Shown piece by piece: positions 1 through 42,238 of a stretch of 42,238 nucleotides of DNA. The notes under the pieces are model-generated. The model was not told where the DNA came from and did no database searches. It worked only from the letters and a program-made list of their open reading frames with translations. The first letter of the stretch is position 1, and each line of letters starts with the position of its first letter. Position numbers and translations under genes: made by a program. The DNA is from Rubrivivax sp. (lineage in GTDB: Bacteria; Pseudomonadota; Gammaproteobacteria; Burkholderiales; Burkholderiaceae_C): positions 1 to 42,238 of the forward strand of contig SEFA01000056.1 of assembly GCA_004210455.1 (NCBI GenBank), written 5' to 3'.

Positions 1-1067
1 GCGAGCGTGGCGACGGCATAGGCCGCCGACCCCGCGAGCACCGGCAGCGCCAGGAAGCCCGTGCCCACGATGCCGGCGGCGAAGAGCACGAACGCGAAGT
101 TCCCCGCGATCGGCTTGAGCGCTTGCGCGGCCTGAGCGGTGGTCTCGATGTCGCGCACGCCGTGGGCGTGCAGCGCCGCGGCGGTGGCGACGATCATGAA
201 GAACGCGATCGTGTTCGAGAAACCCATGCCAACCAGCGTGTCCGTGCGCAGGCGGCGGAACTGCTCTGCCGCTTGCTCCGGCGCGACGGCGAGCGGACGA
301 TCGGCGTCGATGCGGCGGATCTCCTCGGCCTCCTGGCTGGCCTGCCAGAAGAAGAGGTAGGGGCTGATCGTCGTGCCGAGGATGGCGACGACGGTGGTCG
401 TGTACTCGCGGTCCCAGCGCATGGCCGGCAGCACGAGCGACTTCAGCGCGAGGATCCAGTCCGCCTGCGCCGCGAAGCCGACGCCCACATAGGCCAGCAG
501 CGTGAGCGTCAGCCACTTCAGCAGCATCACGTAGCGCGCGTAGGGCAACCAGATCTGCAGCATCAGCGAGAGCAGCGCCATGGCCACGACGAACGCGCCC
601 GGCGGACCGCCGACGGCCAGATGCATCGCATCGCCCATCGCGCTGAGATCGGCGCCGAGGTTGATGACGTTGGCGACGACCAGCAGCGAGACCAGCGCGA
701 CCACCAGCCAGCGCGGGCAGAGCTTCGAGAAGTTCTCGGTCAGGCCCTTGCCGGTGATGCGCCCGATGCGTGCGCTGGCGAGCTGGATGCCGACCATCAG
801 CGGGAAGGTCACCAGGATCGTCCAGCCGACGCTGTAGCCGTATTGCGCGCCGGCCTGAGAGTAGGTCGCGATGCCGCTCGGATCGTCGTCGGCGGCGCCG
901 GTGATCAGGCCGGGGCCGAGCTTGCTCCACCAAGGCGACCTGACGGGGGCCTGGTCTGAACTGGCTTCGCCCGACGGCGGTCTGTCGGGCGGCATCCCGT
1001 GGGAGGAAGCTGCATCGGAGCGCGGTAGCGCCTCAGGCACGGCGGGCACGTCAGGCACGGCAGCCAT
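1..1067 (-). CDS. Nramp-family metal ion transporter (divergent, 3' end outside window)
   Basis: Multi-pass inner membrane protein of the Nramp (NRAMP/MntH) fold; about 355 residues are visible and the C-terminus runs off the left edge. After a Pro/Ser-rich cytoplasmic leader of roughly 45 residues, the first helix carries ITGAADDDPSGIATYSQ, the Nramp helix-1 signature. Later helices include GTTISPYLFFWQASQEAEE and a helix with IVGTGFLALPVLAGSAAYA. In characterised Mn/Fe transporters helix 1 reads DPGN and helix 6 reads MPH; here they read DPSG and SPY, so the Asn and Met metal ligands are replaced and the substrate cannot be assumed to be Mn or Fe. The ATG overlaps the stop of the upstream SDR gene by one base (TGATG), indicating translational coupling. 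Family assignment is firm; substrate is unknown. Confidence 0.88.
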   Translation of the reverse strand, partial: MAAVPDVPAVPEALPRSDAASSHGMPPDRPPSGEASSDQAPVRSPWWSKLGPGLITGAADDDPSGIATYSQAGAQYGYSVGWTILVTFPLMVGIQLASARIGRITGKGLTENFSKLCPRWLVVALVSLLVVANVINLGADLSAMGDAMHLAVGGPPGAFVVAMALLSLMLQIWLPYARYVMLLKWLTLTLLAYVGVGFAAQADWILALKSLVLPAMRWDREYTTTVVAILGTTISPYLFFWQASQEAEEIRRIDADRPLAVAPEQAAEQFRRLRTDTLVGMGFSNTIAFFMIVATAAALHAHGVRDIETTAQAAQALKPIAGNFAFVLFAAGIVGTGFLALPVLAGSAAYAVATL

Positions 1068-1828
1068 CACATCTTCGGCTGGCCGTTGGAGGCCATGACG
1101 CCGCCGTCGACGGGAAGATTCACGCCGTTGACGAAGCGCGCGTCATCGCTGGCCAGGAAGGCCACGACCGCGGCGATGTCGGCGGGCTCCGCAGGCCGGC
1201 CAAGTGGCATCCGTTCCATGAAGCGGGCCACGAGGTCCTGGTCCTCGAGCATCTCCTCGGTCATGCCCGTGCGAGTAAGTGAAGGCGCGACCGCATTGAC
1301 CCGCACGCCCTTGCCGCCGAAGTCCAGCGCGAGAGAGCGCGTAAGGTTCACGACGCCGCCCTTGGCTGCGTTGTAGGCGCACATCCCCCAGTCGCCAGAG
1401 AGGCCGGAAACCGACGCGGTGTTGACGATGCAGCCCTTGCGCTTGAGCAGTTCCGGCATCGCCGCGCGACAGCCGTGGAAGACGCCGCTGAGATTGATCG
1501 CCAGGGTTTCGTTCCAGTCGTCCAGCGACACGCTGAGGGCATCGCCTTCCGTCCCGATCCCCGCGTTGTTGACGATCACGTCCAGCCCGCCGAAGCGCTT
1601 CACGGCCGCGGCGATCAGCGACTCGACGTCCGCGAACTTCGAGACATCGGCCACCTGCGCCAGCGTACGGTCCTGCGGCAGCTGCTTGGCGACCTGCTGC
1701 AGCTTGTATTCATGCCGCGCGCAGATCACCACGTTGGCGCCCTCCTGCGAGAAGCGCTCGGCGACGCCGCGTCCGATGCCCGACGATGCGCCGGTGACGA
1801 TGACAGTTTTGCCCTTGAAACGTTCCAT
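1067..1828 (-). CDS. short-chain dehydrogenase/reductase, FabG-like
   Basis: A 253-residue classical SDR, predicted cytosolic NAD(P)(H)-dependent oxidoreductase. Visible are the cofactor loop TGASSGIGRG near residue 12, the NNAG motif, the active-site Ser in NTASVSGL, and the catalytic YNAAK (Tyr-x-x-x-Lys), followed by RVNAVAPS and a C-terminal VNGVNLPVDGG as in FabG/glucose-dehydrogenase relatives. The start at 1828 is chosen because AAGGAGG lies 5 bases upstream; the frame stays open further upstream but without family homology. It is first in a two-gene operon with the transporter, its stop overlapping the next start. Substrate cannot be read from the sequence. Confidence 0.9.
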   Translation of the reverse strand: MERFKGKTVIVTGASSGIGRGVAERFSQEGANVVICARHEYKLQQVAKQLPQDRTLAQVADVSKFADVESLIAAAVKRFGGLDVIVNNAGIGTEGDALSVSLDDWNETLAINLSGVFHGCRAAMPELLKRKGCIVNTASVSGLSGDWGMCAYNAAKGGVVNLTRSLALDFGGKGVRVNAVAPSLTRTGMTEEMLEDQDLVARFMERMPLGRPAEPADIAAVVAFLASDDARFVNGVNLPVDGGVMASNGQPKM

Positions 1829-2220
1829 GCCGGCCTCCTTCGAGTTGCGAAGAAAAGGCAAAGGGAGTGCCCACCGCGCAGAAGGCGACAACGCCAAGCG
1901 GTCAGTGATGCGCGGCTGTGTCCCGCGTCTCGTATGCCGCGGGGACGCGGCGCTTGAAGGCACAGCGCACCTGTAGGCCCGCGGAACGTCGTTCCCTTAG
2001 GGCCGCCATCGGGAAGCTCTGCGGCAGTTCCCGCACATCGCCGGCAAGCCCCGGGCCCTGCGCCCCGTAAGCCGTGCCACGAAGCAAGGCGTCCGCTCGT
2101 GGGCGCTATTCCCCTTGAGCACGTACACAGTTGGTAAGACGGTCGCACGGTCGCGCGATGCGGCTCTCCCCGCACCGCCGGTACTGTGGACGTCCGGCAC
2201 AGGGATTGCACTGACTGATC
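1829..2220. other. gene-free stretch, probable divergent promoter region
   Basis: About 390 bases between the minus-strand SDR gene and the plus-strand hydrophilic-protein gene. Open frames cross it on both strands but none has a ribosome binding site or recognisable protein features. It presumably holds the promoters for both divergent transcripts; I could not place convincing -35/-10 boxes. Confidence 0.4.
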
Positions 2221-2236
2221 TGTTGGCATGTGCCAA
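2221..2236 (+). promoter_or_regulatory. palindromic element TGTTGGCATGTGCCAA, copy 1
   Basis: A 16-base element containing the inverted repeat TTGGCA-TG-TGCCAA. It begins 37 bases before the ATG of the Q-rich hydrophilic protein. The identical 16 bases occur at 31681, 39 bases before the start of a similar small protein. Identity in both copies, at a matched distance from two related genes, argues for an operator or leader element; the binding factor is unknown. Confidence 0.6.
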
Positions 2237-2257
2237 CGCGCTCAAGCGGAGAACGGC

Positions 2258-2617
2258 ATGACACAGCAATCCAACGGAACCCAGCGCTCGCAAGGACGGG
2301 ATGATCTGAAGCAGCAGCGCGACTCCCAACCCAGCCGACAAGGGGAACCCCCGCGCACGGCCGACCAGGACGATGTGCGAGGCCTTCAAGACCAGAAGGA
2401 CCTCGAAGACGGAAAGACCCATCTGGATGGTGAGGGGCGGCCCGGTCAACGGAACGCAGGTGACGTGGACCGTCTGGTCAAGTCAGACTCGCCGCGCACC
2501 CAGGGAAAAGACGATGAGCGGCTCGCGCGGCATCTGCATGACGAGGACACGCAGCGCCCTGACGGCAAACAGCGCGAGGAGGTTGCGCAAACGGAAAATG
2601 CCAGTTCACAGCGCTGA
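2258..2617 (+). CDS. hydrophilic Gln/Asp/Arg-rich small protein
   Basis: A 119-residue, very hydrophilic, predicted disordered protein beginning MTQQSNGTQRSQG and rich in Q, D, E, R and G, with no Cys and no membrane segment. The start at 2258 is preferred over an upstream in-frame ATG at 2228, which lies inside the palindrome, because CGGAG sits 7 bases before it. The N-terminus resembles the protein at 31720 (MTQQSSQGQSQQ) and both genes share the same upstream 16-base palindrome, so I regard them as a related pair flanking the secretion cluster. Highly hydrophilic proteins of this type are often stress-induced in other bacteria, but no function can be assigned here. Confidence 0.6.
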   Translation: MTQQSNGTQRSQGRDDLKQQRDSQPSRQGEPPRTADQDDVRGLQDQKDLEDGKTHLDGEGRPGQRNAGDVDRLVKSDSPRTQGKDDERLARHLHDEDTQRPDGKQREEVAQTENASSQR

Positions 2618-2954
2618 GAGGGCGCTCGTGGCTGCGGCAAGCGTCTCGCAGCTCGGCGGCGGGGGCTCGTGGCGTTCGAGACACGACCGCGGGAGCCTGC
2701 AGGCGCACGATTGCCGACTGGCGCAGCCGGTCTGCCGCAGATGCCAGCGGTGCTACCCATTTCGACCCATAGCGGCCAGACGCCGCGCTCGGGATCCGCT
2801 CGGGACCCGCTCGGTATCCGCTTGACATCCGCTCGACATCCGCCCGATATCGCCCGAGATCCGCTCGACATCCGCCTGCAAGCACAAGGCATGCAGACTG
2901 CCGTGCAAGGGCTCCAGGCCACGCATGGATGGCCCGCATCCCTCAGGAGTTCAT
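2618..2954. other. gene-free stretch containing an 11-bp repeat array
   Basis: About 335 bases between the hydrophilic protein and the DUF3606 gene. Apart from the tandem array at 2786-2872 and the AGGAG ribosome binding site of the downstream gene, I see no coding or RNA feature. Confidence 0.45.
2786..2872 (+). repeat. degenerate 11-bp tandem array, about 8 units
   Basis: Units of the form CGCTCGGGATC, CGCTCGGGACC, CGCTCGGTATC, CGCTTGACATC, CGCTCGACATC and variants follow head to tail, one of them 10 bp long. The unit length is not a multiple of three and the array lies outside any supported gene. The first units carry GGG/GGA and later ones GAC, so the sequence drifts along the array. Confidence 0.85.
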
Positions 2955-3182
2955 ATGTCCGAAGAAGCCAGTTTCGCAGCGCCTAGCGGGTCGCCCGCGG
3001 GCTCCATCATCGATATCACCGACGAGCGTCTCGTTCAGACCTGGGCGACCAAGTTGAACGTCTCCGAACAGCAGATCCACGACGCGGTGGCCGAGGTCGG
3101 CAGCAACGCCAGTGATGTGGAGGAGCACCTGAAGGGCAGCCGCTCCACCACCAACGCGGAACAGACCCGACGCGCACCTTGA
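2955..3182 (+). CDS. DUF3606 domain protein
   Basis: A 75-residue protein with a 20-residue Ser/Ala/Gly leader and a DUF3606 domain (IDITDERLVQTWATKLNVSE, then a helix ending DVEEHLKG). The family is small, soluble and common in soil and plant-associated bacteria, typically beside stress genes; its biochemical role is not established. The start at 2955 has CAGGAG 6 bases upstream. A hairpin at 3254-3276 may terminate it. Confidence 0.8.
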   Translation: MSEEASFAAPSGSPAGSIIDITDERLVQTWATKLNVSEQQIHDAVAEVGSNASDVEEHLKGSRSTTNAEQTRRAP

Positions 3183-3253
3183 GGAATCGCCACAGGTCCT
3201 GCGGGACCGTCACCAAATAAACCGACGCCCCGCTGGTCAACTGAGCGAGCGAT

Positions 3254-3276
3254 GAGGCCGGCACCACGCCGGCCTC
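3254..3276. terminator. candidate bidirectional hairpin terminator
   Basis: Perfect 9-bp inverted repeat GAGGCCGGC/GCCGGCCTC with a 5-base loop between the convergent DUF3606 gene and the 24-residue peptide gene. No clear T-run follows, so intrinsic termination is plausible rather than certain. Confidence 0.5.
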
Positions 3277-3289
3277 TCGTTGCAGTTCC

Positions 3290-3364
3290 TCAGTGGAAGA
3301 ACAACGCGATCAGGATGATGACGGGGATAGGCACACCCAAAAAGAAGAGCAGCAGAGATCGCAT
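3290..3364 (-). CDS. 24-residue single-helix membrane peptide
   Basis: Encodes a 24-residue, almost wholly hydrophobic peptide starting MRSLLLFFLGVPIPV and ending ALFFH. The start is preceded by a strong AAGGAG at 6-base spacing, which is the main support for such a short gene. It would form one transmembrane helix with a Pro-x-Pro kink. It is followed by the hairpin at 3254-3276. Tiny peptides of this style occur near stress genes in other proteobacteria; function unknown. Confidence 0.6.
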   Translation of the reverse strand: MRSLLLFFLGVPIPVIILIALFFH

Positions 3365-3386
3365 GTTTGACTCCTTGATTCGATGA

Positions 3387-4456
3387 TCACAGATCGCGTT
3401 GACGGCCACCGAAGGTGGCTGCGAAACTTGCCACGAACGCGCCGATCAGCAGCGAGATGAACAGCCAAAGGGCCGCATACAACGAGGCTTTTCTCGTCTT
3501 GTCCGCAGCCTCCCTCGCAGACACTTCCGCCTGCTTGAGCTTGGTCTGCATCGCAGTGAAAGTCTGGTTCACGCGGGCCACCGCGTCTTGCTGATTCAGC
3601 CCCGTGCGCTGCGCGATCAGTTGCCCCAGGTACTGCTGATCGGGTGCAGACAACGCACCATCTTTCAGTCCCATTGCGAAAATGCGTCCAGCCTCGGCCA
3701 ACTGGCCTGCGGGCACTGCGGTACCTGGTGCGCCCGATGCGGAAGACGTGCCGGACGAGCCAGGGAAAGCAGCGGTCCCACTGGTCGCCGCAGTTGCACC
3801 GGTCGGGATCCCGCCGCCAGCGGACGTTGCGCCGCCAGCCAGAGGAGGTGAACGGAAGAGCGTATCAGTCCAGTATCCAAGGGGATCGCCAGCCGGGCTG
3901 TTCAGATCACCCGCGTTGCCGGCTCCCGCAACTGCCGCTGCAGTGCCAGCAGTATTGCCGGCTGCACCCGCGGCCAACGCAGTCGCCTGGCCGCACCGCC
4001 CGCCAGCGAAGCACCGCCGCTGACCACCCCGCCCACAGCGCTGCCTAGTGCCGCCGCCGTGAACAGCGTCGCCACCGCCCAAGCGAGGAAGCCATGCGCG
4101 GTGTCACGAAAGTACACCTCGTCGGTGTGTACCGCGACCCATCGTGTGCGCAGGCGCCCCGCGAGATAGCCGCCCATGCCGCTGGCCGCCAGCTGTGTGA
4201 AGGTGAGCCACGCGATCGCAGCGATCCCGAACGTCCCTGCCTCCACCCCGTCCCTCGCCCACGGCGAGACGGATGACAGACCGCGGCCGACGCCCAGCAA
4301 AAGCAGGATGAGCGACAAGGCCGCAGCGGCCGCGGCGCCTGCCAGGATGGAGGCCCAGGATACGGCGGAGGCGGTGCCGACGACGTCCGGAGCGTCAGGC
4401 CCATCGAAGGCGTCCACGCCTCTGAGCCGGGTGCGAGTTGGATCCAGGGTTGCCAT
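3387..4456 (-). pseudogene. frameshifted multi-pass membrane protein
   Basis: Two overlapping frames make one protein. The first gives MATLDPTRTRLRG, a helix with WASILAGAAAAAALSLILLLLGVGRG, an Ala/Gly-rich helix pair and SLAGGAAR. The second picks up at QATALAAGAAGN and continues through a Pro/Gly/Ser linker, a soluble segment (DGALSAPDQQYLGQLIAQRTGL), a coiled coil and a C-terminal helix near WLFISLLIGAFVASFAATFGG. The switch falls at about 3987-3998, where one missing base would reconcile the frames. No slippery heptamer is visible, so a mutation or sequencing error is more likely than programmed shifting. The start is uncertain (4456, or 4474). Similar proteins are annotated as hypothetical or PhnA-like; function unknown. 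Confidence 0.65.
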
Positions 4457-4786
4457 ACGAGTCGCCCTGTTCATGTTTTTGAGAAGGGCCAGGGGCCATC
4501 GACGCGCTTGCAGACCGGCACGCGATCGAAGGGAGGCGTCAAACGCATTGGCAACCCGCAGGCCCAAACCCCGGCGTACCCCCTAGAAGGCAGACAGCGA
4601 GGAGACACGCGAGCACACGCCCCCGCGAGCGCGCATCACCGAATTCACGGTTGCGACAACGTCGCGGGAACGCCGTCTGCCATTGAATGGCGTCATCTTC
4701 CGATGGCGTTCATCGCGTGGATGAGGGATGCCCACCCTTCCCCCACCGTCTCCCTACACCCAGCTTCTCAGCCAGGAACACGACAA
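4457..4786. other. gene-free stretch between divergent genes
   Basis: About 330 bases between the minus-strand membrane protein and the plus-strand hemerythrin. An open frame runs through it in phase with the hemerythrin, but has no start signal or family similarity. Presumably promoter DNA; no specific site recognised. Confidence 0.4.
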
Positions 4787-5305
4787 ATGCCGTCCACCTC
4801 CACCTCGCGCGCCACAGCGGCGCGAAAGTCTCCGGCCAAAAAGGCGTCACCGCGCACGCCCGACGCCGTGACGCTCTTGCGCGCGGATCACAAGAAGGTC
4901 GCCGATCTCTTCGTGCAGTTCGAGAAGTCGCGATCGGCCGCCAAGAAGAAGAGCCTCGTGGCACAGATCTGCCTCGAACTCACCGTGCACGCCCAGGTGG
5001 AGGAAGAAATCTTCTACCCCGAGGTTCAGGCCGCGCTCAAGGACATGGAGCTGATCCCCGAGGCCAAGGTCGAACACCAGAGCATCAAGGACCTGATTGC
5101 CGCCGTCCAGGGCGTGGAGCCCGATGGCGAGGACTACGACGCCAAGGTCAAGGTCATGAGCGAGTGGGTCAAGCATCACGTCAAGGAAGAACAGAACGAG
5201 ATGTTCCCCAAGGCGAAGAAGTCCAGGCTCGACCTGGCGGAGCTGGGCGAGCGCATCCAGCAGCGCAAGGAAGAGTTGCTCGCGGCCCAGCACACCGCGC
5301 ACTGA
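4787..5305 (+). CDS. hemerythrin HHE-domain protein
   Basis: A 172-residue soluble protein with a Ser/Thr/Ala/Lys-rich basic leader (about 30 residues) and one HHE cation-binding domain forming a four-helix bundle. Candidate di-iron ligands are the His in LLRADHKKV, the His and Glu residues in HAQVEEEIFYPE, the His in KVEHQSIKD, and HHVKEEQNEMFP. Such proteins bind a di-iron centre and are linked to oxygen, NO or oxidative stress responses in other bacteria. The start at 4787 has AGGAA upstream and begins the compositionally sensible protein. The basic leader recalls histone-like tails, and could contact nucleic acid; that is inference. Confidence 0.85.
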   Translation: MPSTSTSRATAARKSPAKKASPRTPDAVTLLRADHKKVADLFVQFEKSRSAAKKKSLVAQICLELTVHAQVEEEIFYPEVQAALKDMELIPEAKVEHQSIKDLIAAVQGVEPDGEDYDAKVKVMSEWVKHHVKEEQNEMFPKAKKSRLDLAELGERIQQRKEELLAAQHTAH

Positions 5306-5317
5306 GCATCGAGTGCC

Positions 5318-5340
5318 AGCGGGGCGTTCGCTCGCCCGCT
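5318..5340. terminator. candidate bidirectional terminator
   Basis: Imperfect hairpin AGCGGGGCG/CGCCCGCT with a 6-base loop between the convergent hemerythrin and histidine kinase genes, overlapping the kinase stop codon. One bulged base; no strong T-tract. Confidence 0.4.
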
Positions 5341-7630
5341 AGCGCGTGCGTCGCGAGTGCATCTTGGGCACAAGCAGCGCAGGATCCACCGGCTTGACCA
5401 TGTGATGGTCGAATCCGGCTGCCGAGGACGCCTCCCGGTCCTGGCGTTGGCCGTAGCCGGTAACCGCGATGATTACCGCGTCCGACAGCCCTTCGATCGC
5501 CCGCAGCCGCGGCGCGAGTTCCAGCCCGGTGATGTCGGGCAGCCCGAGATCCAGAAGCATGACCTGGGGCAGGCTCGCACGGGCGATCGCGAGGGCTTCG
5601 GTCCCGTTGTGGGCCACCTTCACTTCGTGCCCTTCCAGACGCAGCAGCATCACCAAGGCTTCGGCGGCCTCCTCGTTGTCGTCAACAACGAGAACCCGCA
5701 ACGGCTCCAGTGCGCCCGGACTGGTCGCAGGCGGCTCCTCCTCGACATGTGCCGACCGCTCCAGCGGCAGCGCCACGGTGACCGTGGTGCCCAGGCCAGG
5801 ACCGGCGCTCGTGGCCGCCACGCTGCCCCCGTGGAGCTCCGCGATGCTCCGGACCAGTGTCAGCCCGATGCCCAGGCCGCCCTCGGAACGCGCCATCTGG
5901 CGCTCTCCCTGGACAAAAGGCTCGAACGCCTGCGTGAGCAGTTCCGCGCCCATCCCCATCCCGTTGTCGGACACCGTCAGAAGACCCAGACCGTGGGAGG
6001 CCTGCAGGGTGACCTCGATGCGGCCACCGTTGGGGGTGAACTTCGACGCGTTGGTCAGCAGATTGACGACCACCTGGGTGAGGCGGGTGGCATCTCCGCT
6101 GCCGGGCATGGGTCCGTCCGGAAGGTTCAGGCTGAGCACGTGGTCGTGGGCATCCAGCGTGGACTGCATCGACTCCACCGCCCGGCCGACGATCTCGTTC
6201 AGATCAATCGGGCCCGACTCCAGTCGGATCGTTCCGCTGGTCACGCGACTGACGTCGAGCAGGTCCTCGATGAGACGGGTCACATGCTGCACCTGACGCG
6301 TGGCCATATCGGCCGCCCAGCGTCCGCGATCGGTCAACGGATCGACCTTCAGGATGCTCAAGGCGTTGGACAGCGGCGCGAGCGGGTTGCGCAGCTCGTG
6401 CGACAGCATGGCGATGAACTCGGTCAGACGTCTGCTTTCCGCCTCCAGGCTCTCCGCGCGACGCCGCTCGGCCATGTCCTGGACGATGTGCACGAAACCG
6501 CGCACCGTCCCGTCGGCGCGCCTGGCCGACGTCGTGGCGATCTGCGCCCAGAACCTGGAGCCGTTGGCGCGCTGCAGCCAGCCTTCCCAGATGGCGCGGC
6601 CCTCCGGTCCCACGGCGCCGCCCTCCTGGAGTGACGCGATGCTGGCGAGCGCCGCGTCGGTCAGGCACGACACCGGGCGCCCCACCATCTCCGCCGCCGG
6701 GTAACCCAGCAACCGTTCACCTCCGGCGCTCCAGGTGCGGATCATTCCGCCACTGTCGACAAGGAACAGCGCAAGCTCGTGCGCACCGTCGACCAGTTGG
6801 CGCAGGCTCTCCTCGCGCTCGCGCAGCTGGCTCTCCTGCCGCTTGCGCTCGGACAGGTCGCGCGTGACCTTGGAATAGCCGAGCAACTCGCCCTGCTCGT
6901 CGCGGATCGCCGTGATGACCACGTTGGCCCAGATGCGGCGCCCGTCCTTGCGCAGCCGCCACCCTTCGTCCTCGAAGCGTCCTCGCACGCTGGCCCAGCG
7001 CAGTTCCTCCTCCGGCCACAAACTCGCGCGCGCCGCCTCGGGATAGAAGATGGAGAAGTGCTGCCCGATCGCTTCGGCCGCCGAGTAGCCCTTGATGCGT
7101 TCCGCACCTTGGTTCCAGGACGTGATGATGCCTTCGGGGTCGAGCTGGAAGATGGCGTAGTCCTGGACGCCTTCCACCAGCAGCCGCAGGCTGCGCTCAC
7201 TGGCCTGCAGCGCCAGCTCATGCGCCCGACGCTCGGTCAGGTCGCGCGTCACCTTGGAGAACCCGAGCAGTTCGCCGGCGGGATCGCGGACCGCGGTGAT
7301 GATGACGTTGGCCCAGAAATGCGAGCCGTCCTTGCGCACGCGCCAGCCTTCGTCCTCGAACCGCCCCTGCTCGCCGGCCACCTCGATCTCGTGCGCGGGC
7401 CACCCTCGGCTCAACGCCTCCCGCGTGTAAAAAATGGAGAAATGCCTGCCGATCACCTCGTCAGCCGCATACCCCTTGATGCGCTCAGCACCCGGGTTCC
7501 ATGAGCAGATGAGCCCGTCGGGCGCGATGAGGAAGATCGCGTAGTCCTTGACGGACTCGATCAACCACTTGAACGCGGCGCCTTCCCCGTGTTCGAGAAG
7601 CTTGCTGACAGAAGACGTCGGGACTGGCAT
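5339..7630 (-). CDS. hybrid sensor histidine kinase, PAS-PAS-PAS-HisKA-HATPase-REC
   Basis: A 763-residue cytosolic kinase with no transmembrane segment. Three PAS domains (about 15-135, 140-262 and 275-390) precede the dimerisation helix with phospho-acceptor His411 in SHELRNPL, the ATPase domain with NLLTNASKFTP, DNGMGMG and GGLGIGL, and a C-terminal receiver with VVDDNEEAAEAL, phospho-acceptor Asp694 in LLDLGLPD and Lys in MVKPVDP. PAS1 and PAS2 are close duplicates (shared SWN-GAERIKGY and GRFEDEGWR-RKDG motifs). Soluble PAS kinases sense internal signals such as redox state or ligands; the signal here is unknown. The single-domain regulator just upstream on the same strand is the likely partner. 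Confidence 0.92.
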   Translation of the reverse strand: MPVPTSSVSKLLEHGEGAAFKWLIESVKDYAIFLIAPDGLICSWNPGAERIKGYAADEVIGRHFSIFYTREALSRGWPAHEIEVAGEQGRFEDEGWRVRKDGSHFWANVIITAVRDPAGELLGFSKVTRDLTERRAHELALQASERSLRLLVEGVQDYAIFQLDPEGIITSWNQGAERIKGYSAAEAIGQHFSIFYPEAARASLWPEEELRWASVRGRFEDEGWRLRKDGRRIWANVVITAIRDEQGELLGYSKVTRDLSERKRQESQLREREESLRQLVDGAHELALFLVDSGGMIRTWSAGGERLLGYPAAEMVGRPVSCLTDAALASIASLQEGGAVGPEGRAIWEGWLQRANGSRFWAQIATTSARRADGTVRGFVHIVQDMAERRRAESLEAESRRLTEFIAMLSHELRNPLAPLSNALSILKVDPLTDRGRWAADMATRQVQHVTRLIEDLLDVSRVTSGTIRLESGPIDLNEIVGRAVESMQSTLDAHDHVLSLNLPDGPMPGSGDATRLTQVVVNLLTNASKFTPNGGRIEVTLQASHGLGLLTVSDNGMGMGAELLTQAFEPFVQGERQMARSEGGLGIGLTLVRSIAELHGGSVAATSAGPGLGTTVTVALPLERSAHVEEEPPATSPGALEPLRVLVVDDNEEAAEALVMLLRLEGHEVKVAHNGTEALAIARASLPQVMLLDLGLPDITGLELAPRLRAIEGLSDAVIIAVTGYGQRQDREASSAAGFDHHMVKPVDPALLVPKMHSRRTR

Positions 7631-7773
7631 CGGCTACCCAATTTTGCGCGGCTGCGCAGGAAACGTCAGGAGGATAAGGGAGTCGCGGTCGCTGCGGCGC
7701 AAACGCTCGCGGCGATGTGCGGCCTCCGTGGTCGGACGTGTGCTCGGCCAGCGTGCGACCGAGGATGGTCGCG

Positions 7774-8157
7774 TCACCGATAGGCGACGCTGGCCAGTTG
7801 CCGCAAACGCCTGCCGGTCACCGGCTTGAGGATGAACTCGTCGAATCCGATGCAGTCCGCCAGGACGGGGTCCAGGTCATGCAGATCGCCGGTGAGGGCG
7901 ACCAGGCACGTCCGGTGTTGCCCTTCCGCTCCGCGGATGCATGCGGCGGTCTCGAAGCCGTCCATGTCGGGCATCTGGATGTCCAGGATGATCAGGCGAG
8001 GTCGCAACGATTCGGCCAACTGGACCGCACGCCGGCCGTCATAGGCGGCACAGGCGTCGAAGCCCAGCGCTCCCAGCAGCGCGACAAGCGAGTCCGCCGC
8101 GTCGACGTTGTCGTCCACCACCAGGATCCTGCAATCCGATCGAGGCTCGTTCTTCAT
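7774..8157 (-). CDS. single-domain response regulator
   Basis: A 127-residue receiver-only protein. Acidic pair in LVVDDNVDAADS, phospho-acceptor Asp59 in LIILDIQMPDMDGFE, Thr in LVALTGD and Lys in FILKPVTGRR. It has no output domain, so it probably acts in a phosphorelay or by protein contact. It lies about 140 bases upstream of the hybrid kinase on the same strand, which suggests a shared pathway. Confidence 0.9.
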   Translation of the reverse strand: MKNEPRSDCRILVVDDNVDAADSLVALLGALGFDACAAYDGRRAVQLAESLRPRLIILDIQMPDMDGFETAACIRGAEGQHRTCLVALTGDLHDLDPVLADCIGFDEFILKPVTGRRLRQLASVAYR

Positions 8158-8579
8158 GCGTCACACCGGCAACTGCTGTGCCGTGCACCGCTGCGCGAGC
8201 GGCCGTCCTTCTAGCCTGCGTTGGCGTACGCCTTCATCCATTGCGCCTGCCCGTGATTCAACCGCATGCCCCACGGCTCGCGGGCACTGCAGCGCTTGGA
8301 TCGGGGCGCATCGCTCCGACGCCAATCCACGGCGCCAATCCACGACGCCAAGCAACGACGCATGGTCGCATCGCTGACACCGAAATCGCCCGAGGCCGGG
8401 CGCCTTTCCGGGGCGACATGAGTCGGGACGGTCTCTACGCTGACCTCACTCGATCCTGCGCAACCGAGCTGATCGCCACAGGGTCGGGGCCGGGACTGGT
8501 CAAGGACAGCCACCCGACACCTTCCGTTGTTCCGACTGCGAATGCATCTGCCCCGACCTGAACCCAGAGCCTCGACACC
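8158..8579. other. gene-free stretch upstream of the secretion cluster
   Basis: About 420 bases between the divergent response regulator and lytic transglycosylase genes. It contains the 13-bp array at 8322-8360 and must hold the promoter that starts the long plus-strand transcript. Open frames here lack start signals and protein-like composition. Confidence 0.4.
8322..8360 (+). repeat. 13-bp tandem array, 3 units
   Basis: CCAATCCACGGCG, CCAATCCACGACG, CCAAGCAACGACG follow head to tail. Non-coding, with a unit length that is not a multiple of three. Confidence 0.8.
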
Positions 8580-9416
8580 ATGAGCCTGCTCCTTACCACC
8601 CTCCTGCTCTCCTCGCTCGTTTTCCCCGGCTCCGCGGCGGCGTGCTGGAGCGAGGCGGCGCAGCGCTACCGCATTCCCGTCGCGTTGCTTCGCGCGATCG
8701 CGCAGGTGGAGTCCAACCTTGATCCCCGCGCCGTCAACCGATCGCATCTGGCGCGTACGGGCACTTACGACATCGGCCTCATGCAGGTCAACAGTTCCAA
8801 CTTGAAGAGGCTCGAGCAGTACGGGTTCACCGAAGCATCGCTCCTGGACCCGTGCGTCAGCCTGAACCTCGGCGCCTGGCTGCTCGCCGAGCTTTTTTCT
8901 CGCCATGGTGTGACCTGGAACGCCGTCGGCGCCTACAACGCCTCTTGCACGCAACTTCAGGGTAGTGCCTGCAGGACAGCCCGGGCCCGGTATGCGTGGC
9001 GGGTGTACCGCCAATTGGTCACCTTGCGGGGAACGGCCCGAGCGGGAAAGTCTCAAGTGGCAGGCGACGCGGTGGTTGCGAGCTCCCTGACTCCCTCAAG
9101 GTCGCCCTCAGACCCGCCTGCGGATCCGCCTTCAGGCCTGCGTTCAAGGCCGTTCTCAGGGCCGCCTTCGCGGGTGCCTACCCGACTTCGGCGTGGGTCC
9201 ATCCCGGCCGGCCACCTCGCACCCCGCCCTCGCCCCTCGAGCGCCCCCTGGCCGAAGCATCACCTGTTGCATCGGCTGCGACGAACCGAGCGATGTCCGA
9301 CGACCGTCCGCAAAGCGCGCAGACAGGCCTTCATGGCGCTGACCAACGCCCGCCGCAATCGGCGCACGCCCACCGACGCAGACATCGCGGCGTTCAAGCC
9401 ATTAGGCGTTTGGTGA
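8580..9416 (+). CDS. lytic transglycosylase, VirB1/TrbN-like
   Basis: A 278-residue exported muramidase that would open the peptidoglycan for the secretion channel. A signal peptide (to about residue 21, AAA-CW) leads into an SLT domain: catalytic Glu44 in [13 protein letters not shown], then [11 protein letters not shown] and GAYNASC as in VirB1/IagB enzymes. Cysteines in ACW, DPC, NASC and GSAC probably form disulfides. From about residue 155 the protein changes to a Pro/Ser/Arg-rich tail made partly of tetrapeptide repeats (9093-9200) and ends in a basic region with [16 protein letters not shown]. It opens the tra cluster, a usual place for this enzyme. Confidence 0.88.
9093..9200 (+). repeat. 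12-bp tandem array inside the transglycosylase tail, about 9 units
   Basis: In-phase dodecamers encode tetrapeptides of the kind [32 protein letters not shown]. Individual units differ at several bases but hold the 12-base period and the Pro/Ser pattern. Confidence 0.75.
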
Positions 9417-9536
9417 AACGACGAGTCGCAAGAGCCCGGTAGCCCACCCCGCTCGAGAACCTAGCGGGCCGATGTCCTGGGTGTCGGTCGAACCAAGGTT
9501 GCCTGATCGGCGCAACTTCCTTCCGGAGAAATTCAC

Positions 9537-9980
9537 ATGAGCACGTCCACGCCATCGACCACCATCCACCACATCAGCTCGACGCGCCCGGACGAGCTTG
9601 GGGAAACGAGCGTCGCCCGCGCCCAGGCGAGCGCGCATGCGCCAACGAACACGTTCGCGTTCCGTCTCGCCCATAGCTCCCACGGCTTGCTCACCCTCAT
9701 CGCCCTCACGCTGGTCGGTCTGGCGTTCGCCTTCCCCAGCCAGGCACTCGACCTGGTCGCCTTCACCGGGATCACCGGCCCTCTGACGTCCGCGCTCACG
9801 CAGATCTCCGCCTTGGGTCCGGGCATCAAGGCGCTGGTCGGCTTCGTGGGTTTCGTCGTCGCGCTGATCTCGCTCTCGGCGATGCGCAACTTCTCGTCGG
9901 TGCTCTTTTACGTCGGTCTGGCGATCTTCGCCGCGGTGGGGCTGGTCATCGCCGGCGCAATCATGGGCGCCGTGATCTGA
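9537..9980 (+). CDS. traA: candidate F-type pilin precursor (TraA-like)
   Basis: A 147-residue protein immediately upstream of traL, the traA position in F-type clusters. A long polar leader (about 48 residues) is followed by a hydrophobic segment ending FAFPSQA, with a good signal-peptidase site after Ala70. The mature part, about 77 residues, has two hydrophobic helices (around 100-113 and 123-146) joined by a short AMRNFSS segment; mature F pilin is 70 residues with two helices and also comes from an unusually long leader. GGAG precedes the ATG. Assignment rests on position, size and topology rather than sequence identity. Confidence 0.7.
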   Translation: MSTSTPSTTIHHISSTRPDELGETSVARAQASAHAPTNTFAFRLAHSSHGLLTLIALTLVGLAFAFPSQALDLVAFTGITGPLTSALTQISALGPGIKALVGFVGFVVALISLSAMRNFSSVLFYVGLAIFAAVGLVIAGAIMGAVI

Positions 9981-10026
9981 GCGCCCTTTGTCGACCGCTT
10001 CATTCGCAGGCCCAAATCGTCCCCCT

Positions 10027-10048
10027 CTCCAGCGTCTCTCCAGCGTCT
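10027..10048 (+). repeat. exact 11-bp duplication upstream of traL
   Basis: CTCCAGCGTCT occurs twice head to tail without mismatch, in the non-coding gap just before the traL ribosome binding site (CGGAGG). Confidence 0.85.
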
Positions 10049-10060
10049 CTCGGAGGCCCC

Positions 10061-10360
10061 ATGCGCACGGACACGTATATCCCGCGGCGACTCGATGACC
10101 AGTGGAAGATCGGCTTCTGGGACATCGATGTCGCCGCCCCGGTGCTCTTCATGTTCTTCGCGGGCTACCTCGCGGGCAGCAAGCTCGCCTTTGTCTGCTG
10201 CCTGGTCACGGGCGTGGGCCTGGCGCGGTGGATCTCCCGCATCAAGGCCGACAAGCATCCCGCCTTCGCGCTGCACTGGCTCTACTGGCACCTGCCCACC
10301 AATCCCGTCACGGCGCTGCGCGCGACGCCCGCGTCGCACCTGCGTCGCATGGTCGGATAG
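10061..10360 (+). CDS. traL: type IV conjugative transfer protein TraL
   Basis: A 99-residue small inner membrane protein matching TraL (VirB3-like), which helps anchor pilus assembly. It has the family opening YIPRRLDDQWKIGFWDID, one long hydrophobic region (about 25-58) and the basic tail with ALHWLYWHLP. CGGAGG lies 5 bases before the ATG. It is followed 14 bases later by traE, the standard order. Confidence 0.9.
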   Translation: MRTDTYIPRRLDDQWKIGFWDIDVAAPVLFMFFAGYLAGSKLAFVCCLVTGVGLARWISRIKADKHPAFALHWLYWHLPTNPVTALRATPASHLRRMVG

Positions 10361-10374
10361 CCAGGAGCACCGGC

Positions 10375-10941
10375 ATGGACTTCGAGCGATTCCAACTGGG
10401 CCTGCACGACCTGCAGCAGCGCAACCGCGGTCTGGCGTTCACAGTCGCCGCGCTGTGCGTGAGCCTGCTGGTCTCTCTGCTGGTCATCTTCACGCTGCTG
10501 GGAACGGTGCGCACGGTCGTGGTGCCGCCCTCGATCAACAAGTCGTTCTGGGTGACACGCGACAAAGCCTCCACAGAGCTGCTCGAACAGATGGGCAGCT
10601 TCATCGCCTGGCTGATCCTGGATGTCACGCCCAGTTCGATCGACTGGAAGAAGGACATACTGCTGGGCTACGTGGACCCGGCTGAATACGGCGGGCTCAA
10701 GACGCGCCAAGAGGTCGAGGCGGAGCGCCTCAAGCGCATCAATGCGGCCACGAGCTTTTCCCCGCAGCAACTGGTCGCCAGCGAGGCCAGCCAATCGCTG
10801 ATCGTGCGGGGCCGGCTGCGCACCCTGGTCAACGGGTTCGAGACAGCCAGCGAGCTCAAGGCCTACCGGATCGAGTTCGCCTATGCGGGCGCCCGCATGC
10901 ACGTGGCGACCTTCAAGGAGGTGCCCTATGCGGTCAAGTGA
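10375..10941 (+). CDS. traE: type IV conjugative transfer protein TraE
   Basis: A 188-residue protein, the same length as F TraE (VirB5/VirB8-like). It has an N-terminal transmembrane helix (about 22-45) and a periplasmic domain with the family features VVPPSINKSFWV and LLGYVDPAEYG, ending YRIEFAYAGARMHVATFKEV. It contributes to the inner membrane pilus assembly complex. CAGGAG precedes the chosen start. Its last 14 bases overlap traK, whose AAGGAGG lies inside traE. Confidence 0.93.
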   Translation: MDFERFQLGLHDLQQRNRGLAFTVAALCVSLLVSLLVIFTLLGTVRTVVVPPSINKSFWVTRDKASTELLEQMGSFIAWLILDVTPSSIDWKKDILLGYVDPAEYGGLKTRQEVEAERLKRINAATSFSPQQLVASEASQSLIVRGRLRTLVNGFETASELKAYRIEFAYAGARMHVATFKEVPYAVK

Positions 10942-12121
10942 CGCCCTCCGGCGCGCGGCGGCAGTCGGCGACGAAACCCACCGCGGCCACGATGGTGACG
11001 CGGTAATGGGTCGAGCGCACCAGCCATCCCTCCGCGCTTTGACGTCGTGGCTCGGCCTGGCTTGCCGGCCAACGCAGTGCCTGAGCACCCAGGCCCCAGT
11101 CGCGGTTGGGTCGTACGCGCCGGCTTGGCATCGCCGTGTCGGCGTTGCCGGGCCGTTGACCGGACCATCAATCAGACCATTCACCAGACCTTCAACCAGA
11201 CCGTTGACCAGCCCTTGCACCAGACCCTGGATCAGGCTGTGGTCCAGCGTGTTATCCGGCGTGTTATCAGGCTTGTTACACGGCGTGATACCCGGCGTGT
11301 TGGCCGGGCTGTCGATCGGCGGGCCGGTTCACGCCCTGCAGGTGCTCGATGCCAGCGACGGCGTCTCCGTCGAGGGCGTGATTTCAATCAAGGAGCCCAC
11401 CCGCATTCGCATCGAGGGCGCGGCGATCACCGACGTCGTGGGCAACATCCACACGAGCCACTGCGGCAACCCGACATCAGGCGCCACAGGCGCCGCACTG
11501 GCGTCGCCGCCCGGCATGGCACGGCTCGCGGTGCCCCTGGACCCTGCCGGAGAGGTCGTGCTGGAGTGCGACAGGGACCGGGGCGAGGTCTACATCCGCC
11601 CGGTCGGCGCCGGCGACAAGCCCATCAACCTGTTCGTGTCCTCCGCAGCGGCGACCTATACCCTGCTGCTTCGGCGTGCGGACGTCCCTGCGGACACCCT
11701 GCTGATCCGCGACAAGACGCCCAGAGGCCCTCGCTCGCACCGCGAAGGACCGGCCGCCGCCAGCGCCGCACCTGCCGGGACGGCCCCCCATCACGTCCGG
11801 GTCTTGAAGGCGATGCTCGTGGCAATGGCCTCCGACAGCGTCCCGCATGACATACGCGTGGAAGAGACGATGCGTCCCGTGAGGCTTTGGAGCGACACGA
11901 ACTTCTCGCTGCAGCGCGTGTATGAAGGTCGCGGCCTGCTGGGTGAGCTCTACGTGCTGCAAAACAGCGGCGCTCAGACGCTCGATCTGGCGGAACAGCA
12001 ATTCGACCGGCCGGACGGACCGCTCACCGGTGAGGTCGTTGGCGTGGCCATCGATCGATCCAGACTTGCACCGGGTCAGAGCACGCGTGTGTACGTGATT
12101 CGACGTGGAGGCACGCAATGA
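10928..12121 (+). CDS. traK: type-F secretin-like protein TraK with repeat-built leader
   Basis: A 397-residue periplasmic/outer membrane core component (VirB9/secretin-like); F TraK is about 240 residues. The conserved part begins near ALQVLDASDGVSVEGVIS (about residue 137) and includes RIRIEGAAITDVVGNI, GEVYIRPVG, INLFVSS and YTLLLRRADVPADTLLI, as in TraK. The extra N-terminal 130 residues contain a run of tetrapeptides (11157-11324) that changes from Arg/Pro-rich to Leu/Gly/Val-rich, the latter being the only candidate export-signal core. The start at 10928 has AAGGAGG 6 bases upstream. It overlaps traE by 14 bases and traB by 4 (ATGA). Confidence 0.9.
   Translation: MRSSDALRRAAAVGDETHRGHDGDAVMGRAHQPSLRALTSWLGLACRPTQCLSTQAPVAVGSYAPAWHRRVGVAGPLTGPSIRPFTRPSTRPLTSPCTRPWIRLWSSVLSGVLSGLLHGVIPGVLAGLSIGGPVHALQVLDASDGVSVEGVISIKEPTRIRIEGAAITDVVGNIHTSHCGNPTSGATGAALASPPGMARLAVPLDPAGEVVLECDRDRGEVYIRPVGAGDKPINLFVSSAAATYTLLLRRADVPADTLLIRDKTPRGPRSHREGPAAASAAPAGTAPHHVRVLKAMLVAMASDSVPHDIRVEETMRPVRLWSDTNFSLQRVYEGRGLLGELYVLQNSGAQTLDLAEQQFDRPDGPLTGEVVGVAIDRSRLAPGQSTRVYVIRRGGTQ
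11157..11324 (+). repeat. 12-bp tandem array in traK, about 14 units
   Basis: Phase-locked dodecamers from TGACCGGACCAT through TCACCAGACCTT and GCACCAGACCCT to TATCCGGCGTGT and TACCCGGCGTGT. The second base-triplet motif (CCAG/CCGG) is held while the flanks drift. The first units encode SIRP, FTRP, STRP, LTSP; the later ones encode WSSV, LSGV, LSGL, IPGV, LAGL, that is, the hydrophobic core of the TraK leader. Confidence 0.9.
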
Positions 12122-13866
12122 CCCGTCGACCCACGTCTCAGTCTCCCGCCCGATACGCCTGGTCATCGGGGCGCGTGCTCGAGTGGCGTGAACGCGTCCG
12201 CGCGCGACTGGAGGCCCTGAGTCCGCGACAGCGCCAATACGCACTGCTCGCTGTGCTGCTCGCTGGCGGCATCGCGCTCCTGTGGGTGGTGTTCAGCCTG
12301 AGCAACCCGGCACAGGAAGCGCGGACCGTAGACGCCACGGCACAGGGAGGGACTAGCGTGACCAACGTCGGCGTCCTGCCGCCGGGAGCGCCGCTCAATC
12401 CCGTCGACCAGTGGGTCGGGACCGCCGGACGCAAGCTGGCGCAGTACGAGTCGGAGCGCGAGGAACAGGGCCGCCTGAACAAGGAACGGCAAAGCTTCGA
12501 GTCCCGCACGATGCAGCGGTTTGCGGAACTGGAGCAGCGCCTCACCTCCGCGCAGCAAGGAGCTGTCTCTTCGGCACCGGTGACGGCGTCTCCGTCCGTA
12601 TCTCAGCCCGCGCAGCACGTTCAGCCGCTTCAGCCCCTTCAGCCGCTTCATCCCCTGCCGCCCGATGAATCTGCGCAACCTGCGCGGGCGCAGCAGTTCC
12701 CTCCGCCGCCGCAAACCCTGTCACCGCAACCACTCCCGCCGCGTCACGGGCCTCCCGCGCATCCACCGCAGTCCCCGTTCCCGCCGACATCATCGGTCGG
12801 CGCGACGCGCCCAGTCGCGCCATCGGCTGCCGCCCTGGGCTATCCCTCAGACATGCCGCCCGGCGTCCCCTCGGACGTGTCACCCGACATCCGTACAGAC
12901 ACGACATCCTTTGCGACGACCTCCAGCGCTCCGGTCATCTCGCGGGTGAGCGTGGGAGCGGAGCCAGCTCGAAGCACCGCGCGCGACGATGCCCTAGAGC
13001 AAGGGACCCCGCAGCCCAATCACGGGGACCCCGCCACGGCCAACGTCACGGGTTCATCCACCGTCGCTTCGCACGAGGCGCGCACCGTGGCCACCTTCCT
13101 GCCCGTCAGCTTCACGCGCGGCACGTTGCTGGGGGGACTCGACGCTCCGACAGGTGGGCAGTCGCAGTCCAATCCGCAACCCGTGCTGATCCAGCTCTCG
13201 GACAACAGCGTGTTGCCCAATCAGTTCCGCGGTGAGTACCGCGACTGTTTCGTTGTCGCGGCGGGCTACGGCGACATCAGCTCCGAGCGGGCCTACCTTC
13301 GCACTGAAAACCTGTCCTGCGTGCGGGCCGACGGCGCAACGCTTGAAGTTCGGATCCAGGGCACCGTCTACGGCGAAGACGGCAAGGTGGGGATGCGCGG
13401 TCGGCTGGTCACCAAACAGGGCCAGATGCTTGCCAACGCATTGTTGGCCGGCGTGGTCAGCGGCATCGGTCAAGGACTCTCCACCGCCAACACCAGCTAC
13501 AGCTCCTCCCCGCTGGGAACCACCGCCAGCACCGACAGCAGCGCGGACGCCTACCGCGCCGGCATTGGCAGCGGCGTGGGCAAGGCGCTGGACAGGCTCG
13601 CGCAGTACTACATCAAGCTCGCGGAGAACACGTTCCCTGTTATCGAAGTGGACGCCGGCCGAGAGATCGATGTGGTCGTCACCAGAGGCGTGCGGATCGA
13701 CGTCCCGATATCGGGCAATCCAAGTGTTCCTCCAAGTGTTCCTGCCACGCCGGATGTCAACGGCCGCACGTCAGTCAACGAGCCACGAGGTCCGCTCTCG
13801 CCTTCACGCCGGTTCCCTTCACCTGAAACACGTTATCTGGGGGCGATCCAAGATGAGCGCTACTAG
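12118..13866 (+). CDS. traB: type IV secretion core protein TraB
   Basis: A 582-residue VirB10-like scaffold that spans the periplasm from the inner to the outer membrane. One transmembrane helix (about 40-62, LLAVLLAGGIALLWVVFSL), a coiled coil around 105-145, a long Pro/Gln/Ser linker (150-300, including 9-bp repeats encoding PLQ), then the TraB/VirB10 domain: TFLPVSFTRGTLLGGLDAPT, QFRGEYRDCFVVAAGYGDI, ERAYLRTENLSCV and GMRGRLVTKQGQMLANALLAG, ending FPVIEVDAGREIDVVV. Two exact 12-base copies at 13720-13743 encode PSVPPSVP. ATGA overlap with traK; 14-base overlap with the next gene. Confidence 0.93.
   Translation: MTRRPTSQSPARYAWSSGRVLEWRERVRARLEALSPRQRQYALLAVLLAGGIALLWVVFSLSNPAQEARTVDATAQGGTSVTNVGVLPPGAPLNPVDQWVGTAGRKLAQYESEREEQGRLNKERQSFESRTMQRFAELEQRLTSAQQGAVSSAPVTASPSVSQPAQHVQPLQPLQPLHPLPPDESAQPARAQQFPPPPQTLSPQPLPPRHGPPAHPPQSPFPPTSSVGATRPVAPSAAALGYPSDMPPGVPSDVSPDIRTDTTSFATTSSAPVISRVSVGAEPARSTARDDALEQGTPQPNHGDPATANVTGSSTVASHEARTVATFLPVSFTRGTLLGGLDAPTGGQSQSNPQPVLIQLSDNSVLPNQFRGEYRDCFVVAAGYGDISSERAYLRTENLSCVRADGATLEVRIQGTVYGEDGKVGMRGRLVTKQGQMLANALLAGVVSGIGQGLSTANTSYSSSPLGTTASTDSSADAYRAGIGSGVGKALDRLAQYYIKLAENTFPVIEVDAGREIDVVVTRGVRIDVPISGNPSVPPSVPATPDVNGRTSVNEPRGPLSPSRRFPSPETRYLGAIQDERY
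12616..12660 (+). repeat. 9-bp tandem array in traB, 5 units
   Basis: CACGTTCAG, CCGCTTCAG, CCCCTTCAG, CCGCTTCAT, CCCCTGCCG, encoding HVQ-PLQ-PLQ-PLH-PLP in the Pro/Gln linker. Confidence 0.85.
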
Positions 13867-15103
13867 ATCTTCATCGGAATCGCGACGTTCCTGCGCGCCA
13901 CGCTCTGCGTCGCGATCTGTCGCCTCCGCCATGGTCACCGCCATGGTCGCCGCCCTCGTCGTTGAGATCGCCGCATCGGTACTCGACGCGCCGTGCCTGG
14001 CCAGTCCGCCCAAGGCAAGCGCAGCCGTCCGCAGTGCGGGCACGCCAAGCTCGGGGGCCGTCCAGCCATCATCGACGAAGTCCCGTCTCGCTTCGAGCGC
14101 TCTGATGAACGCGCTCCGCAAGGCGCACCCGGGCACGCGATTCAGCGATGCCGTTCCAACCGAGGTTCCCGAACTCTACGAGGTCTGGATGAATGACACG
14201 GTCGCGTACGTGTCGTCGCGCAACCCGCGTTTCTTCGTTTTCGGGCGCCTCTTCGACACCCGCACGATGCGCGACGTGACCGCGCCTCGGCTGGCTCTGC
14301 AAGCGCAAGGCTGGTCTGGCCGGTCAGCCCGTGGCCCGGGCGAGGACATAGGCGGCGATCGCGATGGGCGCGACGTTGGCAGCGATGTCCATGGCAATGG
14401 GCGCAGCGTGGCGAGGAACGCCGCGGGCGACAACGACATCGACGGGATCGAAACACAGGACAAGGCGCCGTTCCTCGCAGTTCCCTTCCATCAGCTTCCG
14501 CTGACGGATGCCTTGCGCACCGTGCACGGCAATGGCGATCGGCAGCTCGCCGTCTTCAGCGATCCGGGCTGCGCGTACTGCCAGCAGTTGGAGCAAGAAC
14601 TCGCCCGACTAGACAACGTTACGATCCATACCTTCATCGTGCCGTTCCAGGGCCATGCCCGCCCCGTCTCCATCTGGTGCGCAGCGGATCGAGAACGCGC
14701 GTGGCGCCAATGGATGCTGCAAGGGGATGCCACAGCGCAGAGTAGCGTGGCCAATTGCGCTCACCCCATCGAACGCAATCTGGCGTTGGCGCGCCGCTGG
14801 CAGGTCAATGCCACCCCCACCCTGATCTGGAACGACGGGCAACGGACGGTCGGCTTCGTCGCCCGGGAGGAGATCGAAGCGAGGTTGAAGGTGGCCTCGC
14901 CAATGCGCGTTCCCCCACCCGCGCCGGTCCCATTGTCGGAAACGTCGCCCGCTTCTCGCCGGGAAACATCATCTCTCTCGGCACCTATCTCCGCATCGGT
15001 TTCGGCGCCCCTCTCATCCCGCGTTCCTTCAGCCCAACCAGGGACCTCGCTCGAGGCTGTGCATTGGGCTGAGCGCCCTCGGTTGCAGGAGGACAAGCCA
15101 TGA
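13853..15103 (+). CDS. dsbC: DsbC-family thiol:disulfide isomerase
   Basis: A 416-residue periplasmic protein with an N-terminal hydrophobic signal, a partial DsbC-type dimerisation region (MNALRKAHPGTRFSDAVPTE, YVSSRNPRFFVFGRLFDTRT), and a thioredoxin fold with active site Cys240-Ala-Tyr-Cys243, then QVNATPTLIWNDGQRTVGF containing the cis-Pro. DsbC proteins in F-type clusters isomerise disulfides of Cys-rich Tra proteins, here probably TraU and TraN. E. coli DsbC is about 236 residues; the excess comes from an Asp/Gly-rich repeat insert (14345-14440) between the two domains and a Ser/Pro-rich tail after residue about 345. It overlaps traB by 14 bases and traV by 4. Confidence 0.9.
   Translation: MSATRSSSESRRSCAPRSASRSVASAMVTAMVAALVVEIAASVLDAPCLASPPKASAAVRSAGTPSSGAVQPSSTKSRLASSALMNALRKAHPGTRFSDAVPTEVPELYEVWMNDTVAYVSSRNPRFFVFGRLFDTRTMRDVTAPRLALQAQGWSGRSARGPGEDIGGDRDGRDVGSDVHGNGRSVARNAAGDNDIDGIETQDKAPFLAVPFHQLPLTDALRTVHGNGDRQLAVFSDPGCAYCQQLEQELARLDNVTIHTFIVPFQGHARPVSIWCAADRERAWRQWMLQGDATAQSSVANCAHPIERNLALARRWQVNATPTLIWNDGQRTVGFVAREEIEARLKVASPMRVPPPAPVPLSETSPASRRETSSLSAPISASVSAPLSSRVPSAQPGTSLEAVHWAERPRLQEDKP
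14345..14440 (+). repeat. 12-bp tandem array in dsbC, 8 units
   Basis: In-phase dodecamers such as GATCGCGATGGG, CGCGACGTTGGC and AGCGATGTCCAT encode DIGG, DRDG, RDVG, SDVH, GNGR, SVAR, NAAG, DNDI in the interdomain linker. Strongly degenerate but period-locked. Confidence 0.65.
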
Positions 15104-15930
15104 GGTGGCTTTCATGCGTTTCTTTGACCACGTGCTGGCCCGCGCCACAGACATGGCACGTGCTGCCGATCTACGCGTCGCGTCTGCTGGCGGTAGGCTC
15201 CACGAGCATGCTCGGCGCCTGCTTGAGCATGTCCGGTCTGGAAGGCGAGGCGAAGTACGCCTGCTCCGCGCCCCAGGGCGTGACCTGTCAATCGGTCTCT
15301 GGCACTTACGCCAATGCTTCGCGCAGTGGCGCAACACTTATCCGACCCACCTGGGCCTCGCCCGCGAACCAGGACAGGCCAGCCACCGAAAAGCCAGCCT
15401 TCGACAAGCCAGCCATCGACAAGACAGGCATCGAAACACGCGAGGCATGGGACAACGGCGCGCCAGGCAATGACCGAACCAACGGTGCTTGGCGCACGCA
15501 GCCCCGCGTGCTCAGGTTGTGGACCAAGGCCTGGGAAGACGCAGATGGCGATCTGTGGGCTCAAGGGTATGTGTACGTCCAGGTTTCCAATGGCGCGTGG
15601 CGCATCGATCACATTCGCCAGCTGACCCGCGATCGCTTTGCGCGCCTACGCCCGCCCAGCCCAGCGTCGTCGCCGACGACGGAAGCCGACCCGGCGCCGC
15701 CCGCCGCGCTGTTTGAGCGATTGCCACAGTCGCAGCGGACGGAACGCCCCGGACGCCCCGAACGACGCGTACAACCCGTACGACCCGAACTCCCGGCCGA
15801 TGCGGATCGTGTGGATGGCGTCGCGCCGGACCCGGCGATCCCCTTCCACCGTACAGCCCGACCGACGCCAGCGCCATTTTCATCCCCGTTTCAGTCGCCC
15901 GAGGGACGCCAAGTTCCTCGTTCCAAGTGA
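15100..15930 (+). CDS. traV: outer membrane lipoprotein TraV
   Basis: A 276-residue lipoprotein (VirB7-like) that holds the TraK-TraB core in the outer membrane. The lipobox LGAC gives lipidated Cys41, and the TraV signature follows at once: MSGLEGEAKYACSAPQG then VTCQSVSGTYANA with its paired cysteines. A conserved distal block reads RVLRLWTKAWEDADGDLWAQ. F TraV is 171 residues; the surplus is repeat-derived: RPATE-KPAFD-KPAID-KTGIE (15376-15435) and an Arg/Pro/Glu stretch near 15739-15796. CAGGAGG precedes the ATG, which overlaps the dsbC stop. Confidence 0.9.
   Translation: MRWLSCVSLTTCWPAPQTWHVLPIYASRLLAVGSTSMLGACLSMSGLEGEAKYACSAPQGVTCQSVSGTYANASRSGATLIRPTWASPANQDRPATEKPAFDKPAIDKTGIETREAWDNGAPGNDRTNGAWRTQPRVLRLWTKAWEDADGDLWAQGYVYVQVSNGAWRIDHIRQLTRDRFARLRPPSPASSPTTEADPAPPAALFERLPQSQRTERPGRPERRVQPVRPELPADADRVDGVAPDPAIPFHRTARPTPAPFSSPFQSPEGRQVPRSK
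15376..15435 (+). repeat. 15-bp tandem array in traV, 4 units
   Basis: AGGCCAGCCACCGAA, AAGCCAGCCTTCGAC, AAGCCAGCCATCGAC, AAGACAGGCATCGAA. Encodes pentapeptides RPATE, KPAFD, KPAID, KTGIE between the TraV Cys motif and the distal domain. Confidence 0.9.
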
Positions 15931-15938
15931 GGCGTCCC

Positions 15939-18767
15939 ATGCCGCTCGCGATCCCGCTCCACGCCCAGTGTGCAGTCACCACCCGACCGGACGGCTCGGA
16001 TGGGGCAGCAAAAGACGAACTTATCGAAGAGCCGTCTGTAGCACCCGCTGAAGCAGATGCCGAACCGACCGTCGACACGACCTCCGACACGACTTGTGAG
16101 CCGTCGGTGGAAGCGTCGGTGGAAAGGTCGTCTGAAACGCTGGCGGACACATCGGCCACAGCATCGAACGAAGCGTCTGCCCAGTCAGCCGTCAGTGGAT
16201 CGCCCCGCCGCGTCGGCGCGTCGCCTCTGCGAGCACGCATGGCTCGCCGCCACTCAACGGAGTCGCCGTCTGAACAGTTCGCCAATTGGCTACCCTACTC
16301 CGCCTACATCGCTCAGGAACAGCTCTTCGTCAATCGCGACGGCCTGGCCTTCCTGCTTGAGATCACCCCGCAGTCGGGGGCGGACGAGCGCATGACGGAG
16401 GTCCTGGTGTCCCTGTATGCCAACTGTCCGACCGACACGGGCATCCAGTTCCACCTGTTCGCCTCACCCCACGTGCGCAACCGGCTGCGCGACTACACCA
16501 ACCTGCGCGTCGAGGACGAGGACCAGATCGCGCGCTCGCGCGCGACCGGTCACCCCGTGCCCCACCAGAACCTGTTCCGACGCCTTGCCCGGCAACGCGT
16601 CAGTCACCTGTTGCGCGGCACTCAGCAGTCCCTGACCAGCGGCTTTCATTACACGCTGCGTGACTTCCGCCTGCTGCTGAGCGTCACCGTGTCGGGGAGC
16701 GCACAGGATCTGAGCCGACGCGACGCGCTGCTCGCTTTGCGAGACTCCATGCGAGCGACGCTGCGGTCGGCGCTGCTGCCCAGCAGGGTCTGCGACGCCG
16801 CGGACCTCATCAATTGGTGCGCTCTGTTCACCAACCCCGACCGCATCGCCCACTCGGACGAGCCGGACCTGAACTACGACGATGACCGGTGGTTGCACTA
16901 CGACGACGGTCGGGAGATCCGCGACCAGATCGTCGACTTCGACACCATCCAGGACGCCAACGCCAACGGGCTGACGCTCTGGAAGGAAGACATTCCTCAG
17001 CTGCTGGAGTCCAGGTTCTACTCCGTCAAGAGTTTCCCCGAGCACTTCGCGCTGTGGCAGATGGGGTCGCTCATCGGCGACGTGATGCAGCCCGCGCTGC
17101 AATACACGGCCCCGTTTCTCATCACGTTGGGCGTGCAGGTGCTGGACCCAAACGCCACCAAGGCCACCGTTACCGCCAACCACCTGCGCGCCACCCAGAA
17201 CGCCAAGTCCAAGATGGCCGACGTCATGCCCGACGTGCGCAAGAAGCTTGACGACTGGGCCGCCGCCGCCGAGGCGATCGACACGGGCGGCAGTCTCGTC
17301 AGCATGTACATGCAATTGGCGATCTTCACATCACCGCAGCGCGCGACGGCGGCGCACGAGGCCGCCAATGCCATCTGGCGCGCACGCGGGTTCCAGCTCA
17401 ACGCCGATGCCTACATGCATCGGCAGGCCCTGCTCGCGAGCCTGCCGATGACGCTGACGCCGCGCTTCCACAAGGACCTGGTCAAGATGCGCCGCGTGAC
17501 GCGCAAGACGATGGCCAATGCCATCCACATGGCACCCTTGATTGCCGAGTGGCGCGGCACCCCGACACCCGTTCTTGTTTTCGGCGGGCGGCGAGGCCAG
17601 TTGATGACGCTGGATCTGTACGACAACGACCTGGGCAACTACAACTTCGCCATCATCGGCGCACCGGGCTCGGGCAAGTCCGTGCTGATGAACGAGCTCG
17701 CGTGGTCCTACCGCGCCGTGGGCGCCAAAGTCTGGATGCTCGACCTGGGTCGCAGCTTCGAAAAACTGTGCCGCAAGGCCGGCGGAACGTACATCGAATT
17801 CCGGCCGGACGTGGACCTCTGCCTGAACCCGTTCTCCGTGGTCCGGGACATCCACGAAGACCTGGACATGCTGGTGCCAGGCATCGCCAAGATGGCGTCG
17901 ATGCAGAGCACGCTGGACGAGGTCCAGTACAAGGCCATCTCCGCAATGGTGCTCAAGCTATGGCGTGAGTACGGACGCGACCTCACGATCACCGGCCTGC
18001 GCGATGCGTTTCGCGAAGGCACGCTCGCGGAGCTGGGCGTCGTCAACGACCAGCGCATCAAGGACCTGGCCATCATGCTCAACCCGTACGCCAAGGGTGG
18101 CCAGTACGAGCGGTTCTTCGAAGGTCGGGCCAACGTCGATTTCTCCAACGACTTCATCGTGATCGAGAACGAGGAGCTCAAGCGTCGACCCGACCTGCAC
18201 GCGGTGGTCAACATCTTGCTGCTGCACCAGATCACCGGAGAGATGTACCTGACGCGAAACCGGCGCAAGGTCCTCTTCATCGACGAGCTCAAGCAGCAGC
18301 TCGGCGACATTGGCGCCGACGACCCCGTCAAGGCCGCCGTGGTCGAGGAAGCGGCGCGGCGCGCGCGCAAGTATGGCGGCGCTCTGGGCACGGCCACGCA
18401 AAGCGCGGACGACTACTACGGGTCCGCCCAGATGGAGGCGGCGTTCAACTGCTCGGACTGGGTATTCCTGCTCCGCCAGAAACCCGAGTCGATCGAGATG
18501 CTCGACCGCAAGGGGCGACTGGCGATGGACGAGCCCAAGAAGCGACTGCTGCATTCCCTGCGCACCGAGGCCGGCGCGTTCTCGGAGCTGTATGTGTCCT
18601 CGCCCGTCGGCGAGGGTGTGGCTCGCAACATCCTCGATCCGGCCACTCATCTGCTGTTCTCCAACAAGCTCGATGACAACGCGCCACTGGACGCGCTACG
18701 TGCACAGGGGCTGTCGATCGACGAGGCGATCACTTCGCTGCTGCGCCAGCGGGGGCATGCGCTATGA
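15939..18767 (+). CDS. traC: type IV secretion ATPase TraC
   Basis: A 942-residue VirB4-family ATPase that energises pilus assembly at the inner membrane (F TraC 875). Walker A GAPGSGKSV starts at residue 574 (Lys580); Walker B VLFIDE has Asp782-Glu783; a conserved ATQSADDYYGS and a C-terminal ARNILDPATHLLFSN are present. The first 100 residues hold an acidic Ser/Thr tetrapeptide array (16068-16187) not found in F TraC; the conserved domain opens near WLPYSAYIAQEQLFVNRDG. A GTG at 15927 overlaps the traV stop, but ATG 15939 is preferred because TGAGG lies 7 bases before it. The stop overlaps trbI. Confidence 0.95.
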   Translation: MPLAIPLHAQCAVTTRPDGSDGAAKDELIEEPSVAPAEADAEPTVDTTSDTTCEPSVEASVERSSETLADTSATASNEASAQSAVSGSPRRVGASPLRARMARRHSTESPSEQFANWLPYSAYIAQEQLFVNRDGLAFLLEITPQSGADERMTEVLVSLYANCPTDTGIQFHLFASPHVRNRLRDYTNLRVEDEDQIARSRATGHPVPHQNLFRRLARQRVSHLLRGTQQSLTSGFHYTLRDFRLLLSVTVSGSAQDLSRRDALLALRDSMRATLRSALLPSRVCDAADLINWCALFTNPDRIAHSDEPDLNYDDDRWLHYDDGREIRDQIVDFDTIQDANANGLTLWKEDIPQLLESRFYSVKSFPEHFALWQMGSLIGDVMQPALQYTAPFLITLGVQVLDPNATKATVTANHLRATQNAKSKMADVMPDVRKKLDDWAAAAEAIDTGGSLVSMYMQLAIFTSPQRATAAHEAANAIWRARGFQLNADAYMHRQALLASLPMTLTPRFHKDLVKMRRVTRKTMANAIHMAPLIAEWRGTPTPVLVFGGRRGQLMTLDLYDNDLGNYNFAIIGAPGSGKSVLMNELAWSYRAVGAKVWMLDLGRSFEKLCRKAGGTYIEFRPDVDLCLNPFSVVRDIHEDLDMLVPGIAKMASMQSTLDEVQYKAISAMVLKLWREYGRDLTITGLRDAFREGTLAELGVVNDQRIKDLAIMLNPYAKGGQYERFFEGRANVDFSNDFIVIENEELKRRPDLHAVVNILLLHQITGEMYLTRNRRKVLFIDELKQQLGDIGADDPVKAAVVEEAARRARKYGGALGTATQSADDYYGSAQMEAAFNCSDWVFLLRQKPESIEMLDRKGRLAMDEPKKRLLHSLRTEAGAFSELYVSSPVGEGVARNILDPATHLLFSNKLDDNAPLDALRAQGLSIDEAITSLLRQRGHAL
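16068..16187 (+). repeat. 12-bp tandem array in the traC N-terminus, 10 units
   Basis: In-phase dodecamers, for example ACCGTCGACACG, ACCTCCGACACG, TCGGTGGAAGCG, TCGGTGGAAAGG and TCGTCTGAAACG, encoding TVDT, TSDT, TCEP, SVEA, SVER, SSET, LADT, SATA, SNEA, SAQS. Confidence 0.85.
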
Positions 18768-19153
18768 CCCGGCCAGACCTCGGCGGCCTCGTCAGCGCGG
18801 CGCGCCAGTTCGGTCTTGCGTCTCTCGCATCGTGCGTGGTGTGCGTGGTCGCGCTGGCAACCTATGACCGACGTGTACTGCGACCGGCGATGACGGTTGG
18901 CGTCGTTGACATTGCCGAGGTCTACCGGGCCAAGGAAGCCGAGTTCGCGCTCCTGCTCACTCGCGCGAGCGCCGATGAGGATCGCGAGAAGGCATTGGCC
19001 ATGGCGCGGGCCTTTGCTCGTCGCCTGCCCATTGCGCTGGAAGAGCTGCACAAGGAATGCGGCTGTCTGGTGTTGGTGAAATCGGCGGTCGCCGGCGCAC
19101 CGCATCCGCGCGACCTGACCCCGCTGCTGCGGCAGAAGGTGCAATTGCCATGA
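18764..19153 (+). CDS. trbI: type-F conjugative transfer protein TrbI
   Basis: A 129-residue inner membrane protein with one helix (about 18-33) and a periplasmic part carrying VGVVDIAEVYRAKEAEFALLL, the TrbI signature; F TrbI is 128 residues and modulates pilus retraction. It overlaps traC and the next gene by ATGA on both sides. Unlike its neighbours it has no repeat insert. Confidence 0.88.
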   Translation: MTRPDLGGLVSAARQFGLASLASCVVCVVALATYDRRVLRPAMTVGVVDIAEVYRAKEAEFALLLTRASADEDREKALAMARAFARRLPIALEELHKECGCLVLVKSAVAGAPHPRDLTPLLRQKVQLP

Positions 19154-20049
19154 ACAGCGGGGGCAACGAGCGCTACGAGCGCGACCTGCAAGTCGGGCCC
19201 ACGAGTCACGCGGCCGTCCTCAAACAACGGCTGCTGCACCCGCGGCAGCGTCACATGAAGCTGCTGGCGCGACTCGTGCGCCGGCTCCCGTATCGGCTGA
19301 GTCAGCGTCAAGTGCAGCGTCATCTGCAAGGTCATCTCCGGGGTCACGTGCATCGCTTTTTGCAGCGTCACGCGCACTCAGCGCGCGAGCTCCTGCGGAT
19401 CTCACAACGGCGTTGGTATCTGGTGGCACCGGTGTTGATCATCTGGGCATTGGCCTACCTGCGCCTGTTCCTTGATCCGACGCCTCGCCTGCCCGTGCTG
19501 TTCAACTGGACGCCGAGCCTGCCTTATCACGTCGCGTGGGTGCGCCGGAGCGCGCGTATTCCCATCCGTGGCGACTTCATCGTGTTCGCGTTCGCCGGTG
19601 GTGAATGGTCGGCGCGCGACGCTCGACGGTCGGCGGACGATCGCGGTGCTCAACGCGGCCAGGGTGACCTAGGCGCTAAGGGCGACTTTGGTGCCGTGGG
19701 CGACCTGGGCGACCAAGGCGATCAGAGCGATCGAAGCGACACACCTGGTCAACCAAGAGATCGCTATCCCGGCCTGCACGGCCAGCCCTTCTTCAAGCGC
19801 GTGGTTGGTGTGCCCGGCGACCTGATTACGGTGCAGGACCGTCTGGTGCTTGTCAACGGCGAGCCGATGGGGATTGCCAAGACGCGCACGCACGATCGGC
19901 GACCGCTGACGCCTATTGCGCCGCAGGTCATTCCCCAGGGTCAGTTCTTTGTGCATGGAGCCAGTGACGACAGCTTCGATTCGCGTTACCGCGAGAGCGG
20001 CTTGGTGAAGCAGGAGCAGGTCGTGGCGCTGGTCCAACCGCTGTTCTAG
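19150..20049 (+). CDS. S26 signal peptidase, TraF-type (maturation peptidase)
   Basis: A 299-residue membrane serine peptidase of family S26, related to RP4 TraF and the trhF genes of F-type elements, that probably processes the pilin or other Tra proteins. A transmembrane helix lies near 98-116, followed by catalytic Ser123 in NWTPSLP, catalytic Lys216 in FFKRVVGVPGD, and the C-terminal box GASDDSFDSRY. Two additions are unusual: 40 residues of xLxR tetrapeptides before the helix (19261-19380) and a collagen-like insert GDLGAKGDFGAV... (19663-19740) between Ser and Lys, which widens their spacing to 93 residues. Overlaps trbI by ATGA. Confidence 0.88.
   Translation: MNSGGNERYERDLQVGPTSHAAVLKQRLLHPRQRHMKLLARLVRRLPYRLSQRQVQRHLQGHLRGHVHRFLQRHAHSARELLRISQRRWYLVAPVLIIWALAYLRLFLDPTPRLPVLFNWTPSLPYHVAWVRRSARIPIRGDFIVFAFAGGEWSARDARRSADDRGAQRGQGDLGAKGDFGAVGDLGDQGDQSDRSDTPGQPRDRYPGLHGQPFFKRVVGVPGDLITVQDRLVLVNGEPMGIAKTRTHDRRPLTPIAPQVIPQGQFFVHGASDDSFDSRYRESGLVKQEQVVALVQPLF
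19261..19380 (+). repeat. 12-bp tandem array in the S26 peptidase leader, 10 units
   Basis: Phase-locked dodecamers such as CAAGTGCAGCGT, CATCTGCAAGGT, CATCTCCGGGGT and CACGTGCATCGC encode LLAR, LVRR, LPYR, LSQR, QVQR, HLQG, HLRG, HVHR, FLQR, HAHS. The result is a positively charged segment just before the membrane helix. Confidence 0.8.
19663..19740 (+). repeat. 18-bp (2 x 9) collagen-like array in the S26 peptidase
   Basis: Encodes GDLGAK-GDFGAV-GDLGDQ-GDQSDR-SD: Gly-Asp at each half-period, with Gly-x-x periodicity over about 26 residues, inserted between the catalytic Ser and Lys blocks. Confidence 0.85.
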
Positions 20050-20060
20050 GGAGCAGCCGC

Positions 20061-20666
20061 ATGCGTACGCACCACTCGCCCCTCGACAACCGCTTCGTCC
20101 GCCGCATTCGCGGGATGCGTTGGGGACGTGCCTTGCGCAAGCTGCTCAGCCTTCTCAACGTCATGGCCGGAGCGACCTGCCGTCGTTTACCTCGCTTGCG
20201 CCCGCTTCTCGTTGCCGGCGCGGCAATAACGGCAATCGCAGCCATCGCCGTTGCCACCGCGCTGGCGACGCGGCTCGTTCTTGTGCTCCTTGGGATCTTC
20301 GGTCTGATGAGTGACGCCAACGCGCAGACCAGCCCGGCTTCCGGCCCCATCTCTTTGAGCGCGTCGATGCCGCCCTTGTCGACCGAAGGTACATCGCGGG
20401 ACGTCGATGTCATGTCGCTGTCCGATTACCTCGGCCTGCTCCGACAAATTTCCCCGGCGGCAGAGACCGGCGCCCGCGACTACCTCGCGGCCTTCTTGCT
20501 GCGATGCGGTCGGGAGATGACCACGGCAGAACTGCATCGTTCGTTGGCCGGCGCGACCGGCGACCCAGTCCTGATGGCGCACCTGCGCGCCGCGCAACTT
20601 CGGGAGCCGGGCATGCGCCAGCAACTTGCGCGCCTTCTGCGCTGCCCGACGGGAGTGGCCCGATGA
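20061..20666 (+). CDS. unknown exported or membrane protein of the tra cluster
   Basis: A 201-residue protein I do not recognise. A basic N-terminus is followed by a long hydrophobic stretch (about 48-85) ending in DANAQ, a possible signal-peptidase site. The mature part, about 110 residues, includes DYLGLLRQISPAAETGARDY, two cysteines (LLRCG and LLRCP) and helical sequence ending RQQLARLLRC. GGGAG precedes the ATG; the stop overlaps traW by ATGA. Its position between the peptidase and traW, tightly coupled, implies a role in the apparatus. F has no obvious equivalent at this point. Confidence 0.7.
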   Translation: MRTHHSPLDNRFVRRIRGMRWGRALRKLLSLLNVMAGATCRRLPRLRPLLVAGAAITAIAAIAVATALATRLVLVLLGIFGLMSDANAQTSPASGPISLSASMPPLSTEGTSRDVDVMSLSDYLGLLRQISPAAETGARDYLAAFLLRCGREMTTAELHRSLAGATGDPVLMAHLRAAQLREPGMRQQLARLLRCPTGVAR

Positions 20667-21472
20667 AACCCGATCCGCGGTTGCATGCGCCGGCGTTTGG
20701 CGAAGCGCTTCACGCGCCGCAGAAGAAGCCAAGTGGCAAGAGCACGAACGCGGGCATGGCCCTGCTCGAGCCCGTCGTCGCGCGGGTCATCGCACTCGTC
20801 TTCGATCTTTTCTGCGGCCTGGCGTTCGCCCTTGGATTCGCGGCGGCTATCGACGCAATGCGACCTCGCGGCACCGCAAACCTGCTCATGACCTCCGCCT
20901 CGGCAGCGGATCTTGGCACCTTGGGCCCAACGTACCCGATCACGGAGCCGCATCTGCTTCAGATGATCGAACAACGCTTGAAGGAGGCTGCGCGTACCGG
21001 CGAGCTGGCGCGGATCGAGGCTCAGGCACAACGGCGCGGCGCGGAGGCGGTGCGTCATCCCCCTCCCGTACCTGGCGTGGTGACCACTCGCGTGCCGCGA
21101 ACCTTCTTCTTCGATCCAACGCTAGTTCTGGACCGCAATGTGCTCGGACCGCGGGGCGAACTGCTGTTCGCCGCTGGGACGAAAAAGAATCCACTCGAAG
21201 TGATCTCGCTGAGCCGCGCGCTGCTCTTCTTCGACGGGCGGGACGCCCGCCAGGTGCGTCAGGCGCGCGCAATCGTCGCTCAACACGGAGGGCGCGTGAA
21301 GCCGATCCTGACGGCGGGGTCCTACCTGGCGCTCATGCAAAGCTGGCGCACGCCAATCTATTACGACCAAGGCGGCTCGCTCTCGCGCCGACTCGGCATC
21401 CGGCAGGTGCCGGCTCGCGTCACGCAAGAGGGTCAGCGCTTGCGTATCGAAGAACTGGAGGTCCTTCCATGA
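20663..21472 (+). CDS. traW: type-F pilus assembly protein TraW
   Basis: A 269-residue periplasmic protein (F TraW 210). After a hydrophobic export segment (about 32-55) comes the TraW opening DLGTLGPTYPITEPHLLQMI, a charged helix, then RTFFFDPTLVLDRNVLGP and the thioredoxin-like part through TPIYYDQGGSLSRRLGIRQVPA. TraW works with TraU and TrbC in pilus assembly. The start overlaps the preceding stop; the stop overlaps traU, both by ATGA. Confidence 0.93.
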   Translation: MKPDPRLHAPAFGEALHAPQKKPSGKSTNAGMALLEPVVARVIALVFDLFCGLAFALGFAAAIDAMRPRGTANLLMTSASAADLGTLGPTYPITEPHLLQMIEQRLKEAARTGELARIEAQAQRRGAEAVRHPPPVPGVVTTRVPRTFFFDPTLVLDRNVLGPRGELLFAAGTKKNPLEVISLSRALLFFDGRDARQVRQARAIVAQHGGRVKPILTAGSYLALMQSWRTPIYYDQGGSLSRRLGIRQVPARVTQEGQRLRIEELEVLP

Positions 21473-22836
21473 CATGGCCGTCCCACTGTCCCGGCGGATC
21501 ACGTTGGCTTGGAGGACTGGCCCCTCGATCCACGGTTCGATCCGCGGTTCGATCCACCGTTCGATCATGCGTGCGATCGGCCGCGCGATCGGGCGTGCGA
21601 TCCAGCGCACGAATTCCCGAACAGTTGCCCGAGCAGTTGCTGGCGCAGTCGCCCGCGCAGTCGTCCGCGCAGTGTCATACACCCTTGCCCACGCGACCTG
21701 ACCGTGCGGCGCGCGTCGTGCGGACTGCGGCGATGCTGCTTCTGCAGCGCGTCAAGCCATCGCCTGCGCTGATCTCAAGTCGAATCTTCACCCGGAGCAT
21801 CGTCGAATCAACACAGCTGCGGGCGGCGGCGATCTGCGTGTTGCTCTCGGTGCTCACCACACTCTTGCCCATGGCTGCGGCGCGCGCCGCAGGCATCGGC
21901 ACCTGCACCGGGCGGTTCCCGAATCCGATCACCGACATCTGCTGGAGCTGCATCCTGCCCATCAGCATCGGCGGCGTGCGGATCGGCAACCTCGGCGATC
22001 AGGAAGACATCGACAACCCCTCGACGCCGGTGTGCAGCTGCGGCACCAATCCGACCATCGGTCTCACGGCGGGCTTCTGGGAGCCGGCCCGGCACGTCGA
22101 GGCGGTGCGCAAGCCCTTCTGCCTGGTGTCTCTCGGTGGGCTCGATCTGGATCCGGGACTGCCGGCACCCGAAGGGGCGCGCTTCACGCACTCGGAAGGA
22201 GACGGGGACGGGGGCTCGTTCTATCAGGCGCACTTCTACGTGAATCCCGTCCTGTATTACCTCGAAGCCGTCGCCGACTTTCCCTGTCTCGAGCGTGGCT
22301 CGTTCGATCTGGCCTACCTCACGGAAGTCGATCCCTTGTGGGGCGACGACGAGCTCACCCTCATCCTCAACCCGGACGCCGTGCTTTTCGCCAACCCGGT
22401 CAGCGTCGCGGCTTGTGCGGCGGACTGCGTCGCCGCGACGGCGGGGTTTGGCATCTCGGAGCTCTTCTGGTGCGCGGGGTGCCAGGGTGGGCTGTACCCG
22501 ATGAACGGACACGTGCCCTACCACCTCGGCGGTGTGCGGACCGCCGCGCTGATGGCGCAACGCCTCACCGCCAAGATGCATCGCGAGCTGCTCGCGTGGG
22601 GTTGGCATGGGCGGCGCGGGCTGTGCGGTCCGTATTTCGAGCCCGTCATGGACAAGCGCGCCTACAAGACTCAACTCACCTACCCCATCCCCAACACGAG
22701 CAAGGAAGCGGGCAGATGCTGTCAGCCATTCGGACGCACGACGGTGCTGTGGGGAGCCGGCAAGGAGTACCCCGTGCGCGGCGAGGACTTCGCCTTCATG
22801 CTGTTTCGAAAGAGGAACTGCTGTGCCGGCTACTGA
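21469..22836 (+). CDS. traU: conjugation mating-pair protein TraU with repeat-built leader
   Basis: A 455-residue periplasmic protein; F TraU is 330. The conserved domain starts at GTCTGRFPNPITDICWSCILP (about residue 144, cleavage likely after AARAAG) and continues with the dense cysteine pattern typical of TraU: VCSCGTNPTIGLTAGFWEP, CAADCVAATAGF, FWCAGCQGGLYP, GRCCQPFGRTT and RNCCAGY at the C-terminus. Many disulfides are expected, consistent with DsbC in the operon. The first 140 residues contain 13 tetrapeptide repeats (21525-21680) before the export signal. ATGA overlap with traW; 14-base overlap with trbC. Confidence 0.93.
   Translation: MTWPSHCPGGSRWLGGLAPRSTVRSAVRSTVRSCVRSAARSGVRSSARIPEQLPEQLLAQSPAQSSAQCHTPLPTRPDRAARVVRTAAMLLLQRVKPSPALISSRIFTRSIVESTQLRAAAICVLLSVLTTLLPMAAARAAGIGTCTGRFPNPITDICWSCILPISIGGVRIGNLGDQEDIDNPSTPVCSCGTNPTIGLTAGFWEPARHVEAVRKPFCLVSLGGLDLDPGLPAPEGARFTHSEGDGDGGSFYQAHFYVNPVLYYLEAVADFPCLERGSFDLAYLTEVDPLWGDDELTLILNPDAVLFANPVSVAACAADCVAATAGFGISELFWCAGCQGGLYPMNGHVPYHLGGVRTAALMAQRLTAKMHRELLAWGWHGRRGLCGPYFEPVMDKRAYKTQLTYPIPNTSKEAGRCCQPFGRTTVLWGAGKEYPVRGEDFAFMLFRKRNCCAGY
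21525..21680 (+). repeat. 12-bp tandem array in traU, 13 units in two phases
   Basis: Dodecamers run without interruption: TCGATCCACGGT, TCGATCCGCGGT, TCGATCCACCGT, TCGATCATGCGT, GCGATCGGCCGC, GCGATCGGGCGT, then ACAGTTGCCCGA, GCAGTTGCTGGC, GCAGTCGCCCGC, GCAGTCGTCCGC. They encode seven SxVR/SxAR units, then five xxEQ/xxAQ units. Confidence 0.92.
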
Positions 22837-23722
22837 GCTCATTGCCGGGCCTCTCCGTCGATCGGCCTGGGTGGCCACGCTCGCCATCATTGCCTTGCCG
22901 GTCGCGCTACCGGTCGCATTACCGGTCGCGTTGGCGGTCGGACTGCCTGAGTCTCGCGCAGCCGACGCGCAGACGCTGACCGCCGGTCTGGCCCTGAGCG
23001 CACCGACCGCGGGGCTCGCCGTGAATGAGAGTCGCGCGAGCGTGCATCCCCCCATCGGTCACGGGGACCACCTGCGAACGCAGCGAGACACTCAGAGGCC
23101 CACGCAGGCGCCGCGCGTGGACGCCCTTCCCGTGCCGAACGACCGCACGCCGCTCGATCTGGAGGCGATCGCGCGAGGTTATTCGGCGCAGACCGATGGA
23201 CGCGTCACCCTGGGCGCTGCAACAGGACCGGGGCTGCTGGTATTCGTGAGCCTGTCCATGCCGCGCCCCAGCCTGGAGAGACTGCTCGACCAAGCGGCTC
23301 GGGCGCATGCAACCGTCGTGCTGCGGGGTTTGGTGAACGGCTCGCTGCGCAACACCGTCGAGACTGTTCAGCCGCTCCTGGGCGCGAGACAGGGTGCCCT
23401 TCAGATCGATCCGCAGGCGTTTGACCGCTTCGACGTCCAGCGCGTGCCCAGCTTCGTGCTCGTCCGCGACGGCGCCCGACCGCAGTCCTGCGCGAGTGGA
23501 ACGTGCGCACCTGCGTCAGATTTCGTGCGCGTGGCCGGCGACGTCACGCTCGACTACGCGCTGATGCACATGCGTCAGACACCGCCCGGGTTCCGCCGCG
23601 ATGTGCAGGTGTTCCTCCAACGCCTCTACGCAAGAGATGCCCTGGGCGACACCACCCCGAACGGCTATGGACCGAGCGGGGGCGCCGGCCACGCGCCCCG
23701 TCGTGACGAACCCAGGCACTGA
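22823..23722 (+). CDS. trbC: type-F pilus assembly protein TrbC
   Basis: A 299-residue exported protein with a C-terminal thioredoxin-like TrbC domain (F TrbC 212): GLLVFVSLSMPRPSLERLL, LRGLVNGSLRNTVETV, IDPQAFDRFDVQRVPSFVLV and the terminal VQVFLQRLY. The active-site cysteines of thioredoxins are absent, as usual in TrbC. The signal peptide core is a tetrapeptide repeat ALPV x3. GTG 22823 is the start, with GAGGA about 6 bases before it, overlapping traU by 14 bases. The stop codon is the first triplet of an 8-bp array. Confidence 0.9.
   Translation: MPATELIAGPLRRSAWVATLAIIALPVALPVALPVALAVGLPESRAADAQTLTAGLALSAPTAGLAVNESRASVHPPIGHGDHLRTQRDTQRPTQAPRVDALPVPNDRTPLDLEAIARGYSAQTDGRVTLGAATGPGLLVFVSLSMPRPSLERLLDQAARAHATVVLRGLVNGSLRNTVETVQPLLGARQGALQIDPQAFDRFDVQRVPSFVLVRDGARPQSCASGTCAPASDFVRVAGDVTLDYALMHMRQTPPGFRRDVQVFLQRLYARDALGDTTPNGYGPSGGAGHAPRRDEPRH
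22895..22954 (+). repeat. 12-bp tandem array forming the TrbC signal peptide
   Basis: TTGCCGGTCGCG, CTACCGGTCGCA, TTACCGGTCGCG, TTGGCGGTCGGA, CTGCCTGAGTCT, encoding LPVA-LPVA-LPVA-LAVG-LPES, directly ahead of the likely cleavage region SRAADA. Confidence 0.9.
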
Positions 23723-23797
23723 GTCACCGACTCACCGAGTCACCGAGTCACCGAGTCACTGAGTCACTGAGTAACTGAGTCAACTGAGTCAACTGAG
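23720..23797 (+). repeat. 8-bp tandem array between trbC and traN, about 9 units
   Basis: Units YGAGTCAC: TGAGTCAC, CGACTCAC, CGAGTCAC (three times), TGAGTCAC, TGAGTAAC, then 9-base variants TGAGTCAAC. The first TGA is the trbC stop. This is the largest gap inside the central part of the cluster. Confidence 0.92.
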
Positions 23798-23826
23798 ACA
23801 GCCATGAGACGGCACGGAGACACGCC

Positions 23827-25167
23827 ATGTCCATCCCCCATCGCATCTTGGTTTGGCTGACCGCGCTCGCCGTGGCGACCGGTTCGCCCGTGCACAAGGC
23901 CGACGCCGCCGACGTCGCCCAAGCGCACGGCGAAGGCACGGCCGCCGGCCAAGCGGCCAACCCGCTCGTGCGCGGCAGGATCAACACGCCAAACGCCTCT
24001 GCACTTGTCCCGGGCTACACCACGGCACCGCCCGAACGCCGCTACTACGGCCAACCCAGCCTCTCGGGCGCGGCGGACGCGCAGTTCACCGCATGCCGGT
24101 CGCTTCCCCGCGATCCGGTCTGCCAGGCGCTTCTCGGGGCGCAGGCATCCGCCAACACGCCGCGCGAACCTGTCTCGGTAAATGACCCCGCGGTGCTCGA
24201 TGCGCGACGTGTCATCGGCGATCCGTCCTCGCAGCTCGGAGACATCGCAAGCTACTACAGCGGCTGCGCGGCCGGCAGCTGTCCTGCCAACGTGTTCTGC
24301 CTGGACGGCAACTGCTTTGACACCAACCACGCCGGGGACGCGGACTTCGCCCGCGCCATGTCGCTCATGGAAGCCGCGCGCGAGGCGGGCGTCTACCTGG
24401 ACGCGGCGACGCTGCAGGTGTTCCAAGGCGAGGCGAGTCGATGCCGCGACCGGCTGCTCAAGAATTGCTGCCATGAGGACTCCGCCGGTGCGGGCATGAG
24501 CAATCAGAGCATGTTCGGTGTCGGCTCTCGTCTCGTGTACGACGTGCTGATGAACGCCAACAACCGGCAGTTCCTTTACCAGGGCATGCAGGCGCTGCTG
24601 ATGGGCGGCGGATTCTCCGGCACGTTCACGACCTATGGCGTCACCGTCGCCGTCAACGGCGCGGCGCTCCCCGCCGGCTCGGCCGTGCTGTATTCGGGAC
24701 AGAGTGTCGTGGTCGCCTTCGATCCTTGGAGTCTGGCGATCGCGGTCGTGATCTACATCGTCATGTCGATGATGTCGTGCGACGAGGAAGAGGGAAAGCT
24801 TGCGATGAAGGAAGGCGCCCGGCTCTGCCACGCCGTCGGTACGTACTGCTCCTCCTGCATCCGGGTGCTCGGACACTGCGTTTCCTGCACCACCCACACG
24901 ACGAAGAAGTGCTGCTTCAATTCGTCGCTCGCGCGACTCATCAACGAGCAGGGGCGCGCCCAGCTGCGAAAGGGCTGGGGTTCCGCCCAGAAGCCTGACT
25001 GTTCGGGGTTCTCGGTCGCGCAACTCCAGCGGATGGACTTCTCGAAGATCGATCTCACCGAGTTCTACGCGTCCATCGTGCCGCGCCTGCCCGATGCCGC
25101 TGCGATCCAGACCCGCAACGCCACGCAGGCGCCGCGCTGCTATTTTGGCGAAGGCAAATGCGAATGA
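23827..25167 (+). CDS. traN: mating-pair stabilisation protein TraN
   Basis: A 446-residue exported, cysteine-rich protein (F TraN 602), expected in the outer membrane where TraN contacts the recipient. Signal peptide ends near ADA-ADV. The TraN landmarks are GCAAGSCPANVFCLDGNCFDT, a helix with SRCRDRLLKNCC, a hydrophobic segment at about 300-317 (AIAVVIYIVMSMMSCDEEE), the Cys block YCSSCIRVLGHCVSC and CCFNSSLARLINEQGRAQL, ending DCSGFSVAQLQRMDFSKIDL. The shorter length suggests a reduced receptor-binding part. No strong ribosome site is seen before the ATG; the stop overlaps the next gene. Confidence 0.92.
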   Translation: MSIPHRILVWLTALAVATGSPVHKADAADVAQAHGEGTAAGQAANPLVRGRINTPNASALVPGYTTAPPERRYYGQPSLSGAADAQFTACRSLPRDPVCQALLGAQASANTPREPVSVNDPAVLDARRVIGDPSSQLGDIASYYSGCAAGSCPANVFCLDGNCFDTNHAGDADFARAMSLMEAAREAGVYLDAATLQVFQGEASRCRDRLLKNCCHEDSAGAGMSNQSMFGVGSRLVYDVLMNANNRQFLYQGMQALLMGGGFSGTFTTYGVTVAVNGAALPAGSAVLYSGQSVVVAFDPWSLAIAVVIYIVMSMMSCDEEEGKLAMKEGARLCHAVGTYCSSCIRVLGHCVSCTTHTTKKCCFNSSLARLINEQGRAQLRKGWGSAQKPDCSGFSVAQLQRMDFSKIDLTEFYASIVPRLPDAAAIQTRNATQAPRCYFGEGKCE

Positions 25168-25703
25168 CCCGCCCTGCAGCGCTGCACATCCGGAGCACCT
25201 CCTCGGCGCTCCCGAGCCCGGCCATAACGCGCCGTCCGTGGGCACGGGGGGCCTCCATCGCAACGGACGCTACAGCCGCCGCGGACTTCGCTGACTCGAG
25301 ACCCTGCAGCCCTGCGCTGCGCGTGCGGCGCTTACTGCGCATGTTGTTCGTGGCCGCCGCGCTCTGCAGCGCCACTTGCCAAGCGGAAGACTTGGCGCGA
25401 ACACCCGTGAACGATGCCCGACCGCTCCTGATCGCAGCGCTCGCCGCTGAGGATGGACACGCGCACGGCGTGTTGAAGAACGACGTGGCCGACGCGATCA
25501 CGCGACGTTTCGAAGCCACCAGTCCCATCTACATCGATGTGACGACCCAGCGCCGTTATCAGCAAGCCGGTTGCGCACGGCTGAGCGTCGTGTTCTGGCA
25601 GGACGGCGTGAAACTCCCCGGTCAAGCGGCCGCCCGACGCCAGACCATCGAGTTCGCCTTGAACTACTGCCTCGACGGTTTGCCGCCCAAGGCACTGCGC
25701 TAG
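25164..25703 (+). CDS. unknown exported protein of the tra cluster
   Basis: A 179-residue protein not recognised. A polar leader of about 55 residues precedes a signal-like hydrophobic segment (LLRMLFVAAALCSATCQAED), leaving a mature domain of about 105 residues with two cysteines (QQAGCARL and LNYCLDG) and the strongly patterned ending IEFALNYCLDGLPPKALR. Start 25164 is chosen for the ATGA overlap with traN; an ATG six bases earlier is possible. The gap to the traF start is 8 bases. Location between traN and traF suggests a periplasmic accessory role. Confidence 0.7.
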   Translation: MTRPAALHIRSTSSALPSPAITRRPWARGASIATDATAAADFADSRPCSPALRVRRLLRMLFVAAALCSATCQAEDLARTPVNDARPLLIAALAAEDGHAHGVLKNDVADAITRRFEATSPIYIDVTTQRRYQQAGCARLSVVFWQDGVKLPGQAAARRQTIEFALNYCLDGLPPKALR

Positions 25704-25711
25704 GAATTCGC

Positions 25712-26740
25712 ATGCGCCGCGCTGCCCTCACCTGCATGGTCCTGGTCGCGCTGCTGTCCTCGCAGTTGTGGCACTCGTCGCAGTCCCCGCACTCCTCTCA
25801 CTCCTCGCACTCCTCGCAGTCGTTTCAGCCGTTCATCGCGGCGTCACTCGCGCAGACGCCTGCGCCGCCCGACGCGGCACGCGCAACATCGCGCGCGGAA
25901 GAAAGCGTTGCCGCGCCTCGGCCCGCCCGCGTCGTTGGCCCGCCGGCCACGGCGTACTGGGATGACACCTGGCGGGGCTGGCATTTCTATGAGGAGCCGG
26001 AGCCCGAACTGTCGGCTGAGGACCTCGCCCGAAGGCGCAGGGCGCGTTCCGCAGCCGCGCCTCGCCCTCCCGCGTCCTCAGCCTCTGCGCCTGAGAACGT
26101 CCGCGCGCCCGAACTGGTGGAGTTCGAGCAGCTGCAAAAGACGCTGGAAGAGTTCCGCAACATCGCCATCATGCGTCCGACCGAGGCCAATGTGCGCCGC
26201 TACATGGCGTTCGAGGCCAGTGTCGTGGCCCGCGCGTCCTACTTCGCGGACGTGGCGCAGCGCGTAGCTTGGTCCACACCGGAGCTCGACCCCTCAGTCC
26301 ATGGCAGACCGTTGAACGCCAAGGCGCTGGAGGTGTTTGAGCAGCGTCAGCGCGATGAGCGCTCAAGCACAGCCGCCGCGCTGGGGCGCGACCACGTGCT
26401 GTTCTTCTTCTTCCGATCGGACTGCCCGTATTGCCACGCCTTCGCGCCGACATTGCGAGCGTTCGAGGAACGCCACGGACTGCAGGTCGTACCGGTCAGC
26501 CTCGACGGAGGGCCGCTCCCGTCGTTCCCCAGCGTTCGAAAGGACAACGGCATTGCCAGCGCCCTGAACGTGACCCGGGTGCCTGCCGTGTTCCTCGCCC
26601 AGCCCTTCAGCGGCACGATCACGCCGATCGGTTTTGGCGTGCTCTCCGAATCGCAACTGCTCGAGCGCATCGCCACCGTGTCGACACCCGAGTCGCATGC
26701 GATGTTGCCGGGCGCGACGCGGCGCCTGGCGCTGCCCTAG
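25712..26740 (+). CDS. traF: type-F pilus assembly protein TraF, thioredoxin-like
   Basis: A 342-residue exported protein (F TraF 247) of the pilus assembly set. The signal segment is followed by a His/Ser/Gln tripeptide array, then the TraF motif YWDDTWRGWHFYEEPEP, a helical middle with FRNIAIMRPTEANVRRYM, and a thioredoxin fold with Cys238-Pro-Tyr-Cys241 and the cis-Pro in LNVTRVPAVFLAQP. F TraF lacks the CxxC, so this copy may be redox-active with DsbC. AGGAA lies 6 bases before the ATG; the traH start follows 9 bases after the stop. Confidence 0.92.
   Translation: MRRAALTCMVLVALLSSQLWHSSQSPHSSHSSHSSQSFQPFIAASLAQTPAPPDAARATSRAEESVAAPRPARVVGPPATAYWDDTWRGWHFYEEPEPELSAEDLARRRRARSAAAPRPPASSASAPENVRAPELVEFEQLQKTLEEFRNIAIMRPTEANVRRYMAFEASVVARASYFADVAQRVAWSTPELDPSVHGRPLNAKALEVFEQRQRDERSSTAAALGRDHVLFFFFRSDCPYCHAFAPTLRAFEERHGLQVVPVSLDGGPLPSFPSVRKDNGIASALNVTRVPAVFLAQPFSGTITPIGFGVLSESQLLERIATVSTPESHAMLPGATRRLALP
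25754..25834 (+). repeat. 9-bp tandem array in traF, 9 units
   Basis: CTGTCCTCG, CAGTTGTGG, CACTCGTCG, CAGTCCCCG, CACTCCTCT, CACTCCTCG (twice), CAGTCGTTT, CAGCCGTTC, encoding LSS-QLW-HSS-QSP-HSS-HSS-HSS-QSF-QPF within and after the signal region. Confidence 0.9.
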
Positions 26741-26749
26741 GAGAACCCT

Positions 26750-28288
26750 GTGAGATTGCCGACAAACAAGCGTCCTGTGCACGGCAGCGGTCGCGAGACG
26801 GGCCACTCACTTCAGCGCCGTCCAGTTCCGCTCCGCGCGGTGCACCGGCGCCCCGTCGCTCGGCGTTGGCTCGTCGTGCCTTCGCTCCTGTGTCTCGCAA
26901 GCCTGCTCATCGGCATGCCCAGCCGGGCTGGGGACCTCAACGCGGAGGTCAACACCATGTTCAACCAGCTCGGCGTCATCGGCAACTACACCGCCCCCGG
27001 CGCGTTTCGAGGGCAGGCCTACAACACCTACACCGGGGGCAGCCTAGTGATGCGGTCTCCCAACAAGGTGTATCAGCTCGCGGCCATCCAGTTCCCCAGC
27101 GCCAAGGCCGGTTGTGGGGGGATCGACATCTTCGGCGGCTCGTTCTCCCACATCTCCGCCGAGGAGTTCAAGAACATGCTGCGCAACATCACGGCGGCGC
27201 TGCCGGGCATCGCCTTCCAACTCGCGCTCGAGTCAGTTTCTCCGCTGCTGGGCGGACTGACGAAGTGGGCCAAGGGCCTGGAGACCTGGATCAACAACGC
27301 GCGCATCAACTCCTGCGAAACCGCCAAGGCCATCGTCAGCACGGCGGCGGAGGCCGCCGGCTACAGCTCACAGGAGAGCTGCGCTGATCTGGCCATCGAG
27401 CTGGGCATGGAAAGCGACCGGGACGCGGCCCGGCGCAGATGCAAGTCCGACCGGCCAGGCGTTCTCGGCGCGGCCCGCGGCTCCCCTGATGCAGGCCTGA
27501 GGAACCGTGCTCCCTTCGTCGGCAACCTGACCTGGAGGGCGCTGCAGCACGCCGGCGCATTCCTGGACGACCAGGAACGCGAACTCATCATGAGCATGGT
27601 CGGGACCGTCATCTACTACCCGGAGGAATCAGGGCGAGATCCTGATCCCATCCCGCCGACACTGACCTCGATCAGTCAGCTGCTGTACGGTCAGGCCGCT
27701 GGGTCAGGTAGCGAAGTGATCCAGCACCTGCTGCGATGCAACGACTACGTGAGCTGCGACGCGGTCTCCGTCAACACCGCCTATGCCCACGTGCCCTTCA
27801 CCGCGCGTGTGGAGAGCCTGATGCGCTCGATCGCCGACAAGATCGCCACGCGCGCGCCCATCCCGAACAACTCACCCGAAGTCGGCTTCGTGAACCAGAC
27901 GACGGAACCTGTCTACAAGATGCTGTCGATCGGCGCCAGCATTCCCGGCTCCGGCTTGGCCGAGAGCCTCATCCATCAGTACCGCGACGTCATCGCCGTG
28001 GACTACGCCTACGTGTTCCTCGAACGCAACCTGCGGCTCGGCCTGGCCGCCCTCGACAAGGATTACACGTTGCAGCAGCCCCAGCGCGAGCAGGCCACGC
28101 GCGTGCGCCAACGGGCGCAGGCCATGCTGCAGCAACTCTCGCAGGAAAAGGGACTGCTCTACCAGAAGGTGGGGTCGTTCAGAGCAGTGTCCAGCCATAT
28201 GGAGCAGCTCGAACGCCAGCTGCGTTCGAGCATGCCGCAGAGCGTGGCGGACATGCTGGGTCAGCAAGCCGCGTCCCTCTCTCGCTGA
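26750..28288 (+). CDS. traH: conjugal transfer pilus assembly protein TraH
   Basis: A 512-residue exported protein (F TraH 458). After a basic leader and signal (ending PSRAG-D) the TraH family features appear in order: FNQLGVIGNYTAPGAFRGQA, GGCGGIDIFGGSFSHISAEE-type block, FQLALESVSPLLGGLTKWAK, NINSCET-like Cys, and a C-terminal coiled coil (LEQLERQLRSSMPQSVADM). It acts with TraF, TraW, TraU and TrbC in pilus extension. The GTG start at 26750 has AGGAGAA upstream. Confidence 0.93.
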   Translation: MRLPTNKRPVHGSGRETGHSLQRRPVPLRAVHRRPVARRWLVVPSLLCLASLLIGMPSRAGDLNAEVNTMFNQLGVIGNYTAPGAFRGQAYNTYTGGSLVMRSPNKVYQLAAIQFPSAKAGCGGIDIFGGSFSHISAEEFKNMLRNITAALPGIAFQLALESVSPLLGGLTKWAKGLETWINNARINSCETAKAIVSTAAEAAGYSSQESCADLAIELGMESDRDAARRRCKSDRPGVLGAARGSPDAGLRNRAPFVGNLTWRALQHAGAFLDDQERELIMSMVGTVIYYPEESGRDPDPIPPTLTSISQLLYGQAAGSGSEVIQHLLRCNDYVSCDAVSVNTAYAHVPFTARVESLMRSIADKIATRAPIPNNSPEVGFVNQTTEPVYKMLSIGASIPGSGLAESLIHQYRDVIAVDYAYVFLERNLRLGLAALDKDYTLQQPQREQATRVRQRAQAMLQQLSQEKGLLYQKVGSFRAVSSHMEQLERQLRSSMPQSVADMLGQQAASLSR

Positions 28289-28411
28289 CACACGAGCCAC
28301 ATCCTGCGGCGGGCGAGACAAGTTCGGCGGGCGACCACTGCTCGAACTGTGACCACCGCGGCAACTGCGAGGGGCCGGATACCGCAAGTACGGACTCTCC
28401 GGGAGAACTTC

Positions 28412-31357
28412 ATGTGGGAGATCTACGCCTACCAGAACGCCGACAGCCTGTTCGGCATCTTCAACGCCTCGGCGGCCATCCACGCCTCGGGCGAGTACGC
28501 CAGCGCCGCCGCAGCCGTTGCCTTCTGCGGCTTTGTTGCCGCATTACTCTCCTACGCGTTTGCGCCCGAAAAGCTTCAAGGGTGGCGATGGCTGGCGTCC
28601 GTCACCCTTGTCTTTGGCCTCCTGATCGTTCCCAAGGTGAGCGTGGGCATCCTCGACAAGACCGGCGGCGCGCCAGTGAAGGTGGTGGACAACGTGCCCT
28701 TCGGCGTGGCGCTCCTCGGCAGCATCACCAGCACCATCGGACACACGCTGACCGGCCTGTTCGAGACGGCGTTCCAGTACCTGCCGGGCGGCGCCGCACA
28801 GCCAGGCGAGCTCAGCTACGAGCAGCACGGACTGATGTTCGGAAACCGGCTCGTGCGTGAGACCGCCGACGTCGTGTTTCAGGACCCCGCCTTTCGCGTC
28901 GACCTGATCAACTTCATCCACAACTGCACCACCTACGATCTCATTGACGGCACGCTGGATCCTGCGACTTTCTCGGCGTCGAGCGATGTCTGGCCGCTGA
29001 TGGCCAGCCCCAATCCCGCGCGCTTCACCACGGTCACGACGTCGGCGCAAAACCCCGGGGGAAACAGCGGCGGAAACAGCGGCGGAAACGGCGGCAAAAA
29101 TGGCGGCGAAGACGGCAGCGTCCTCATCGGAGCCGCGGTCGGAGTGGGGAGTGCCGTGGGCATCGACACCTGCCCCGACGTCTACCAGAACCTTCAGGCG
29201 CGACTGCCAGCGCAGCTCGTGCGCATCCAGGGCCGCCTGGCGTTCCAGCTCAATCCGACGCTTCCCCGCGCCGCCGCCGCCAGCGTCATCGCCAGCCAGA
29301 TCCAGCAGGCCTACCTCAGGAACAGCATTGCGGACGCCTCCGCCGGCGCCGCGGACATCGTTCGCCAGAACGCGATGCTCAATGTCATCCAGGACGCCGG
29401 AAAGATGGTGGGGCAGAAGGTCAACGATCCCGCCGCGATGGTTCTTGCGGTCGGCCGGGCGCAGGCCGTGGCTCAGCAGAACGCGTCCTGGCTCAACTAC
29501 GGCAAGGTGGCCGAACAGGCCCTGCCCGTGTTTCGCAACGTCGTCGAAGCGATGGCCTACGCGATATTCCCGCTCTTCGTACTGCTGCTCCTGATGACCA
29601 GCGGTCGAGAGACGATGCTGGCGTTCAAGGGTTATGCAGGACTCCTGATCTGGATCCAGCTGTGGCCCCCGCTGTACGCCATCCTGAACTACATGGCCTC
29701 GACCTACGCCGCCTACGACCTCGCCGCGGCATCAGACCTGGGCACCGGCGCCAAGGCCCTGTCGCTGCAGACCGCCTCCAGCATTTACGCCCGAGCGATC
29801 TCCGGCGAGGCCGTGGTGGGTTACCTCTCGCTCAGCATCCCGTTCATCGCCTGGGCTTCGCTCAAGCGCATGGAGACCGTGGGGACCGCCCTGGTGGGTG
29901 GACTCTCCGGCCTGCAGGCCGCGCTGACCGGGTCGACCGCTTCCGCAGCGCTGGGCAACACGTCGATGGGCAACGTAGCCATGGACCAGATGCAGCTCTC
30001 ACCCAACCGGTCCTCGGCGTTCATGGGCCGCTGGCAGGACGATCTCAGCGGCGACTCCTTCACCGCCGGCGTGCTCGGCGGACGTACGGCCGTGAGCCTG
30101 CTGCGCAATCAGGGGTACGCCTCGCGCGTCGTGTCCATGCGAGTCTCCGAACAGGATGTCCGCGATGCAAACCGACAAGTGGCGGCCGCGCGAAGCGAAT
30201 CGGTCGCCGCGCACAGCGAGCGTTCGAGCGTCCTTGCCGAATCCTTCACCAAGGGCGTGAGCACGCTGCGCGCAAGCCGCAGCGCCCATGGCACCACCAG
30301 TAGCGAATTCGAGCAGTTCGGTGAGAACCTCAACCGGCTTGACCAGATCAGCAAAAGCGTCTCGGAGGCGACCGGATTCACGCAGGCCCAGGCCGCCCGC
30401 ATCGCCCTCGGCGCAGCGGCGCGCCTGGGCGTGAGCAGCCCTGTGGCCGGACTTCAAGGGCACGTCTCAGCGGACAAGAGCTACGTCTCCAACCTGTCCA
30501 AGGCGGAACAGCAGGTCGTCGCCGCGATGACTCAGGATCAGCTGTCCGAATTCAAGCAGTTCGGCGATCGGATCTCGCGGGACCGGTCCTATGCAAGCCT
30601 CGTGTCCTCCGATGCAAAGGAGGCACAGGACCTTTCCGCCCGCCTGTCGTCCTCCGCCGCGCGCTCGGAGCGCGCCGACGCGAGCCTCGTGCACAGCACC
30701 GCCGTGTCGGAGCGCATGACCAGCGCCTATGAACGCGGCGAAACGCTGTCCATCGACATCGCCCAGGATCCGCACAATCTGGCGATGTTCACCCGGTTCG
30801 CGCAGCGGTACGGAGGCAGCAGCGCTTCGGCTCAGGTGATGATGGAAGCAGAGCTGGCCAGACAGTCGTTGCGCCCCAACCGCGTGTTCGCAGAGGCACC
30901 AAGTGTTCAGAGCGGCGCGAGCGGCCCGAGCGGCCAGGGTGGCCAGAACAGTTCAAACGCCGCGGAAGTCTCGGCGCTTCCCTCGGGCGCCGAGGCTGTG
31001 GACCGGGCGTACGACGCCAACCGCAAGGCTCCGCCATTGCAGACCGATCTCAGCGCCGCGCATGGGCGGCACAAGGATGCCGTCCTGCATTCCATCGCTC
31101 AGCGACAGACGGCGCCGCCACCGGTCGGCGCTGCGCAGCAGCGCGAGGATTTCAAGCGCGAGGGAGGAAGGGTGCGCACCGATGTCGCGGAGCTGGCTCG
31201 GCGAGTCGGCGTCGACGCCGTCGCTGAGTCGTCCACCGACGGCACGTTGAGGTCACCCCACTCCTTGCTGGGCAAATCGGCGAAACAAGTCGGTGCGGAC
31301 GTCGAGCCGGTCATTGACAAAGCAGCGGGTGTCGTCCGGCGGCTGATGGACGACTGA
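28412..31357 (+). CDS. traG: conjugal transfer mating-pair stabilisation protein TraG
   Basis: A 981-residue inner membrane protein (F TraG 938), needed for pilus assembly through its N-terminal part and for mating-pair stabilisation through its periplasmic C-terminal part. It opens MWEIYAYQNADSLFGIFNA with helices near 30-50 and 62-80, the TraG middle NFIHNCTTYDLIDGTL, more helices near 375-500, then a long Ser/Ala/Gln coiled region. A Gly/Asn repeat (29060-29119) interrupts the periplasmic loop and an SGx triplet run is near 30907-30951. GGGAG precedes the start. It ends the cluster. Confidence 0.93.
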   Translation: MWEIYAYQNADSLFGIFNASAAIHASGEYASAAAAVAFCGFVAALLSYAFAPEKLQGWRWLASVTLVFGLLIVPKVSVGILDKTGGAPVKVVDNVPFGVALLGSITSTIGHTLTGLFETAFQYLPGGAAQPGELSYEQHGLMFGNRLVRETADVVFQDPAFRVDLINFIHNCTTYDLIDGTLDPATFSASSDVWPLMASPNPARFTTVTTSAQNPGGNSGGNSGGNGGKNGGEDGSVLIGAAVGVGSAVGIDTCPDVYQNLQARLPAQLVRIQGRLAFQLNPTLPRAAAASVIASQIQQAYLRNSIADASAGAADIVRQNAMLNVIQDAGKMVGQKVNDPAAMVLAVGRAQAVAQQNASWLNYGKVAEQALPVFRNVVEAMAYAIFPLFVLLLLMTSGRETMLAFKGYAGLLIWIQLWPPLYAILNYMASTYAAYDLAAASDLGTGAKALSLQTASSIYARAISGEAVVGYLSLSIPFIAWASLKRMETVGTALVGGLSGLQAALTGSTASAALGNTSMGNVAMDQMQLSPNRSSAFMGRWQDDLSGDSFTAGVLGGRTAVSLLRNQGYASRVVSMRVSEQDVRDANRQVAAARSESVAAHSERSSVLAESFTKGVSTLRASRSAHGTTSSEFEQFGENLNRLDQISKSVSEATGFTQAQAARIALGAAARLGVSSPVAGLQGHVSADKSYVSNLSKAEQQVVAAMTQDQLSEFKQFGDRISRDRSYASLVSSDAKEAQDLSARLSSSAARSERADASLVHSTAVSERMTSAYERGETLSIDIAQDPHNLAMFTRFAQRYGGSSASAQVMMEAELARQSLRPNRVFAEAPSVQSGASGPSGQGGQNSSNAAEVSALPSGAEAVDRAYDANRKAPPLQTDLSAAHGRHKDAVLHSIAQRQTAPPPVGAAQQREDFKREGGRVRTDVAELARRVGVDAVAESSTDGTLRSPHSLLGKSAKQVGADVEPVIDKAAGVVRRLMDD
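29060..29119 (+). repeat. 12-bp tandem array in traG, 5 units
   Basis: GGAAACAGCGGC (two exact copies), GGAAACGGCGGC, AAAAATGGCGGC, GAAGACGGCAGC, encoding GNSG-GNSG-GNGG-KNGG-EDGS. Exact copies imply a recent duplication. Confidence 0.92.
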
Positions 31358-31680
31358 GCATCAGTTCAATCCTCCGGCTGGGCGTCGTGCGTCGCATACG
31401 AACGCACTCCATCAAGCCGGCGGGCCAACCGGTTGGCAGCGCGGCAGCGCCGCAAGTCGGCGGTCGGCGGTCGGCGATCGGCGGGTCGGCAGGTCCAGAA
31501 GAAATTTCTACAGCCTGCGCAACCCGTACTGCATTGCGCTCGGAACCACCGGAGAAAGGTTCGGCAGAGCGGCGTCAAAGTTCTCCACGCGTGCCCCGCG
31601 CCTTGTAGGCCCCAGGGATCGGTCCAGATAGGCGCGGGGTACCACGTCTCATCAAGGTACGGCGCTTGCAAGGCAGCAGG
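31358..31680. other. gene-free stretch after traG
   Basis: About 320 bases. It contains a short 7-bp array (GTCGGCG repeated about four times with variation, near 31459-31490) and no supported gene. I see no convincing terminator for the traG transcript. Confidence 0.4.
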
Positions 31681-31696
31681 TGTTGGCATGTGCCAA
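31681..31696 (+). promoter_or_regulatory. palindromic element TGTTGGCATGTGCCAA, copy 2
   Basis: Base-for-base identical to the element at 2221, including the TTGGCA-TG-TGCCAA inverted repeat, and 39 bases before the ATG of a similar Q-rich protein. Sequence on either side differs from copy 1, so the element itself appears to be what is conserved. Confidence 0.6.
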
Positions 31697-31719
31697 TGCA
31701 GTCCGCCACGAGGCAAACC

Positions 31720-31938
31720 ATGACCCAGCAGTCCAGCCAAGGTCAGAGCCAACAAATCAAGACACAGCGAGACCACCAAGGTCTTCGCAATCGGCCGTTG
31801 CGGCTATCAAACCCACAGGACCTGCAGGAGTTGCAGGACCAGCAGGCTCTGCAAGCCCAGCAGCGTCAGGAGTTCCAAGGTCGGGACCTGCAGCGTCTGC
31901 ACGAGCAGCAGCGCGAGGGCGGCAGCCAGCGGCATTGA
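31720..31938 (+). CDS. Gln-rich small hydrophilic protein
   Basis: A 72-residue protein starting MTQQSSQGQSQQIKTQRD with a Gln/Leu/Asp middle (LQELQDQQALQAQQRQEFQG), about a third Gln and predicted soluble or coiled. It resembles the N-terminus of the protein at 2258 and shares its upstream palindrome. The ATG at 31720 is chosen by that similarity; an upstream in-frame ATG would start before the palindrome. Function unknown. Confidence 0.55.
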   Translation: MTQQSSQGQSQQIKTQRDHQGLRNRPLRLSNPQDLQELQDQQALQAQQRQEFQGRDLQRLHEQQREGGSQRH

Positions 31939-32129
31939 ACCGGTTCAGCCTGGATTGCGGCCTAGCACTTCCTGACCGCAAGCTCTATCGAATGGGGTTC
32001 GGTCGCCAACCCCGATGCCATCCGCGGCATGGCCGGGCCTCGACCCTGCGCTGCCGTCCTAGATCTGGAATCTCGGTTGCCTAGAGGACGTCGAGCCGTC
32101 ATGTCCGACGGACAAACCTTGGAGCACTC

Positions 32130-32615
32130 ATGAAAATTCATCACCTCGTCATCGCTGGCGGCGTTGCCTACCTGACTGCCCGCTTCATGCGGCCCCAATC
32201 CTCGTCCGCCGTGGTTGATCGAGCGGCTTCGCCGAGTGCAGGGAGCACGGATAGAGAGTCGAACGGAACGCTCGGTGACGCTGCAAGACGGACCTCTGGT
32301 CAAGACGCCGGTCAGGGCATCAACCAGTCCAACAGTCAGTCCACCGAGCAGCTCCGCGATCGGCCCATCAATCACGCCACCAATCACGCCACCAGTCAGA
32401 CCACCAATCAACCCCGTCGCGACGCCCAGCCCGTAGCCACTGCGCGCGCAGGTCAAGACCAGTCAGGCGACCGCGCCTCCTCCACGCCGGTCACCGCGCA
32501 GGCGGCAAACGCTTCGAGGGGGTTGGAGCGTCCCGCACTCGGCCTCCCACCTGGTCAGCCGCTTGAAGGCAACCCGTCGAAGGCCGGCGTTGCAGGTCTC
32601 TCTAGCGGCGCCTGA
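32130..32615 (+). CDS. repeat-rich protein with short N-terminal hydrophobic segment
   Basis: A 161-residue protein with a weak hydrophobic N-terminus (HHLVIAGGVAYLTARFM) that could anchor it, then a disordered Ser/Thr/Gln/Asn body built largely from 11 tetrapeptides (32298-32429), and a Pro/Gly tail. TTGGAG precedes the ATG and an intrinsic-type hairpin follows at 32648. No family recognised; the clean start signal and terminator are the main support. Confidence 0.55.
   Translation: MKIHHLVIAGGVAYLTARFMRPQSSSAVVDRAASPSAGSTDRESNGTLGDAARRTSGQDAGQGINQSNSQSTEQLRDRPINHATNHATSQTTNQPRRDAQPVATARAGQDQSGDRASSTPVTAQAANASRGLERPALGLPPGQPLEGNPSKAGVAGLSSGA
32298..32429 (+). repeat. 12-bp tandem array, 11 units
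   Basis: GGTCAAGACGCC, GGTCAGGGCATC, AACCAGTCCAAC, AGTCAGTCCACC and so on, with two exact adjacent copies of AATCACGCCACC at 32370-32393. Encodes GQDA, GQGI, NQSN, SQST, EQLR, DRPI, NHAT, NHAT, SQTT, NQPR, RDAQ. Confidence 0.88.
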
Positions 32616-32647
32616 TCGCACCGCGGCACCTCGACTGTCGTTTTCAT

Positions 32648-32673
32648 CGGGCGTCTGAAACGGACGCCCGTTT
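32648..32673 (+). terminator. candidate intrinsic terminator
   Basis: Perfect 8-bp stem CGGGCGTC/GACGCCCG, 7-base loop, followed by TTT, 33 bases after the stop of the repeat-rich protein gene. Confidence 0.6.
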
Positions 32674-32883
32674 CGATCGCTAGGTCAAGCGGTCTGGCGT
32701 TCTAGCGGTCAGGCGGACAGGCGGTCGGCGATATGCAATGGTCCGAGGCGAGGCAGATTTCAGTGACCGTGCCGGAGCTGATCTGCCTGCCGGGACCGGC
32801 GTGCACAGGACCCGCACTTGCCACACGCACTTGCTACATCCACGCTGAACCGCACCCTCCGACGCGGTCGCCAGGAGCACACC

Positions 32884-33084
32884 ATGACACATCCATCACC
32901 GCAAGCGCCTGTACGTGCCACGGAACTTGTACGTGCACCGGATCATGAACGTGCATCCGCCGCGGCGCCCAGCGATGGCGACAGCGACGCTTGTTTGCCC
33001 TGTCCAGGCGCGTTCGAACGAGCCATGCGGGAGGATCCGGAGCAAGCGCCTTGCAGTACTACCGCTGCGCCCCAGTGGTCCTGA
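32884..33084 (+). CDS. small hydrophilic hypothetical protein
   Basis: A 66-residue protein with no recognised family. Its N-terminal half contains three 18-base units (32908-32961) encoding VRATE/LVRAPD/HERASA-like hexapeptides; the C-terminal half has CLPCPGAFERAMRED and one more Cys. CAGGAG lies before the ATG. It lies 71 bases upstream of the DUF2231 gene and may share its transcript. Support is the ribosome binding site only. Confidence 0.4.
   Translation: MTHPSPQAPVRATELVRAPDHERASAAAPSDGDSDACLPCPGAFERAMREDPEQAPCSTTAAPQWS
32908..32961 (+). repeat. 18-bp tandem array, 3 units
   Basis: CCTGTACGTGCCACGGAA, CTTGTACGTGCACCGGAT, CATGAACGTGCATCCGCC; the core TGTACGTGC/TGAACGTGC is held. Confidence 0.8.
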
Positions 33085-33155
33085 GCAGGCTTAGGGCCCC
33101 CGCTTCCCCATCCGTCGATCTTGAGATCAATGAGTCCCTCCTGAGGAGCACCATC

Positions 33156-33641
33156 ATGCAAGGCAAAGCGACCTTCCTGGGTCAGGCCGTCCATCTGATG
33201 CTGGTCGCATTCCCGTTGGGTCTCCTGGGCGCTTCGGTCGCCTTCGACTGGCTGGGTCTGGGTCTGACGAATGCGCAGCTTTCGCTGGTTGCGTTCTATC
33301 TGATCAGCGGGGGGTTGATCAGCGGCGTCATCGCCACGACCTTCGGATTGATCGACTGGATGGCGGTCCCACAAGGCACGCGCGCCCGTCGTCTTGGCGC
33401 CGTTCATGCGGCAGGCAATCTTCTGGTACTGCTGCTCTTTGCCGCGAGCTGGACGCTCCGCGAGCCCTCCCCCGCTTCGCCCCCATCGCTTGCCTTAGCG
33501 CTCTCATGGGGCGGCGCCATGAGTTCGTTGATCACCGCCTGGCTCGGCGGGCATCTCCTGGACCTGCTGGGGATGGACAAGCGCGAGCGCGCACCATCCG
33601 ACGCCACAACGACGAGTTCGTTGTCGAACAGGACCGCCTGA
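33156..33641 (+). CDS. DUF2231 membrane protein
   Basis: A 161-residue inner membrane protein with four hydrophobic segments and the DUF2231 pattern: His in QAVHLMLVAFPLGLLG, FYLISGGLISGVIATTFGLIDW, and a second His in GAVHAAGNLLVLLLFAASW. Paired His in adjacent helices suggest metal or haem contact in the family, though this is unproven. GAGGAG is positioned before the ATG. The C-terminus (after GMDKRE) is polar. Confidence 0.82.
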   Translation: MQGKATFLGQAVHLMLVAFPLGLLGASVAFDWLGLGLTNAQLSLVAFYLISGGLISGVIATTFGLIDWMAVPQGTRARRLGAVHAAGNLLVLLLFAASWTLREPSPASPPSLALALSWGGAMSSLITAWLGGHLLDLLGMDKRERAPSDATTTSSLSNRTA

Positions 33642-33818
33642 GTGCCAAAGTGCTATTTCGCGCCGGGCGCAACGGCTCAATGTATCGACTGGCCGTGACG
33701 CAAGCCGAGCGGCGCCTTCGCGGCGGTATCGGCGAATGCTCGAGAGCCCGAGCGTTGGCAGGCAACGAGAGCTCCCCTTGGAACGGACTACTCTTGCAGC
33801 GGAGACCTGCCGCGCCCG

Positions 33819-34130
33819 TCACTTCTTTGGAATGACGTAGCCGATCATTGCGCCGATCATCAACGTCAGGAGAGACTGCGCCCATTTCCGGTCGTCCGCC
33901 GAGGCGGTGGTCGAGCCGAAGGCCACGTACACGCTGCCGGCGATTGCACCGGTGACGATCAAGAGTCCGAAGTACAGGATCAAGTTTTCCCGGCGACGAC
34001 GGTGCCGGGCGTCCTCCGGCGACTCGTCCGGCTCCACCTTGAGGGTGGTCTTGACGTTGGCGGGCAATCGGTTGAGGTCGAACCCAAGCTGATTGGCGCT
34101 TGACGGCCGCTCACCGTCGGGCTCGGTCAT
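33819..34130 (-). CDS. small membrane protein coupled to an RHH regulator
   Basis: A 103-residue protein: a cytosolic half with LNRLPANVKTTLKVEPDES and a run of Arg (ARHRRRREN), then a helix (LILYFGLLIVTGAIAGSVYVAF) and a second C-terminal helix (SLLTLMIGAMIGYVIPKK). No family recognised. Its ATG overlaps the stop of the upstream RHH gene by four bases, so the two are probably made together. Confidence 0.65.
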   Translation of the reverse strand: MTEPDGERPSSANQLGFDLNRLPANVKTTLKVEPDESPEDARHRRRRENLILYFGLLIVTGAIAGSVYVAFGSTTASADDRKWAQSLLTLMIGAMIGYVIPKK

Positions 34131-34339
34131 ACGCCGATGAACTCTCGCTTGAGCAGGTCCTTGTCCTCCGCCGGCACGATGCCCAGGACATTGCCTTCAC
34201 GCACGGCCTTGCGACCGACGATGTAGACCTGCAATGCCTTGCGGATGATTTCCGCCTTGCTGACTTCGTCCTCTGCGGCAGCGGCCGTGATCTCGTTGTT
34301 CAGGACGTCCGGCAGTTCCATGTTGTAGCGTGCGCCCAT
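34127..34339 (-). CDS. ribbon-helix-helix (CopG/Arc-like) regulator
   Basis: A 70-residue DNA-binding-type protein: a short strand (ARYNMELPDVLNNEI), helices AAAAEDEVSKAEIIRKALQVYIVG, then a C-terminal extension (VREGNVLGIVPAEDKDLLKREF). The start at 34339 is chosen for AAGGAA 8 bases upstream. It is followed, with ATGA overlap, by the small membrane protein. RHH proteins often repress their own operon, here possibly including the partner. Confidence 0.75.
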   Translation of the reverse strand: MGARYNMELPDVLNNEITAAAAEDEVSKAEIIRKALQVYIVGRKAVREGNVLGIVPAEDKDLLKREFIGV

Positions 34340-34523
34340 GGCGGTGTTCCTTAGCAAAAAGGTCGATGCGTCATTTATACACCGAATTTGTGCATCATGT
34401 CGGTGGGGGGGCCGTGCGCGGCCACGCCCTCCCCCAGAAACCGAGCCGTCCCGTCACAAGTCGGCTCGCCTGCGGCATCGGTGGAGCACCGCGGCGAAAC
34501 CTCGAGAAAGCCTAGCGAGGCTC

Positions 34524-34871
34524 CTACACCTTGAATTCGTCGCGGCGGCGCCCCTGGGCTTCGTACGTCGCAAGCCACCCGGCCGCACGCCCGCGGCCCG
34601 ACCACGTGTTCTCCGGATTCGCCGGATCGCGGTATAGCACCGGCGCCGCCTGGCCTGACGCGCCGCGCTGACGCCCAGGCGCGGAAAGGTACGGTCGAAG
34701 CGCCTCGACGCCTTCCGTGACGGTGAAGCCTGCCGCCTCCAGCTTCTTGGCAAAACCGTCCACCAGGACTTTGAGCTCCTCTCCCCGCTTGGCGGCGATC
34801 TGCACCTCAAGCTCGCGGCTCAGTTCCATGAGTTCGGCATAGGTGAGCCGGGACACATCCACGTTCGACAT
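34524..34871 (-). CDS. H-NS-family nucleoid protein
   Basis: A 115-residue protein with an N-terminal coiled coil (YAELMELSRELEVQIAAKRGEEL) for oligomerisation and the C-terminal H-NS DNA-binding signature YRDPANPENTWSGRGRAAGW. Typical H-NS has GRGRxPxW; here the Pro is Ala. Such proteins silence AT-rich, usually acquired DNA, which is a plausible role next to a secretion cluster. AGGAAAG precedes the ATG. Confidence 0.88.
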   Translation of the reverse strand: MSNVDVSRLTYAELMELSRELEVQIAAKRGEELKVLVDGFAKKLEAAGFTVTEGVEALRPYLSAPGRQRGASGQAAPVLYRDPANPENTWSGRGRAAGWLATYEAQGRRRDEFKV

Positions 34872-35254
34872 TGCTTTCCTGGGTGATCAAAGGTCGGCGC
34901 ATCCTACCGGCGCTGTCCAGGCCGCAACCGAGAAAGGCAACGCAGCACGTAACCCTTCGGCTGACAGATGCCAAGGTGACGGCACTTGCCCGCGCATTGC
35001 TCACGCGTTCTGGTGTCCACACCTCACCGGTGCTCTCCGGGCCACTGCGTTCCCAGGCGAGAACACAACGCGGGGCCGAGGTGGAAGGCCGACTTCTTCA
35101 GCGACGAGCCAGGGGAAAACACATTCGCGGGTGCACGGATTCGTTACCCGCAGCCGAGCACGGTGCACATCACCAGCGAACTGGGGCGTCGCACGACCGT
35201 AACGATGGTCTTTTCGTCGATCGACGCGCAGACCGGCATGAGGGGTCGGCCGAG
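34872..35254. other. gene-free stretch upstream of a broken receiver gene
   Basis: About 380 bases between the divergent H-NS-like gene and the receiver pseudogene. Several frames are open but none has a start signal with recognisable protein content. Confidence 0.4.
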
Positions 35255-35684
35255 ATGGACAACGACCGAACTCCATCGGCGTGTACCGTGCGAAGCGACC
35301 CCGTGGAAGGCCGGGTCCTCCTGCTCGTCCAGGCAATGCCTACCTGCGCGAATCCTCCGTCCAGCTGATGTGGGCCAAGGGGCTGGCGGTGTACGCCGTC
35401 TTCGACGCGCAAGAGGCGCTGGATCTGCTGGGCGGCGGCTTCGCCCCGGACCATCTTGTGTCCGACATTGTCACGCGCGGGCCCCAGGATGGCGTCGCGT
35501 TTGTCCGGCAGGTCCGGGCGCAGCATCCCGGCGTGACGGCCGTGCTGGTCACAGGCCACAGCGGCGTCGCGGAGCGGGTGCGCGACGAAGGCCTGACCGT
35601 GCTGCGCATGCCCCACCCACCTCGCTGCTCGCGGCGCTCACGCAGTCCAGAACACCGACCCACGTGCAAGCGAATTGCAAGTGA
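35255..35684 (+). pseudogene. response-regulator receiver domain with two frameshifts
   Basis: The receiver fold can be followed only by changing frame twice. VEGRVLLLV (frame of an ATG at 35255) breaks near 35333 where the acidic pair should be, continues as NAYLRESSVQLMWAKGLAVYAVFDAQEALDLL, then HLVSDIVTRGPQDGVAFVRQVRAQHPGVTAVLVTGHSG and TVLRMPHP, and breaks again near 35625 before SLLAALTQS. Asp in LVSDIV is the expected phospho-acceptor; the Lys of the usual KP is Met here. Either a true pseudogene or two sequencing errors. It ends near an 11-bp repeat (about 35665-35696). An intact receiver gene follows. Confidence 0.6.
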
Positions 35685-35839
35685 ATTGCAAGCGACTTGG
35701 CTTGTGGCGCGGCCGAAGTTCGCCGGGCTGAGAGGCGTACACCTACGCCTCGTCCCTCCGAGCCCTGTCACGCCCCCCATCGCCGTCCACTAGGCTTGCC
35801 CGTCGTTTGCCGCGATCATGGAACCCTACAGGAGAACAT

Positions 35840-36223
35840 ATGAAGCTGGTGGTGGTAGAGGATTCGGCGATCTTGCGCAGAATGGTCGTGCAACGCCTCG
35901 AGGACGAAGTGGGCGCGACGACCGTCGGCCAGGCGGACGGCGAGTCGACCGCGCTCACCACCGTCAAACTGACGTCCCCAGACGCGGTGCTGGTGGATCT
36001 GAACCTGGCCAGCGGCAGCGGCCTGGCCCTCGTGTCCCGCCTTCGAGCCCACCGCTTTCGCGGAAGGCTCATCGTGCTGAGTTCCAACGACCGCGAAGCC
36101 TACGAGCCGATGGTACTGGCACGGGGCGCGGACCGCTTCTACGACAAGTCGAACGACTTCGAAGGCCTCCTGCGCGGTCTCGGTAACCCCGCCGGAAGCC
36201 TCTGGATGGGGATGGGGGACTGA
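35840..36223 (+). CDS. single-domain response regulator
   Basis: A 127-residue receiver-only protein: VVVEDSAILRRMV, phospho-acceptor Asp53 in AVLVDLNLASGSG, Ser in IVLSSND, and Lys in FYDKSNDF. It has no output domain. CAGGAGAA precedes the ATG. It is convergent with the chemoreceptor gene. Confidence 0.88.
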   Translation: MKLVVVEDSAILRRMVVQRLEDEVGATTVGQADGESTALTTVKLTSPDAVLVDLNLASGSGLALVSRLRAHRFRGRLIVLSSNDREAYEPMVLARGADRFYDKSNDFEGLLRGLGNPAGSLWMGMGD

Positions 36224-36284
36224 CGCTGCTGACGCGCGCGCCGCGTTCAGATACCTCGGACGATCGGCATCGACATCGTGAGTC

Positions 36285-37859
36285 TCAAAGATTTCTCAGT
36301 CGAAATACTGCGACCGAATCCACCAGGGCCCGAGACTGCTGCTGAAGGCTGTCCGCTGCGGCGGCACTCTGCTCGACAAGGGCAGCGTTTTGCTGCGTTG
36401 CCTGATCCATCTGCGTGATGGCCTGTCCGACCTGACCAACCCCTGCACTCTGCTCACGGCTTGCGGTGCTGATGGCCTCGACGATGGCCGCCAGCCGCTG
36501 GATCTCCGAGACGATGTGCGACATGCTGGTCCCTGCCTGATTGACGAGCGTGGTCCCGGTCTGCACCTGTTCGACGCTGGTGCCGATGAGCTGCTTGATT
36601 TCACGCGCCGCCGATGCGGATCGCTGCGCCAATGCGCGCACCTCCCCAGCCACCACCGCGAAGCCGCGACCCTGCTCGCCAGCGCGGGCGGCCTCGACGG
36701 CAGCGTTGAGCGCCAGGATGTTAGTCTGGAAGGCAATGCTGTCGATCACTCCGATGATGTCGGCGATGCGGCGAGAACTGCCGCTGATCTGGTCCATGGT
36801 ATGCACCACCTGCACGACCACGTCGCCGCCCTGCTCGGCCGCCGTGCGCGCCTGGCTGGCAAGTTGATGAGCCGCCTGGGCGTTGTCCGCGTTCTGGCGC
36901 ACGGTCGCGCCGAGTTGCTCCATCGAGGAGGAGGTCTGCTGCAGCGCGCTGGCCTGCTGCTCCGTGCGGCTCGAGAGATCCGCGTTGCCTTGCGCAATCT
37001 CGCCGCTGGCCACCGACACCTGCTCCGCCCGTTCCCGCACGCCGGACACGATCGCGGCCAGTCGATGCTGCATGTCTTCCAAGGCGGCCATCAGGCTGTC
37101 GGTGTCGCCGGGTCTCAGCTGAACCTCGTAAGTCAGGTTGCCCTCAGCCACTTGGCGCGCGAACTCGGCGGCGCTGGCCGGTTCCCCGCCGAGCAGCCGC
37201 AGCAGATGACGACTCAAGGCCAGGGCCAGTCCACCGACAACGACCACCGCCACGGCCAGTCCGAGACCCAGGGCCACCCGCGCCGTGCGGCCGGTCGCGC
37301 CCGCTTCGGCGTGGGCGCCCTTCACCGCCTCCGCGTTGAAGTTGTCCAGCGCATCGATGCGATCGCCGACCTCGGTGAACTGGACGGCTCCCTCGACCGC
37401 AACGGCCCGGGCCGCGTCCTCACGCGCGCTGGAGGCATCGCCGCTCGCGCGGCTCACCCGCGCCAGCGCGGCGGTGGCGTATTGGTTCAGGGAGGCTTGC
37501 ATCCGCTCAAACAGCTGGCGCTCCTCATCGCCATCGACCCGCTGCTGGTAGTCCCTCATCAGAGCGGGCAGCCGATCGACCAAGGCGCGCATCGCTGCGG
37601 CCTCCCGCAACCCTTCGGTCGGGCCAAGCAACGGGACGCGCAGTTCGGCCACGCGGATGTTGTCGACGGTGTCGTTGACCTCGCCGACCAACGCCTGGCT
37701 CGGCAGCGCGTCCTCGGCCAGCAGGACTTCCGCGGATTCGACTCGACTCAGGCTGGCCAGGCCCACGACGGCCATGAGTGCGGTACTGAGCAACCCGGCG
37801 CCTGCAAGCAAGGTCAGCTTGATCCACAAGGGCCAAGCGGCGAAGCGGCGTGTCGACAT
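36285..37859 (-). CDS. methyl-accepting chemotaxis protein
   Basis: A 524-residue chemoreceptor of the Tsr/Tar architecture: helix 1 (about 13-36), a four-helix-bundle periplasmic sensor, helix 2 (about 190-212), HAMP ([27 protein letters not shown]), and a signalling domain with the hairpin tip [20 protein letters not shown] and adaptation-helix Glu/Gln-rich blocks ([20 protein letters not shown]). It lacks the C-terminal CheB/CheR tether pentapeptide. AAGGAG lies 5 bases before the ATG. Ligand unknown. Confidence 0.93.
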
Positions 37860-37951
37860 GCGATCTCCTTAATGCGAACCATCCGCACCCCACGGCGTGA
37901 CGGAACGGCTCAGGGTGTTCGGCGTGCAAACGAGATGCGGCAAATCCGCTG

Positions 37952-38010
37952 CCCGACAAATGGCGGACCCGACAAATGGCGACCCGACGAATGGCGACCC
38001 CGAAGATGGC
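37952..38010 (+). repeat. 15-bp tandem array between the chemoreceptor and the next gene
   Basis: CCCGACAAATGGCGGA (16 bases), CCCGACAAATGGCGA, CCCGACGAATGGCGA and a partial CCCCGAAGATGGC. Non-coding, in the divergent promoter gap of about 260 bases. Confidence 0.88.
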
Positions 38011-38120
38011 TGCCAATTTATCCAACTTCTCCCGCCCTCGCCACTCAAGACGCGTCGCGGGTTTCCGATAGGAAAAACAGGAGCGCGGCCATCCCGGCGC
38101 CCCTGCCGAAGTCGCATGAC

Positions 38121-38933
38121 ATGAATTGCAGTACACCGCCCCGCTCTGTTCACGTTTCGCATGATGGATGGCCGCGATGCGCGCATCCGCATCCGCGCCA
38201 GCACCCTCGCATCGCCGCCACCTGCTGGAGGACGTCCGCCGCGCTGGCTGGTGCGCTCGCCGTCTTGATGCTGCACGTCGGCGCGCAAGCCGCGGCACCG
38301 CTGAACACGGATGATCCGGGCATTCTCGCGGCCGGAGACTGCGAGTTGGAGTCCTACGCCGCTCGCAGTCGCCGTGGCGGCCTGCGCAGTGACGGCATGT
38401 CCGTCCAGGGTGGCTGTGGTATCGGGTGGTCCAGCCAACTCAACTTCGCGGCGTTCCGCGAGCAAGCGCAAGGTGGAAATGTGCACGGCACTGCTCTGCA
38501 CGCCAAGACGGTCCTACGCGAAGCAGGCTCCGGAACCTTCGCGGGCTTGGGCGATCTGAGCCTCACGCTCGGCTATGGCCTCGCTTTGGAGCGGAACGCC
38601 GGTCGCTGGCGGCGCGCCGGGTCGGGCGTCTCGCTCCTCGTGGCGCAGCGTTTCTGGTCAAACACCCAGGTTCTCTTCAACGTCGGCCACGCACGCCAGC
38701 GCTGGTCACAATCGGCGTCTACCACGTGGGGCTTAGCCATTGAGCAGGATGCGGGACCGGCGGTGACGCTCGTGGCGGAGACCTATGGCGACGATCGGGC
38801 GCCCGCCGCCTGGGCCGCCGGTCTACGTTGGCGAACTGCGATCGAAGGGCTCACGATCGGCGGCACGTACAGCGCCTCGATGGAGCGTCAGAAGACCCGC
38901 TGCCTCGGCCTGGGCGCGACTAGGGCGTTCTGA
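38121..38933 (+). CDS. outer-membrane beta-barrel-type protein
   Basis: A 270-residue protein with a polar leader of about 40 residues, a hydrophobic signal ending LMLHVGAQAAA, then APLNTDDPGILAAGDCELESY, as seen in the phenol-degradation MetA-type/outer membrane channel-like family, followed by alternating strands (GWSSQLNFAAFREQA, LSLTLGYGLALERN, GLRWRTAIEGLTIGGTYSAS) and a C-terminal Phe, typical of beta-barrels. The start is uncertain; ATG 38121 follows a weak site and a later start is possible. Role unknown. Confidence 0.6.
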   Translation: MNCSTPPRSVHVSHDGWPRCAHPHPRQHPRIAATCWRTSAALAGALAVLMLHVGAQAAAPLNTDDPGILAAGDCELESYAARSRRGGLRSDGMSVQGGCGIGWSSQLNFAAFREQAQGGNVHGTALHAKTVLREAGSGTFAGLGDLSLTLGYGLALERNAGRWRRAGSGVSLLVAQRFWSNTQVLFNVGHARQRWSQSASTTWGLAIEQDAGPAVTLVAETYGDDRAPAAWAAGLRWRTAIEGLTIGGTYSASMERQKTRCLGLGATRAF

Positions 38934-39375
38934 GAGCAAGACCTGCATTTCGACGGGGACTCCGGCCTCGCCGTGGCGAGCGAACCGGTCACTGACGTTA
39001 AGCCGTGGCAGGCATTGACAGGCGCTTGCCGGCCCTTGCGACGAACCGGCGTGATCAAGGCGCACTTCGCGATCTCAACGCAGCGCTTTGCTCGGTCGCC
39101 GTCGATGTTGGGCAACGCATCCAGGTATTCGTCTCAAAACGGCGCAAGCGGTCGGCTAATTGCGGGGCGCGGCCCCGCGCCTGCAAGCAGCCGCAACTGC
39201 CTTGAAGCGTGACCTGCCAAGCGTTGCCGGTGGTCTTGACGCTACCCGCTCCCCCACCCCTCGCTGTTGATCGACGTCCGCATGACGAGCCTCTTTCGCA
39301 GGACTCACAGTTGGAGCAGAACCCGCGATCGAAGTTGACGGAGACCACGCAAGGCGGGGCCCGCGGCCGGGGACC
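38934..39375. other. gene-free stretch
   Basis: About 440 bases between the barrel gene and the minus-strand hypothetical gene. It holds a 7-bp GC hairpin (GCGGGGC/GCCCCGC, 39162-39178) without a T-run. Short frames are open on both strands but lack start signals. Confidence 0.4.
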
Positions 39376-39636
39376 TTAGCCGGCGATCGCCGTACTCCGA
39401 TCGACCAATTCGGCCTGGGCGCCAGAGTTGGGGCGCGTGAACTGGCGCCTGTATTGGGCCAGCAGCAGGTAGTCCGGTACGAGCGACGTTGTTTCAGCCA
39501 TGAAGCGAATCTCCGGGCTGTCGGGGCAAGACTGCTGATGCTCGCGGAATGTCTCGACAGCTCGCGTCCGAAGCGCTTTGTCGCCGGCCGCGAAGCGGCG
39601 GATGACCTCGCGCTCGCTGTCGGTCATGGTGCTCAT
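39376..39636 (-). CDS. small hypothetical protein
   Basis: An 86-residue soluble protein with no recognised family; it begins MSTMTDSEREVIRRFAAGDKALRTRAVETF and has a helical middle. AGGAGAA lies 8 bases before the chosen start at 39636. It is divergent from xth across an AT-rich gap. Confidence 0.5.
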   Translation of the reverse strand: MSTMTDSEREVIRRFAAGDKALRTRAVETFREHQQSCPDSPEIRFMAETTSLVPDYLLLAQYRRQFTRPNSGAQAELVDRSTAIAG

Positions 39637-39722
39637 GCATCGTTCTCCTGTCTCCATCTTAGCGGTCGCACAACTGGTGAGCGCCGCCCCAATCTTGGGG
39701 GAGCGGCATGTCCCGATAGGAT

Positions 39723-39800
39723 TGCCCGGTGCGTGCTAGCTACCATGCAAGCTACCGGTCTACCGGGCACTTTTTTGGTAGCTACGAAGGTAGCTACGAA
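39723..39800. repeat. inverted and direct repeats in an AT-rich gap
   Basis: TGCCCGGT pairs with ACCGGGCA about 30 bases on, followed by CTTTTTT, resembling a terminator with a large loop. Right after it, GGTAGCTACGAA occurs twice exactly (39777-39800), and its complement TAGCTACC occurs in the loop. From 39767 to 39856 the sequence is far richer in A and T than anything else in the window. Confidence 0.7.
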
Positions 39801-39856
39801 AAAACGACCAAAACAACTTAGAAAAACATTAAGAAAATCAATAGGTTAACGACTTC

Positions 39857-40621
39857 ATGAAATTCGCCACCTGGAACGTCAACTCCCTGGCCGTGCGCCT
39901 GCCGCAGCTGCTGGAGTGGCTGGCCGCCAATCCGGTCGACGCGCTCGTGCTGCAGGAGACCAAGCTCACCGACGACAAGTTCCCGACGCTGGAGATCGGC
40001 GAGGCCGGTTATCAGGTGCAGTGGTTCGGTCAGAAGACCTACAACGGCGTGGCCCTGCTCAGCAAGACGCCCGCCAAGGACGTGGTGAAGAACATCACCG
40101 GCTACGCCGACGAGCAGGCGCGGCTGATCGCCGGGACGGTCGGCGACGTCCGCGTGATCGGCGGCTATTTCCCGAACGGCCAGGCGCTGGACAGCGACAA
40201 GTTCGTCTACAAGATGGCCTGGCTGGACGGACTGCGCGCCTGGCTCGCCACCGAGATGCAGCAGCACGAGAACCTGGTGCTGATGGGCGACTTCAACATC
40301 GCCCCCGAGGACCGCGACTGCTACGACCCGGCCGCCTTCGTCGGGCAGACGCACACCTCGCCGCAGGAGCGCGCCCACTTCCAGGCGCTGCTCGACCTGG
40401 GACTGACCGACGCCTACCGCATGTTCGAGCAGCCGCCCAAGAGCTACAGCTGGTGGGACTACCGGATGCTGGGCTTCCAGAAGAACAAGGGGCTGCGCAT
40501 CGATCACATCCTCGTGAGCGCGGCGCTGAAGGCCCGGGTCACGGGCTGCACGATCGACCGCGCGATGCGCAAGCTGCCCAAGCCCAGCGACCACGCGCCG
40601 GTGATCGTCACCATCGACTGA
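39857..40621 (+). CDS. xthA: exodeoxyribonuclease III
   Basis: A 254-residue AP endonuclease/3' exonuclease of the xth family, acting in base excision repair. Catalytic motifs are all present: MKFATWNVNSL (metal-site Asn), LVLQETKLTDD (Glu), GGYFPNGQ, LMGDFNIAPEDRD (Asp and Asn), SWWDYR, RIDHILVS and SDHAPVIV (catalytic His). Length is normal. The ribosome site is weak. Ends convergent with marR. Confidence 0.95.
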   Translation: MKFATWNVNSLAVRLPQLLEWLAANPVDALVLQETKLTDDKFPTLEIGEAGYQVQWFGQKTYNGVALLSKTPAKDVVKNITGYADEQARLIAGTVGDVRVIGGYFPNGQALDSDKFVYKMAWLDGLRAWLATEMQQHENLVLMGDFNIAPEDRDCYDPAAFVGQTHTSPQERAHFQALLDLGLTDAYRMFEQPPKSYSWWDYRMLGFQKNKGLRIDHILVSAALKARVTGCTIDRAMRKLPKPSDHAPVIVTID

Positions 40622-40637
40622 ACGATCGACGGAGCGA

Positions 40638-40655
40638 CCGGACCGGTCAGTCCGG
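40638..40655. terminator. candidate hairpin terminator
   Basis: CCGGAC/GTCCGG stem with a 6-base loop at the convergent ends of xthA and the MarR gene; the loop and distal arm overlap the marR stop codon. No T-run. Confidence 0.35.
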
Positions 40656-41150
40656 CGCGACCTCGCCGCGCATCAGCGCGGCACATTCGTCCAGCAACGC
40701 GTGCAGACGCTGCACGCGCTCGTCGCCCAGACGCTCGTTGAGCGAGAGCTGGGCACGCTTCCAGGTCGACTTCATCAGCTGTCGCCGCGCATGGCCCTGC
40801 TCCGTCGCCTGCAGCTGACGGCTGCGCGCGTCCGCGCCCGGCAGCGTCTCCACCAGACCCTGCGCCTGTAGCGGCTGCACATTGCGAGACAAGGTCGAGA
40901 GATCGATGTCCATGCGCCGCGCAAGCTCGCTCGGCTGGATCGGCCCCAGCACCACGATGTGCGACAGCAGCGCGTACTGCGTCGTCGTCAGGCCGGATTC
41001 GGCGAACTGCGCCTCGCAGTGGTTGGACACCAGCCGCGTCACCTGACGCAGCTTGAAATTGGTGCAGCCCCTGGGCGAGATCGGCTCCGCCTGCGCCAGG
41101 GTCTGGCCCTGCGCGGACGCGGTCTTCGAAGCAGAACCGGAAGCGCTCAT
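40647..41150 (-). CDS. MarR-family transcriptional regulator
   Basis: A 167-residue regulator with a polar leader of about 25 residues and a winged helix: NFKLRQVTRLVSNHCEAQFA, ESGLTTTQYALLSHIVVLGP, IQPSELARRMDIDLSTLSRNVQPLQAQGLVE (recognition helix) and the wing ADARSRQLQATEQG. The start at 41150 is chosen over an upstream ATG that would extend across the operator. It is divergent from the thioesterase gene and probably represses it and itself through the palindrome at 41198. Confidence 0.9.
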   Translation of the reverse strand: MSASGSASKTASAQGQTLAQAEPISPRGCTNFKLRQVTRLVSNHCEAQFAESGLTTTQYALLSHIVVLGPIQPSELARRMDIDLSTLSRNVQPLQAQGLVETLPGADARSRQLQATEQGHARRQLMKSTWKRAQLSLNERLGDERVQRLHALLDECAALMRGEVAPD

Positions 41151-41197
41151 CTGGAATGTTCTCTCAAGGTGTCGCCAGGAGGCTTGACAGCGAATGA

Positions 41198-41224
41198 TTG
41201 TAGCTGCAACCATTGCAGCCACAA
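41198..41224. promoter_or_regulatory. candidate MarR operator
   Basis: TTGTAGCTGCAA-CCA-TTGCAGCCACAA: two 12-base arms, 11 of 12 matching as an inverted repeat, between the divergent marR and thioesterase genes, a typical place and size for a MarR site. Confidence 0.65.
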
Positions 41225-41269
41225 GCATTCACGGCGATCGGGCCGGATTCACCCGCACAGGACATTTTG

Positions 41270-41848
41270 ATGAGCGCAGCACTGATCCCTTCGCCCACCC
41301 TCTCGTCTTCCGTTTCGCATGACGAGGCGCTGGCTCAATGGCAGGCGGAGGAGCGGGCGGTCCGCGCAAGGATCCGTCCGGAACCCGGCGTGGCCACGAT
41401 GGCGGAAATCGCCGGCATGACCGGACTCGAACAGATGGTGGCGATGCTGGACGGCCGGCTCCCGCCGCCGCCGATCGCGCAGACGCTGGACTTCACGCTG
41501 CTGCGCGCCGCCAGGGGCGAGGTGATCTTCCAGGGCACGCCCAAGTTCCGGCACTACAACCCGATGGGCTCGGTGCACGGCGGCTGGTACGCGACGCTGC
41601 TGGATTCGGCGCTGGGTTGCGCCGTCCACACGACGATGGACGTCGGCCGCGCCTACACGACGCTCGAACTGAAGATCAACCTCGTCCGGGCGCTCAACGA
41701 CAAGGTGCCGGTCGTGCGCGCCATCGGCCGGGTGCGGCACGTCGGCCGCCAGATGGCGACCGCCGAGGCCGATCTGGTCGGCCATGACGGCAAGCTGTAT
41801 GCGCACGCCAGCACGACCTGCCTGGTGTTTGACCCGCCGAAGCGCTGA
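41270..41848 (+). CDS. PaaI-type hotdog thioesterase
   Basis: A 192-residue protein with an N-terminal helical leader and a hotdog domain: FRHYNPMGSVHGGWYATLLDSALGCAV holds the helix and the NxxGxxHGG motif, with TTLELKINLVRAL and ATAEADLVGHDGKLYAHASTTC strands. Acyl-CoA thioesterase activity is the family norm; substrate unknown. AGGAC precedes the ATG. Confidence 0.85.
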   Translation: MSAALIPSPTLSSSVSHDEALAQWQAEERAVRARIRPEPGVATMAEIAGMTGLEQMVAMLDGRLPPPPIAQTLDFTLLRAARGEVIFQGTPKFRHYNPMGSVHGGWYATLLDSALGCAVHTTMDVGRAYTTLELKINLVRALNDKVPVVRAIGRVRHVGRQMATAEADLVGHDGKLYAHASTTCLVFDPPKR

Positions 41849-41870
41849 ACGCCCCGGTCCGGGGATCGTT
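41848..41870. terminator. candidate bidirectional terminator
   Basis: AACG-CCCCG-GTC-CGGGG-AT-CGTT forms a hairpin between the convergent thioesterase and aldolase genes, ending in TT. Confidence 0.45.
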
Positions 41871-41881
41871 CAGCGGCTCAT

Positions 41882-42238
41882 TCAGCGGCGCAGCGCGCCG
41901 GCTTCCTTGGCGAGTTGCGTGATGCGGGCCCAATCCCCCGCCTTCACGGCGTCCGCCGGCGTCAGCCAGGAGCCGCCGCAGACCTTCACGTTCGGAAGCG
42001 ACAGGAAGTCCGGCGCCGTCTGCACCGTGATGCCGCCAGTCGGGCAGAACACGACGTCCGGGAACGGCCCCGCCAGCGCCTTCAGGAGGTTGGTGCCGCC
42101 GACCGCCGTGGCCGGGAACAGCTTGAGGAAGCGATAACCGGCGTCGCTGGCCATCATCACTTCGCTGGCCGTCGACACGCCCGGCAGCAGCGGCAGGAAA
42201 TGCGCCGCGCAGGCGCCCGCTACGTCCATCGTGAAGCC
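41882..42238 (-). CDS. eda: KDPG/KHG aldolase (5' end outside window)
   Basis: The C-terminal 118 residues of the Entner-Doudoroff aldolase, which splits 2-keto-3-deoxy-6-phosphogluconate into pyruvate and glyceraldehyde 3-phosphate. Visible are PLLPGVSTASEVMMASDAGY, the Schiff-base Lys in RFLKLFPATAVGG, the phosphate loop FCPTGGIT and GGSWLTPADAV. The gene runs off the right edge; the N-terminal part with the catalytic Glu is not seen. Confidence 0.92.
   Translation of the reverse strand, partial: GFTMDVAGACAAHFLPLLPGVSTASEVMMASDAGYRFLKLFPATAVGGTNLLKALAGPFPDVVFCPTGGITVQTAPDFLSLPNVKVCGGSWLTPADAVKAGDWARITQLAKEAGALRR

Follow-up and report, generated by a model that had tools for sequence, protein, structure and literature searches.

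What process fills an F-type secretion gene cluster of Rubrivivax sp. with short tandem repeats, each with its own unit, and is that process a property of the cluster or of the genome that carries it? We addressed this question on nt 1–42,238 of contig SEFA01000056.1 (hereafter the window), together with homologous loci, further stretches of the same genome and related genomes.

Results

A probably acquired island with an F-type secretion cluster

Synteny with two sister species, G005 and G008, ends at nt 1872–1876 and restarts at nt 39839. The G008 flanks are non-adjacent, and therefore do not provide a simple empty site. No tRNA gene that could serve as integration site was found in the window or in four sister flank stretches.

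1877–39838, no strand assigned: island, missing beside the matching flanks of two sister species, holding the F-type cluster
8580–31357, + strand: F-type type IV secretion cluster, from Pfam matches above the gathering cut-off

The cluster contains SLT, a pilin-like ORF, TraE, TraK, TraB, DsbC, TraV, TraC, an S26 protease, TraW, TraU, TrbC, TraN, TraF, TraH and TraG, with Pfam matches above the gathering cut-off for TraE, K, B, V, C, W, U, TrbC, N, F, H and G. The ORF at nt 9537–9980, outside the Pfam scan, is presumably pilin-like, and that at nt 18764–19153, with no Pfam match, we take to be TrbI-like. Of 171 ORFs with at least 90 aa, 30 proteins were scanned, and no relaxase or coupling protein was detected among them. 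The GC content, 66%, is not extreme among the loci compared. We read this F-type type IV secretion island as probably acquired.

Tandem arrays exceed chance in the cluster

Self-similarity was scored at each lag as the number of twelve-base windows with at least 10 matches, summed over 21 cluster ORFs, and compared with 100 codon shuffles and 100 synonymous shuffles, the latter being the stricter control. At lag 12, 164 windows were observed, against a mean of 4.8 (maximum 15) in the codon shuffles, in line with what a first-pass annotation of this DNA had led us to expect, and a mean of 47.1 (maximum 81) in the synonymous ones. Lags 9, 15, 18 and 24 were likewise above every shuffle of both kinds, and lags 7, 8, 10, 11, 13, 14 and 16 were at chance level in the same pooled ORFs. 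TRF returned 76 rows in total, and 18 arrays score at least 50 in 24.6 kb of cluster; as previously annotated, unit sequences differ from array to array, and the 12-bp pairs at nt 29060–29083, 32370–32393 and 13720–13743 are exact. The arrays are thus real and far beyond chance, with tandem copies in excess at the DNA level as in slippage-type VNTRs or minisatellites.

The annotation had placed arrays in almost every gene. The pooled excess is real, but gene by gene it is narrower: 12 of 21 ORFs (traK, traB, dsbC, traV, traC, S26, traU, trbC, traF, traG and two small ORFs) beat all 100 codon shuffles at one or more of lags 9, 12, 15, 18 and 24, and six (traK, traB, traV, traC, traU and 32130–32615) were positive against synonymous shuffles. 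No lag signal was found in the other nine, namely the transglycosylase, the pilin-like and TrbI-like ORFs, 20061–20666, traN, 25170–25703 and the conserved traE, traW and traH. The transglycosylase, for which an array had been claimed, is without a TRF row, and none of its lag-12 windows reaches 10 matches. The arrays are listed below, all from TRF and all on the + strand.

11156–11301, +: two 12-bp arrays at the N-terminus of TraK, RPxT repeats followed by signal-peptide-like sequence; traK lags 12 and 24 above all shuffles of both kinds
12613–12656, +: 18/9-bp array in the TraB proline-rich linker (QPLQPLQPL)
13719–13743, +: exact 12-bp pair near the TraB C-terminus, overlapping private insertion 13726–13797
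13926–13954, +: 12-bp array in the DsbC signal-peptide-like region; above codon, not synonymous, shuffles
15378–15436, +: 15-bp array in a TraV linker (KPAxD); also from lag shuffles and homologue alignment
15742–15794, +: 9-bp array in the TraV tail (TRF score 43), overlapping private insertion 15760–15780
16102–16130, +: 12-bp array in the TraC N-terminal leader (TRF score 44–46); also from lag shuffles and homologue alignment
19697–19739, +: weak 9-bp array in the S26 protease (GDL/GDQ; TRF scores 32–36)
21525–21673, +: 12-bp arrays (VRSx, AQSP) in the leader that separates traW from the conserved beginning of TraU; also from lag shuffles
22898–22940, +: 12-bp array in the TrbC signal-peptide-like core (LPVA); above codon, not synonymous, shuffles; also from homologue alignment
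23710–23797, +: 8/24-bp array at the trbC end and the gap before traN
25771–25818, +: 9-bp array (HSS) in the signal-peptide region of TraF; above codon, not synonymous, shuffles; also from homologue alignment
29049–29116, +: 12-bp array in a TraG insertion (GGNS) missing in four relatives; lag signal above codon, not synonymous, shuffles
31456–31495, +: 7-bp array downstream of traG
32365–32410, +: 12-bp array in a small ORF (NHAT); also from lag shuffles

Periods follow the reading frame

In the sampled stretches of the own genome the period was divisible by three in 65 of 68 coding arrays and in 19 of 30 non-coding ones. The split relies on a home-made GC-frame gene caller whose performance is poor in the cluster, where it called 49% coding. 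Within the accuracy of this approximate caller, arrays are in frame in genes and take other periods outside, again as in slippage-type VNTRs. Period analysis of the homologous loci took in 93 of 97. As claimed, the strong coding arrays all have periods that are multiples of three, but four weak coding rows (TRF scores 32–39) depart from this, with periods 8, 10, 10 and 16. Twelve is simply the commonest multiple of three among coding arrays of the sampled genome; the 30 non-coding arrays spread from 5 to 32 bp with no peak at 10–12, and the proposed stepping by one helical turn was rejected.

The strong arrays lie in sequence that relatives lack

With F-type clusters of Burkholderiales and neighbours the present one shares Pfam families and general gene order, TraC being up to 87% identical. 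Unlike it, those clusters are array-poor: TRF density is 7.3 arrays/10 kb here against a median of 0.44 and a maximum of 2.5 in 97 homologous loci (at least 11 of which are second retrievals of an already included contig). Tra fragments of the same-genus genome G002 showed no enrichment either (1.04 arrays/10 kb).

The strong arrays sit in linkers, signal-peptide regions or leaders without counterpart in relatives, and their residues are 3–22% identical to the homologues aligned there, the relatives' aligned part at leaders possibly being untranslated upstream sequence. Identity to 65 homologues is 0.17 and 0.04 at the two TraK arrays; mean occupancy is 0.20 in 65 homologues at the TraB linker array (private insertion 12598–12645) and 0.00 in 63 at the S26 array, which lies within a 150-nt private insertion (19597–19746). 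TraU homology of relatives begins near nt 21901. Several strong arrays fall within private insertions, and private interior residues number 323 in the cluster against 131 in the next-ranked of 64 loci. Shuffles, private insertions and periods thus agree with the site-specific, frame-filtered local tandem duplication that had been proposed.

Certain weak TRF rows are conserved sequence rather than duplications: traC 17214–17236 and traE 10724–10742 are 96% and 92% identical in 65 homologues. Most of the private sequence shows no visible tandem structure. Of 25 private insertions at least 12 nt long, only 6 exceeded the control 90th percentile of local self-similarity (KS p 0.24), and the idea that all of them are decayed tandem copies was rejected.

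Across 56 loci array density tracks GC (0.44, p 0.0007). Terminal branch length was related significantly neither to array density (Spearman 0.24, p 0.07) nor to the lag-12 signal (Spearman 0.01, p 0.95), and relaxed selection, measured in this way, was rejected as an explanation; the terminal branch of the cluster is the third longest of the 56.

Arrays of the same kind occur across the genome and the genus

The own-genome background is 1.9 (1.87) TRF arrays/10 kb over 552 kb in 33 stretches (forty drawn, seven mostly N left out), and the remainder of the cluster's contig carries 2.27/10 kb. For short-period arrays (TRF score at least 50, period up to 16, at least three copies) the cluster holds 12 against 2.1 expected from its own genome, a 5.7-fold excess whose Poisson p of 2e-6 is optimistic, since the cluster was picked for its repeats by the first-pass annotation. 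The stretch over which the excess extends is longer than any of the regions sampled. Two resident segments, each about 10 kb long, come near cluster density with 6.4 and 7.0 arrays/10 kb; the value of 7.0 comes from a selected half of a 20-kb segment whose overall density is 4.0.

In the pooled stretches of 16 same-genus genomes, those of the relatives numbering one to five per genome, short-period arrays reach 0.80/10 kb against 0.14/10 kb in 12 genomes of nine other genera, 5.6 times more in the genus stretches (Mann–Whitney p 0.005). The G005 and G008 stretches were selected for matching array-bearing loci; leaving out the own genome and these two sisters gives 46 in 640 kb, or 0.72/10 kb. 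The excess is uneven: such arrays are present in the sampled stretches of 13 of the 16 genomes, none occurring in 40 kb for G007, G010 and G014, and one genome of another genus, G022, stands at 1.25/10 kb. The same type of array is thus spread through the own genome and the genus.

Length differences from sister species are more frequent at resident arrays than at control sites. With 300-bp flanks, 22 of 26 measurable resident arrays were at least 5 bp off from one or more sisters, while 52 of 116 controls were (Fisher p 2e-4); leaving out alignment jumps gives 21 of 25 and 49 of 113. The figures for 120-bp flanks were 16 of 24 and 25 of 118 (p 3e-5). An earlier comparison without controls had given 15 of 19, one of them probably an alignment jump. 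All these comparisons begin from own-genome arrays and are biased towards length differences. They cover resident arrays of the genome, for which they fit recent or ongoing turnover. A restriction of the phenomenon to the cluster is not supported, given arrays of the same kind across genome and genus and at resident loci that differ between sisters.

Density was also set against divergence from the sisters at five resident loci chosen for arrays or the lack of them, with a suggestive outcome only.

Discussion

A tandem-duplication (slippage) habit of the whole genus, filtered by reading frame and constraint and heaviest in the acquired F-type island, is in our judgement the probable explanation. 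Arrays would begin as short tandem duplications and then lengthen or shorten via replication slippage, units of mostly 6–24 bp being gained and lost unusually often in genomes of the genus. Purifying selection would clear frame-breaking units and anything in folded cores, and survivors would be found in linkers, signal-peptide cores, leaders, tails and intergenic DNA. The cluster may be the heaviest site either by long exposure of its loosely constrained segments, which we favour, or by a raised local rate.

An element- or locus-specific duplication process, as considered for Borg elements, would instead run faster here than elsewhere in the cell. The density of 5.7 times the own genome, the private residues (323 against 131 in the next locus), the lower 2.27/10 kb in the remainder of the contig and the low G002 fragments all argue for it; but like arrays occur in 13 of 16 genus genomes' sampled stretches, resident chromosomal stretches reach 6.4–7.0/10 kb, and the 97 homologous loci, which harbour the same system type, do not go beyond 2.5/10 kb, so that we regard it as unlikely, if worth keeping in mind. 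Also unlikely is the bolder form in which a tandem-duplication activity is encoded on the mobile island or drawn to it, its linkers and signal peptides inflating several-fold faster than those of the chromosome, as a bacterial counterpart of Borg repeats. End-joining fill-in of staggered breaks by Ku/LigD could also supply duplications, and Ku is present in 14 of the 16 same-genus genomes, the own one included; G012, however, gave no Ku match and yet has 1.10 short-period arrays/10 kb, above the genus mean of 0.65, which leaves this source very improbable. A mismatch-repair mutator was rejected, MutS being found in all 21 genomes searched, the own one included.

Selection for variable repeats in the secretion apparatus, through phase or antigenic variation or adjustable linkers, would account for array-bearing genes that, going by their roles in F systems, mainly encode envelope and exported proteins. 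We consider it improbable: arrays also occur in the TraC ATPase leader, between genes and in signal-peptide-like regions, which the mature protein would lose, relatives manage without them, and the strong coding units keep the frame and therefore permit no on/off switching. Ancestral protein repeats common to the family would suit the few conserved weak rows (traC 17214–17236, traE 10724–10742); the strong arrays occupy sequence missing from homologues and are therefore not ancestral, as the first-pass annotation implied, and this origin, refuted for the main arrays, has almost nothing left in its favour.

The proposed genus-wide habit has parallels among known systems. Bacterial minisatellites and variable-number tandem repeats arise by replication slippage. 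The present arrays resemble them in their short multi-copy units, mostly weakly constrained sites and, for the resident arrays of the genome, probably in length differences between close relatives; they differ in their unusual density across one 25-kb gene cluster. Slippage and short-homology recombination are both discussed in PMC2884548.

The first-pass annotation knew of no described system of this kind. Pervasive private tandem repeats are, however, already known from the archaeal Borg elements, described in 2023 (PMC9879509, Schoelmerich et al. 2023), the closest parallel in the literature searched, which covered few subscription journals. As that paper reports, Borg units are virtually all unique, of independent origin and missing from homologues, those in genes are divisible by three and commonly disordered, and the repeats, scored as perfect with at least 50 nt and at least three units, are A-rich and nearly absent from the host genome. 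The cluster arrays agree in being unique, independent, in frame in genes and missing from homologues. In contrast to Borg repeats, none of the 76 TRF rows is both perfect and at least 50 nt long (TRF not being the program of the Borg paper), and the host genome has the same type of array, at 1.87/10 kb in 552 kb.

If the genus-wide excess holds, the genus would offer a group for direct measurement of the birth and loss of 9–24 bp duplications, for resident genes as well as for an acquired cluster, and would show the growth of linkers and signal peptides. It also counsels caution, in that a striking repeat-rich cluster may reflect the mutation habit of its host rather than a device of its own.

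Repeat signal in the secretion cluster

The tandem arrays that the first-pass annotation described in the secretion genes are real in the main, with an excess at lag 12 (lag being the spacing at which bases are matched) over both codon and synonymous shuffles. When the 21 ORFs were pooled, 164 windows of twelve bases had 10 or more matches at this lag; no run exceeded 15 such windows among 100 codon shuffles, or 81 among 100 synonymous shuffles. As the latter preserve the protein, the repetition resides in the DNA and not in the protein alone. Lags 9, 15, 18 and 24 were also above all shuffles, and no excess was observed in these ORFs at lags 7, 8, 10, 11, 13, 14 and 16. The claim that almost every gene is involved stands for 12 of the 21 ORFs, taken singly, against codon shuffles and for 6 against synonymous shuffles, not for the remaining ones; the transglycosylase, for which an array was reported, beats neither, and some weak arrays are simply conserved protein sequence.

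The genes lie in a genome of 6.33 Mb (189 contigs), of which the window is one complete contig (C12):

8580-31357, F-type type IV secretion cluster

Relative to two sister species, synteny breaks at 1872-1876 and restarts at 39839, thus placing the cluster within an island of ~38 kb. In near-complete G008, one of the sisters, the two island flanks map 1.3 Mb apart, so a simple empty site was not found. The left flank (1-1876) occurs a second time in the genome, as a diverged copy (95% and 89% identical) that opens contig C115, and two short 12-bp repeats of ~2 copies each (39734-39800) lie at most ~110 bp from the right island boundary. A tandem repeat with a period of 384 bp (6846-7553, 1.8 copies), in a PAS-domain hybrid histidine kinase, corresponds to repeated PAS domains.

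By TRF (score at least 50, period 5-40), the cluster has 7.31 arrays per 10 kb and the remainder of the window 2.27. Over 33 stretches of the same genome, totalling 552 kb, the density is 1.87, and the clusters of four other genomes (G028, G030, G002 and G040) range from 0 to 1.04. Among 97 homologous loci (10 kb or longer), the median was 0.44 and the maximum 2.50, versus 5.7-6.0 in the matching part of the window. The lag-12 score per 10 kb was 57 in the window, the other 55 tree loci having a median of 6.2 and a maximum of 18.7; at lag 15 the window (11.4) was not the top, the tree loci reaching 19.6. In same-genus G002, a related tra cluster is split across the ends of two contigs (L015, L016), without array enrichment.

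Alignments with relatives placed the strong arrays of TraK, TraB, TraV, TraU, TrbC, TraF and TraG in linkers, signal-peptide-like regions, leaders or tails, and the array-bearing segments of these seven proteins are absent from or unlike relatives. Private interior residues, over 17 genes, amount to 323 in the cluster (next highest 131; median of 64 loci 23.5). Since the strong arrays sit in sequence missing from relatives or not shared with them, and given these private residues, the arrays are not ancestral repeats, the origin that the first-pass annotation had set against its own reading. Only 6 of 25 private insertions (at least 12 nt) were locally more self-similar than the 90th percentile of controls, thus the bulk of the private sequence is decayed past recognition or of other origin, a result that counts against a simple story. 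GC at the three codon positions was 0.77/0.59/0.69 in private stretches versus 0.66/0.51/0.81 in core sequence.

Arrays in the chromosome and in the genus

The supposed restriction to the cluster did not hold, as the same kind of array occurs in the organism's own chromosome and in its genus. Counting arrays that score at least 50 and have 3 or more copies at a period no longer than 16, the 16 genus genomes pooled gave 0.80 per 10 kb (the own genome being included without the window), and 12 genomes of nine other genera of the family 0.14; the exceptions were three genus genomes with zero and one genome of another genus (G022) with 1.25. In the own genome, the period is divisible by three in 65 of 68 arrays called coding versus 19 of 30 non-coding ones. 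Cluster density is reached in two chromosomal stretches of ~10 kb, one at 6.4 and one at 7.0 per 10 kb; the latter was selected out of a 20-kb stretch whose overall density is 4.0. Two chromosomal arrays are long and nearly perfect, both with 97% matches (L057:8990-9044, 8 bp x 6.9; L057:12153-12232, 9 bp x 8.9).

At four chromosomal loci with arrays, the sister species G005 and G008 served for comparison: length differences of at least 5 bp from at least one sister were scored, with sites in the same loci as controls. Lengths differ at 22 of 26 measurable arrays versus 52 of 116 control sites with 300 bp on each side, and at 16 of 24 versus 25 of 118 with 120-bp flanks. At one chromosomal locus G005 equals the own genome in arrays (6.2 per 10 kb) and G008 has 0.9; the array-free locus is the best conserved among the five compared. 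A ~125-bp dispersed repeat (L031:14951-15077) has more than 20 matches at ~71-85% identity in the two sisters together.

Origin of the arrays

Short tandem duplication would create the arrays, slippage, which we infer, would alter their length, and selection would decide which duplications persist. Such a scheme fits the frame filter, the independent units, the avoidance of conserved cores and the fluctuating lengths at resident loci. MutS is present in the own genome. Ku is dispensable for the pattern, as same-genus G012 carries arrays without a Ku match.

For the array density of the cluster, 5.7-fold the genome average, we prefer loose constraint during a long stay, because only two of the 56 terminal branches are longer than its own. 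A raised local duplication rate may instead account for the excess, since across loci branch length fails to predict array density, GC content does predict it and yet the cluster is not GC-extreme, and the related G002 fragments are not enriched.

For Borg elements of methane-oxidising archaea (PMC9879509), tandem repeats are described as pervasive, private and independently arising, with in-gene units divisible by three; the present arrays likewise keep frame and are private. However, Borg repeats are defined by perfection over at least 50 nt, found here in 0 of 76 TRF rows, and by absence from the host genome, whereas here the own genome carries arrays. The present arrays are better classed as bacterial minisatellites of the slippage type, at an unusually high density.
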